From Gordionus sp. m RMFG-2023 (lineage: Eukaryota; Nematomorpha; Gordioida; Chordodea; Parachordodidae): DNA of 64,000 nucleotides. Below are positions 1 to 64,000 of this stretch, piece by piece (position 1 is the stretch's first letter; each line of letters opens with the position of its first letter). The stretch covers positions 53,710,569-53,774,568 of the forward strand of contig NC_088776.1 of NCBI RefSeq assembly GCF_954871325.1, written 5' to 3'. The position numbers were made by a program, and so were the translations under genes. Below the pieces are notes generated by a model. That model was given only the letters and a program-made list of their open reading frames with translations. It was not told the origin of the DNA and searched no databases.

Positions 1-1514
1 TTGTAAGCCATAATTTGTGGCGAGGAAAAGAAAAATACTGTTTATTTTGTAAATTTCACCTTGAATTCGCGAATGTGAATGAGAGGGTGATTAATTTAAA
101 TGTAAATAATTTCATTGATTTACTTTAAAATATAATTTTTGTAAATCGGCAATCCCGAGTTTTTAATTTTCGAGAGACACGAGTTTTTTTAAATAGTACC
201 ATATTTTTTTACCCATTTCTGGCCGAATCTGCCCCTGGGTTTAATTTAAGACTCATCTCAATATATTATATTGTAACTCTCACCCCATATTTATCTAAAT
301 TGAGCCTAAGGTGACTATTTTTTTCACTTATGTTTAAAAATATTGTCTACCTTCCCCTCCCCATCTCCCCTTGCTCAAGAATATTCGAATATTTATAGTG
401 ACATTGACAGTTCAATAAAAAAATATTATATTTTTTTCCAGTTAATTAAATATTTTTTATATTTAGCTTTCCTCATAATTATATTGTTGAGGGTGACTAA
501 CAAAACGCTGCAAGATTTTTTTTATTAAAAATATTCGAGATTTCGAGATATTATGTTACAATTTTTATCCCCATCTCACTCCCTTTTCTAGGCTTACCTT
601 GATAACTTAGAGTTGAGTGACAATGTAAATAGATCATTTTATTAGATTATTGATACCTATATGGGAATATTATATTAAAAATATTTAAACTCTATATTTT
701 CCCCACCGCTCCATTAAGACTAAATCTCTAAGGCATATATAAATGTTATCGATTAATTCAATATATTTGCTTTATTAGCTTTCAGTTAATGCTATTGTCA
801 AGATGATTTTTAATATAAAAGTTTTAAAACCTCCATCCCTCTACCTTTATGACTTAAGTTTTCAATTATATTTTTAAAACTTTTTATTTCAAAAGTAATT
901 AATCCATTTTAAGTCCATAAAAACATTAATTATCATTTCATGATACACCTTTTATAAATTTTTCATAAAAAAAATAATTTTCCTTCTTTTTCTAAGATAA
1001 AATAAACAAAATACAAGCAATAAATTTACAACAATAGCTTTAATTTCATACCCATTTCGAAATACATTTAAAAAGTTTTAACCTCTCTTTTATAGATAGA
1101 TTCAAGTTCCTAGAGTGTTAAATTATTTAATAGCAATCAAATAATGATTCTTTAACCTTTCTATTAATGCCATTGACGAAAAGAATTTTAGTAGCTTTCA
1201 GTTGATTCTTGATGTTTTCTGAATAACTTTCCTACCTTCATGGAGCAATTAACGAAAAAACTTTGAGGGTTTCAGTTTTTTTCCGATAATAATATGTCTT
1301 TATAAAAAATAATTGCTATTATATTTTAATTTAAAAAAATATAAAATTAAAGCAAAAATAAGCTAGAAATAAAGAAAAAAAACGAAATAAATGACTGGAA
1401 AGAAAAGAAATTAATAAAGTATTAAATTATTGGCATTACGAAAGAATTTAAAAAATAAAAAATTGGGAATGATATTCAATAATAAAATTAAATGTATTTT
1501 ATAATTTTTTAAAG

Positions 1515-1535
1515 TAATAATAGAACCTGATGCCG
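1515..1535 (+). CDS. Microexon, 21 bp, VIIEPDA
   Basis: The exon follows a T-rich tract ending in AAAG and is followed by the donor GTAAAA. It is 21 bp and in phase 1, reading V-I-I-E-P-D-A once the first codon is completed by the G of the preceding exon. It is separated from the next microexon by an intron of only 53 bp. Size, phase, final G and acidic/hydrophobic/proline content match the microexon family along this strand. This is the leftmost member that I can support; the start codon of the gene probably lies beyond the left edge or in an unrecognised exon. Confidence 0.5.
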
Positions 1536-1588
1536 GTAAAAATATTTTTAATAAAAAAACTAAATAGTTTAATAATTTTTATTAAAAG

Positions 1589-1609
1589 AAATTGAAGAAG
1601 TTGCTCCCG
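1589..1609 (+). CDS. Microexon, 21 bp, EIEEVAP
   Basis: The acceptor is TTATTAAAAG and the donor is GTAAGA. This phase-1, 21-bp exon encodes E-I-E-E-V-A-P, close to VVEEIAP at 4604 and VVEEAAP at 46564. The shared core E-x-x-P and the identical length and phase make it a convincing member of the family. Confidence 0.65.
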
Positions 1610-1712
1610 GTAAGATATAAAAACACATTTCATACTTGTTTTTTAAAATAAATTTAAATAAATTCGACAAAAATATTGATTTTAATATTATGATTATAAA
1701 ATTTATATTAGT

Positions 1713-1955
1713 GGTTGGCTTCTTCGGTCGGTTATAGATTTTAGTCAGCTTAAGTTTTTTGGCGGAGCGGGCTCAAATTTTTTTACCGACAGGTTTTAGT
1801 TTTGAAAATAATTTGCCTAGCCCTGTCTTTAAAATATTTTACAAAAGCAGAGATTTGCGAGGTCCAGCTTACATTTTAGGTTAATATTGTTTTTACCCGA
1901 GCCGGTCAGTTAAAATAACCGACCGGGCTTACTTTTGGAAGAGCCAGACAGGGTT
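1713..1955. mobile_element. GC-rich hAT-like MITE remnant
   Basis: A GC-richer island stands out from the A+T background. Its two ends share inverted motifs (GGTCGGTTAT on the left and ATAACCGACC on the right), and the right side ends in a CAGACAGGGTTTC-like hAT terminus. I see no coding sequence or clean target duplication. Most likely it is a degraded non-autonomous hAT. Confidence 0.45.
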
Positions 1956-2740
1956 TCTCAAAGCTCCAATTTATATTATAAATGTTTCCATTTATTTAAC
2001 AAATTTAAAAAAAATTCCAGTTTCTTTGGAGAATTCTTGCATCCGTAGCAAGTCTAATTATTCATTCATAATTTTTAAGATGACTAGCAACTGCGAGTTG
2101 TGTTCCCGGTCAAGGCGAATGCCATATATTTGTTGTTTAATTTTGAGCTGAGCCCAGATTTTCTTCTGTATTGTAATACAAGTTGTACTAGCATTTTCAT
2201 CTGACACTTCTAATAGTTTTGGTGAATTTGCTCTTATGGCTCTGATATATTTCAATATAATCTCATTATTTCAAAAAAATTTATTAGTATTGATAACTTT
2301 TGTTTTTTTTTACCCTTCAATTCATGGAGCTACTAATTTAATTGGGAAAAATATTTATGTGCAACAACTATTAGGTGAATCAGCTAGGACCAGCCTAGCA
2401 CTGATAGTAATATGAATAAATTTTACCAATATTGAGAGGGAGTGGGATATAATACAAGATAACTTGATATTGTAGGATGGGAGGGGACAGTTTTGAAAAA
2501 TTTAGTGGGTAATATCAAAGTTTTCATAATTATTGTATTACAAATATTTTTATGAATATAATTTTTACCCAATATAGATGTAAATTTATATATGATTTTA
2601 TAAAAGTAGCATGGCCAGCCTTAGCCTGTTTTATATAGGGGGGTACCATGACGCAAAATTATCATTTAAATTGAACAGGTGTAAAAAACTCTTTGGGATC
2701 ATTTATTTTTACTCACAATTTTGTCTTCTTATAATTTTAG

Positions 2741-2761
2741 GAATTGAAGTTCAAACCATAG
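2741..2761 (+). CDS. Microexon, 21 bp, GIEVQTI
   Basis: This exon has the best polypyrimidine tract in the cluster (TTGTCTTCTTATAATTTTAG) and a GTGTCT donor. It is 21 bp, phase 1, and ends in G, encoding G-I-E-V-Q-T-I. The peptide is less like the consensus, because its Glu is one position early and it has no Pro, but length, phase and borders all agree. Confidence 0.5.
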   Translation, partial: ELKFKP

Positions 2762-3135
2762 GTGTCTTAAACCATAAGAATGAATAGGAATGTTAGATGG
2801 CTATATTTATTGGTTATTAGGCTTCTCTCTCATGTCGGTGTTGGTAGAAAGGGATCTGAACAAAACAATCTGAGCATATTCTCAAACAAGGAGTATGTTT
2901 TGTTTTCTGTTAAATAGGCGGGAATAAATTATTTTGAAATACTTTACAATAAAAACAATGTTGAATTTGAAGCATGTAAATTTACCAACAATATTAGCAG
3001 AAATAGAAGCTAGTTGGTTTAAAAAATGTTAACAACAACTAGTAATGAAAGAAAGATGGAAAGATAGATAAAAAAAGGAATAGAAAAAAGTTTAAAAATT
3101 TCTGTAAATTAAATAATTTATATATTTGTTTTAAG

Positions 3136-3156
3136 TGTTAGCAGAAATTCTTCCAG
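3136..3156 (+). CDS. Microexon, 21 bp, VLAEILP
   Basis: It is flanked by a TTTTAAG acceptor and a GTAAGAAT donor. The exon encodes V-L-A-E-I-L-P in phase 1. It fits the family consensus V-x-x-E-[IV]-x-P with conserved Val, Glu and Pro positions. Confidence 0.65.
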
Positions 3157-4603
3157 GTAAGAATATTTATATTTGTAAATTTCATCATAAGTAATAAATA
3201 TTTAAGACAAATAAAAGAAAAAAAGTTTCCTATAATAGAAATAAGAAAAATAAAGGAAATAAAAGATATGAAAAAGAAGATGAACATAATAAATAAAAAC
3301 AAAGAAATAATAAATAAACGAAAGAAAGAAATAAAAAAGGCAGAATAAATATATATAATATTAAACAATGATGAAATTCCTTTTCAGAATTAGTTATTTA
3401 TTTTTTTTGTTAGTATTGTTTTATATTCAATATTACGCAAAAATACTTATTCATAATTTCATATGAATCTCATAAGATTTTCCATCCTAAGTTTATCTCT
3501 TTTTTTAATTATTGATGTTGATTAAATTAGTATATAGAGATAAGTTATAAAAGAACATTTACAAATAGTTTCATAAGTTATATATTAGTATTAATTTTTT
3601 CTATATATTTACGATGTTCATAAAGGCAAGCCTAGATTTGATATAAGTCAAGACAATTTTCTTTTTCAGTCATATTAGGAGAGTGAATGACAACTTTTAT
3701 TACACCATAAGATAAGGATTTGATGCATTTTATGCACTCACCTAATCAATCATTGCCCCTAACTAACAAGAAAGATTCCAGTTATAATGCATTAGAAAAA
3801 AGATGCCATTTTTCTTTTAAAAACTCTTTTATTCTCTATTATATAATATTATATCTGATTAGTAACTATTGGTTCTAGCTTTATTTTTCCTTGTTCACTT
3901 TCAATTTTTTGGGCTAATAACCAATATATATTTACAAGTGCCTCATTTCCAATGATGTAATAGACCAGCCATGGAAATTTTCTAAAGAATTTTTTCTTCA
4001 AGTATATTATTTATTAAGTATACTAGAGTTTAGAGCAAATTTATTTTCATTAATTTAATTAAATACTCGTCCTTTCACATTATAAAGAAGTGTAGATAAA
4101 TTTATATTATTTTAAAATAATTTCTAATTTTTTTGGGGGGTTAGATGATGATTGTTCAAGATTAGTTTAAGAATAATTGGCAAAAGTAAGTTAAAAATAT
4201 AAACGTTTCTCAACTCAGGGTTTTAAATTATATAAAGTACATTGTATTTTCTTTAGCAAAGTTCACTTTTTTATAATAAGCATACTAGAATATATCTTAG
4301 AATTTTTAGAATACCTAATCTACCATATATATTTAGAAATATTTGTTGTAAACATCGAGCCATTCTACAATATTTCTCTTAAAATGATTTAGATGTTCGT
4401 AATAAGAATAACTATATTTAGTAGATATATATTCATCAAATGTTTGAATACATTTCTAGCAAAAACTTACTTTTCAAATTTAAAATGACATACAGAGTCT
4501 TCAAAAATTATCATTATAAGCAACATTTTAGTCAGTGGAAATTAGAATGAAATTTATGCAAGATTAAATAACTTTATAATTTATACAAGTTTTTATTAAT
4601 AAG

Positions 4604-4624
4604 TGGTAGAAGAAATTGCTCCAG
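4604..4624 (+). CDS. Microexon, 21 bp, VVEEIAP
   Basis: This is the archetype of the family: a 21-bp phase-1 exon between an AAG acceptor and a GTAAGAAT donor, encoding V-V-E-E-I-A-P. The last base is G and the first two are TG, so exons of this type join as G|TG and restore a Val codon in any order. The product would be a tandem heptapeptide repeat. Function is unknown; by composition a flexible, acidic, Val/Pro-rich segment is likely. Confidence 0.7.
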
Positions 4625-5802
4625 GTAAGAATATGTTTGATAAAAAAATAATATTTTAATTATGATAGATAAAATTATTTAAGACAAAAATCATGAACGC
4701 AGGCTCAATTTACAAACTGTGCTTTATAAAAAATTTTTAGAATTTGCATCATTATTAATAGAAAAATCTAAAGAGAAATATAATTCTGATATTTAGCTAA
4801 TGATATAGGGTTATCGGGATAGGATATAGGAAGTGATTTAGACGTTATAATTATGTAAATTTTATATCAATCCTGCCCTATGCCTCATTTTAAAATAAAG
4901 GAGTGAAATTTTAACATGAACTCTTATAAATTATTAGTTAACTAAATTCCAAATGAGTTAAGCCGAGCTGGCTCGCAGATCACTAACAATACTAGTAAGA
5001 CATGTATTAACAATGATCTTTAAAATTCAACGAAGATAATTACATTATCACTATGTAAAATTTATTAGAATTTTTGTATGCTAGGGATAATATTAAAATT
5101 TATCTCGACAAACATGTGCACTCAAAATTCATAAATAATGGCCGCTGCAACAAAAGGTTTATTGTATCGAGAATTTAATTGCAAAAAAATATTTTTAATT
5201 ATATCATTTTGTCATTGCTACAAGGACCTAGCAACAAAGCTTTTCAATTTACTATGCTTAATTAGGATTACGTGTAAAGCTTTAAAATTTTATTTGATTT
5301 AAAATTTTTTTACAAATTAAGATTTCGTAAAATAATATTAAATTCTTTTTGCAATATTATTTTAACTTAAAGAATTAAAATAGTTATTTAAAAATATATG
5401 TAATTATTAATCTACTAATAATAAAACACGATTTTTTGAGATTACTACAAAATATTTACGTGGTCGCTGAAAATTTCTTGGCGTCCCCTTCTTAGGGTAT
5501 CCTCCTTTTAATTTTTCTTTAATATTTTTTAATAAACATTTTTTATATATAAAATTTTATACATTTTTTAAATATTTTATCGATTACTACTATTTTTTGG
5601 TTATATTGTTTTTAAAAAGATATATTTATAGACTTATATTTGTAAAATTACGGAATTATTGAATAATTTTGGAGTAATTAATAATTATTATTGAATAATT
5701 TTCATTAGTAATAAATTTCTTTTTTAAGACCATTTAAAAATTTAAAAATTAATAAGAATGAATATAAGTAAAATTAATTCATTAATCTTTTTTAATAACA
5801 AG

Positions 5803-5823
5803 TGATAGGTGAAGTAGTTCCAG
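5803..5823 (+). CDS. Microexon in tandem array, unit 1, VIGEVVP
   Basis: This is the first of four near-identical microexons in a tandem array. It has an AACAAG acceptor and a GTAAGAAT donor, is 21 bp and phase 1, and encodes V-I-G-E-V-V-P. The surrounding intron is duplicated with the exon, so the copies arose by whole-unit duplication. Confidence 0.7.
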
Positions 5824-6385
5824 GTAAGAATATTAATTATAAAAACATAAATAAATTAAATCTTAATAAAAATATGTATCATAAATTTATGAGTACTATC
5901 AAAACTACTAAAAAAAATTAAGATTAATATAGTTAAAGAAAATAGCCAGCAAAAATATATAAAAATGATTGTTTGTCTTTGTATGAATGCCACCAATAAT
6001 AATAAAAATTATGAAATATGACAAATTTTTGTGTAGTTAAATATTATAAATTTTTTACAAAAGTTGACATATTTACGTCCTCCTTTTCATTTTTCTTTAA
6101 TATTTTTTTTAATAAACCTTTTTATATATATAAAATTTTATACCGTTTTTAAATATTTTATCGATTACTACTATTTTTTGGTTATATTGTTTTTAGAAAG
6201 ATATATTTATAGAGTTATATTTGTAAAATTACGAAATTATTGAATAATTTTGGAGTAATTAATAATTATTATTGAATATTTTTCATTAGTTATAAATTTC
6301 CTTTTTAAATGACCATTTAAAAATTTAAAAATTAATAAGAATGAATATAAGTAAAATTAATTCATTAATCTTTTTTAATAACAAG

Positions 6386-6406
6386 TGATAGGTGAAGTAG
6401 TTCCAG
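6386..6406 (+). CDS. Microexon in tandem array, unit 2, VIGEVVP
   Basis: It is identical in sequence to the unit 1 exon, 583 bp downstream, with the same acceptor and donor context. Its identity together with near-identical introns points to a recent duplication. Confidence 0.7.
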
Positions 6407-6967
6407 GTAAGAATATTAATTATAAAAACATAAATAAATTAAATCTTAATAAAAATATGTATCATAAATTTATGAGTACTATCAAAACTACTAAAAAAAA
6501 TTAAGATTAATATAGTTAAAGAAAATAGCCAGCAAAAATATATAAAAATGATTGTTTGTCTTTGTATGAATGCCACCAATAATAATAAAAATTATGAAAT
6601 ATGACAAATTTTTGTGTAGTTAAATATTATAAATTTTTTACAAAAGTTGACATATTTACGTCCTCCTTTTCATTTTTCTTTAATATTTTTTTTAATAAAC
6701 CTTTTTATATATATAAAATTTTATACCGTTTTTAAATATTTTATCGATTACTACTATTTTTTGGTTATATTGTTTTTAGAAAGATATATTTATAGAGTTA
6801 TATTTGTAAAATTACGAAATTATTGAATAATTTTGGAGTAATTAATAATTATTATTGAATATTTTTCATTAGTTATAAATTTCCTTTTTAAATGACCATT
6901 TAAAAATTTAAAAATTAATAAGAATGAATATAAGTAAAATTAATTCATTAATCTTTTTAATAACAAG

Positions 6968-6988
6968 TGATAGGAGAAGTAGTTCCAG
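6968..6988 (+). CDS. Microexon in tandem array, unit 3, VIGEVVP
   Basis: It lies 582 bp after unit 2. It differs from units 1 and 2 by one silent base (GGA for GGT), keeps both splice borders, and encodes V-I-G-E-V-V-P. The silent change with an intact protein is compatible with constraint, but is a single observation. Confidence 0.7.
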
Positions 6989-7500
6989 GTAAGAATATTA
7001 ATTATAAAAATATAAATAAATTAAATCTTAATAAAAATATGTATCATAAATTTATGAGTACTATCAAAACTACTAAAAAAAATTAAGATTAATATAGTTA
7101 AAAAAAATAGCCAGCAAAAGATTGTTTGTCTTTTGTATGAATGCGACCAATATTAATTAAAATTGTGAAATAAGACAAATTTTTGTGTAGTTAAATATTA
7201 TAAATATTTTACAAATGTAGACATATTTATGTCCTCCTTTTCATTTTTCTTTAATATTTTTTTTAAATATTTTATCGATTACTACTATTTTTTGGTTATA
7301 TTGTTTTTAGAAATATATATTTATAGACTTATATTTGTAAAATTACGAAATTATTGAATAATTTTGGAGTAATTAATAATTATTATTGAATATTTTTCAT
7401 TAGTTATAAATTTCCTTTTTAAATGACCATTTAAAAATTTAAAAATTAATAAGAATGAATATCAAGTAAAATTAATTTATTAATCTTTTTTAATAACAAG

Positions 7501-7521
7501 TGATAGGAGAAGTAGTTCCAG
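7501..7521 (+). CDS. Microexon in tandem array, unit 4, VIGEVVP
   Basis: It lies 533 bp after unit 3 and has the same exon sequence as unit 3, an AACAAG acceptor and a GTAAGAAT donor. The flanking intron is shorter than in other units because part of the T-rich segment upstream of the exon is missing. Confidence 0.7.
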
Positions 7522-8339
7522 GTAAGAATATTAATCATAAAAACATAAACAAATTAAATCTTAATAAAAATATGCATCATAAATTTATGAGTACTATCAA
7601 AACTACTAAAAAAAATTAAGATTAATATAGTTAAAAAAAGTATCCAGCAAAAATATATAAAAATGATTGTTTGTCTTTTGTATGAATGCGACCAACAAAT
7701 TTTTGTGTAGTTAAATATTATAAATTTTTTACAAAAGTTGACATATTTACGACAAATTTCAATAAATAAATCTGAGATTAATTTTGTGAAAGATTCATAA
7801 ACCAAATTTTTTTTAGAGAAGTCATAATATTTAGAATTTAATTTCCAATCTCATCTTACTAAATATTCAGCTGTTAAATGAAACCCTTTAAACGTGAATT
7901 TATAATTATGGGGAACTAATATTTAATTTGAAAATATATTAAAATCAATAATACTAAGAGGAAAAAATTTCTTAGTTAATTGACTAAAATTAGCGTTTCT
8001 GTTTTATACCTGAGCATTTATTAGTTTTATGGACAATTCAGTTTGTATATTAGTGTTAAAAAAAAATTCTTAGTTTTAAATGTTTTCTGAGCATTTTACT
8101 AAGCGTTAAAAAATATCATTTTCCTGAACATTTAAATTGGAGCCAAAAATATTTTGAATAGAAGTAATTAGATAATTAAATTTCTTCTACCAAAGGCCTG
8201 GCCCATAATCAGGTCTGCATATCCTAAAGGGCAAATATTATTTCTTACATATCTGAATGGTTTAGGTATAAACTAGTATTTATCTTTACAAAATCTGGGC
8301 GAAGAAACCGTATTATTTAATAATTGATTATATTACATT

Positions 8340-9340
8340 CAGCTCCTCCATCTTGAGTTTAAGTTATAAAACATTTTAAATATTCCTGACCCCTCACCCT
8401 ACCCTTACCCCCCCCCCCCACCCACGATCTTAACCAACCGACTTTTAATGATGATTGATTCATATTGTAGTCAAATAATATATAAATAATCTTTTATTTT
8501 ATACCCATATGAAATAAAAGATATGCACCCATCTCCCCTATTACATTTCTCTATATCAAGTTGCTTCATATCAGTCAAAAGATATTTCAATTAGTATTTA
8601 TTTGATAGAATAACTCCTGCCCAATCCCCTCCATCTCAATACATGTTCTTTAAGAGAGAAAGCTTGACTTTAATTAGAGAGATCTTTATATTAGCTATCG
8701 ATTGATTAATTATAAAGTATATTACTTTCATGAGGTCAATAAAATAAACTCTTAAAATATGTTAATAAAAATAATAAATTTCTTAAATAAAAAAACCTGA
8801 TTCAAGTATCAATTTGAACCATTTGTATTTATATTGTTTTTTCCTTTTTTAAACATATTCTTAATTTTTTTTTCTATATATTTTTTTAGAGTATTTGACC
8901 GAATTTGACCAGGTCAAATATCCTCCGGTCAATTGACCGACTTGCCAACCCTGCCCCTAAAAAATTAAACACGCCAAAATTATAGCCGGGTTCGCATTCC
9001 TGGACCTGCTGAATAAAATGATGATCAACATTGTATTTAAAGCATATTTTAATTATCTTTTATTTCATACCCATATCAAATTATATTATAACCCCACCCT
9101 CCCCTTGATCAAGTTAATACTTCATATCGGTATGGATATTTCAATTAATATTTATTTGATAGTATGCCTCCCCCTTCCAAGCTATGATTTGTCTTTTAAG
9201 AAAGAAAGGTTGACCTTTATTTGGAATGATTTTTTGATTATCTATTTATTGATTATTTATATAGGAAATTACAAAAAAATTTAACTCATAAAATATTTAA
9301 ATTTAAAAAAATGAATGAATGATAAATAAATCTCTTAAAT
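8340..9340 (+). repeat. Diverged dispersed repeat, two copies
   Basis: Two diverged direct copies, about 8480-8810 and 9050-9360, share blocks such as ATACCCATAT, TTTCAATTA, ATTTATTTGATAG and CTTAAATAAAAAACCTGA in the same order. A poly-C run at 8410-8420 and hAT-terminus-like GC islands near 8200 and 8890-8995 interrupt the region. I see no gene here. Confidence 0.45.
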
Positions 9341-9545
9341 AAAAAACCTGAATAAAGTATCCATTAAAAACTCAAGAGGAACGCCTATAGTTTTGATTTC
9401 ATTTAAAAATATTACATATATATATAATAAAAAATAATAAAAATAATAGAAGGAAAAAAAAAGAAATTTATTTTTATATTATTTATGATTTTTATAAAAT
9501 AATGAATTTTTAGAAAATTTTTATATCTAAAATCTTCTTATTAAG

Positions 9546-9560
9546 CCGGAGTAGTTCAAA
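9546..9560 (+). CDS. Possible 15-bp microexon, AGVVQ
   Basis: The exon follows the acceptor CTTCTTATTAAG and precedes GTAATA. It is 15 bp, phase 1, and reads A-G-V-V-Q. The peptide looks like a shortened relative of VIGEVVP with the Glu lost and Pro to Gln. It could be a functional short exon or a decaying copy. Confidence 0.35.
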
Positions 9561-10194
9561 GTAATAAATATTGTTTTACATATTATATTAATATTAAAAT
9601 AAAAATTTGTGTAAAAAAAAAATAAAAAAAATAAATAAATAAAATAAATTTCAAAAGCATTTAAAAATTAAAATAACAATTTTAATTAAAATGGTTTAAT
9701 GTGTGAAAATGTCAAATGAAAAGCATCTTCAGAATTTCAATCTGTACTCAATGAAGTGATAAATCCCATGAGATTTCCTGTAAAGGGCTTAATCTATAAG
9801 CCTCTTGTACGAAAAAGAGCCAGAGTCCTCCAGTGAAGCTAAAGAAGCTGCCTATAAACCCATATTAAAGATTATATGAGATAGGTCGCAATATTTATTT
9901 GCTGAACATTGTTACAAAGTCGGTATTAATTTTTGGTGTAATGTTTACTAATGAATAAATAAGTTGTAATTTTATTATAGCATTGGCCTACCATCGCCGA
10001 GAGAAAGGTTAGGTATTATACAGGCGAATCAGATACACTGAGTTGATGGATTTGTAAGAATGATCATAGCTGAGGTGTGAAGGCGACTTTTAAGAAATTT
10101 ATGATTAAGCCTTAAATATTATTTCAACTTATTTTATTTCAGATTTTTAAAATAGTTTTATAGAACTTTATAATTTTATAATATTATATTGCAG

Positions 10195-10209
10195 TGGAAA
10201 TTGCTATAG
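10195..10209 (+). CDS. Possible 15-bp microexon, VEIAI
   Basis: It lies between a TATTGCAG acceptor and a GTAAATG donor; 15 bp, phase 1, V-E-I-A-I. It resembles VVEEIAP shortened by two codons. Both splice sites are good. Confidence 0.5.
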   Translation, partial: WKLL

Positions 10210-13200
10210 GTAAATGAAATTTGTTTTATAAAAATATTATATATTAATTATTTATATATAAAACAAATAGAAGAATAGAAAGAAAGAAAGGAAGGAGGAA
10301 AGAGAATATAAGAATAAATTGATAGTTTTTGTCTAATATTTTAAAATCCAAACTTCAGAAATAAATATTTTATGAATTATATGTTTCTTGGTGAATATAT
10401 TTATGGAATTAAAAATAGTATATTTTGGAGCATTTCTTAAATAGTTTGACAAGATTTTATTCCAAATATTACCTAAACAGAACTATTAAAAAATACAAAT
10501 TTGTTTTAAAATTATGTTTATCATGCTAGTCACCTGTCAAAATTTCTGATATAGATAAGTTTAGAAAATTTTTAAAAACTATAAATAATTAAAATTTTCT
10601 TTCACAGGCAGCAATTTATTATTTTGACTTTCTTATAGACATTTCTTAAGCACCCTAAAATCTCTCTACCCTTCCATCCCGCGGCGTTAATGGATTGTAA
10701 CATTTCACCGATTGAATATACCGTCGAATTCTTTTTGAACCACCTGAGTATTTCATCCTTTAAATCACAAATAGATAGTGGCTACGAATAGTTGAAGGTT
10801 CCAGCCAAAATTCACTCCATCTTTTAGCTGAACAATTGAAAGTATCTATAGAATTCTATCTATTGTTAAAAAAGTTATATATGTTCACCTTGTGTAACCA
10901 GGTTGAGAAAAATGAAGGCTACATTTGTACCTCAAATTCTAGAAAAAGGATACTACCTATGACATGGCCATTTAAAAAAGTCAACATCAGATCCCTGCCT
11001 CTAAGTCTTGATTCATAAACAATTTGATGGATATCCATTAATCCTACATCTGTTTACCTCTTCTGGGATTACATGTGCATAGAAATATTTACCAAATATA
11101 ATATGAAATAAAATGTACCTCTTCTCCACCTAGAACAAAAAGAAGAACAAATATTCATCCATAAAAAATTTAACTATAGGTTATACTTCCTAAAATACCT
11201 ATTTCCCACATTTAACATTTCAAATTTATAAAATGTATGTACTTATAGAATTAGTAAAAAAAAAGGAGTGGCTTTATTTAAAATAAATCGCAATCTTTTA
11301 AATAAAAACTAATCATTAATTCCAATAAACTATCTTAGACTTTACTTATTCATTCCATTATATAGATTATAAATGAAAATATTTAAGTGTAAATAATTTA
11401 TTCATTGTAAAAAAAAATATTATTCCCTTGTATAAAGATAACTGCATTATATATAATGTTCCCTACTTTTATACCATCGATTTAATTTCCGATTATAACA
11501 AAGGGAAAAATTCCATAATTATTCCACAGAATAAAAGGATTGACATCATATTGATATTTTTCAAATAAGATTGTCATATAATATTATATCAAATTAAATA
11601 TATAATTTACGAATCTACGTCATTTATACATAATTTGATTTTCATTTGATATTAGATAAAATTGTATATAATGGAAAAATAACGAATCTTGGACATTTTA
11701 GATATAATAATCTTTATAATTAAAATATATAGAAATAAAATAAGATACTTTATCTTTTCAGAATAGGAAATGAAAAACAATGTAGATTGCCCCCTAATCT
11801 GTGCCTCTAATAGAAATATAACTCATATAATAATTTATTTTATATATTTTTTTTATCATAAACATTTTTCAATTAAACTTTTTCTTTTACCATTTATGTG
11901 CAACTAGTAATTCTTTTGTTATCTATTGCTTTTTAAACATTTTAAAAGTTTAAATAATTCAAGTTATAAGATGTTTAGAAATATTTTTATTAAATATATT
12001 TTAACATAATTTTTTCTTAATTTATTTAGAAATGATGCAAATGAGTGATATTATTTTTATTTATAAAAAAAATTAAAGGCTATATATAACTTAAAAAATT
12101 TAATAAAGTAATCAAATAAAATATTTTTTTATCCATTTTACTTATCTATGAGTAAGAATAATTAAAAATTATTCGCATAAATTTGATCAACATCTTTTAG
12201 TTTAGAACCAAATAAAAATTTGAAAAATGATTTTTATATTATATTTGTATATAATTTTAAAACAAGGTAACGCTAAGAGCGCTTTAAAATGCTTTTAAAT
12301 TGTGATTTTTAATCGGATAAAAAGTACAGGAGAATACCATTATTATCAATTTTTTGGGAATAGTTTATAATCGATAATGCCAATTTATTATTCCACGAGG
12401 GAAAATATATTTTTTTAAAATCACTATGTTTTTTGACAGGATAAAAATTTAAGAATAATAGAGAAAGTATCACAAAACTTTGCAGATTATTTTGATATTT
12501 AAAATGTAAAATTAGGCTAATAATTTATTAGTTTTATAAATAGCAATATATTACTGGTGGATTTTTGAGTATATATAATATTAAGTGTTAAGGAGTTTAT
12601 ATACTCATAAAAATTTAAAACGTGTTTACTGCTAGTATGAAATATAGCTAATATATTTACACACTTGCAATCATTATACAGCATATATTTCTGATCATCT
12701 GAAAACATTTTTTACTAATTTGAATGAGGAATTCATTCGAATACAATTATATGTACTCATGCCTTATTAAAATACATAAAGAGCACGATAACATTTGATA
12801 ATAGTTTTTATTGTTACGCGCTTGATATACTATGCCTATTAGTCAAGTATTTATCAAATCTGTATAAAAAAAACTTCAGATACCAGTTATGATATTCAAA
12901 TAATCGGGTCAAAAATAAAATAAATCTAAATATTATAAATTTGAATTATATATTAACCAGTTGAAAAATCTTAAAAATTAATATTTTACAGAATATAGGT
13001 TACTTTGATAATCAGGCCTGGCCTTGAAATAATGTAAATTGAAAAAATTTCGCGAGGGTTGGAAAAATAATTAATTTTAAAATATTAATTTGGGGCAGTG
13101 AAAATCAAAAAGTATTTTTTAAATGTGAACTTGATCTAAAAAGTCTATTTTTACAGATCTCTGATATAAACTATGTAAAAAATATTATATATATCATCAA

Positions 13201-14090
13201 TTTTAACTATAAATTATATTTCTAGTTGAAGAGGGTAATAAAATTTATATTTTATGATATTCAACTAAATGGAAATTATCACTTCCTTATTAACATGGAA
13301 ATTATCACTTCTTTATTAACATGATTATTACGATGATGATTTAGATACAATTAAAACCCGAATTTAATTAAAAGATTCATATTCTTATTATATACTGTCT
13401 TTATTATATTTGATATCAATAGAGCAGCCTGTATTGATTAAAAATGTATCTTTTTTCCTTCTTTATTACTTCTAGCGCTAACTTTTTAGTATTCAAAATA
13501 TATCGAATGAATATTCAATTTATTTTTCACATTTAGTTGTCGAATGTAAGTTATTTGATTAGACAATTATGGAAGATATTAAAAATATACTTTCATATAA
13601 AATCATATATTTTTAAAAAAATATTTGCTTATATTCATGTAAAGATTTTACCCGTAAGCATAAATAGAGCGTGCTATATTTTTTTAAAATGATATTTTAA
13701 AATAATTATATTATATAAAAGTTTAAACTTTCTTTTTTTAGTATTCGTATGTAAGGAAATTTAACTAAAATCCATCTGTTAACTATTTCTTTTAGTCATT
13801 ATGATACTATTATTTAATTTGAAAAATAACAAATATTAATTTTTTAACTTCGTTTGTAATATGTTTAACAATTTAAAATATAATTTTTTTTATTTATTTT
13901 GTGATTCATTAATACACTTGTTAAATGCTTTAAATTATTTTATAATTATATAGTATAATGAAGGTGAATTCCTATATTTTTTTAATATAACATTAAATGT
14001 TAATATTTTTTTGAAAATTTTGGTAATTATTAGTTTCTAACTTTAAACAAAAATATTATAAATTTTATATTAAATATCTTTTTTGTCTAT
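10210..14090. other. A+T-rich stretch without a recognised gene
   Basis: Apart from the weak 10608 candidate, no exon with both splice borders and family resemblance was found. Two 9-bp intervals (13536-13550 and about 13741-13750 areas) have acceptor and GTAAG-type donor sequences but nothing else to support them. A GC patch at 9740-10090, just upstream, looks like decayed coding DNA of unknown origin. Confidence 0.4.
10608..10625 (+). CDS. Weak candidate last exon
   Basis: A strong acceptor (TTTTCTTTCACAG) is followed in phase 1 by G-S-N-L-L-F and a stop. It would terminate a transcript spliced from the preceding microexons. The open stretch is too short to be convincing on its own. Confidence 0.15.
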
Positions 14091-14091
14091 G

Positions 14092-14386
14092 CCATTCCTT
14101 CCTTCCTTCCTTCTTTCCTTCCTTCCTTCCTTCCTTTCTTCCTTCCTTCCTTCCTTCCTTCCTTCCTTCCTTCCTTCCTTCCTTCCTACCTTCCTTCCTT
14201 CCTTCCTTCCTTCCTTCCTTCCTTCCTTCCTTCCTTCCTTCCTTCCTTCCTTCCTTCCTTCCTTCCTTCCTTCCTTCCTTCCTTCCTTCCTTCCTTCCTT
14301 CCTTCCTTCCTTCCTTCCTTCCTTCCTTCCTTCCTTCCTTCCTTCCTTCCTTCCTTCCTTCCTTCCTTCCTTCCTTCCTTCCTCTC
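14092..14386 (+). repeat. (TTCC)n microsatellite
   Basis: A nearly pure TTCC tetranucleotide run of about 290 bp has a few interruptions at its 5' end and decays into CTCC at the 3' end. It abuts the left target duplication of the hAT element at 14445. The long open frame across it (Pro-Phe-Leu-Ser) is an artefact of the repeat. Confidence 0.97.
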
Positions 14387-14444
14387 TCCTCCTTCCTCCC
14401 TTTCTCCCCTCCCTCCCTACCTTCTTTCTTCCTTTCCTACTGCT

Positions 14445-17400
14445 CAGGGTTTCGAACCGTTTAGTATAACGGTTCGGTTCGTTCCGGTTTTTAGTTTAAA
14501 ATTTTATAAAGGTTTTGTTCCATTTCGGTTTTTTAAAAAAATAATCATATCGGTTCGGTTTATAATTTATAACGGTTCTTTTCGGTTTGTTCCGGTTTTT
14601 ATAAATTTAATTTTAAAAAAAATTAATCATTAACCATGTATATATTAATTTTAGAGAAAAATCTTTTTATAATTTCTTATTTAATTTAACCATGAATGAT
14701 AATCTAATAGATATTTTTATTAAACTTAGTAAATATAAATTAGACAAATCAATTCTTTTTATTTCATAAATAAGATAAACACAAACATGCGCAAATACAA
14801 TGAGGAATAAAATAACACATAAATATAATGAAATTTATATTATTTATTTTTAAAAAGAGAATTGGAACGGATAACTAAAATATTTTCTAATATTTCAGGA
14901 TTTAATTTAGTTCTTTGCGCAGAGAGTATAAACTTAAGGCTAGAAAATGCTCTTTCTACGGATACCTGCGTAGCTGGAACTGCTAGCACAACCATAGCTA
15001 ACTTATAAAGTTCTGGCATACTATTCTTTACATTTTCCCAATAATTCAAAAGATTTATCTCTCTATATTATCAAATGACCGAATTATATACTCTATTTCT
15101 ACACATTTATTATAATTTTCTATGCCCTGAGAACTATTCTTATTAAGGCTTTCATGCGACATTAATAAATCTTCAAAATCATCATCTAAGTTATCTTTCG
15201 AATGTGAACACGTAGGAATAGTATCTAGATTTTCAATATTCTGATTATTTAAATTTTGGATTAAGTTCCAAGTTTTATAAAGATGTTTTTTGGCGATATC
15301 TTTTTCTTCAAATGATCAAAATACATTATATCTTGGGTCGAGATATATAGCTGAGCAAAAAACTTCATTTTTCAAATTAATCTCTCGTGCTTTGATTGTA
15401 CAAACTAAAAGTTTGGCAAATGAAGTGTCTATTTTGCTAGTTTGCATGATACATTTGATCCATGCTGCATAAAAATCTCCCATGGTCATTTGTTCACTTT
15501 GTATATATTTTGTCAAAATATAAAATGGATATAAAGCTTTTAATATATCACTAATTATTTTCCATTCATTCTCTGACAAACATTTTTCACGATCATTACT
15601 TTGGGCCGATATTTCTTGGCAAAAGTTTTTTAACTCTAATAATCTTTCCAACATTAAATAGATTGAATTCCATCTTGTGCAACAATCTATTAGTGGCTTT
15701 TTTAAATTTAATTTGGACAAAATAGACATTGTAGTCTGATTTCTTATTTTTTTTGCAAATGTTTCTTGCTTTATTAATAATAACAATTTCATTTGAATTT
15801 TTTAGGCAATCATTAATTGCTAATTGAAATGTGTGGGAGGCACATCTAATCCCCATTAACATGGATCTCGTATGAGGTACAAGATTAATACTTTCAATAT
15901 TATCAAAAGGTTCTTCATTTTCATTAACAATTATATCATCATTGTTATTTAAATTATCATTATCTAAATAATAATTAAGGATATCATCTTCATCATCTTC
16001 TTCATCATGATGTATTAACAGCTTGATTAATTTAATCATGTTAGCTGCATTGTCTGTGGTTATCGTATAAATTTGATCAATTCTTATTTCATGTTAGTTT
16101 AGAACATCTAGAATAATTTTTTTTAGATATTCTAATGTATGTCTTTCTTTTATCTCTTTCATGCATAACGTTCTTAATTTTATTTTTCCATTATCTATAA
16201 ATTGAATATTGATCCCCAGTATGGACCTATCATATCGAGTTGCAATATCTAATTTTAACGATATAAGTTTTTGGTATATTTCTTTTTTTAAATTTTGCGA
16301 AAAATCAAATGCCATTTTTTTAATATTATTGCGTATATTTTCAGAATTGATGGTTAAATTACCACCCAATCCTACAATTATCGGATCTATAATATTTCTA
16401 AATGCTTTGTCATCAATTGATTTTATTGGTCTCCCATGAACTGTGATTAACTCAGTGCAGGAGCGGATTAAAGTGTCTTTATTAATATTAATTTGTATTG
16501 TATTAGTTTTGGTAAAAGCATTTTGAATTGTATTATGATTATTTGCATTTTTTGTTATTGTTTTTTTAATAGTCAAATTATCTTCTTTTTTTTTTAATAA
16601 TTTGAATTCCTTATCGTGGAATCTTTCTATATGTCGTTCAAGATTTGCTGCATGGTCCCCGGTTAAAACTTTACCACAGTTTTCTAGTTTACAAGTAGAT
16701 TGATTTTTTACAATATCTAATTTAAAATATGATCGCACAGGATTTGACTTTTCCCGAACCATTTAATAGATACTAATATGCTATATGATGATGAATAGAT
16801 CAGAATCTTTTATTATAAAAATAGAATAAATAAATTTCTTAATAGAATCAGTATAATTTTTTATTTATCTTATCTGACAAGATCTCTCCCAAAAACGTGA
16901 ATTATATGCAGGCCTACCCTTCATATAATTATGCCGATTTTTTCCTCAAAGATACTAACAACAAACCTTGTACACAGATGAAACTAAATAAGTGAATGGA
17001 GCTTACTAATACCATTTTAATAAATAATTTGATTTAATAGAGAAAAGAAAGAAGCAAAAAGATAAGATATAAAATAAGAAGAAAAGAAATAGAAAAGCTG
17101 TTTAAAATTCCAAAAACAACTGTCTTTTATTAAAAAATTAAAGTTAATTAAATTAAAACTTTAATGGATACTTTATCATTTTATAATTATCCAATTGAAT
17201 TTCATGTGTTTAAATTTTATTTGGTACTATAAGATTTAGAAGGTTAATCAGTAAGTAGTTATTATTTCAAGAAATTATCCACTAAAGTGTAAATGGAAAT
17301 AAATAAATAAATTAACCATAAAATACAGGAATATTAATTAACAATCATATGTTTTTTTTTAATTTCAGAATTCTAATATTCATTTAAGTCATTATAAATT

Positions 17401-17978
17401 ATTCATTATGAAAATATTAATTAATAAGAAATTAATATAAAACAGTATTTTATTAAAAGTAATCAGTACCTGATTTTCTTTAGATGTTAGTTAGAATTAT
17501 GATTTTTCCCAAATTATTAGCAAGTATTAATAAGCTAATTAATAACTAATATACATATATATATATATATAAGAATAAACTTGTTAATTTAAAGAATAGT
17601 CTTGTTTGATTTTAAGATTCTTATCTAATTAACTGGTAATTCGCCTAATCTCTATTAAATTGAGTATTTATTAAAGTGAAAAGAAAAAACAATAAACATG
17701 GTGGTATTAATTGACATGTAAAAAAAATTCAATTTGAAAAGAAATAAAGAGTTTAAAAATTTCCCCAAGGAAAATTCAAATTTCAAATTTAGGTTAATAA
17801 TGTTTAAATTTAATTATTTTTTAAAACCGTTTTGAACCGGTTTAAACCGGTTTAAAATATTTATAACGGTTCGGTTCGCTCTTTTTATAGTTTCTTTATA
17901 ACGGTTCGGTTACGGTTCAGAAAATTATAACGGTTCATTCCGGTTTGGCGGTTCGGTTCGGTTCGGTTCGAAACCCTG
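14445..17978 (-). mobile_element. Complete hAT DNA transposon, 3.5 kb
   Basis: The element is bounded by perfect terminal inverted repeats, CAGGGTTTCGAACCG on the left and CGGTTCGAAACCCTG on the right. These are followed inwards by many GGTTCGGTT subterminal repeats. It is flanked by a perfect 8-bp target duplication, CTACTGCT at 14437-14444 and 17979-17986, as expected for hAT. The transposase lies on the minus strand and is broken. The intact duplication and termini argue for a fairly recent insertion, though the transposase is no longer open. Confidence 0.95.
14840..16762 (-). pseudogene. hAT transposase, broken
   Basis: The reading starts at the ATG at 16762. Residues about 22-50 form a BED-type zinc finger (C-x5-C, then H-x4-H after AANLERH). 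The middle has the WNS-type segment CCTRWNSIYLM and a long acidic Asp/Asn run. The C-terminus (15049-14840) is the classic hAT dimerisation domain, with ELYKLAMVVLAVPATQ, VSVERAFSSLKFILSAQRT and NPEILENILVIR. The family product is a DDE transposase that cuts and pastes the element. It is disrupted by in-frame stops near 16092 and 15317 and by frame changes near 15785 and 15060, so it is a pseudogene. The nested element at 38667-39276 has a related C-terminal domain. Confidence 0.92.
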
Positions 17979-18451
17979 CTACTGCTATTAAAAGGGTTAA
18001 ACACTTGGAGTTTTTATTGAAAGATAGAACTATTTTTATGTTTATACTTGTTTATTTTTATTGAGTTAAGTTTTTTAAGAGTGGGAAGATTTTCGAAAAA
18101 GCGTGAAAATACGTTTCTTTCAATAAATGATAATGTGTTAATCAGATGAATCCATTTTTATTAAATGAAACCAATTAAAGAGTTTTACATACTTTTCCTT
18201 GGTTTATTTATTCTAAAATTATTGTATATTTATGTTCAAAATTACATAGTTCTAACATTAGATAATATCATATAAAAACAATTTTTTAAGTGCTAGTTTA
18301 ATTTTAATTAAGACTTACAAATTTCAATATTTTTATTGAATTTAAGCTTGAGTATACTTCCATATAAGGGTTGTTAAAATTTACTCTAATGGTACTTGGT
18401 TGTTTCTTCCATTTTAGAAATTCTTCAGAAAAAAAAGATATATATTTTGTT

Positions 18452-18667
18452 TTATTGTTAAACAACGCGATTTAGGTCGATTTTCAAAAAGGCCTGATTA
18501 GGATTTTAGACAAAATAATATTATACAAACCTGGAGATACTAATAGACCGCAGAAATGTTTGAACCTCTATTTAAAAAATCTCGAGGCTTTCATAATATT
18601 ATTTTGGCTAAATCTTAATGGATGGCCGTTTTTAAAAATCGATCCAAATTGGGCCGTTTAACAATAT
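18452..18667. mobile_element. Palindromic MITE, family A, copy 1
   Basis: The left half (TTGTTAAACAACGCGATTT then GGTCGATTTTC) is the inverted complement of the right half (GATCCAAATTGGGCCGTTTAAC), with pairing extending some 55 bp. No coding sequence is present. Related copies lie near 39882 and 42975. Confidence 0.7.
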
Positions 18668-21290
18668 TTGTATTTTGAGTTATAACAATTGGTGTTTTAA
18701 ATACAATGAATATTGATGTATAAAATTCCTTTTAATTAATATAATATAATTTATCTTCTATAATTTATTTGTGAAATAATTTTAAAATTATATTTTGTAT
18801 ATAATACTAGAAATCAAAAAACATTCTCCATTATGTTATCAATACCATATTTAATATTTCATTAGGTGATGGATTATTAATTTTTTTGTATAATATTCAT
18901 TGATTTGCAATGCTTAATAATTTATACTTTCTTTGTAGACATTTATTTGGTATATCATTTTGTATTTTTTTGAAATATATGGCATCTTTATCATAATCAG
19001 AATAATAATAATATATTTATAAGCTCAAATTTGTTAAATACTCCGTTCATCCATATTATATATATCACCTGAAAAAACATTTGTCACTTAAGAATTTCAT
19101 ATTATAAAAAAACAGCTCATATTGTGATTCGTGATTTTAGACAAACTCGTATCTGGTGTTCTTATAAATATAGATTTTTCTAATTAAAAGTAAATTTCTG
19201 CTTAGAGATTTCTAATACACATCCTGCTAAAACTTGCCCTAGGTTTTCTTATTTAATTAAAATTTAATTTTAATAAAAATAAATTACTATAAATATTGTC
19301 AACATTTAAAAGTTTGATAAAATAGAAATTTCCTTATAATTTAGAATTGGTATTTAGTCTGAGTAACCTTTATTAAAAAAATTTATTAGAAAAAATCTAA
19401 AATATTAAGTAACTTTTGATGTGTTAAGATAAATTCCCATTTAAAACTTTTCCTTAGAATATTTATTATGCTAATCATGATGAGAATCTATTCTTATTAA
19501 AATACATTTATCATTTAAAATATCAAGATATAACTATCCATATAATTTTTTCAACCTTTATTTTCAGTATGTTTAAACGTATTTTACACTCTTTGAAAAT
19601 TTATATATGACCAAATAGTTATATATATACATGATTAGATTTTTGTCATTTTAGTTAATTTGATATATAATATTTAGTTTTTTGGGAAGGGGGAGGAAAA
19701 TATTCTATGCATAAACGTATATAAGAATACATAAAGAAATTTTTTTTTTATTAATATTGTGAATATGGTATATTTTTTAATAATTCATTAAAAAAATTGA
19801 CAGATTACTGGAATTTCAAGAATAAAAAAACCAGTAAAAAGTTTGCAAAGTCAGATTTTTGAAAAAGCTAATAACGAAATGAGTTTTTTTTGCATTTTTA
19901 ATAAAAAAACACCGAATCAATAACCTAAATAGAAATTAAAAAATACTGAATTCTAAATATAAAAAAATTAATTTTTTAAAAAAATAAATATAAAAAACTT
20001 ATCAAGAAGTTCATATCATTTGTACTTAGTATTTTTTGAATGATTTTTTTCCTTAATAAAAATGAGATATCTCTTAAAATGGTAAATTATTTAAGGCAAA
20101 ATTGTTAAATTTAAAATAATACCTTAAATTTATATTTTTGTATTTCATGAGAGTTGAAAGGTTAAAATAATAAGTAAATACATAATCGGTAAAAGTGTTT
20201 ATTCTTAAAATTGGGAGTTCAAATTTTTAATAAAAGATAAGGGTTTATACAATATTTATGATTGATAAAATTAATATTATTGATAACTTTTATTATTGGC
20301 AGAATTATACTTTAAAGTTTAAAATTGAAGAAAATAAAAGGTATTAGAAAATCATTATTTCTTGGATAATAGAATCAAAATACAAGGCAAAACATAAATA
20401 CATATTTTTAGATGTAGAAGATTATATTTATTAGATTTTAATAAGAAATAAACGCTTAACTGCAGCTTAGTAAATAAATTTAAAACCCCCTCAATTATAT
20501 AATTGATTTTGTACGAAGTATTAAGCAAAAATAATCTTACACTTCAATATAAGAGGATAAATTTATAGATTGATCAGCTGCAAAATTTTACTAAAAATAA
20601 AACGTGCTTCATAACATTCATTTAAAATGTAAGTCTATTTGGAGCATATCACTAATATTTATATTTATTACAAATTAAATTGGGATAAAATCTAAAATAA
20701 AAAATAATTTGGCCCTGCACTATAACTTACACTATACCCTGAAGGTATATTGCTTTACTTCATTTTATTAGACATCTTACTTTAAAATCTTTCGCCTTCT
20801 ATTGTTTCTCATCAAGTTGTATTAGTTAATTTTTTTAGTTTTAACAAATACAGGTATATAAACCTATGAAACTAAAAGTTTAAATCGGAATAAATTAAAT
20901 AATCTATAATATATTCCTAATTTAAAAAATTAAGTGGCATTATAATAAAAGCCAAGCTATATCTTTTGGAGTCTGGACCCGCTAAATTAAAAAAGAATCA
21001 ATTTAGAGTCAAATTGAAAATAGTAGTTGAACTTTGATAATAATATTAGTTAAATTCTTTTATATTAAAATATTTTATTATTCTAAAAATTTAAAATTTT
21101 TGTTATTTAACTTTTACTATTTTTCGTTTTATATATTTTTGGGGAAAGGGAATTGTATAGGAATATATTATTAACTTAAAATATCCTTTAAAAATAAGCG
21201 ATATTAAGATAGCCCGCCCTCTTTCACTAGGCCTGTGTCATACTATCTATAAAAGGTTCATCAGGCTTTTTATTTACTTTAAAAATTTTT
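18668..21290. other. A+T-rich stretch without a recognised gene
   Basis: I see only short chance open frames. One 15-bp interval at 20839-20853 has a good acceptor (TTTTTTTAG) and a GTATAT donor and reads V-L-T-N-T in phase 1, but it lacks the family motif. It is recorded as a weak candidate microexon only. Confidence 0.35.
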
Positions 21291-21379
21291 TATTCATCCC
21301 AAAGATTTTATATTCATCCCAAAGATTTTACATATCTTCTGTTCATCAACAATTTTCACTTCCCCCGAAATATTATTAG

Positions 21380-22560
21380 ATCTCGAAGTCCATTTAAAAA
21401 ATACTATTGAATTTATTTTAAACATCAAATTCTCATCACTCTCCTGGATGCAAGCTGCCCTTCCATCAAAACTATTAGGTATAGGTATCCAATCCTCCAT
21501 ATCCTAGAGCATTTTAGTCTTTCTATCCTCTGTTGCTAAATTTCTATTTATACTTGGAGACTTGGGTACTATCGACCCACATCATATAGAAGCATTAGAT
21601 CTCTAGAAAAAAATGCCCCAAACTGCCCATATCCAAATTCTATAAGACAAAGAGACTGGAATTTGCCATTGATACAGCATTGCGTCGAATACTTATATTC
21701 GAAGCTGTTCAAAGAAAATCTCCTTCTCCACCTAAACCCAACCCCAATTATACATAATAATACAATATGAATTTTTTACGCCAGATCAAATATATCAAGC
21801 CCCATCCATATGCCACCTGGGAAACTGTACCTAGCTCTAATCTAGGCTTGCTACTTACCAACGAAAAACTCAGAATAGCTATTGGTCTTAGCTTAGGCAA
21901 TCGTAACGCCTATCATGTGTCCTATGTGAAACTCACATTGATAATCTTGGACACCACCCCCTACACTGTCGTTTCTCATACCTAGCTCTATTCTAGACTT
22001 GCTACTTACCAACGAAGAACTCAGAATAGCTATTGGTCTTCGCTTAGCCTGCGAAATCGTAACGCCTACATCATGTGTCCTATGTGAAACTCACATTGAT
22101 AGTCTTGGACACCACCCCCTACACTGTCGTTTCTCAAAAGGCAGACTTCTTAGACACTCTGCTATCAATTCAATCATCAATAGAACCCTGAAATCCATAA
22201 ATATTTCCTCTTCGCTGAAACCCACAGGCCTTAGCTCCGATAATCAAATCAGACGGGATATGACACTAGTCGATTGGAACCAAGGTTTACCTCTCGCTTG
22301 GGATTATATATGCTTAGATTGTTTTGTCAAACCTTTCTGCCAACTCCATCACGAAAGCTGAGAATACAAAAACCAATAAATATTGTCACTTAAATAATGT
22401 TTCGTTCGTTCCGGTAGTCTCAGACACCTGTGGATCATTTGAACCCCAAGCCCTTAAATTATTTAAAACAATAGGGCAAAGATTACGTTTATCCACAGGT
22501 GATCCAAAATAAGGATTCTACCTTCGACAAAAAATATCTATCTAAATCTGTCTTTCCAAC
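21380..22560 (+). mobile_element. LINE (non-LTR retrotransposon) 3' fragment
   Basis: The plus strand encodes the region downstream of the reverse transcriptase core of an invertebrate-type LINE. First comes a segment like the usual QASLPV-GGLGIRS motif (here QAALPSKLLGIGIQSS, near 21450). Then follow LTNEELRIAIGLRL, a Cys/His-containing stretch (CVLC then GHHPLHCRFSKGRLLRH), and ending segments like TLVDWNQGLPLAWD and FKTIGQRLRLSTGDP up to about 22511. Several frame changes and stops are present and the 5' part is missing, so it is a dead 5'-truncated copy. Its base composition is GC-richer than the surroundings. The minus-strand frame over its left part is a shadow. Confidence 0.85.
21826..22137 (+). 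repeat. Tandem duplication inside the LINE, ~155-bp unit
   Basis: The block that begins CCTAGCTCTA and runs through the LTNEELRIA codons to CACTGTCGTTTCTCA occurs twice, about 21826-21979 and 21981-22137. The first copy has small deletions, so only the second keeps the longer reading frame. This is a local duplication after or during insertion. Confidence 0.85.
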
Positions 22561-25350
22561 TGCATATCCATACATGGGTCATTAAACCCCGCCCACCATA
22601 CCTATTTTTTTTAATACCCCTTCTTTTAATTATATATTTTTATATTGATTATAGATATAGTTGTTAATATGAAATTATTATATTTTCAATGTATTAGAGT
22701 TTATTAAAATATGTTTTTTTAATGAGTGTGATAATTTCTTTTAAAAAATTAATAAAGGACTTGATAAAAAAAATAAAAAAAAATAATAATAACTACTCCT
22801 ATTTATAAATTTAATAAGAAAATTTATTATCTAATATTTTAATATATAATATTATAAGGTTTGAATTCATTTTATATTTTTAAAAGATTTTATTTAAAAA
22901 TAATTTATTTTTTAAAGATTCTATTTAAAAATAATCTTTTATAAAATTATTTACAATTAAAAAATTTTTTTTATGATGAATATTATATTTGTTCTTGATT
23001 ACGCGAGAATATATATAACAACGATAAGTCTCTATTTGATTTTAAGGACATCCCATGGAGATCTAAAGGCGATGACTAACACTGCAGGACCTAATGGTAT
23101 ATAAATTATAAACACATTTTAATAATATTTACACTTTTACAAAACTTCATATGATTAGAGCAACAGATTTAATAATTTTTTCTTTATAAAAAACTTTCTC
23201 GTTTATGAGCCTTATCTCATTTTTTAAGATAATAAAGCTATTTCTTCGAATTACAAACATCCTTATCAATCCCAGAAATTTTTATCATGCAGTGAAAGGA
23301 ATATGATGAAGTGGTGCTTATTAGGGCTAAATGAGCTTGAAATAAAAACCACTATTTAAATTAATATAAATATTTATTTGTATTTTAATTAATAATTATT
23401 TCTAATAAAATTTTTTACTCTACCTCATTTCACTATTTATTTTCATAAAAGGTTCAATTGGTAATTAAAAATATTTTATATTAGAGATAACCGACTAACC
23501 CCCACTATGTAAATATATTTTAAAAAGTTTTTTCAGTCTAGCCGTTATGTTTTAACCCACTTTGAAAATATATTTTACACAAATAGCCTGTACTAGGGTC
23601 AACATGACCTTTTGGAGAGGGGTAAGAACAGTTTACTTCTATATTTTTGAAGGGGGTAAGTATCTAAGGGTTAAGGGATATGGGTATAAGCATCTAAGTG
23701 AGATAAGGGTTGGCATCTAAGGGGGTATATATCTTAGGTTGGAGGTAGGAGGCAGGCATCTAATGGGGGTTAAAATTTTTGGTGTTATCAATTACATTTT
23801 TAGAAAATATAGGGCAAAATATATCCCTGTAAGAAATTTTTAATAAATTAATTATATATCTATTCTATATATATAATTATTTTATATGTCAAATATTTTA
23901 TTTAAAAAAACGATTGTAATTTAAAAATAAGAATAAAATACAATGTCTGTATTGAAATAATATATATTTAAAAATAATAAAATTATATTAAAATAAAGAA
24001 AAATATATAGAATTTCATGTAAAATTTTAAAAAATGAACATGTTACACTAAAGAAGAATGAATGCGAAACTAAATCGGCAAATCTGATAAAAAGGTAGAA
24101 TCTTGGGATTAACTGTAATAAGTCTCTTATTTTTCCAATGACTTTGCAAAATTTGTGAGCCTCCCTTCCCACCAATAAATTTTCAGTTATGCAGACGAGG
24201 GTCCGGCCCAATTTACTAAGACAGGCCTGGCCCTTTATAATTTTTTTATGAAGGAAAATTCTTCAAAGTAAATTAAAGGTTAAAATAATTTATTTTACTA
24301 AAATACATGTGACACAAAACCTATAAAAAAAATAGAGAAATAATATTTCTATAATCAATATATTCATTATTTTACAATATCAAAAAATATTGAATAAATA
24401 GGAAGGGATAATAAAAACGAGTGTCTAGATAAGTGACTTGAGAAGTAGACTGTCGTTAAAGTGAATGTAGCAAACTTTCCTGAAAGCTATGGCGAGTCCC
24501 TGTCATAGAATAAAACCTCTGAATGTGGGGAAAAGTTATCAAGAAGTAAAGTTGATGTCAATGGCATGTTTAAACTCATTGAAGTTGTAGCTAATAATTA
24601 TAGATGTCTTCTAAAATGACCAGATCCTTTGAAGTAATTTGATTACAAGCTAGATAAGAGAGATTAAACTACAAGTTTCACTTAGGTTTGTTATTTCCTT
24701 CTTATAAATGCTAAGAAGGATAGAAAAATTTAAAACAATTGTTGAGTACAAAATATAAAGGATGCAGGTTTTTGAGAAGAAATGTTTTCTGCAATGATAA
24801 AATGTCATATCCAAGCTTAAGGAAAGTTGTGTTCACTACTTTTTTGACTTTAAATTATGGGCAACTTATGTTATCATTATTAGAATACCATATATAAAGT
24901 CTATGAGAAATGGTGTCATAGAGAAATTTGGTAGGATCACATTAAGGTCGAACGGAGGAAAAGAGTATATATGTTCAGAGGCTCTGCAAATGAATTATAA
25001 TTGGAAACTAATTTGAAATAGCTTTTAAAATAGAGGTAGTTGATTTTCTTTAAAGTTTTTATTTTTAAAATGAAAAAACTTTTTATTATATAATATAAAA
25101 GGTGTAACTAAAATATAGGAAATTTAAGTTATTCCTCCTTACTATTAATATTTACCTGCATAAAGAATGCTGATATTATATAATATGTTAGGCATTTAGT
25201 TTGATTTGATATTTCTCAATACTTAAAGATTCTATCATATACAATATCACATTATTTGATTTTCCTAAAGGCAACTTTATATCAACTTATTTGAAATTTT
25301 ACACTGAACTATATCGTTAAATTTCATATTTGTTGTCATTATTAACGGGA
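22561..25350. other. A+T-rich stretch; G-rich short repeats; no recognised gene
   Basis: At about 23610-23770 a GGGGGTAAG/GCATCTAAGGGG motif recurs imperfectly four or five times. Around 24190-24235 two hAT-terminus-like motifs (GGGTCCGGCCC and CAGGCCTGGCCC) occur close together. The block 24420-25020 is less A+T-rich and could be decayed coding DNA, but I recognise no protein in it. Confidence 0.4.
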
Positions 25351-25353
25351 AAC

Positions 25354-26570
25354 ATGCCTGATTCTTGTTTCAATAATTTTGAACTGACCAATGATGAGAT
25401 AATATCTTGTATGGCTGTAATCAATGATCAAATTATACAATTTAATCTTGATTTGGAATTATTAACAAATCTGGCAGAATTTTAATAAAATAATGGTTTG
25501 GAAAAATGTGTGAATATGGGAAAGTGCAAACCATGTTCACTGATATGGTGGACATATCTGCATCAATCTATAAGTTTGATTGTTATAAGACTTTTATCAA
25601 ATCATTCGACAATTTTTCTTCGGAGCGAATATAGTTTTATTTAGAAAACCCTATTCAAAAAAACGTAATTGACTTGGCAATAAACGCGTGTAAATTTAAA
25701 TTTCCATAATATTTAAAACAAGTAATTATTGATATTAAATATAATCATCCAGTTATTTTAACTCCTAAAATTGTAGAAAATAAAAAAATATACAGATAAT
25801 AATTTTATTATAGAAGAGTATGAGATAAACTTCTCATTCTCTGATTAATTAGTTTCATAAATATTTCGATCATTATAATTTCATAAATAACAGTTTATTG
25901 AAACAAAAGATGAATATATTGCAATTTGAGAATTCATTTGTTATTTTTATTTTAATGAGTATATCAAATTCTTGACATGACTCATTTTAAGCTAAAAAAT
26001 GTTTGCCTTCGATTTTTAGTCAATTTGACACATTTTTATAAAGTTCCTACATCCCAAAATTCCAAGGCAATTCCTTATATTCTCAGGGCGGAAATTTTAT
26101 ATAGCATATTTAAATTCCTTTGCCTTTAATTTAACTTCGCGCCAAAACTTATCGAAACCATCATATTGTCGTATTGAATCTAGAATTTTGATCAGGATTT
26201 CTAATTTATATTTAACATTTTAAAAATGTAATAAAGAATTTTGAATATCAGCATTTTAATTCTATTCTCTCAAATATTGTTTCCTGATTTTAAGAAATAA
26301 AAGGTTTTCAATTGCTTTATTTAGTAAAATTAATTTTTGGCTTTGTAGTTAACCTCACTACAAAAAGTATTTATAATTTTTAATAAAAGTTTAATTATTA
26401 TTTAATAATTATTCTTATTGATCTTATTATTCGCATACCCAAGAACTATCATTTTCTTTTGGGTGGAACGAAATAACTCCCTACATTTTTGAGAATCTCG
26501 AACAAAGGAAATAAATCTTTCAATAATACTAGAAATTGCAACTTTTGGAATAATATTAAATGTTTCATAT
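25354..26570. pseudogene. Decayed coding DNA of unknown origin
   Basis: Coding-like composition appears on the plus strand from the ATG at 25354 (a 43-residue frame starting MPDSCFNNFELTNDEII) and on the minus strand between about 26050 and 26560 (segments such as QYDGFDKFWREVKLKAKEF). The minus-strand segments are vaguely reminiscent of hAT-type transposase text, without a decisive motif. The region looks like a fossil with many breaks. I do not recognise the family. Confidence 0.3.
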
Positions 26571-28135
26571 CCTTCAATAATAATAGAGACTTTTCATAAT
26601 GTTGATCACTTCATATTTTGAGATCTAAACTTATATATTATTTTAGTTTAATTCATCTAATTATTTTTGGCAACACAGCCCTCATAGAAATTTATTAACG
26701 GGACCCTGCTGCGATATGATATAAATATTTATCTATAGTTAGAATATTATATTTTCATGAAATTATTTTTCAGAAATATTTTTTGAATTAATATTTTATT
26801 GAGATTGAAATTATGTTTTTAATTGATTGTCTGACAAATAATTATTTAAGTGAATTATTAGCCGTTACTAATAATAAAATTACTTTTATTTATTATTATC
26901 TATCAAATACTTATTTTCTAAGATCCTCTTAATATAAATATTTTCTTATTTTTATTTATATAAATAATAACCAAGTTTCACATGTAATAAATGATAGAGT
27001 TGTTTTTTTTGTCTTATATTTCATTAATAAAAATAATGTTAAAGAAACTTAAATTTTTATTTAACTTCCTCCTGGAAATTAAGAATAATATTATATTTGA
27101 TCAGTCAGGTTGATGCAGAAATTTTTTTTTGAGATAGGAAATGTATTTTCACTGACATGTTAAAGTGAATTAATATCTATCAATATTGTTATATTTTTAT
27201 TGAGGTCGAAAATTTTTTTAGTTTACATAATAGTATAGTGAATATTTTTAAATTAAAATTAAAATGAATATTTTCACTCAAGTTATGATTATATTCCTAT
27301 GAATTTGTAAAAAGTTAAAATCTTCTTCTAATAAAGAGGTTTTTCAGTGAGATTAAAATAATAATTTATTGAATTAAGGCAGATGAGTATCTTATTGATA
27401 TATCAACTACACGCTCTAAACATTGATATATCAACTACACGCTCTGAACAAGATTTTTAAATAATTTTATTCTAAAAGATAAATTCGACAATAATATGTT
27501 AGAAAATAAAAAAATTCCTAAGAATTTGTCTTTAAATTCATATTTTTTTATTGATAATAATCTATATATTACCAATAATTTAATTTATAAACTCCATATT
27601 TGATTCTCCATTTATTAGTTAAAAGATTATTTTCTATTAAAAAATATATTTATAACCAAATGTATTTTAAGTTCGAATAATGGTCATAAATATCATAATC
27701 GTAATGATAGATATTAAACTAAATTGCATTCTAATTGTAAGATGACCTACATAATAAGCATTCTATTACAGTCCCGCCTTTATATAATAAAATGTGAGAT
27801 GTGGATTAATTTTAAACTTTAGGAATATATGTAAATCAGAAGAAATTTTTTTTATCAGAGAAAAAAGTAAATTAATAAGGGAAAAGCTTAAATCGAAAAA
27901 AATATATAATATATACCTTAAATTTGATTTTAGGGGAAGAATACATAAGACGTAATATATTAATCATTAATTTATTATTTGCAACAGTTAGAGCTGTGGA
28001 TAAATCTACATTAATATATTATGATAATTTAAAATTAAGTATATTTATTGACAATAACCTAAATTATTTGACTCCAATTCTAAGATATACAATAATTTAA
28101 GAATATTATATTCTGAAAATTTATTTATTATAAAT

Positions 28136-28360
28136 ATGTGTTCTTTTTTAGATAAAAATGTTTTGACAAACAGAACTGTTCCTTCAGATGATGATACTTT
28201 AACAGATGACTATTTAACTAAAATCCGTGTAGCCTCTGCTTTAAAATTTGCCTTCTCGAAATTTTTTTTGATATTTCCCTATTTATCAGCTGTTGAGGAG
28301 GCAATAAGAGATTCCATTGTATTTGACGATTCCACACTTAAAAGTTTGCTAATTATATAA
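28136..28360 (+). CDS. Hypothetical ORF or terminal exon, 74 codons
   Basis: This open frame is unusually long and balanced for the surroundings. It contains an acidic stretch (PSDDDTLTDDYLTKI) followed by amphipathic, hydrophobic text (ALKFAFSKFFLIFPYLSAVE) and ends in TAA. A strong acceptor (TGTTCTTTTTTAG) lies just inside it, ending at 28150. So the real coding part may be an exon from 28151 to 28360, which is open in phase 1, the same phase as the microexon family. I recognise no domain. It may belong to the same fossil-like region as the preceding kilobases rather than to a live gene. Confidence 0.35.
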   Translation: MCSFLDKNVLTNRTVPSDDDTLTDDYLTKIRVASALKFAFSKFFLIFPYLSAVEEAIRDSIVFDDSTLKSLLII

Positions 28361-28599
28361 AATGAATAATTATTGATAATTTTTAAACCCATCAAGTAGC
28401 CTCTTAATGTAATATTTATTGAACGGTACAATTTAGATTAAGGGCTCAAAATTAATATTCAATTCAAAAAAAACATTATCAAATATTAACATTTCAAAAT
28501 TTTTACAATAAAAAAAATATTATTAGTTTATTATGACTAAAAACATAATATTGTACTTAACCTGCAGGTGAAAGATCAGTATAAACTTCTTATAATTTT

Positions 28600-31500
28600 A
28601 AGTTATTATGAACCCTATCTATTTAATATTTCAAATAACAGGAGACCAAATTTCCAGGAACTGAACTTTATAATAATTGAACGGAACAGAAATATTATAT
28701 TCTGGACATATTAAAACAATTAATTTTTTTATTTTGAAGTATGTAACAAATGTAATTATTAAATATCTTCAAGTATTATCAAAATGTCTATTTTTCTTAT
28801 ATGTGAGTGGTAGTAAAAATCTAAATTCTATATTAGATATCCACAAGATAATTTATTTTATTTAATCCAACCCGATCTCTAGGATAGAAACTATTTCTCC
28901 TGCCTGATCCGACTTAAAAAAAAAAAAAATTCTCGACCCAACCTGCTATTTCCTAACGTAATGTGTGAATATTATATAATGGGTAAAAAATCATTTAAAG
29001 GAAATTGTAAAATATTTATACATAATCTAAATTTTGTTTCAGGCGGTGATTTTCATCTCATTGTTTATATAAATTGAAAATATTAAAAAATTTGGAGAAA
29101 CAGGGATTAGGAATTGGAAAAAGTAAAAATATTAAATACATATAAAATAAGTAAGAAATCACAGAATTTGGATTATTTTAAAAAAATGGCAAAAATGCAT
29201 CAGTAAAATACTATAAAAGTTACAAATATCTATTTTTACTATTGTACTTTATTTATTAATTTTAAAATAAATTTCGATAACCACAAAAAGTAAACTAAAT
29301 TGTAAGCCAAAATAAAGAAATCATACATTTAGTGTGAAGTCAGATAAACCTCTAAAAATATTTACTCTGAAAACTATAACAATCATATTGTGTATTTATT
29401 ATATTTTGGTATTTCAGCCTATAAAAATACAACATTAGCATCATGCTAGAACTAAAATTATTTAAACAATAAATATTTAAGTTTGCCAATAGGCAATGCT
29501 TGGTTTGTACTTACTAATTCATAAATTTGTTTTACCAGTCATTAAATAAAAACAGTTAAAATTGTAATAAATTAAAAACATGCCTTAATCTAAGTCTTAA
29601 ATTTCTTATTTATTGCGATTTAAAAATTTATCACATAATTCATTAAGATTTCTTATTTTTCCCTCTGATTCAAAATATTTTTGAATATTATTTATTTTAC
29701 GATTTTATAGTGTTATTTGTTTTTTTGGATTTATAGATATAGAAGAAGTGCTAAAGATCTCATTATATTCATGAGTTGTATTATCAAAAATTTAATATTG
29801 TATTTCACAGACTAAAAAAAAATTATGTTAGGATCATATATCTTTAACATAAAAATATTTCACATCTAGGAAATATTCTTCTAAAAAATTAAAAACCCAT
29901 AGAAGGAATATATTAATTTTCTTCTATTTTTCAAGAAATTATAATTTTTGGCTAACTTCTAAATAATGGCGATAGCCCAGAAAAACCTTAAAATGTTTTT
30001 TTTTTAAAATAAGTTATTTCTGAATTTTATCATTTAATTATTTATTATAAATTTTTCAGATTTTATTATAATATATTATATGTTACTTATCTTAATTCAT
30101 ATTTTAAGTTGCATATTCACGAACTACATTTAAAAAATGACGACCTAATTTATTAATAATTTTTTTAAAACTTAGTCAAATTATGTGTTTTTAAAGTGCC
30201 AAACTTTATTTTCATCCAAGACCGCCAAATGTTTTAGCAGTCATGGTCTGCTGTGATGTATATATAAATGAGTTTTAACAGAAATTAAATAAATTTTAAT
30301 TCAATTTTATATTAATTATAATTTTATTAACAAATATAATATAATATTAACTTTACCATTCTAATTTTTGTGAGCATTTGTGACAACCTACAAAATTTTC
30401 GCGCATCAAATTTTAGCAAAATTTAAAAACAAGATAAACAGCCGTATATATCTTAACAAATAATAAAGTAGCATCATTTTACGCCAAAATTTATTTTTTC
30501 TATTTTTGGGAATTCGTAATTTTAAATATTTCGAGTGTTTTCTTATTAAATGTTATAGATTCTGTTAAAATATGATAACACAATAAATTAAAGAAAACAA
30601 AAAATTATTTAAAAAAAATATCCGACTTTTAAATTGTCATTTTATGTCTCGTAATAAATCATTATAATTGACCTATGCAGTTTCAATAATCTAAACGGCG
30701 GTCAGCGGCACGCCGATTTTAGTCGCAGTCAACATAGGTGGCGTAAATTAGAGCACCGTTATAAATTATATATAACATATATTTTTTTAATTGCTAATTC
30801 ATTTTTTTAAGAAAAATTAAATTAAAATATGCACTACACTACAGATGGATGGAATATTTTTAGATCTTTATTGAAGAGAGTCATAAATTCTTAATTAAAT
30901 TTGTAATTTAAAAATATTATGTATAAAATAATTTCTTTTAATTTTCCCGATATATTGAATCTCTTGAATTCAACGTCAACCCAGCGGTAGAGAAAGCTTC
31001 ACTAAGTGTACCAGTTAGTGGAACACAATATTTGTTAGCTATCATAGAAAGAGTAGGAGTTTGATCCTATTTTCTCTCCAAAAATTTATAACATTCATAT
31101 TTGTGAATGGCGTTTTCCTAGAAGAATATAACATTCTTATTCTAAATCACTAAAAGTGAAATCATAATTTATACTTCGTATTGAATGTTTAGTGGCTAAT
31201 TTTGTAAAATAATTTGTAATATTTTCTCTTGATTCTCAATAGGAAATATTTACTACTCTAATATCATAATATTCTGTAGGTTGAAAATGTTTATAATAAA
31301 TTTCGATGCTATTATATTTGTTTTATTGTATACTTTAATTTTTCATTTTTTGAAATCGTAAAGAAGAAAAACTAACACTTAGATTATTTTTGAAATAAAA
31401 AATATCAGAGCTAACAACTATCATATCTGATGCTGAATCTTTTGTACTTATAAATTTTTACCTGCCTTGAACTCAAATTCAATCTCTGCGATTTTATATC

Positions 31501-32290
31501 TTAGATATAATTTCTCTTATTCTTTTGATAAGATTTCAACAAAATTTACTATAACTATATTATGTAAACTGTCGCAGTTGTTCAAATTTACAATTAAATG
31601 CTGCAAATATTAATTTTTTTAAGGAACATAAATCAATATATATTTGTTTTGAGTCTTTATTTTTTTATGAAAATGATAATTATAAAAATCTTGGATTTAA
31701 AATGGAAAATAAAAATTGATATTATCTAGAAATAAGATTTTGTGATTAAAAAGTTACTGTTTTTTTTGGGTGAAAAAATAAACCACCAATCATAAATTAA
31801 CTATATTCAATATATTTTGATAAAAAAAATATAATTTACAAATAAAATTATAAAAGTCAAGAAATAAAAATAGTCACTCAAGGGCATTTGTTAAAATTTT
31901 TACCTAATATATATTGAAATAAATAATAAATTATTTAAGAAAATTTGTAATAGAAAATTAGATTTTTTTAAACCAATATTCAATGTTAATTAATTTATAT
32001 GAAAATATATACATTATTTTAATTTTTAATATCATAGAGAAAATTAAATTTTTCAAACGTAGAAAATGTAAAGGTAGAAGGTAGCGGCTTTAAAAAAACA
32101 TTCAAAATAAACAACTTATTGATCAAAAGACTTACCGGAAAACAAAACTACACACTTATGATGATAGCAACGCCTATAATTGGAAATTTAGAATTATATA
32201 AAACAGTGAAATTTTATAAAATTATTTTTTTATTATAATTTACTTTAGAAAATAAGAAAAAAGAAAGAAAGTATGAATAAATGAAAGAGA
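28600..32290. other. A+T-rich stretch with one decayed microexon-like site
   Basis: At 29737-29756 a good acceptor (GGATTTATAG) precedes codons reading D-I-E-E-V-L in phase 1, very like the family heptad, but there is no GT donor. It is probably a dead microexon copy. The rest shows no gene. Confidence 0.35.
30975..31075 (+). other. Degraded tRNA-like segment
   Basis: CCCAGCGGTAGAGAAAGC resembles a tRNA D-arm/A box, and GTAGGAGTTTGATCCTA about 75 bp later resembles a T-arm/B box with a short stem. The spacing is too long for a normal tRNA and no acceptor stem pairs. It is possibly an old tRNA-derived SINE. Confidence 0.3.
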
Positions 32291-32298
32291 GAAAGAAA

Positions 32299-32602
<304 letters not shown>

Positions 32603-33734
32603 TAAGTAAACAAAAAATTTTTTGATTGAATATTTATTAAGGTCAATAATACGAATATAATTGAATTCATATTTCCACGCGATCTCAAATCTTACAATCT
32701 TACCTTCTATTTGACATGCCCAAACATAATCAATATGCAAATAATAGCATTCAACTATCTGAAATTCGGTATATTTAGAATAAAAATTTTGAAAAAATAT
32801 TTATAAATTTAATTTGTAAGCTCCTGTCTCCTCTTCTTTGGATTTCATTAATATTTTGAAAATACTCTATTTATATTGCTCCAATATTAGCTTGAGCTTT
32901 CTCTATATTTTTTTATTATATTTATGATATTTTGAAAAATGTAGTTTCCAAAGATTAATTCTTCAGTAATCTTAAAAATGCAAATATTCTGAGATCTGAC
33001 AACCATTTAATTTTTATGCTTCGATAAAAAAATTATTTAAGATAAATATAACATTTGCCAAATAATTTCTTAAAAAAGGGTAAATTTATTTTAATTCTAG
33101 ATATAGAGAAAATAAATATTGATTTAAAATATAAATATTTCAAAAATAGTGAATATAATTTTTCTCCTATATTAACTAAGGTTAAAGAGAAATTATGTAA
33201 GAACCCAAGTTGGCTTTGACAAACTCAAGTCTGCCAACAGTTTATATTTGTAATGAATAAGAATATTTAAATTTAGAATATACATTTTAAAATAAATTAA
33301 ATGAAGCTACTGAAGATTTGAGATCATAGTTATAAATAACAGCCAAAAGATCCTCAAAAGAGTTTAGAATAAATAGGATAATAAAAATTTCCAATTTTTG
33401 TAACAAAACTCCTGACATTTAACTGATATACTTTAATTTTCCTGATACTTTGATATTTCATTCAATATCTTACTAAATTATAATTTTTGGAATTATAATT
33501 TTTATTAAATTATATAATCATTTATATATAAATTAAATTTTATAGCAAAGATAATTTATTTTGTCTAAATATTATTTCAATAATCAATTTAGTGCTAGCG
33601 GGGCTTGCTAAACGATATACATCTTTATGACAGTTAATATTAAAGAAAATATTTTAAAATGTTGGAAAGAAAATATCATGGCTGTTTATAATTATTATTT
33701 AGGATCTATGCTAAGAAATTGTAATCTCTACAGT

Positions 33735-34882
33735 TACTAGTTACATTGGCAAAAACAAAACTAGTTACAGTTACTAGTTACATTTTTACAAAAGTAACTA
33801 GTTCTTACTTTATACATCCTTCATATGCGCATTATTTATTTATTGAATGCATTTATTTAATATAAAAAAAATTAGGATAATCAAAGTATAATCAGTTATT
33901 TAAAATAATATACATTTTATTTATATAAAAAAATATCGCAAAATTGAATATTTATATCGAATATAAAAATATATATTTGTATTGAAAAAAAAACATTTAT
34001 TTTTCATAAAAATTAGAATCTAATAAATGTTTATTTGCTTTTAACAACAAATTAATTTCAAAGTTATTATCTAGGAGACGTGCTCTTTTATCTCCAAAAA
34101 TGAGCTTACCTAGACTGAATAAGCGCTCTACGGGAGCACTTGATGTTAGAACAACATTATATTTAATAAAGAGTAATTTTAACTTTGGAAAATCGTTATA
34201 TAAAGAAAAAGTGTTTATTAGATTTTATAAAGTTTTCTATAAGTTCATTATCCACAATATTTTGGCGCTTTAGGTCAAAAAATCCAACTACATCAAGTGA
34301 TGTTGGTTTTGAGCATGATTCATTCGTCTGGGATTCACTTTGAGGTACTAAGGTATTTATTAAATTTAAAATTTCCTTTTTTGCTTTATTCCTTTCTTGC
34401 CTAATCCAAGGCCAGTCAGTTTTAAATAAAGGGTGAAGAATTTCAGCAATGATGTTGTCATTATCATAAAGATTATTAAACCTATAACATGGTATTATTA
34501 ATTTATAAATAATTATTTTATTTAAGTTACCTTTTTTCAATACTAGCTAATGTAGTATCCTTTAGAGGTTGACAATATTTTAATCCCTGCACATCTGCCA
34601 TACATATATATAAGTATTTATGTATTGTTGGGTACAATCAGACATTTTCACAAAATTTTAAATTAATAAATTTAATTTAAAATTAATTTATCACAACATA
34701 TTAAAAATAAAATTAATTATTTGAATATATCGTTAAAAGTAACTAGTTACTTTTGGCAGTTACATTTCAAAAATTTTAACTAGTTACAGTTACTAGTTAC
34801 AATTTTAAAAATATAACTAGTTACAGTTATTTTTTTGCCAAAATGTAACTAATTACCTTAACATCACTAGTTACAGGCGTTG
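33735..34882 (-). mobile_element. Internally deleted hAT element, ~1.15 kb
   Basis: Both ends carry clusters of inverted AACTAGTTAC motifs. The left (CAGTTACTAGTTACATTGGC) and right (GCCAAAATGTAACTAATTAC) termini are imperfect inverted repeats, with an AACATCACTA hAT-type right edge. The exact edges and target duplication are not certain. The minus strand keeps only the 3' part of a transposase. This is a typical non-autonomous deletion derivative. Confidence 0.75.
34010..34540 (-). pseudogene. hAT transposase C-terminal part
   Basis: On the minus strand, 34540-34196 encodes an internal hAT segment (AEILHPLFKTDWPW and SLDVVGFFDLKR). After a stop, 34200-34010 encodes the dimerisation domain, with KYNVVLTSSAPVERLFSLG, LIFGDKRARL and INLLLKANKHLL. 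The N-terminal BED finger and the first catalytic region are missing. Sequence differs clearly from the transposase at 14840-16762, so it is a separate hAT subfamily. Confidence 0.85.
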
Positions 34883-34889
34883 ATTATAT

Positions 34890-37310
34890 ATTATTCTTTA
34901 TAATATTCAAAAAACACAGGTAGTGCTATAGCCAATTTTGCAAAAATTGGTTCGACTAGCCCCAGTCACTCTTACCTCTATTCCCTCATCCCTTTCAATC
35001 CATTATTTTATAAATATAAATACATCATATCTAGCCAACTATTTCTTTAAAAGAGGTCTAATTTTGAAATATAAAAATATATGAAATTTATCATGGAGCC
35101 ATTTGAACATCTAAAATTTTAAAATGTGTAAAAAAACTGTTCTAGATTAAACCGACCTATGTTTTATACTATGATCTGGTTTAAATGAGGAATTTCGGCT
35201 AAACTCGGAAATCTGTTTTGAAGTAGGAATTCTTTTAATAATTGATATATTTATCAATTGGTTTCTCTAATTCTATATCTGCGACTGCAATATATTTACA
35301 TTTTTAATTCGTATCTTGATTGAAAGTGTGTTGACTGTTAGTTTATACATCGTTGGAGGGGGGGGGATTTAAATAATTTCTTGGAACGGAATTTTTTCAT
35401 TTGAGTGGTGGCCTGATTTAACCTAAAATTCATAATTCACTCTTCCTTTGCATACAACTATTACTTTGCATGATTTTTTTTAAGAATAACGCAACAAAAT
35501 ATATTATTTTAAACAGGTTCTGACTCCATAATATTCGCTAATTTATCGTATTACAAAACTAAACGGAGCCTGTTCATAATGGTTTTTCCAAAAAGTTTTA
35601 AGGGTATGATCTAAATTAAATTTGTTTTTTTAAAATGAATAAACTATTGATACCCAATAAAAATATTTTTTATATTAATGCTCATATTTATTAAATTTTT
35701 TATAATAATATTAAAAACACTTTAATATTAAAACACTATATATCTTAAACTTAATTTCTCATAATAGGCAATTCTTGTGTTTATGGAAAAATTAAGCAAT
35801 TATAAAAGTTTTAATAATTTTATTTATTAGAAGATATCAAAAATGGAAAAATTCCGAATCATAATTGCAGCTTAATTTTAGTTATGATAGCTAATCATCA
35901 AAAATTCCAAATAACTGAAGGTTAGATCATACATTTTACCAAAAATTAGTAATTTCTAAAGATTAATGTTTAATTCTAATCATCATTAAAATGAAATATT
36001 TTTAATAAATAAGAAATTTTATAATTAGTTAAGGATGCTGATAAGTTATTAATTAAGATGGATATAAAAGTTAAAATAATATAATTATACTTTAATTACA
36101 CATGAATTCCATAAAAAAAATTTTTCTAAATGTTTGAATATTTTTAAAATAGCAAGAAAAAATATAACCTATATAATTGTCTACAAAACGCCCCAAATGA
36201 AAAAACCGGAAGTTAAATATGTAATCAACCAGGAAAACATAAGGAAAAGTATATATTTAATAAAATCTTTTACAAAATAAAATTATATTTCACAAATAAT
36301 GATTTTCTTTTATCAATAAAGTACAACCCCCTACAGATTTTCAGTTATGTAATCCCAGACGCTTTAATCGATATTATTATTAGCTGTTGCCTTTTTTTCA
36401 ATCTCTATTGATTTTTTTCGAAAGTGAATTCAAATGTTTAATTATCAAAAAATTTTTTTATTTTTTAAAGGTATTTTTTGAATAGTCGAATTCATTCAAG
36501 TTATCTCAGAGTCTTCTACAGTTTCTTTACTATTATTTTAACTAGAGTCCTATCTTATTTCGATTTTCTCAATTTTATTTGTAAATCTGCTATAATCATG
36601 ATTAATGTCTGTATAAATTTATGACCTTAAGTGAATACATCAATAGCTGATTATTCGTTTTCTAACCCAACACATTACACAAGTCATTAGATACCAGAAG
36701 CATTAAAAATTATAAAAATAAAAAGTTTTTTTTATTATTTAAATAATATTGTAATGGAAAATATTTTTTAACACCATTATCCAATTGATTCAATGGTTTT
36801 TTTTATTCAATCCTACCCAAGTTTGCCTTAATTGAGAACTGGCTAAAAGAGAGAAAATATTTTAAAGTTTTTATATATGTAAAAGCTTTTATTAACATGA
36901 AAGTCCCAAAAAAATATAGATAATCGTTTTTTTATATTGAAACAAAGTAGAAGATTTTATGATTCGAATACTTTTATACTTTCTTCATATATAATAATAT
37001 ATAATTTAGAATCAAGAAATGTACCTAGACTGTATTTGGGTAGGTTTCACTCTTTTATTTCAATTTATATTAATTTTTTACTTGTATCCTAAATAAAATA
37101 TAGAAGATATAGATTCATTTTTGGTAGGATTAGGTATAATTATAGAAACCATTCTCTTTTATTATTAAATTTTAGCTTTGATAATTTATACACACACGAG
37201 TAACTTTTACAAATAAAATAAGAATTAAAATAAAAATGCAGTGTAGCTCAATATATATTTTTGACAATCAATTAATTGTATAAAAGAAATTATAAATTAT
37301 CGTTTTTTAT
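34890..37310. other. A+T-rich stretch without a recognised gene
   Basis: No exon, RNA gene or element boundary could be supported here. A poly-G run occurs at 35357-35366. Confidence 0.35.
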
Positions 37311-37312
37311 AG

Positions 37313-37342
37313 AAACAGAGGATAATCCTGCTCTCATGGAAG
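37313..37342 (+). CDS. Microexon, 30 bp, ETEDNPALME
   Basis: The acceptor is CGTTTTTTATAG and the donor is GTTTAT. It is 30 bp, phase 1 and ends in G, encoding E-T-E-D-N-P-A-L-M-E. It is less A+T-rich than its flanks. The next microexon follows after an 86-bp intron. Its N-terminal E-T recurs in the exon at 44294. Confidence 0.5.
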
Positions 37343-37428
37343 GTTTATTATACATTATACCATTTTTAATATAGTTTAGCAATTGTTTTTAATAAACATA
37401 ATCTTATATTTGCTTAATATATTTATAG

Positions 37429-37449
37429 GTTTTTTAGAGTTTGCTCAAG
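37429..37449 (+). CDS. Microexon, 21 bp, GFLEFAQ
   Basis: It lies between a TTTATAG acceptor and a GTGTAG donor; 21 bp, phase 1. G-F-L-E-F-A-Q keeps the Glu at position 4 and Ala at position 6 of the heptad consensus, with Pro replaced by Gln (a one-base change, CCA to CAA). Confidence 0.5.
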
Positions 37450-38189
37450 GTGTAGGATTCGATGATCCATTGGGTTTATTGATTATATATTTTATATTAA
37501 ATTAAAATTATTGTAAACACATGCTATTTTTACCTGGAAATAAATTCCTGTTATGATTCTAGATATCTTATATTAAACTTAGTTATAAAATTAAGTATAC
37601 AATATATGAATAGTTCTAATAAATGATCCTAAGTTATATATTAAAAATAATTTAAACATAATTGTATTTGGGACCTAAATTTCTAAGGAAACTAGAATGC
37701 AACTCGAATTGCATTTTACCAATAGATCAATGTCAGGCTAATTTACAACCGCTTTATATATTTAAATTTTTTTAAACTTAATTACTATTTATAATAAACA
37801 TTTATTAAATATTAATTAATCAGTTATTACAAAAAGCAGAGTTTTTAAAAGAATCTTTTTAAATGAATCTAGATACAGATACAGATACATCGTAAAAAAT
37901 TTATCTAATACAGATGCAGCTTCTAAAAGGTTATCTTGATACAGATACAATTTAAAATGTATCTATGTACAGATTCATTTTTTATTATACTCTTAGATAA
38001 GGTTTGAAAATTAGGATTCTATTGTGAAAATTCATGAAATGATCTAAAAAATTTGACTCGATATCACATTTATCAAAATATAACTAAAATAATGATTTTT
38101 AGATATTAATATATGATTAATATAAATAATTATTATATATCATTAATAAAATAATATAATATATGATTAAATGATTATAAATAATTATT

Positions 38190-38640
38190 AGATTTCAGTA
38201 ACAACCACTGTCTGTCTGCAAATTATATTTTTTTGTGGAGCTAATGTTTTGATCATTTTTATAAATGGATTTTCAACAATTGAAAATGGCTGAATGCTAT
38301 CTATAATAAAATCAGTTATTAAATCATCTAAAGCGGTTTGAGTTAAAGTCTTAGGTCTATTGGAAAAAAAATCAATGGACGATGAGCCTAGTCCAGTATT
38401 TTCTTTAATAGATTTTTTCTCCTTCCCCTTTTTTATTTGGATTAAGATTGTTTGATGTTTTCTCTTAAAATTTAAAATTAAAATTGTAAAAATTTATTTA
38501 GTATCTATACCCTTAAATGTTTTACAATGTTACAAGTTGAGGTAATGCTAACTAAAATTTGCATATTTTTTGGTAGACATGGCAAACATTTTACTAACAG
38601 AGATTTATTTTCTTTATTTTGAGATATTATTTTAAAATAT
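38190..38640 (-). pseudogene. hAT transposase N-terminal part
   Basis: Minus-strand segments read like a BED finger end (VKCLPCLPKN, then TSTCNIVKHLR). They continue into the region before the catalytic core: LTQTALDDLITDFIIDSIQP, FSIVENPFIKMIKTLAPQ, then CRQTVV. This matches the usual hAT order. The rest of the transposase is lost. The nested element lies just upstream of the finger. Confidence 0.75.
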
Positions 38641-38666
38641 GGTCTATAAATTGGCCATGGAAGAAT

Positions 38667-39276
38667 CAGGGACGCGAACCGTTATTTATAACGGTTCAGT
38701 TTGGTTACGGTTCAGTATGTAAAAAATTATAATGGTTACGTTTTGGTTACGGTTGTTAAAAAGAAATTTATAAAGGTTCGGTTCAGCTAAACATAAAGGT
38801 TTATAAAGGTTCATTACGGTTAGAAATTTTTTTTTATTGAAGCAACACCATCTTCTAATTTATTTTTATTATAAGCATCTATGAATTATATATAAAAAAA
38901 ATATATAAGATTTAAAATAACTCATTTTTAAATATATTATTTGAACGTATAAGTAATATATTTTCTAATATAAATGGATTCCTTTTTGTTCGTTGTAACG
39001 ATAATACAAATTTTAGCCCCTAAATAGCCCTTTCTACAGAAACTTGTGTCGAGGGAACCGCCAGTACTATAAGAGCAAGTTTATATAATTCTGGATATTC
39101 AAATTATTTTCATTTCTAAAATATAAAAACTGAATCGGTTTAAAAGGTTTGACCGTATTTTATAAAGGTTCTTTTTACTCCTTAAAAAAGTAATTATATC
39201 GGTTCGGTTATGGTTCAGATATTTATAACGGTTTATAATGGTTTAACGGTTCATTACGGTTCACTCCGGGTCCCTG
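38667..39276 (-). mobile_element. Nested short hAT, 610 bp
   Basis: It begins with CAGGGACGCGAACCG, ends with CACTCCGGGTCCCTG, and has GGTTACGGTT/GGTTCGGTT subterminal repeats. Flanks GGAAGAAT (38659-38666) and AGAAGAAT (39277-39284) are a 7-of-8 target duplication. The minus strand at about 38940-39100 keeps a transposase C-terminus (ELYKLALIVLAVPSTQVSVE, then ILENILLIRSN) related to that at 14840-15049, so it is a deletion derivative of the same family. Confidence 0.88.
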
Positions 39277-39881
39277 AGAAGAATGTCGTCATTTTCGTCA
39301 TCAATATTAATCTTAAAAATTAATATAATAATTAATATAATAGAATAAAATAAAATAAAGTACCAATTTCATTGCAATTAAAAATGGCAAATTCCTTGAG
39401 ATGGATTATAATATCAAAATTTGCTTGTTATTGATAACTCGGACATAATTAATATTTATTTATTCTTTTTAATATATACGTTTACGTTTTAATATTTTAT
39501 ATATATATATATAATTTTTTAATATATATATTAATATTAAATTATATGCTCATATGAAATAAAATAAATTTTACATTCAAGTATTATTATTTATAATATA
39601 AAAAAGCGTTAAATAGAAGTATATCAAAATGTATCTTAATAAGTATCTATAAACAGATACAGATACCTCTAAAATAATATCTAGATGCAGATACTTTAAT
39701 CAAAAATCTATTTAGATACAGACACAGATATCACATTATTATATCTAGATACAGTATCTAGATACTTGTAGAAACTTTAACAACTCTGCAAAAAAGATAT
39801 AATATAGAAATTTATTTTCAATTTTGAAAGATTCCTTATTTTTTTTTGAAAAATTAGTTGATAGACAAAGCAATAATTTTA

Positions 39882-40039
39882 TAGCTGAATGGCTCGATTT
39901 AAGCATATTTTTAAAAAAGGCTAACTAAATATTTTATCCAGATATATATAGTCGAAACCTCGAGATTTCGTTAATAAATTGTCAAACCTTTGTGGCCGTT
40001 TTTAAAAATAGGCTCAAAACGATCCGTTTAATAACACTA
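39882..40039. mobile_element. Palindromic MITE, family A, copy 2
   Basis: It starts TAGCTGAATGGCTCGATTT and ends GGCTCAAAACGATCCGTTT plus AATAACACTA, an imperfect inverted pair that matches the ends of the copy at 42975-43185. Confidence 0.6.
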
Positions 40040-40260
40040 ACTTTAGAACTTCTAATAAAATCATCTTCATAAATCATAAAAAATTATGTAAGATATTATC
40101 CTCTATAAAAAATTCCTTAGTAAATTGAGCTTAAAAAAGGAAAAATTTTTATCTATTCTTGATAAATAATAGTTCTATTACCCATTTTTACTAAAACCAA
40201 TCTTTTTATACATTTAAAAAAATATATAAATTTTTAATAATCTTTTATTATTTGTTAAAG

Positions 40261-40269
40261 GCCCTCAAG
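40261..40269 (+). CDS. Possible 9-bp microexon, GPQ
   Basis: GCCCTCAAG lies between a TTTGTTAAAG acceptor and a GTAAATGG donor. It is phase 1, ends in G, and reads G-P-Q. The island is much less A+T-rich than its flanks and the donor is good. The exon is very short, so support rests on borders and phase. A similar but weaker 6-bp interval is at 40893-40898. Confidence 0.35.
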
Positions 40270-41528
40270 GTAAATGGTTATATTTTTTGTAAAATAAATT
40301 AAAATTCCTGTAAGCTGAATTTATTCTAGATCTTCAAAGTAAATATAAATTAAAATATAATCTTCCTAATATTTTTAACTTATTTATAGCCTTGAATATA
40401 TTAGTTAAAATTTAACTAGGTTGGGATAGGGAGTGACTTTTTTTAGAATATATTAGGAAAGAAAGATATATAAATGCAAGCATTATTGTCATCATCTTCT
40501 TTTTATGGATCCATTCAAGTTTAATATGCTTAGTCCACCCTTTGAAAATCAAACCGAAAGTTTAGTTAATTATTTTTCTGACCATTTTAGTAGTTAGCTC
40601 TTTTTTGTTGTTTCTATTTTAAAATTTTATATATTGATAACCTTTTACCATTTAAAATTTTTATCCACAATGTAGGCTTTATCTACCACTTTTCTAATAT
40701 AGTCATTTTGTCATTCACAACATATTAATATATATCAGATATTTACAATGATATCTATAACTCAAGCCGCCTATCCCTTTTAACATTTTTGCTGTAGTCA
40801 AACTTTGCTCCCATTCCTTCTTCAGGGGTTATCTCCTCTATACTATATTGGACTGGAAATTGTTTCACCGATTAATATAATTTTATATTTAGTTTCAGGT
40901 ATATTTTTGTGGCATATAAGATAACTCCCATTTTTGTCAGTTTAAAGAGTCACTGTTTGTTTTTGAAATAATTTCGCATTCTATGCATCGATATAGTTGT
41001 TTTTCGATCTAAAGTATTACTAACTATTAATTGATTTTAGCACTTCTTCCTCCAGTACTTTACTACATCCTTTACATATTTGTTTATAGTAATTATTACC
41101 TACTATCACATTCCATCAATTAATATGGAGGTTTTAAAGACGTTTCCTGTCCATCATCATATATAATACTTGATATGGAAATAAAAATGATATAATTAAA
41201 AATATTATATATCCTATCAAATTTATTAGATCTTTATCAATTATCGATATAATGTAAAATCCTCCCAAATTTGGGTTTATTATTAGATAAACAAACTATA
41301 TTTCAATTTTTCTTGTCATATTTCTATTATGATTTTATTAAATAAATTATAATCTTATTTTGTAATTCGCTGTCCAGCATTTTGGATTGCCCTGTTCACA
41401 ATATTGTATTGTTTAAAAAAAAAATTTTAAGGAAGTTTCGGTTTATTATATATAAATGATATCGCAAGAATAATCATGTTGTATTTTGATAATTTAATAA
41501 AATTTATAAACGAAATATTTTGAAATAG

Positions 41529-41572
41529 CTCCGTTGGAGGAATTAACTATAGAATTAATGAAACTTATTTAG
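41529..41572 (+). CDS. Candidate last exon, APLEELTIELMKLI
   Basis: Following an ATTTTGAAATAG acceptor, the phase-1 reading is A-P-L-E-E-L-T-I-E-L-M-K-L-I and then TAG. The opening APLEELT resembles the heptad text (x-P-x-E-E-x). As a phase-1 exon with a stop it could terminate a transcript spliced from upstream microexons. The acceptor lacks a strong pyrimidine tract. Confidence 0.35.
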
Positions 41573-41889
41573 AATTTATGCACGATAAAACAATCAACTT
41601 ATGTATATATTAATTCTGGTAGGTGGAAAATTGTGTTATATTAAATAAAATTATCTTGTCTCTCTAAGATACTCTTATTTAGAAAAAGATCCAAGTATCT
41701 TATATCTCAAATGTTAATGATACTTTTAATGAAATTATTGTATCTAAATCAAAGATACACTATTTTTTAAAGAATCTATATCTAGATTTGTTTTTTAAGG
41801 ACAGAATATAATAGCAATTTATGATTGGATTATAAAATGTGTTACAATATGAACATTATTTAAAAATTAATCTTTCTGTGGTATTGTAG

Positions 41890-41898
41890 CTGGAGAAA
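41890..41898 (+). CDS. Possible 9-bp microexon, AGE
   Basis: CTGGAGAAA between a TTCTGTGGTATTGTAG acceptor and a GTAATT donor reads A-G-E in phase 1, matching the centre of VAGEMAP. It ends in A rather than G. Weak because of its size. Confidence 0.25.
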
Positions 41899-42263
41899 GT
41901 AATTTAAATATAATATAAAACATATATTTTCTAAATTACACAATAGTTATTTATTTTATAAAGAATCGATTTTAGAAATAAATTTTAATAAATATCAAAG
42001 AATTAAACAAAAACCCTAGTTTATTGTTAGATATAAATATTGGAAATGTTTATATAAAAGATAATTGTTTCTAGAATTTAATTACTATCATTAATATATT
42101 TTGATAAAATTAACTGCATGACACAAGCTAGCCAATTTATTTTCCATTTATTGAAAAGATGGGAGCAACTTTTATTTTGCAATATAAGAGCAAATTTTCC
42201 TCATTTATTATGGAATATTTATAAAAGATATTGCCAAAATTATATAATTTTACTAATTAAAAG

Positions 42264-42281
42264 TTCATCAACTACCCCCAA
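42264..42281 (+). CDS. Possible 18-bp microexon, VHQLPP
   Basis: The interval lies between an ATTAAAAG acceptor and a GTAAAT donor; 18 bp, phase 1, V-H-Q-L-P-P, ending in A like the exon at 43734. Its C-rich composition contrasts with the flanks. Confidence 0.3.
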
Positions 42282-42974
42282 GTAAATTTTAAATAAATTT
42301 GATAATTATAACTAGAATTTGTTACAAATCCCATCGAGGCGATTAGAGATCTCGAATCCTTACATCGTATTTGGAATCATTTTATTTTTTTCTAAATATT
42401 TTTCTAAAATACCAAATATTTATTATGACATTATGTTTATACCTAGTTCTTACTCAATCAAATTAGTTTAAAAATATTTTTAATTCAATTCATTTGTACA
42501 AATATGCCAAACTAATTTTATAAGTAATTTAAAGTTATATTGTTTTATATAAAAATTTCAAAAAAATGTTATTTTCAAACATTTTTTATTTAAAAAAAAG
42601 TCGAGCCTCATTTTTATCCCTATTATTTAAATTGTTCATGAGGATTGAGAATATTTATTTTTTTAAATATAAAATATTTTTTTTATTATTCTTATTACCT
42701 AGTCTTAGCTCAAAAAATTAGCCAAGATTTTTTTCATCCTTTGTTCAAATTTGCCAAACTAATTTGGCATATTTTTTAGGTCTGATTAAAGAGTATTTAC
42801 TATCAAAAAAAAATGAAATTTTAACTTAAATCGATATAACATTTTATCCTACTTATTGTTTTAATTTAAAGTTTTATGTTAATATTAATTAGTTGACAAA
42901 ATGAGGAAAAATAATTAAATAAGTTTAGGTGAATTGTGGTTTATTTAAAGGATCTTTGAATTTATCGTAAGATT

Positions 42975-43185
42975 TAGTGTTGTTATGGCTCGAAAGCAGA
43001 TTTTTCAAGCGGCTAACTTAAGATTTTTACCAGAAATAAATTGCCTAAGCCTTGAGATCTCGCTAATAGATGTCCAAACCTTTGAGTCATCTAAAAGCAA
43101 AATTCCTCAGGCTCGCGTTATATATGTATAATAAAATATTGACCCTTTTAAAAATCGGTTCAAATCGAGCCGTTTAACAACACTA
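42975..43185. mobile_element. Palindromic MITE, family A, copy 3
   Basis: It starts TAGTGTTGTTATGGCTCGA and ends GAGCCGTTTAACAACACTA. The 8-bp flanks GTAAGATT and ATAAGACT agree at six positions, fitting an hAT-type target duplication. It is the best-bounded copy of the family. Confidence 0.75.
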
Positions 43186-43733
43186 ATAAGACTCTTGAGA
43201 CATTTTTGCGTAGTTTAATTAATCGGGATGTCTAAAAATGGAAACATCTAACTATTATGACTATTTAAAAAATATTCCTTATAAAATTTCAATTCATCTT
43301 GAGATACTTTTTGAAAATATTACAGCAACAGAAAAAATATGAACATTCGGAGTGCTGGAAGCTGGATGGGAAAGCATTTTCCTAGCAAATACTGCTGAAT
43401 TTTATAATTTTAACTCTTTGCAATTCCAAATAATTAGACATATAATTAAAATTGGATAAAAAATTCGTAAATATTTTGGTATAGTTAGAACAAGATATAT
43501 AGGCATTATAGGTCAGAATAAATATTTTATATATTTAATGAAAACTCGAGATCTCGTATCCCCACTTTCTGATCCATAATTTCATGAGATTCCTTATCCA
43601 AAATTATACAAGATATATATAATATTTCTGTTTTTCCTACCCGATAAATAATTATGTATATAATAAATCTTTTTAAATTGTTTAAATAAAATAGATTATT
43701 TTCAATAAAATCATTAATTTTTATATTAAAAAG

Positions 43734-43751
43734 TGCCAGAAGTTGCTCTAA
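43734..43751 (+). CDS. Microexon, 18 bp, VPEVAL
   Basis: It lies between an AAAAAG acceptor and a GTAAAT donor; 18 bp, phase 1, V-P-E-V-A-L. It aligns with the family as V-x-E-[VI]-A-P with one codon missing and Pro to Leu. The last base is A instead of the usual G. Confidence 0.45.
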   Translation, partial: CQKLL

Positions 43752-44293
43752 GTAAATAATAAATATTTATAAGAAAATGCATATAAATATTAACATACAA
43801 AAAATAAATAAAACGAAAAACTAGATGAAAATAATAAAATATAAAAATAAAAAATTCCTTTTTAATTATTTCAATATAAATCTCACCTATTATTTTTAAA
43901 TTGATATAATTTATTAAAGCACAACAAGGTATATAATACATTAAAGGGCATTTTATAATGAGTTTCTTATTTATTTTCGATTCTTGTTTTAATTATAAAA
44001 TTTTTACCTTACAACAATTACAATTTCAAAAATAATTTTTAATCTCTTAGACAAGGGGTATTGAACAAATTTTGAGAGAGATAATAGTAAAGAGAACGAT
44101 TGGTTACATATATATCAGAAATTTAAAAAATGGGAAAAAAGATTAAAGGAATAGAAGGAACATGAGCATTAAAAAAGGAGTGGAGGGGGAGGCGGCGAAA
44201 TATTAAGAAAAACATAATTGATTTCATAGAAAGAAGTAATAATTATATTTAAAAATTTCTAATTTAATTTGTTTTCTTAAAATATTTTATCAG

Positions 44294-44344
44294 AAACAAA
44301 TCTTTATGCAATTGAAGAAAATGTTGAAACTTTGACTAATCAAG
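44294..44344 (+). CDS. Exon, 51 bp, ETNLYAIEENVETLTNQ
   Basis: The acceptor is ATTTTATCAG; the donor GTTATT is weak. The 51-bp interval is open in phase 1 and ends in G, reading E-T-N-L-Y-A-I-E-E-N-V-E-T-L-T-N-Q. It is the likely penultimate exon of the gene ending at 44632. Confidence 0.5.
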
Positions 44345-44585
44345 GTTATTTTACTTATTTTACAAGTTTTTAAGATCTATTTTCATAAAAAATATTTATT
44401 TCTTGTAAATGATATAAAACAATTATACTTAAAATCTTAAATATTTTTGGAATATTTTATTCATTTTTTGACTTCTATAAAATTATGTTTAATCTAAAAG
44501 ATCGTTCGAATTATAATCGTTCAAATTTCAGCGTTTATACATTAGCTAACTATATATTATTCGTTATTAATTTTTTTAAATTTAG

Positions 44586-44632
44586 GAGATGCTGTTGAAA
44601 TTATTCCTCTTGAAGTAGCAGAAGGTTTTTAG
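44586..44632 (+). CDS. Terminal exon, GDAVEIIPLEVAEGF-stop
   Basis: After the acceptor TTTTTTTAAATTTAG, the phase-1 reading is G-D-A-V-E-I-I-P-L-E-V-A-E-G-F and then TAG. VEIIP and LEVAE echo the microexon heptads, so this is a plausible last coding exon for the 37-44 kb cluster, and perhaps for the whole left-hand cluster. I could not identify a polyadenylation site in such A+T-rich sequence. Confidence 0.55.
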
Positions 44633-45279
44633 AAATATACATATAATGTTATGCATATTTGTGTAAAATTGTCTTAAACTTTCCAACCATAGGAACCAAA
44701 ATAAATTGAATATTTTTCCCGTAATTATAAATGAATCGTTAAAAAATCTCAAAAAGAGATAATCAAAGCGATATAAATATCTTCGAACTTTTAAACAAGT
44801 GTTCGTGATATATCTTTAGTTTATTTTTCAACAATTACATAATTTGAAATATTTTAATTTAGGCTTCGTTCAAAACTTTAAAAAAATTTTGACAAAATTT
44901 GAGAAATTCCATAAATTTAAAAGATTGAAGCAACTAATAAAAAAAAATATTTAAGTATATTTCTTCGTCTTAGCCGTCAGCGTAGCTTCCCTCAAACAGC
45001 CTTTAAAAAAAGAGGATATTTAGATTTACATATATAACATATTTTTGTGACTCTTTCTAAAATCTTATTTAATATGCATGTTTTAGATTAAAATCTGTTT
45101 AGTCTGGGTTGAACAGAAATAAGTTACATGAATAAGCAAACCAGGCGTGGATTCTTTTCAATTTTCAATTATATTTTTATAAATTTGAATTAATATATCA
45201 ATCATCTTCTAAGAACGTTATTAATAGCTAATGGTTTAATCAATTTCACTAATTTTATAGAAAACATATTAAAATAAAA

Positions 45280-45669
45280 TAGATTAATGATAGATACTAC
45301 CTTAAGGTAGTACCTATTTCGTATTTTGTTTATTTTTTCATTTAGATACACACTATCAAATTTATTTATAATATATATTTGAAAATCTTATTTATGGAAA
45401 GCATCTGTGGCCTACTCGGCAAGATCACTTACCAATCCGATAATTCTGGGTTCGAATCCCAGTAAAAATCATGTATTTCTCTTAATCCAACTGGTGGTGC
45501 CATCCTTGAGGAAATGATATATATAAGTCCGGTCTCGACCACGTGATTCCGTTATAATATGTTAAATGAGTGTCTCATTATATTAACAAATTTTGGTCGG
45601 TATTTAGCAAATTCGGTTGGTATTTAGAAAATTGTTATACTTGACTTGGCAGTATCTATCATTAACCAA
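45280..45669. mobile_element. piggyBac-like MITE with TTAA ends, containing a SINE
   Basis: A perfect 15-bp inverted repeat, TTAATGATAGATACT at 45284-45298 and AGTATCTATCATTAA at 45651-45665, frames the interval. Reading the outer TTAA as the target site leaves TGATAGATACT termini, the arrangement of TTAA-inserting elements. A second palindrome, TACTACCTTAAGGTAGTA, follows the left end. A tRNA-derived SINE lies inside. There is no coding sequence. Confidence 0.55.
45401..45600 (+). mobile_element. tRNA-derived SINE
   Basis: The A box TGGCCTACTCGG (45408-45419) and B box GGTTCGAATCC (45449-45459) are near-perfect RNA polymerase III promoter elements. The T-arm stem CTGGG/CCCAG is perfect. The acceptor arms do not pair, so it is not a functional tRNA. 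A non-tRNA body follows (including GGTGGTGCCATCCTTGAGG and AAGTCCGGTCTCGACCACG). The 3' edge and target duplication are unclear; a 20-bp direct duplication (CGGTATTTAGCAAATT-like) follows at about 45598-45640. Confidence 0.75.
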
Positions 45670-46166
45670 TAAATTGATATTTGTATAAAAGTGTCATAAA
45701 CACAAGCAAACATATCTTCTAATTTTATATTAACATAATTGGTTAAAAAGGGCAGTTGACTAGGCTAATTATAACGTTGACTAATTAAATATCAATGAAT
45801 GATGCATTAGGTCATAAATCCCCCTGGTAACTTTTTTAAATCTAAAACAAACATTCTATAATTTTCCTTGTATAAAAAGTTAAAAAAACTAAATACTTCT
45901 CGCTTATACTTTCTGATTGCACTACTATATTTGGGAAGGAATGTATAAAAATAATTATCAACAAAATTAAATAAAGCATACATTTTAGTTATATTTTATA
46001 TCGCTAATTTTTACATTTGAATTTAAAATATTAATTTTATAAATACAAAAATTAGATATGTAAAAATAAAAAACAAAATAAACGTTTATAGTAGTGCAAA
46101 AAGTGACTAATAGTTTGCTGTTTTCTTGAAAAAATGATAATAGTGATAGCGTGCTTTTATCTTTAG

Positions 46167-46223
46167 AAGTAGCATTGGCGAATAACGCGTTTATTTCAAA
46201 GCGCTTAACAACAATGCTATTAA
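46167..46223 (+). CDS. Exon, 57 bp, EVALANNAFISKRLTTMLL
   Basis: A strong acceptor (GTGCTTTTATCTTTAG) and a consensus donor (GTGAGT) enclose 57 bp that are open in phase 1. The peptide is E-V-A-L-A-N-N-A-F-I-S-K-R-L-T-T-M-L-L. It is less A+T-rich than its flanks. It sits 340 bp upstream of the VVEEAAP microexon and shares its phase, so it is probably an early exon of the same gene. Immediately upstream, codons for M-I-I-V-I-A-C-F-Y-L run into the acceptor, which is odd but may be chance. Confidence 0.5.
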
Positions 46224-46563
46224 GTGAGTCACATATTAAATAGAATAAATAAACATTTTTAATAAAAAATTTTCATTGCTATAAATTTTATATAACTTTA
46301 TCTAATCCAACTAAATTTACAAAAACGATTTTTTAAGAAAAATATATTTAAACATGAATAAATATGAATTAATATGAAATATTTAATGTTTACTATAATA
46401 TCTACTTCGAAATATTTAAAATATTTTATAAGGAAATTTAAATTTTTTTTATAGTATGTAAACTATTGTTTACAGAGTGCAAAGAATAAATAAATTAAAT
46501 GTTATTTGAAAATTTTTAAAAATAAAGTTTTTTAAATTATATATATATTAATCTAATAACAAG

Positions 46564-46584
46564 TGGTAGAAGAAGCTGCACCAG
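46564..46584 (+). CDS. Microexon, 21 bp, VVEEAAP
   Basis: The acceptor is TAACAAG and the donor is GTAAGG. Phase 1, V-V-E-E-A-A-P, differing from the 4604 exon by Ile to Ala. A very good family member, lying 42 kb from its closest relative. Confidence 0.7.
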
Positions 46585-47609
46585 GTAAGGAAATTTTTTT
46601 ATCAAATTATATTTATAGATATGGAATTTATATCGATTCGGAATTCTCAATTTTGAATCACTAATTTAAGGGCGATTTTTATATTTCTAATTTGACCGTA
46701 AATGCACCAACGTGAGTAAGAGTGTATATAAATTGCAAATTTCAAATAATTTTTCCCTGAATTACTGCTAATTTATATTAATTATACTGTAAATTTTTTA
46801 TATAAATATTATTTTAACAAAATTTCATAATTTTTATAAAATAAACATCAAAAAACTATTATTAATAAATTATAATTAAAAACTGAACAGATAGTAAAAA
46901 GGCTAGTTATTAAATGCTGATGTGAGGACAGCTTGGAAAAAGGAGAGTAAGCGGATTGCTTTAACAATATTAGAGGCCGAGCTATTAGTTAAATAAATAT
47001 ATAATATGTCATGCCAGGAATTGTAAAAATATCTCTATATCGACGGTAAACATTTAGTTCTATTATTTAAAAATCACAAATAAAATATAATTAAGTTATA
47101 GCAATGGCGCCAAAAAATTTATTGTCAATTATTAACTGTAAAGATGAACACATTTGCAGCATAATTTGTGAATCTTTGTTAAGATTCTTCAGATTGCAAC
47201 TACACATTGACAGCATGTAGTAGATTTTCTACATGGGAAATTATTCCTAAATAACTCTGCCAATCATTATTGAAAAAAATTTTCAAAATTTCCTAAGAAA
47301 TATTTTTTTAACGGTTTATAGAATTTAAAAATTCTATGATATCTAATCTGTTATATTTACCATTATATGGTTAGCTATGTCTTTGGATTTTTCACTATTT
47401 GAGGGGAAAAAATTTAATAGTTTAATTAAAACGACTTTAATTTTGTTGAAATAGCGGAGAATATTTCCCTTATTAGATGCAGCTGTTAGAATTTCATATG
47501 TATGCCCATCTTACAAATCGTCAAAAATTGACCTCCTGTTTAGGTCCTAAAACATTTATGATAGCCCTCCTCATTTTTGTTCTACAAGTATAGTTTTCAT
47601 TTATATTAG

Positions 47610-47672
47610 AGTTGTTAAATATTATGGAAAAAGATTCTACCGACATTGTGGATGATAAATATCTATGTGAAG
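47610..47672 (+). CDS. Exon, ~63 bp, acidic segment before the membrane exon
   Basis: After an ATTTATATTAG acceptor, 63 bp are open in phase 1. The reading begins ELLNIMEKDSTDIVDD and ends KYLCE. Possible donors are GTTGTA at 47673 and GTACTA at 47676, both of which preserve the phase of the next exon. Reading straight on gives G-C-T-I-R before the MITE at 47689. E-L-L at the start also opens the terminal exon at 50355. It would form the extracellular or lumenal stem before the membrane helix. Confidence 0.5.
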
Positions 47673-47688
47673 GTTGTACTATAAGATA

Positions 47689-47887
47689 CGGTGTTGTGAT
47701 AATTTAATGAAACATATTGACGATTAAATTAAAACCCATCCATATAAAATTATAATCTTTGCAAAAATAATTAAAATATAGACAAAGAATTATTGAAATT
47801 TCTTTTATTTATTCCTTGTTATTTTAATTATTTTTTATGGATGGGTTTTAATTTAATCGTCAATTTCATTAAATCATCACAATACTG
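47689..47887. mobile_element. Tc1/mariner-like MITE, 199 bp
   Basis: It is bounded by TA dinucleotides (47687-47688 and 47888-47889). Inverted repeats of about 50 bp share TTGTGAT, TTTAATGAA and TTGACGATTAAATTAAAACC in the same order. No protein is encoded. It lies between the acidic exon and the transmembrane exon, two bases from the latter's acceptor AG. Confidence 0.85.
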
Positions 47888-47891
47888 TAAG

Positions 47892-47953
47892 TGATTACAA
47901 TTGCCGCAGCTGTAGTTGCATTTGTATATTATGTATTTAAACGTGATAAGTGA
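47892..47953 (+). CDS. Terminal exon encoding a transmembrane helix and basic tail
   Basis: Following TGTAAG, the phase-1 reading is a hydrophobic helix (ITIAAAVVAFVYYVF) and a short basic tail (KRDK), then TGA. The GC-richer codons and the positive-inside tail make it a credible single-pass type I membrane anchor. The reading frame is also continuous with the upstream exon if the MITE is ignored, with a stop only at the duplicated TA. The acceptor lacks a pyrimidine tract of its own; its upstream context is supplied by the MITE. Confidence 0.6.
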
Positions 47954-48245
47954 TAATTAAGCGCCTATCCCTATTATGTTATACACACACGGTAGATTTC
48001 CAATTGCAGTTGTTTTGCGGGACATTCGCAAATAATATATTTTTAACTGTAAAATTAAAATCGTTTTTTTTTATAAAATTTTATCTTGTTTACATTCTTT
48101 TATATTTAAAAAAGATCGTTGGTTTTTTTATAAATTTATATACTTTAATAAATCAAGATGTTATTTTATTTTGAAAAATATTTACCGACTTTGTATTTAT
48201 ATATACTAATTATAAAAATAATACGCGGATAGGCCATCATTTTTT

Positions 48246-48345
48246 TTAGCAATTTTTATATTTCTACCGCAATTTTTATATTTCTACCACAATTTTTATA
48301 TTTCTCTCGCATAATACCAAATTTATCCCGCAATTTGAAAATTCT
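48246..48345 (+). repeat. Short tandem repeat, CCGCAATTTTTATATTTCTA-type, three units
   Basis: Three 20-22-bp units of GCAATTTTTATATTTCTACC are followed by a looser TCCCGCAATTTG copy. Similar TACCGCAATTTT and CTCCCGCA motifs cluster at 63120-63260 next to a hAT transposase, so this is probably a solo subterminal remnant of that element family. Confidence 0.55.
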
Positions 48346-48839
48346 GCTCCTATTCTGTGATATATTATGTAGATTTTTTTGCAAAAATATAAAAATTCCA
48401 TTCTTGAAAAGGAAGCCAGTTATTGTGAATATATAATGTGGATAACCAAAATGCACAAATTTTATTTAGATATTTGCTAACTTAATTAGCCTTGTTAGTC
48501 GAAATCAGCTCATTTTGGCCCATTTAAAGAAACTGCCTGTGAAGATAAGGAGTAACCATAATTTTCCATTTATGGGTCCCGCTAAATTGATATGTACTCT
48601 GGCTAAAGTTTGGCTTGAATAATTCTATTACCTTTTCGTTAGTTGTATCCATAATTTTGTATTTTGTTGGCAGGGGTACAATTACGACTCTATTCTAAAA
48701 TATAATTGTTTTTATTGGGCTCTAAAATATTTATAATAGATTGTTGCATTCGAATGATTCCGGGTTGTTTTTCTTGCAGTACGTTTAATTCTTTGATTAA
48801 TGAAAAGATATATCCATTATTCATTGATAATTGTTCTAT

Positions 48840-48915
48840 ATGGGTGTGTATGTATTATCCATTGTGATAAATTATGCAGAGATTCGCTGTATGGTATATC
48901 ATACTTCCGTCGAGG
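48840..48915 (+). CDS. Candidate first exon
   Basis: From the ATG at 48840, 25 codons are open (MGVYVLSIVI then NYAEIRCMVYHTSVE), ending in G before a GTAATC donor, in the phase shared by all the microexons. The hydrophobic N-terminus could be a weak signal peptide. It lies 512 bp upstream of the next microexon at 49428. The frame stays open past the donor to 49019, so it may be chance. Confidence 0.3.
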
Positions 48916-49427
48916 GTAATCGTGACAAGCAGTCAACATTCCTGTGTTTATGGGTGTTTTTAAAGATTACGGAATATTTAAATTTATTTAGGAATAATGC
49001 CCACTATCAGTATCGGTGATAACAGAGCTATTTTTACGTTTTAATAACTACCAAGGTGAGGTAATATTAAACCTATTATGGTAGAAATTTATTGATGATT
49101 AGATGATTTATAGTATATTTTTATATTCATTCTTATAAGTTACGGAAGGTGTCAGGAAAAATTCTTTATTAGTGCTCTCAATTGTAGATGAGCCTTTAAG
49201 TTATTCAATATTTACTTTTTGATCCAAAAACGCTCATCTATTTTATTGTTCTTGTCAAATATTATATTAGTGGTTCAAGGTTTAGTACTATAATAGTCCT
49301 AATTTTTACCGGCTCGTGATATAAGGAAAAAGAAAAATATTATTTTTTTAGATTTCATATATCATTTAATCAATAATTTTGGTAGAAGATGTAATTTATT
49401 AATTTTATATATCTGCTTATTAAACAG

Positions 49428-49448
49428 TGGCGGGAGAAATGGCTCCAG
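49428..49448 (+). CDS. Microexon, 21 bp, VAGEMAP (left copy)
   Basis: The acceptor is TTATTAAACAG and the donor is GTAGGAA. Phase 1, V-A-G-E-M-A-P. The paralogous exon at 51362 differs at two bases (GCG/GCA and GCT/GCC), both silent, while the flanking introns have changed much more. This is the best evidence in the window that the microexons are translated. Confidence 0.8.
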
Positions 49449-49591
49449 GTAGGAATGCTTATAAAATAAATTTTATTTACTTTACCTATAAAATACATTT
49501 TTATAAAAAAAAAATGATTATTATAATATATAAATTTATAAAAAGAACGAATTTTCAATAGAATTAGATAAGTGTTTCTTTTTTTAACAAG

Positions 49592-49615
49592 TGGTGGCTG
49601 AAGGAACAGTTGCAG
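49592..49615 (+). CDS. Microexon, 24 bp, VVAEGTVA (left copy)
   Basis: It follows VAGEMAP after a 143-bp intron. The acceptor is TTTTTTTAACAAG and the donor is GTATAT. It is 24 bp, phase 1, V-V-A-E-G-T-V-A. The paralogue at 51540 keeps length and phase but has several amino-acid changes (VAAEGIGA). Confidence 0.75.
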
Positions 49616-50354
49616 GTATATAATATATTTTATAAAAAATAGTCTCATAAAAAAATACCAGCTATTTTTTATCATGATATTCATTACTAAGGAAAAAATT
49701 ACAATTAATCTAAATAAAATAGTTGCATTCCAATTTAAATATATTGAATAGAGATACCTAATTCTAATTTTAATATTTCAGATTAAGGTTTTTTATAATA
49801 TATATATATCCAATATTGTTTCTTTCAATTTTTTATTATTCATAAATTATTGATATAAATATATGACTATCATTTGGGAATAGCTAATTAAAAAAAAAAT
49901 TTAAGATAAACGCATCTTGAGAGTTTTCTATTCATATAACTGATATCCCAAGACAAAGGGAACATAACGCGCTCTAATGCAATACTTTTTTTAATCAATA
50001 ATAAATTAATGTAGTTTTTGGTAGCATACTATTTTTTTTAACTAAAACATTTTATATCTATCTTATTTAATATTTTAATAACTACTGAAGAGATGGCTTG
50101 GTGAATAAATTTAGCAAATATCTTACTCTAATTGTTTTTGTTTCTAGTCAGTCTATTTCAAACCCACATTCATTTCCCATAACTCAAAAAATGACTTTCC
50201 TTTGATTATGCTATCTTGTTATGGAAGTCGATGCCTCATAGCTTGAAATCAATAGACAGAAGTATTTTGATAAGCAGCTGTAGCTCGCGGTTTTGAATAT
50301 CTATTATCTAGCAAACTAATAATCGTTCTCTCTTCACTTGCTCTCTGGTTTCAG

Positions 50355-50440
50355 AACTTCTATCGACAACAACGGAAAGCACAATTTACACTGTAGATCA
50401 TGTAAAGGCTAAACTAAATCCTCAAGCAAAACCAATGTAA
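50355..50440 (+). CDS. Terminal exon, 86 bp, ELLSTTTES...QAKPM-stop
   Basis: A strong acceptor (CTCTCTGGTTTCAG) opens a phase-1 exon reading ELLSTTTESTIYTVDHV and then KAKLNPQAKPM before TAA. It is clearly less A+T-rich than its flanks. Ser/Thr-rich then basic, it has no membrane segment, so this product would be soluble or secreted, unlike the product ending at 47953. It sits just past the end of the duplicated segment, so the right-hand copy has lost or replaced it. Confidence 0.6.
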
Positions 50441-50546
50441 TTTTCTTATCCTACGAATTTTAAAATCATCCGAATACCTGCAATACTTGAACCACTATAA
50501 CTTTTAAATCAAATGGAAAGAGAGTTTATGAAATCACTCTGATCCT

Positions 50547-50815
50547 ATGGAAAAACCAATTTTTTGTTTGGAAATATTCTGGTATAAATTTATTAGCTCC
50601 ATCCAACTAAACTTCAAACATTCCAGAGCAAAAAGAAAGTCTGAAATTTCAGAAGATCATATCTTTAATACAATAATAGCTACATCCCTATCTTCCTTTA
50701 TTGAGACTGCATTATCTTTCTCCAAAGATTTAAGATCTTACTTCTGCGAGCTTACTGGCGATCTTCAAGAAGGTCTTCCTAAGACAGGAACTGGTCATAG
50801 CGATCCTTGAAGCAC
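50547..50815 (+). other. Less A+T-rich ORF-bearing segment, possible LINE relic or 3' UTR
   Basis: An open frame contains text such as FSKDLRSYFCELTGDLQEG. The phrase ELTGD is loosely like the GQRLRLSTGDP segment near the end of the LINE at 22480, and the block has LINE-like base composition. It begins about 100 bp after a terminal exon stop, so a 3' untranslated region is the alternative. I cannot decide. Confidence 0.25.
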
Positions 50816-51361
50816 ATTATATAAACTTCAAGGGCAGTCTTCCCTCCAAAGTTCTCAGCTAGACTAGTCTTCCATAGGTTTTACTTCTCTATTTTTTAAT
50901 TATTTTTTTTATAATAAAATATTTATTTTTTTGATATAAATATTGTATATTCTAAATATTTATTAACAAATGAGCTTTGAAGTTTTATAGGGTAACAAGC
51001 GTATTCCCAAATAATTTTGAAAACTCTTTAATTCAATTAGGCTCACCTATTTCATGGTTCTTGTCAATATACATTGTATTAGTAGTTCTGGATTTTGTAC
51101 TATAATTTTTAACTGCTGGAAAAGGAAAAATATATTTTTTAATTTCATATAACATTTTATCAATAATATTGGCAGAAGTTGTTATATCTAGGAAATAAGA
51201 TATTTTACTATAACTTATTAATACATTTTCTTAAAAATATAGAAGAATGATATAAATAGAAGAAATAAACATAGAATAAATAGATTTTTATTAGGAGTTA
51301 GATATCGTTAATTTAGAGAAGATCTATTTTTTTTAATTTTATATATCTTTTTACTAAACAG

Positions 51362-51382
51362 TGGCAGGAGAAATGGCCCCAG
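51362..51382 (+). CDS. Microexon, 21 bp, VAGEMAP (right copy)
   Basis: The acceptor is TTTACTAAACAG and the donor is GTAGGAA; phase 1. It encodes the same heptapeptide as the exon at 49428 with only silent differences. The start of this paralogous gene was not found. Confidence 0.8.
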
Positions 51383-51539
51383 GTAGGAATACTTATAAAA
51401 TAAATTTTACTTACATTATTGATAAAATTTTTATAAAAAGTTGATGATTATAATTTCAAAATTTTACAAAAAGAACTAATTCAATAGAACTAGATAATTG
51501 TTTTATTTTACATTATGCACATATATTTTTGTTAACAAG

Positions 51540-51563
51540 TAGCGGCTGAAGGAATTGGTGCAG
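51540..51563 (+). CDS. Microexon, 24 bp, VAAEGIGA (right copy)
   Basis: The acceptor is TTGTTAACAAG and the donor is GTATAT; 24 bp, phase 1. V-A-A-E-G-I-G-A, paralogous to the exon at 49592. Length, phase, Glu and Gly are conserved; the other positions vary. Confidence 0.75.
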
Positions 51564-51845
51564 GTATATATAATTTATTTTATAAAAAAGTAGTCTCATA
51601 AAAAAAATACTCGCCTTTGTAAAATATATCATATTCATAATTACAATTAATCCAAATAAAATAACTAGCATTTTAAATACTTGAATATAGATATCCAATT
51701 TTAATGTATCAGCCTATTAGCTTTTTTATGATATATATCTAACAATATTATTATTTATTTCTTTCAATCTTTCATTTATTTATAAATTATATATATAAAT
51801 ATAGGACTATCAGTTGGGAATAGCTAATTTTAAATTTTTCTTTAG

Positions 51846-51931
51846 GACAAACGCGTCTTGAGGGTTTTTTATTTATGAAACTGATATCCCAAGACATAGG
51901 GAACATACATAACGCGCTAATAATAAACTAA
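51846..51931 (+). CDS. Weak candidate last exon of the right copy
   Basis: A good acceptor (AATTTTTCTTTAG) is followed in phase 1 by 27 open codons (starting GQTRLEGFLFMKLISQD) and TAA. The homologous sequence in the left copy (about 49908-49990) lacks the pyrimidine tract and closes after about a dozen codons. So it is either a new exon in this copy or a chance frame. A shorter alternative last exon is at 52453, where a TGCTTTTTTAG acceptor leads into D-I-N-T-M-A-D-D-L and a stop. Confidence 0.25.
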
Positions 51932-52009
51932 TGTAGTTTTTGATATCATATTATTTTTTTTAACTAAAACATTTTATATCTATCTTATTTAATATTTTAC
52001 TAACTATTA

Positions 52010-53870
52010 AAAAGAAAGAAGACAAATTAATAAATTTAATATTAAATAAGAAAAATAACTAGTTCCAATTTATTAAATAAATATATAAAAAATTGCAGTA
52101 TATTTACTACATATTTTTCTATTTATTATAAAATATGTACCGCAAAGTAGCAAAAATCAATTTTATTATCAAATTTTTAATTTTATTTTAAATTTTTTAT
52201 ATTTATATTGAGGGAACTAGAATGATAGTTAAATTATATTTAAATTTGAATCTTTTTAGAGTATATATTATTCTTTTCCATTTCGCGCTAATCTAACCAA
52301 CTGAAATATCAAATGTGGTGAGTCATTGTTTATTATACTAGATAATATATATCAAGTATAGTTCAATTCTAAGAACTCTTTTATCCTATATCTATGCAAA
52401 ATCAAAGCAAAGTTTTCTAGTACGATACTATAAATGATAACTGCTTTTTTAGATATAAATACAATGGCCGATGATCTGTAATTCTAAAAATATAATTTTA
52501 GAAACTTTCATAATTTTTGATGCCTAATTGAATCAATAGACAATAGTTTGGAATCATTTCCATCCATAGTAATGAATGTAATAGCAAATATATTTGTTAA
52601 ATATCTAACTAAACTGTTGTGAATATGGATTTTCATAAATATTGCCTCACATACATCAATCGTTCTCATTTTCGACTAATAAAAATAATTCAATAAATTT
52701 TTATGGTCAGCATACTATTTGTAATTTCGAATATTCCCATATTAAATAATAGGCATATTTATAATAACAACTCTCAATTTCTTAACTTTACCGCCCAGGA
52801 CGCACTTAATAATTATATATAGTATGTGCTTCGTTTATTATAATGATATGTACAATCTTTCTTAAGAAATTTTAATGAGTCATAGGGAAGACCAAGGCTA
52901 GGAGGATAAATTTTTGTCAAAATTATCATAACCCCGAAAATAATGATTGTTTACCAATTGATTACTTAAACATTTACCTATAAATATGGACTGTTATATT
53001 TTTTTAATATTTAATATTTAATAATTTTTTCTCCAAAAAAGATTTAGTAAATAGTTTTTAAATAGATGCTCCAAACTTGTGTTAATCGGATCATCAATGG
53101 GGCTCGTAGAATTAATCGTTTATTTTTATATTTATCATCTAATACTTTTAAATATACTCTTTATTTTTCAATTTCCATAAAAAAAATATTCACAGTAAAA
53201 TTTTTGTTTTTCACAATATATATATAAAAATCAATTAATTCCATCTCCATTTTATAAAATCACCGACTGTATAAAATTATTAACATCAAATTAAAATAAT
53301 TTCTTTTCATTTCAATAAAACATGAACATTAAAATTTATCTCGTATAATATATTTATCAAAAGTCAAAAGTAAAAAAATAAACAAAAAAATACCAAGTGT
53401 TTTAATATCAATTCTCGATAAAATAACTAATAAATAAAATATATTCTTTTTGATTGACATTTTATAATATATATGTACAAATATATATCATAATAATACA
53501 AAACTACAGTTAATAGGCTATATTATTTATATAATATTATTCACAATTATAACATCAATTAGCAATCTTTTTTGCATAAGACTCATGTCCCCAAACTATA
53601 CATATTCTGTATTAAAACCAATCTTCAAAAATATGAAAATTTTATAGCTATTTACATATAATATAAACATTAAATTAATTTTTCAACAATGTGTTTCTTT
53701 GATTTAATTTCCGCTGTTTAATAGAATCTACTTCTTGAATGGGGATGAGATATAGCTATAATTTTTTTAATATCTTTTTAACAGATAAATTATAAAAGTT
53801 TTACTTCATGAAATTAGATTTTATTTTCCTCCTCATCATCAAATATTTTATTATCTTGACCTATCATGGC
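52010..53870. other. A+T-rich stretch without a recognised gene
   Basis: Apart from the 9-codon alternative last exon noted at 52453, I see no supported feature. Confidence 0.35.
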
Positions 53871-54169
53871 ATTGGGGGAGGGCAAATTCCCCCCCAAAGC
53901 CAAAAATGCAGATTCCGGATATATTTTTCAAAAATATTATTGTTTATATTAATTTATATTTGTTAATATTTATTCGTATCTCATATTAAATATATATTAT
54001 ATTACATTTATTATCACATTCATTAGTTATTTTATCAATTAATTTCGATTTCAAGTTTTCCGGCGTAATATTTACTTATTATTTTCAAATTTTTAGTGGC
54101 GTAATATTTATCTACCATTTTCAAATTTCTAGTCAAATAATAATTATTTCTGAAACTTCTGGTCCAACA

Positions 54170-55487
54170 GGGAAAAAGAAATTGCAACCTTGTTTAACGA
54201 GATAGAGCCTCTTCCATCAAGCACTAACAGCTATTAAGGAGTTAGAAGAGCCAATTATTTGCTATTACTGAAATATTACAATGGCCTGAAAGAAATATTT
54301 CCTCAGAAGCAAGAAAATTATTGGATTCAATGCTTATTCCAAATTTTATTTCTCATTAGAATGTATTATTTAATTATACAACTATTTTAAGTATTACTTT
54401 TCAAAAACATGACAATGATTTGATTAAGAAGATGAGAATAGCGGAGAGCATTTTATCAGAACTCAAGGAAATTAGGGCTAATGTTGATGAAGAATTTCAT
54501 ATTTTATATTTTATTGTTGAGTCAAAAGCAGAGCTATACGTGTTTAATATTTGTCTCCCTCGACAGCAAGGCAAGCTCATCGTTAAAACATTAATATAGG
54601 ATCAGTAGAAGAGTTTATCTTAGATGCAGATACATTTATAACCCAAATAAATGAATTTTTAATATATCATGCAGCACTTACATCTGCAAATATTACTTCC
54701 ACAAAAGCCTTCCCAACCTTTTTCATATGGTGATAGAAAAAAAATATATTTGTTAGATTTTTATTATGAAGATGTTAAAGTATCTTATGATGCCTTACTA
54801 GCTGAATAACTATGTTTATAAGATTAACTATAGTTGATATAGTCCCAAAAAATTCTATGGATGCTCTGCATTATTTCAAACACATTTTAGATTTTCCCAA
54901 TGTATTAAAAGGGTTTATAAACTCTTCCCAATAGTAAACTAATGAGAGAACACTCTCTTTTTTAAGAAGAATAACAGAGGCCTGCAGAAGTACCATTTGC
55001 AGGGCACGGCCCGGATTTTTTTTTAAGATTTTTTACGCTATTTTTAAAAAAATTTTTCTCGGCTTTTTTTTAAAATTTACCGGCTCGGCCCGGCTTTTTT
55101 TAAAATAAAATTTTCAGGCCCGGCCTGGATTTTTTAAAAATAAATTATATTTATTTTTGATTTTTATAGCTAATAATAACGATTTTAAATATAGGCTGTT
55201 TAAAAAAATACAGCCCGGCTTGGGTTTTTTTAAAAAAATTTAGGTCCGGCCAGGGTGTTTTTTAAAAAAAAATTTGGGCCCGGCCTTGGTATAATTAAAA
55301 AAATTAAAATATTGTCCGGCCCAGGAGCCGGGCCTGCAGGTCTCTGAAAAACATACCAAGAAGTACAACATGTGAAAGTAGATTGAAAGGTTTGGATTTT
55401 TTGAATATTCATAGGCATTTGACGACAAGAAAGGATGAGATAATTGAAAAATTAGCTCAATTCCAACGAAGATTGGATTTTACATTG
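54170..55487 (+). pseudogene. DUF4371-type hAT transposase, C-terminal half, broken
   Basis: Readable segments in family order are SSEARKLLDSMLIPNFI, FQKHDNDLIKKMRIAE, ILSELKEIRANVDEEFHIL and PRQQGKLIV. The insert then splits the dimerisation domain between RRITEACRST and TCESRLKGLDFLNIH. The domain resumes and ends near 55487 after QFQRRLDFTL. This is the ZMYM1-like group of hAT transposases known from many invertebrates. Several stops and frame changes, and loss of the N-terminal half, make it inactive. Confidence 0.8.
54994..55358. mobile_element. GC-rich hAT-type MITE nested in the transposase
   Basis: The insertion interrupts the transposase text exactly. The 8-bp sequence AGAAGTAC occurs at 54986-54993 and again at 55359-55366, the target duplication. 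The ends are rich in CGGCCCGG on the left and CCGGGCC on the right, and the middle alternates GGCCCGGC with poly-T runs. There is no coding sequence. Minus-strand frames here are shadows. Confidence 0.88.
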
Positions 55488-55905
55488 TAAATATATAACA
55501 TACAAAATACAATTATTCCTAAGAAACTTTTTGTGTAAAGGCTCAAAAAATTCAAATTTCGATTTTGGGTCATTTAAGTGATTCTTTACATATAATTTTT
55601 TTATAATTCACATTAATTTAAATAGGAATAGTTATTAGTCCTAATAGATTTATGCTTGATATTTTTAAAAAACAATAATATTTCTCAAAAAAATTTATTA
55701 TCCCCCCCCAGACCAAATTCCTGCGTACGCGCCTGCATTGCTAGCCATTTTATATTTTTTATAATGTCTTAAAAGAATTATAATAGGTATACCAAATAAA
55801 ATAAATCGTAAATTCACTCAAAAATCTAATTCTATATTAGATACAAAGACCTTTATAGAAAGGATTCCTTAAAACTACTTCCATATCTCTATTTATCTCA
55901 AATCG

Positions 55906-56520
55906 CCTATCGCTCAATTCTGCGATCTCATCATTCATAACTCCCAGTGATGATCTTCTAACAGCATCAATTGAAAGATGGAATCTACTTTCCAAAGACG
56001 GTTATATATTTCCAACCGAAATCTCTAATAAATCTATCATCGAACACCTAATAAAGAAATTACAAAATAGGCTTAACCCTACCGATATTAGCGATATACA
56101 ACAATTACAATTTAACGATAAATACGGCGGACATGAATGGCTCGAAGCACTTATAAGCCAAACCTTAGATAATCTCTTAACCATTTACCAACTGAGAGTT
56201 ACTATAAGATTTAGACTTGAATGTTCGCTTACACAGTCAAACACATGTCACCAATGCAGCATACCTGTTCTACCTAATGCCAGACACGGCCTAAATCGCA
56301 GCCGCAGCCAAGGTCGCCATCTCCGGCATAAAGCAATTAATAAAATCACCCATAACGCTTTTAATAAGGCTAAAATACCCAACATCTTTGAACTCTCAAC
56401 CTCTCATTACAGGACGGCCTCAGACCCGACAGTTTAACCTGCACCCCCTGGTCCAATGGAAAATCTCTTATTTGGGACGCAACCTGCAGGTCCTCCTTTC
56501 CTTCATCAATTAATTCAAAC
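55906..56520 (+). mobile_element. Second LINE 3' fragment
   Basis: An extended frame reads SIERWNLLSKDGYIFPTEIS, later DKYGGHEWLEALISQTLDN, then RVTIRFRLECSLTQSNTCHQ with a Cys pair. It continues with NARHGLNRSRSQGRHLRHKA and, after a frame change near 56403, [11 protein letters not shown] and [10 protein letters not shown]. This is the same post-RT region as in the LINE at 21380 (G-R-x-x-R-H then PW-x-x-G-x-x-L-x-WD) but from a different, less decayed family. It is GC-rich relative to surroundings and truncated at both ends. Confidence 0.85.
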
Positions 56521-56529
56521 CTCTTAGGT

Positions 56530-59500
56530 AAAATGAAAAAATTAATAAATATTCAAAATTAAATAACTTTATATTTCAACCAATAGTCATATCAACAAAC
56601 GGCAATTTTTCAGTCTACATATTTTTTTTAAAAAATGTATCAAGAAAAATTTTTAACATAACAAACGAAAATCGCGAATCCTTATTTCTTTAACAAAAAC
56701 TCCAACTAGAAATTTTTAAACACAAATTTACTTGTTTTTTAGATACATATTCATTATAAAATTAAGCTCTTTTTAGAGCCTTCGATATTTATAATATATA
56801 TTTTTTTTTTATTTAGTAATTTTACATATTTTTATACTTGTTTTAATTTAGTGTTTTATCATTTTTTAAATATTTAAATAAATACATTATCATTTTCAAA
56901 AAAAATGTACATAAATTTAATCAATAATATGTCAATCACAATATATATATACGAAGGTTTTAGTTTGCAGAATATTATATTAAAATTGAAATATATTATA
57001 AAAATTATATTGATAAATTTATATAATAATTCATTTTATATAATAAATTTATAAATATTATATTTTAACCTGTAATAGATGTCACTTTTCACGTCAAAAA
57101 CATGTCATAATAAATAAAAAAATTTAATAGCTAAATAATATAAATTATTTTTTTCCCAAATATCGATATCATAGAATTATATATAACATAATTTTAATTT
57201 ACAATCGCTACTGGTTTTAAAATAAAATCAGTTGAACTGACAAACCCTTACGCAGACTACACTTTTCCCTACTTAAATTTAAAAAGACTTTTACCTTTTA
57301 GGCTATTTAGAGGAAGCTAAGAATCTTGCTGTTTAGAAATAAGACACTAGGCAGGGCCTTAAACCTTTTTTTAAAATAAGTTATATTTTTTTTATTGTAT
57401 GTTAAGTTAACCCTACAAAATAGATATATATTAAATATTTTACAACAAAATTTTTTTTAAATTAATTTAGTGTTACTGGAAATATGTAATATTATTATAT
57501 AATTTTATGAATAGATAAAAATTAAACAAGTTTTTTAAGTATATAAAAAAAAACTTTAAAAAAAATTCTATATATCTTTATATCTATATTTTTTACGGGC
57601 ATTATCATAATTTCCCTATTCCTGTGTAAATTAAATCTTTAATTATTTATATTTCACAAGTATAATTGGAAATTTTAAATACAATTAAAAATTAATTGTA
57701 TCATTAATTAAAATTATTTTGAGGTAAAGATATTTAGGCCCAGCAACATTAAGACTAGTCCATATCCACGGATTATGGACATTACCAGTAAAATGTATAA
57801 CCCTGTTTTACACGCAATATTGAAAAATATTGGATACAAATATTTTTCTACTCAATGTACTTATCTAAGAGTAAAATAGTATTTTTATTCGATTAATATG
57901 TGAATTTTAAAACAAATACAAAAAATTGTTAAATAATTACAAAATTAATGATTAGTTTAAAAAATTTAATATATTTAAATTTTTTTATCTACTAGCAAAC
58001 TTACTTATTCTTGAAAAAAATAGGATTTATTTACCAGATAATGATAAAAATTGATAATCCATTCCATACACATAAAATAATGAATAATATATATTATACT
58101 AATTTAAAATATATAATTTTATATGTTATATTTAATTTGATTCATTTTTTAGTCGAATGGAGTAATAATAATTTTCATCATTTTTATTTGATGATTGAAA
58201 TGGTTATATACAGGGTTTTCCGTTGTTTTAGAACAGAAACTTTTATCGAGAACACAAAATACGTAAACTTTTATATTTTGTTCTCATTCAAATTCGAACA
58301 GCACACAAAATAATAATAAAAAATTGTCAGTACACAAACTTTTATCCTTCTTTCTAAATAAATCCTCATTCAAAATGAACATTTATAAAAAATCATTTTT
58401 ATATTAAACTTATAATTTATTCATTAAAAAATTCAAATAATTTTGTGAATCAAAGATATTGAATAAAAATATATTTTATATAAATAATCTTAAAAAAATA
58501 AACTATAGCTCATTTAATCATATGAAAAAATTTATTTATTGTTATTTTAATAATTAATAGTATTAATGGCTATCAGCAATGATTTATATATTAGTTTACT
58601 TAAGAATGATATCCTTGACTAACTGATATCTTTAGATTTAAAAAAGGGAAAAAATATTATGCAATAATTTTATCAAAATGCTAAATTATAATTGTTTACC
58701 TCAGCATTTGTGAAAGTTCCAACTAATGTAATTGATGGCTGTTAACTCAATATTTTGCTAATAGATTCCAAATCCTTCTGTCATCTACGACAAATATCTT
58801 TAGGATTGCATAATATTTTTGAATAAAATATTGAGTTAGTCATTTTTTAGTTCAAAGAGCCATTTAACAACGCTACAACTAATTATGCACATGCGATTTA
58901 CATTTTTTAATAATATTTATTATATTAATGAACATTTATTTTTGATGTTTTCATTATAAAACATTTATGGTTATTTTAAAATAAAATATCATTTCCAACC
59001 TCCTTCAAAGTTGATTTTATAAAACTTTCAAAATCTTATAAGGCTAAATTATGCTCTACATAAAAAAATGAATATTTCTTTTTATTTGAGTATTCTTTCC
59101 TATAAAAAAATCACATTTATTTTTATTCAATAAGTTTACAGATATTCTTTTTTTTTAAAAAAAAGATTATTCCCATTATTATGTTAAGTGAAAGTGTAAA
59201 CATAATTAATTTTTTTATAAATGTTTAGTTAGAATTTGTTCAAGATCGATAAAAATAGGGGTTTTGACACCTTTTTAAAATTGTTAAATATGATGTTCGA
59301 ATATAGGATAACAGAATATAAAAAATGTTGTTTACGTATTTTGTACTCTCATAATAAGAGTTTCGATTCAAAAACAACGGCACCTTGTAATATGACCAAG
59401 ACAATATCCGATATTTTAAAAATATTTGGAAAAAATATGTTTGATTTACCTCTCTCCAAAAAATTATTAATGATAGATTAGGTATTACTAACACCATTTT

Positions 59501-62340
59501 TATTTTAGTTACTCAAGAAGATACCTTAATCTTTTAAATTTAATATCATCAAAACGTCTGAGTTTACTTTTGTGCAAAACATGTTTCATTTTTCTATCTC
59601 AATTTATTTATTTCTTTTCCCTTATATCCTGACAAATTTTATCTTTTAACCTTTAGTACTCACAAGTAAAGTTATTTGAGTTTCCATAGTAATCATATTT
59701 TATTTCTTTGTCATTTGCAAGTGATAATATAAAGATCGGTAAATATAATTCATATATAATAAAATTAATGATTAAAGTGTTTATGTGATATTTTAAAATA
59801 ATATTTTATTTAAACATTTATATCATCTACTATATATATTTATTTAGACATCAAAAATGCGAAAAAAAATTTTCAAGGAAAATAAACTTGAGGAATAAAT
59901 AAAAAAATTAAAAATATCTGTAGGAATATAAAAGTCGTTAGAAATCTTCTATAATACAGTATATATTTTAAAATTAACCAATAGGGATAATATTTAAGGT
60001 CAAGAATTTATGTTATATTTTTGATCTTGCATCTATATCCATTGTGCTAATAATTTTAAGAATTGTAAAAAAAAATTACCTCGGTATTATTATGCAGGTA
60101 TCCTGATTATCGAATAACATTGGTAATCGGGCTGGTTAGGACAAATTTCTGAGATATATTTAAATAAACTTTAAAAATTAATTATATAGCTTATATAGTA
60201 TAGTACAAAGTAAGTTCCAGAAATTTTGTTCATTAAATAAACAGTGCAATAGCTTCAATCAAAAATATTTTTTTAAGCAAAAATTTATGCCAAAAAGGGT
60301 CTTTAGGGATATAAAAAAATAGGGGAGGGGTGGGATTAATATTCTATTTTTTAGAGGGTATGAATTTTGGGGAATTTTTTGGTACCTTATATTATTTTTT
60401 TACGAAAAGATATTGCGGTTAATTTTTTATTTTATTGTGGGATTACTCCTGGCTATATTTAATACAAATTATAGTGTCAGGAATCTCAAATCTTTACATG
60501 ATTTGAGGCTTTATGAAATTAGATTTAAATGAGAGTGAAATTATAATGACTTTAGACGATTGGATAATAAAATATAAATTATAGCTAAAAATAGAATCAA
60601 TAAAGTATAAATAAATTATGCCTGAATTTAGAGTCTTCAAAAATTAGAAAATATTATTAATAAACCTTTTGGATAAGTTTTATATCTCTATTATTTAGAA
60701 ATAATTTATTGATTAGATAACAGCTTCTTATATTTTTTACATTTTGGGATAAATTTGCTAAAATAATATTTTCAAATCATATAACATACATAGGTTCCGA
60801 CAATGTAATTTATATAATAAATATGGTTAGTAGTATGCTCCCAAGTAATATAAAAAATAAAGACTGAAATATATATATCTAAAAAATAATAATTTATACA
60901 ATTACAAAAAATTTGTTAACGATTCAAGCATATCTAAAATTGAAAATTGTAATAAAGCTTTATTATTAATTTTGTTATTTATTTTTACCCTATTGTGAGT
61001 TGTTATTTAATAGATTTTGAAAAATATGTGTAAGACTGCCTCTTTAGAAATGACTGTAATAGCATAATGTATTGCAGGTTACCATCTTAGATTCCTATTT
61101 TTTTAAATATGAAATTTCAATAAATCATCATTTATATTTTTTATTATATGTTGATTAAATATTTATATTTATAAAATTGTTAAATTATACTTTATTTATT
61201 TATTTAAAGATTATTGCCTATAAACACTGGAAATCAAAAATAAATATTATATTATTATATTTTCTCATTATGCCTATTTATATTGGAAATTTAATGTAAT
61301 TGTACTAGTTTAAAAAAATTATAATTTCAATTTTTTTCCACCATTTTACATTTTTCATTTATTCTCTTTTTCTTCACTTTGATAATAATATTAAATAATA
61401 ATCCTTATTGACTTTAGCTTATTGTGAAATTTTTTAAAAAATTGATAGCCATTATTTTATCAATACCATTTTAATCTTTTACTTGGTGATGGATTTAATA
61501 GATTTATTTCAATATTTATAATTACTAAATAAATTATGATTACTTTATAAACAAATACCATTTATTTATTTATTTGATGATGGATTAATTGATTAGTTTC
61601 AATATTCATTTTGGTAATTACTATGAATTATAATTATATTTTAAACATTTATTTGTATTAAATTTTGTATTGCTTTTTTTATTGAGTATTATTTTAATAA
61701 CAACTTTTTATATTGCTTCCTTCATTTTTTGTAAAACCTCTTTAAGTTAAATTTGCAATATAAAATTATGGTTAGCGGCTTTAAACTTTATATTTTAATA
61801 AGAGAGTACGATTTTTCCCTCAGATAGCTTCATGAACATTTTTTTTAAATTTTAAGCGTCAGGAATGTTCAAGCATAAGTCTAAAAAATAGAATTGTAAA
61901 ATTTTAATTATTATGCTCATCTTTTTTTTATATATCACTTTTTAATTTTATGGCATAAACAGAGGATTTATAAATTCAGAATTTCCTGTATTTAAAAATT
62001 AAATACATATAAATTAAGGTTTCTCTTTCGCAGGTTCAAAATATTTTTGAATTTAAAGATTCAACCATCTTTTAAGATAGTTTTTTTTCGTTCCAATGCA
62101 AGTATCTCTGTTTCCTCATGAGAGTTTTCTTTTGCTTATTTAAAAATAATTCCCGCCTTATATGTTTTTTAAATTTTATATAGTTTTTTTATATACTTTA
62201 TAGTTTACATGTTTTTTATATTTTATTATAGTTATATATGTTATTTTTAATTCATCTTTTTAAAATAGATAATAATTTTTAATCAAAAATAAAAATTAAA
62301 TAAAAAAAATATATAATTTTCTATGAAATATATAAAAGCC
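56530..62340. other. Long A+T-rich stretch, no confident gene
   Basis: A degraded relative of the palindromic MITE family may end near 58877 (GAGCCATTTAACAACGCTA). A segment starting TATACAGGGTTTTCCG near 58207 looks like one end of a mariner-type element with internal ACACAAA/AACTTTTAT repeats. An 82-codon open frame at 59236-59481 (text such as KCCLRILYSHNKSFDSKT) is coding-like, but the opposite strand is open too and I recognise no domain. Confidence 0.35.
59236..59481 (+). CDS. Hypothetical ORF, 81 residues
   Basis: The open frame has no ATG at its start (it opens with TTG) and follows an ATGTTTAGTTAG acceptor-like sequence. The product is Lys/Leu/Phe-rich with text FDTFLKLLNMMFEYRITEYK and ends NMFDLPLSKKLLMID. 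It could be an exon of an unrecognised gene or a chance frame. The complementary strand is open over the same interval, which weakens the case. Confidence 0.2.
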   Translation: MFKIDKNRGFDTFLKLLNMMFEYRITEYKKCCLRILYSHNKSFDSKTTAPCNMTKTISDILKIFGKNMFDLPLSKKLLMID

Positions 62341-62394
62341 GTGTCACAGTGTCACAATTTATAATATATATCAGAAATAATATAATCTATGATA

Positions 62395-62575
62395 AAATCC
62401 ATGTCAAGCTGAATATTTTTATCTTCGAGCCCCACATTTTGGGAACAACTACTTATAAGTAAAACATTACCTTGATCTTTATCAAGATGTGCGCTCGACA
62501 AACTCCGCATCATGTGGATTATTTTCATCATCAAGCCCATTTTGGGAACCACTATCTAAAGGTAATGCATTAATT
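62395..62575 (-). other. Two adjacent related coding-like segments
   Basis: On the minus strand, 62575-62490 reads ALPLDSGSQNGLDDENNPHD and the adjacent 62475-62395 reads VLLISSCSQNVGLEDKN. The shared S-x-S-Q-N-x-G-L-[DE]-D-[EK]-N text shows they are tandem copies of one coding segment of about 100 bp, now diverged. The family is unknown and there is no intact frame across both. Confidence 0.35.
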
Positions 62576-62654
62576 ATAATAACATTTAAAATAATTATAA
62601 TGTTATTAATTTTTGTATCCAAAAATATTTTTTACTTCATAAAAAATGAGATTT

Positions 62655-63039
62655 TTAGAAAATCATTACCATTTTCATTGTTTCAATAAATTCTTTTAAA
62701 TTGAAAAGAATATATTTTGTTTTTAATATGAAATTATTTGTTGTTACAAATTCATATACAAATATATTTACAATAAAAAATTTATATAATATAATATTAT
62801 TACCCTTATCAACTATTATTTTCCCATCCAGGGGTTCAACATTCCCCACCCCCTTTCCTATCCGACCTTTTATGGTTCCATGCATGAACCATTAAAGCAA
62901 AAGATTTCGAACCATTTGTTCTCTTTTCATAATTCCTTTTTTGTTTGAGCTGAGCTATACCAATATTTTTTATATCAGCTGTTATTTTCTTAAGATAAGA
63001 CATTTTTATATCAGCCATAAAAGGCAAATATATTTTCAA
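62655..63039 (-). other. Coding-like minus-strand segment of unknown origin
   Basis: Two overlapping minus-strand frames look coding-like in succession: ADIKNIGIAQLKQKRNYEKR and SKSFALMVHAWNHKR upstream, then GKGVGNVEPLDGKIIVDKGN. The pattern suggests one decayed coding region with a frame change near 62870. It is not recognised, and lies just left of the hAT terminus at about 63122. Confidence 0.25.
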
Positions 63040-63121
63040 TTTTGTTTTGTAACTAAATAATAATTTAAAAGATAATAGTAAAATTATTTCTACTGTAAGA
63101 GGACGTCGAGGTTTCTGACCA

Positions 63122-64000
63122 TCAGGTCTCTCCCCATCAGCGGGAGACTCCCGCGATTTTTTGGTTTACACGCAGACATCTTTCTTCCGCAAAACTACCG
63201 CAATTGGAAATCTCCCGCAAAAATCTACCGCAATTTTTTAATTTCTCCCGCAGTTTTTTTTATTAGTATTTTAACATTTTTAATATATAAATTATAATTT
63301 TGAGAGACTTTAATTGATGATTTTTAAAATAATTTTATATATTTATTCGAAAAACATGTTCTATCCTGTTTTAATTATATCCAATAATAAATCAACATCA
63401 TTTCATTCATATAAGTCAGTACAGGGGAGTATATCAACATCGATTGCAATACAAAAATATTTTCACATAATAAATAATACAGATGCAACTACATTTGCAG
63501 AAATCGTATACATCTATCATGTAGTTCAACATTCACACAGCTATATCATCACAATGTGGGTCGAATCTTTTTCTCATGATATTTAACGTCCAATATAAGT
63601 GTAAAATTTACTTGTGGCAGAACAAAAATGAGCCGTGCTATCACAATTGTTTTAGTACCTGAATCCTAGAGGTCAATTCTAGACGATTTGAAAGATGGGC
63701 ATCCATATTAAATTCTAACAGATGCATCTAATAATGGATATATTAAAACATTTCCCTTGATCCTTCGCTATTTCAACAAGAATAACAATATTCTCATAAA
63801 ACTGTTAAAAATTTTCCTCGAATAGTGAAAAATCCAACGATGTAGCTAGCAACATAATGGTGAATATAGCTGATTCAGGGATATCAATGATTTGCGTGTC
63901 AGCTTTCTGCGCTGATAATGCCTCTGTAAATTTTGGCAAAAACCCAAGTTACCGAATTGAGGCAGCACAATAATGAATTAATACCAATTGGCTCTATATG
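63122..64000 (+). mobile_element. DUF4371-type hAT, left part, running off the window
   Basis: It begins with a GC-rich, hAT-like terminus (CAGGTCTCTCCCCATCAGCG) followed by repeated CTCCCGCA and TACCGCAATTT subterminal motifs to about 63260. A transposase frame follows on the same strand and continues past the right edge. The right terminus is outside the window. Confidence 0.65.
63314..64000 (+). pseudogene. DUF4371-type hAT transposase, N-terminal part, broken
   Basis: Family landmarks occur in the right order: FAEIVYIYHVVQHSHSY (about 63496-63545), DDLKDGHPY with LTDASNNGYIKTFPLILRYF (about 63675-63770), then AFCADNASVNFGKN (about 63905-63945). The TDASN block carries an expected acidic catalytic residue and the CADNASVNFG block is typical of the group. 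Several stops and frame changes interrupt it, so it is not functional as it stands. It represents a different element from the one at 54170. Confidence 0.8.

Follow-up and report, generated by a model that had tools for sequence, protein, structure and literature searches.

Two neighbouring genes with predicted microexon tails

The window analysed here is a 64,000 nt stretch of the Gordionus sp. m RMFG-2023 genome (NC_088776.1, 53,710,569–53,774,568, plus strand), and it was read within a wider region of 264 kb, in which four related genes (A, B, E and F) were found. Two of them lie in the window (Table 1): gene A is represented by its tail only, from 1515 to 13234, and gene E extends from 22973 to at least 51563. 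The initial annotation had described 1515..51563 as one unit, and this span merges the two tandem genes. The family is described from genomic sequence, and its splice sites are predicted.

Ordinary exons were located by protein-level homology with genes B, E and F; e4 and e5 (module D2) were not found in gene E. The use of dN/dS on short open stretches as an exon finder was abandoned as too noisy (38 plus-strand and 42 minus-strand segments passed), and a start-exon candidate of gene B was reread as the 33-bp internal exon e8, gene A having no in-frame ATG at this position. The 21-bp AG/GT intervals starting at 1515, 1589, 3136, 4604, 5803, 6386, 6968, 7501, 46564, 49428 and 51362 were recovered by a plain scan, while the borders of the other 9- to 30-bp exons were placed in this analysis, the initial annotation having given their lengths and not all of their positions. 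The candidate last exon of gene A has no match in E or F, and an Rfam search of the window at gathering scores gave no match.

Table 1. Exons of genes A and E, with positions counted from the first base of the window
Gene	Feature	Position	Strand	Basis
A	tail microexon VIIEPDA, 21 bp	1515..1535	+	AG/GT and phase 1 kept in aligned paralogues A, B, C, D
A	tail microexon EIEEVAP, 21 bp	1589..1609	+	same peptide in A, B, C, D
A	tail microexon VLAEILP, 21 bp	3136..3156	+	same peptide in A, B, C, D
A	tail microexon VVEEIAP, 21 bp	4604..4624	+	same peptide in A, B, C, D
A	tail microexon VIGEVVP, copy 1 of 4, 21 bp	5803..5823	+	donor lost in B, C, D
A	tail microexon VIGEVVP, copy 2	6386..6406	+	~583-bp tandem duplication including intron
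A	tail microexon VIGEVVP, copy 3	6968..6988	+	tandem duplication
A	tail microexon VIGEVVP, copy 4	7501..7521	+	tandem duplication
A	tail microexon AGVVQ, 15 bp	9546..9560	+	21 bp in gene B (VAGGVAQ); alignment with two 3-bp gaps, three substitutions
A	tail microexon VEIAI, 15 bp	10195..10209	+	VEAAA in B, VEVAA in C
A	tail microexon VEE, 9 bp	13226..13234	+	VEE in B
A	candidate last exon (VGRFSKKRENTFLSINDNVLIR, stop), uncertain	18082..18149	+	open phase-1 stretch, kept in B with a different stop
E	e1, start codon and signal-peptide-like stretch, ends in phase 1	22973..23096	+	33–45% identity to first exons of F, B, A
E	e2 (module D1, first half), phase 1 to 0	32063..32205	+	homologues in A, B, F
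E	e3 (module D1, second half), phase 0 to 1	32642..32768	+	64% protein identity to A
E	e6 (module D3), phase 1 to 1	35517..35603	+	79% protein identity to A
E	e7 (module D3)	35831..35920	+	homology comparison with paralogues
E	e7b (module D3)	36153..36248	+	homology comparison with paralogues
E	e8, 30-bp microexon, KDIDSFLVGL including carried base	37104..37133	+	position of 33-bp KNLEEFLQGIE (A, B), NNIQKIWQTIE (F)
E	e9, 24-bp microexon EDNPALME	37319..37342	+	kept in A and B
E	tail microexon VPEVAL, 18 bp	43734..43751	+	28.9 bits in exon scan, outside training set
E	tail microexon VVEEAAP, 21 bp	46564..46584	+	AG/GT scan and exon scan
E	tail microexon VAGEMAP, copy 1, 21 bp	49428..49448	+	duplication including intron, 75% identity
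E	tail microexon VVAEGTVA, copy 1, 24 bp	49592..49615	+	duplicated unit
E	tail microexon VAGEMAP, copy 2, 21 bp	51362..51382	+	duplicated unit
E	tail microexon VAAEGIGA, copy 2, 24 bp	51540..51563	+	duplicated unit

Gene architecture and protein features

The genes share a common layout, in which a signal-peptide-like exon is followed by ordinary exons coding for about 270 residues and then by a tail of microexons. The coding sequence found so far, without stop codon and with the 3' ends open, amounts to 1204 bp in 22 exons (A), 1174 bp in 20 exons (B) and 850 bp in 14 exons (E). The ordinary exons group into three modules whose outer borders are in phase 1 (e2+e3, e4+e5 and e6+e7+e7b), two short exons (e8 and e9) lie between the modules and the tail, and the tail exons are 9 to 27 bp long and of phase 1. 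As far as the coding sequence was traced, the share that falls in exons of 36 bp or less is 0.24 in A, 0.22 in B and 0.22 in E, about a quarter, which speaks against the earlier suggestion of a protein built almost entirely of microexons. Some donors are poor (GTTTTA at e9, GTTAGA at e2 and e7). Gene F has a tail of another type, with mostly 15-bp exons, and may be decaying, because a non-GT sequence follows e5 and a non-AG sequence precedes e7.

A, B, E and F each show, as judged by eye, a hydrophobic leader behind the e1 start codon, and with such a first exon in all four genes of the 264 kb the product is probably secreted, as had been proposed. Cysteines occur at residues 27, 98, 111, 201 and 258 in A and B. 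The tails are acidic, hydrophobic and proline-containing, and those counted (A, B, E and F) have no cysteine and, over the exons downstream of e9 (in F, nine of the 11 that were scanned), no basic residue. The three modules show no convincing similarity to each other (best profile probability 3.9%), and PDB sequences gave nothing credible for the N-terminal part (best E 0.32). No family matched at the curated cut-offs of Pfam and NCBIfam (best Pfam E 0.046, 13.5 bits against a cut-off of 27), in agreement with the earlier statement that this heptad is not known from any described family. The joined tail peptide did match two designed coiled coils in the PDB (E 1.9e-6 and 4.5e-4), but a coiled-coil reading was set aside as similarity of composition because the peptide carries prolines; were the match more than that, it would favour a helix over a flexible segment for the tail.

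Microexon statistics

All 19 microexons of the window (9–30 bp) are flanked by AG and GT and have a length that is a multiple of three; the last base is G in 17, the first two are TG in 12, and in the gene models of A, B and E every tail exon is in phase 1 at both borders. These features had been read from the sequence in the initial annotation and are borne out here, as is a frame-neutral family of V/E/P heptads, with strict Val-x-x-Glu-x-x-Pro (VxxExxP) in nine of the eleven 21-mers of the window. One interval, given as 51543–51563, stands as a microexon with a corrected border (51540–51563, 24 bp, VAAEGIGA), which is preferred because its duplicate at 49592–49615 is also 24 bp.

VxxExxP microexons exceed chance expectation. 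Among all AG-21-GT intervals of the window, VxxExxP in phase 1 is encoded by 9 of 108 on the plus strand and 0 of 93 on the minus strand, an untrained strand control, and the corresponding counts for the 264 kb are 14 of 392 and 0 of 401. A degenerate exon-plus-splice-site pattern with up to three mismatches was found genome-wide at 81 forward and 21 reverse positions (backwards pattern, 0 and 0), and a looser pattern gave 98 + 49 matches versus 7 + 5 in the control. In the 264 kb, the trained splice-and-codon score reached 20 bits or more at 36 places on the plus strand (22 training exons and 14 outside the training set) and at two on the minus strand. One of these two is also a listed match of the genome-wide degenerate pattern.

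Tandem array and paralogues

The genes form a tandem array at C2:53.17–53.96 Mb with a spacing of 49–79 kb. Further copies are present at C2:60–62.7 Mb, plus one on C1, where an isolated unit on the minus strand comprises e1 to e7b followed by a tail; exon e5 alone occurs at 26 places in the genome. The order of the ordinary exons is common to A, B, E and F. Genes C, D and G7 (the seventh gene) follow this order too; 21 of their exons were fetched, and all 21 have the length of their counterpart in B and a GT donor, with AG before all 19 internal exons. Among the matches listed, ten microexon clusters at 53.19–53.76 Mb each lie, by eye, downstream of the last N-terminal exon found in one gene and upstream of the first exon of the gene that follows. 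Gene C is a recombinant, as the introns at its N-terminal exons resemble those of G7 and A, while its tail resembles that of B. In a dense array at C2:60.988–60.994 Mb, several copies were seen by eye to lack a standard donor or to carry indels.

Two other features of the genome were recorded. A nuclear copy of COX1 can be read in the invertebrate mitochondrial code, AGA coding for Ser, and at its locus there are perfect inverted repeats of 100, 47 and 38 bp, a type of repeat described as a mark of nematomorph mitochondrial DNA (PMC6649704). Among the matches listed, almost all telomere-type arrays consist of TTAGGG.

Selection, duplication and loss of exons

Judged from their substitutions, the ordinary exons are under purifying selection, with dN/dS of 0.30–0.54 in the six of ten gene pairs that have at least 15 synonymous changes, and below 0.7 for the N-terminal part in nine of the ten; A and G7 differ by nine nonsynonymous changes and one synonymous change. 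Tail exons were compared with C and D over nine of the ten tail exons of gene B. A length of 3n, AG, GT and an open frame are kept in 9/9 between B and C and in 6/6 comparable exons between B and D (of the other three exons, two had D rows that aligned to different exons and one had none). Within tail exons 6 of 171 alignment columns hold gaps, versus 294 of 1800 in the flanks, which makes gaps nearly five times rarer in exons, and all six fall in one exon, in multiples of three. Synonymous differences exceed nonsynonymous ones (pS 0.24 vs. pN 0.09, Fisher p 0.02). The substitution rate is not lower in tail exons (22/165) than in the aligned near flanks (189/1506); the argument for these exons is drawn from gaps, codon positions and synteny.

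One tail exon has its GT donor changed to AT in B, C and D, and the same exon carries a stop in D and a P-to-L change in C. The expectation that homologous sites preserve length, phase and splice sites, followed here among paralogues, thus holds for live sites, where length is the same or changed by 3n, and fails for this one exon. Microexons have been duplicated, resized by whole codons and lost, and recurrent exon loss could reflect a weakly constrained tail.

Interpretation and alternatives

We consider it probable (about 0.72) that the locus carries tandem paralogous genes for secreted or cell-surface glycoproteins, in which N-terminal modules are joined to a phase-1 microexon tail that serves as an extracellular spacer or self-associating segment. 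The exons, their phases and open frames, the paralogue order, and exon duplication and loss can be read directly at the sequence level; from these we infer transcription, splice-site use, skipping, secretion, glycosylation and the role of the product. With phase 1 at both borders of every tail exon, the frame would stay intact when an exon is duplicated with its intron, resized by codons, dropped once its splice site has died, or skipped, and tail length and composition could be tuned per gene and perhaps per transcript. The tail itself may be an extended, flexible, proline-interrupted spacer or a self-associating segment that carries the N-terminal modules in the extracellular matrix, cuticle or surface coat. 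A bolder proposal, which we hold only tentatively and at somewhat less than even odds, is an independently evolved nematomorph micro-exon gene system, a secreted family of at least 26 gene copies in one genome, with a conserved N-terminal scaffold and frame-neutral cassettes of seven or five residues that are copied, inactivated and recombined among paralogues, and whose alternative inclusion would give many tail lengths per gene.

It is doubtful that the tails serve at a parasite–host interface, where alternative exon inclusion would present the arthropod host with many protein variants, a role that has been suggested for the micro-exon genes of schistosomes. Hairworms are arthropod parasites (PMC10380579), and the signal-peptide-like leader, the tandem genes, the diversified frame-neutral exons and the recombinant gene C would fit such a role, but dN/dS below 0.7 across nine of ten pairs in the N-terminal part argues against it. 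Less likely again is that only the N-terminal part is expressed and the heptad exons are relics of a decaying array, rarely or never spliced in. Equal substitution rates in exons and near flanks, the defective copies at C2:60.988–60.994 Mb and the exon dead in B, C and D all agree with decay; against it stand the frames and splice sites kept in all comparable live exons, the scarcity of gaps, the excess of synonymous over nonsynonymous change, and the separately diverged tail of F. A single titin-like gene of about 800 kb would account for the plus-strand orientation and regular spacing of all N-terminal matches in the array and of the listed tail matches, but is very improbable given that signal-peptide-like first exons recur every 49–79 kb and that a lone unit sits on C1. 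Hardly credible is a mobile element or satellite that is exon-like by accident: units duplicated in tandem with their introns, and dense arrays elsewhere, would suit it, but the unit is about 49–73 kb long and holds an ordinary protein-coding gene, and the microexons follow that gene in fixed order with open frames and synteny with the N-terminal exons found.

Comparison with known systems

Three known systems resemble the genes preferred here, those of secreted or cell-surface glycoproteins with microexon tails. Schistosome micro-exon genes (MEGs) are described as coding for secreted or membrane-anchored proteins with many short symmetric exons (6–36 bp), for which variation by exon choice has been proposed (PMC5825161). 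The window microexons, at 9–30 bp and 3n in all 19, and the tail exons, of phase 1 on both sides, are similar, but short exons hold about 80% of the coding sequence in MEGs versus 0.24, 0.22 and 0.22 in A, B and E (3' ends open), and the Gordionus genes belong to another phylum and have an N-terminal part of about 270 residues kept between paralogues. Aphid bicycle and megacycle genes are reported as large microexon-rich families of putative secreted effectors with internal exons of one phase (PMC9168663). A shared phase is common to both families; however, it is almost always phase 2 in bicycle genes and phase 1 in the tails of A, B and E, and bicycle proteins have CYC motifs, whereas the Gordionus tails have no cysteine and none of the cysteines of A and B lies in a CYC motif. 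The titin PEVK region is described as a series of about 100 short exons in which P, E, V (and K) are abundant, with an exon number that varies between mammals (PMC6469411). The Gordionus exons are likewise short and rich in P, E and V, but lysine is absent from the tails counted, A, B and F have no Pfam match above cut-off where titin is an Ig/FN3 giant muscle protein, and one giant muscle gene contrasts with a family of small genes whose products are probably secreted.

We expect that microexons of this kind would escape standard gene prediction. If the proposed reading is true, Nematomorpha, a phylum with very little molecular data, would add a further independent secreted microexon family in host-living animals, beside flatworm MEGs and hemipteran bicycle genes, and one in which a conserved N-terminal scaffold is followed by a tail built from cassettes. 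Among the paralogues, exon birth is captured in A (four copies at intervals of about 583 bp), exon death in B, C and D (the lost donor) and tail swapping in C, so the origin and turnover of microexons would be directly testable in this family.

Microexons in the Window and Chance Controls

A plain scan of the window found eleven 21-mers on the + strand that are bordered by an AG acceptor and a GT donor and read as heptad-type exons, nine of which conform strictly to V-x-x-E-x-x-P (VxxExxP), as the initial annotation had described. Nineteen microexons were listed in all, including 9-, 15-, 18-, 24- and 30-bp exons, and every one (19/19) has AG and GT borders and a length that is a multiple of three. 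In the cleanest control, which is free of training, phase-1 VxxExxP was counted among every AG-21-GT interval on each strand; the window gave 9/108 on the + strand and 0/93 on the − strand, and the 264 kb region around and including it gave 14/392 and 0/401, respectively. Across the genome (287.06 Mb, of which contig C2, carrying the window, makes up 64,442,710 bases), a degenerate exon and splice-site pattern allowing up to three mismatches gave 102 matches versus 0 for the reversed control, and a looser pattern gave 147 versus 12. Within the 264 kb, a splice-and-codon score trained on 23 distinct exons of this region (one of them used twice) reached at least 20 bits 36 times on the + strand and twice on the − strand; 22 of these 36 are training exons, and among the remaining 14 are the exon at 43734 and the greater part of the gene F tail.

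Gene Structure

Self-comparison showed the region to be a tandem duplication with units of about 49–73 kb. By protein-level comparison, ordinary exons were located 5' of the microexons in four units (paralogous genes B, A, E and F), alike in order and strand: e1, which carries a hydrophobic leader behind the start codon, then e2 to e7b, and e8 (30–33 bp), followed in A, B and E by e9 (24 bp). Phase 0 is seen only for introns e2|e3 and e4|e5; every other intron in the models is phase 1, a pattern that delimits three modules with phase-1 borders, D1 (e2+e3), D2 (e4+e5) and D3 (e6+e7+e7b). Gene E is without e4 and e5, which are jointly frame-neutral. The joined coding sequences of A (1204 bp), B (1174 bp) and E (850 bp) contain no stops. 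The N-terminal parts of A and B have 11 and 10 N-glycosylation sequons, respectively, and four cysteines each, plus one in the leader; for this part of the protein, no Pfam or NCBIfam profile scored above its cut-off and no PDB sequence gave a credible match. Joined together, the tail exons of A and E match two designed coiled coils in PDB (E 1.9e-6 and 4.5e-4), which we read as an effect of composition.

Gene A starts 47.8 kb upstream of the window. The interval 1515–51563, initially annotated as a single stretch of one microexon family, does hold microexons, and from the gene positions it represents most of the A tail plus nearly all of gene E.

Positions of genes, gene parts and groups of family members (window numbering runs past both ends of the window)
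Feature	Sequence	Position	Strand	Remark
Gene A tail, second 21-bp exon onward	window	1515–13234	+	sole part of A inside the window
Possible last exon of gene A	window	18082	+	uncertain
Gene E	window	22973–51563	+	start to end of last tail exon found
Gene F tail	window numbering	117555–142830	+	exon scan; exons mostly 15 bp
Gene C	C1	91503001–91545700		other chromosome than the window
Array of tandem genes	C2	53.17–53.96 Mb	all +	protein B matches
Second group	C2	59.96–62.72 Mb	both	protein B matches
One unit with e1 to e7b	C1		−	protein B matches
Contig C152	C152			protein B matches

A second signal-peptide-like first exon occurs at window −49902 (about C2:53660667), 2 kb upstream of e1 of gene A, with 74% identity over 27 residues to e1 of gene E; it may be a remnant or an alternative start. 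Between the A tail and the start of E lie fragmented open frames that were labelled by eye as Zinc-finger-BED/hAT-like transposase (15319–16762, − strand). A (TTCC)n array lies at 14095–14434 and a (GATA)n array at 32300–32602, both of them long, the latter inside the e2-e3 intron of gene E.

Family Size and Genomic Distribution

At least 125 exon matches to protein B were found in the genome; 123 of 196 first-look candidates were scored, so counts are lower bounds. Exon e5 alone was recognized by eye in at least 26 places (11 in the array, 13 in the second group, and one each on C1 and C152), a count that leaves out gene E, which has no e5, and some of these places may be broken copies. First exons in the array are spaced 49–79 kb apart, and each of the ten listed tail clusters at 53.19–53.76 Mb lies in a different gene, after its last N-terminal exon found and before the e1 that follows. 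Heptad microexon clusters on contig C5 (7.74–8.11 Mb; 7741265–8105833) showed no N-terminal match at E 0.01; they represent either genes in which the N-terminal part has strongly diverged or another type of gene that has the tail in common.

Within the array, between E and F, is an opposite-strand heptad exon, VVEEVDS (C2:53779328–53779358, −). In a dense tandem array at C2:60988001–60994000, a heptad exon unit recurs every few hundred bases, and several units, by eye, have GTTGGAAT or lack a standard donor, or carry indels; this is probably a decaying array, or one with an unusual donor. At C2:60660130–60667108 (−) there are at least 12 near-identical heptad exons in 7 kb, and among the matches listed the donor is GTTGGAAT in 11 and GTTAGAAT in one.

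Nuclear COX1 matches number 48, one being at C2:53961868, 187 kb past the window, and TTAGGG arrays are present among the matches listed. A nuclear COX1 copy reads by mitochondrial code 5. In the one locus read, perfect inverted repeats 100, 47 and 38 bp long are kept, and they are of the nematomorph mtDNA type: according to PMC6649704, mitochondrial genes of Nematomorpha contain long inverted repeats that are perfect. Nematomorpha is well supported as the source phylum.

Selection, Exon Turnover and Apparent Recombination

Over the eight ordinary exons e1-e7b, A and B differ by dN 0.068 and dS 0.166. Ten pairs among five genes (A, B, C, D and G7) were compared; dN/dS was 0.41, 0.30, 0.51, 0.54, 0.44 and 0.49 in the six pairs that have 15 synonymous changes or more (B/G7 and D/G7, among these six, used 5 exons and not 8). 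The values for A/C (0.49) and B/D (0.40) each rest on 7 synonymous changes, that for C/G7 (0.65) on 3, and that for A/G7 (2.25) on 1 synonymous and 9 nonsynonymous changes.

For the tails, nine A exons aligning to B were compared, excluding the VIGEVVP copies at 6386, 6968 and 7501. The raw substitution rate was 0.133 in tail exons versus 0.125 in near flanks, an equality that does not favor constraint; gap columns were rarer in the exons (6/171 versus 294/1800 in flanks), and pS (0.24) exceeded pN (0.09) in codon counts over eight exons, the ninth being gapped. Length, frame and splice sites were kept between B and C in 9/9 tail exons (of the 10 in B) and between B and D in 6/6 comparable exons. 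The VIGEVVP exon is present in four copies in gene A, each with its own intron, and has the donor AT, not GT, in B, C and D, the D copy now containing a stop. At the genome level, turnover of cassettes between genes is evident, and a choice of cassette inclusion within one gene is possible.

The introns around the N-terminal exons of gene C are closest to G7 (JC 0.033), then A (0.111) and B (0.182), while its tail DNA is 91–95% identical to B (81–89% just upstream of the tail) and 66–77% to A. From this discordance, the N-terminal part and tail of gene C appear to have recombined.

Comparison with Known Systems and Proposed Function

According to passages of PMC5825161, about 80% of the coding sequence of MEGs (micro-exon genes) lies in symmetric 6–36 bp exons, and the proteins are secreted or membrane-anchored; bicycle genes have internal exons of phase 2 in almost all cases (part of PMC9168663), and 113 exons are annotated in the human titin PEVK region (part of PMC6469411). 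The likeness to these three systems proposed initially holds in part: the present family works partly like each but satisfies the full definition of none. No report of microexons in nematomorphs was found in the literature searched, most subscription papers being outside its scope.

Both the leader and the sequons suggest that the product is secreted. The tails counted, that of gene F from 9 of the 11 exons scanned, have 7–17 acidic residues and no basic ones, and prolines are spaced on average about 10 to 13 residues apart, so that the tail would be expected to form an extended, flexible, acidic segment. Every exon is made a cassette by its phase-1 symmetry. A host-facing role is our second choice for such a protein; our first is an extracellular one, structural or adhesive.
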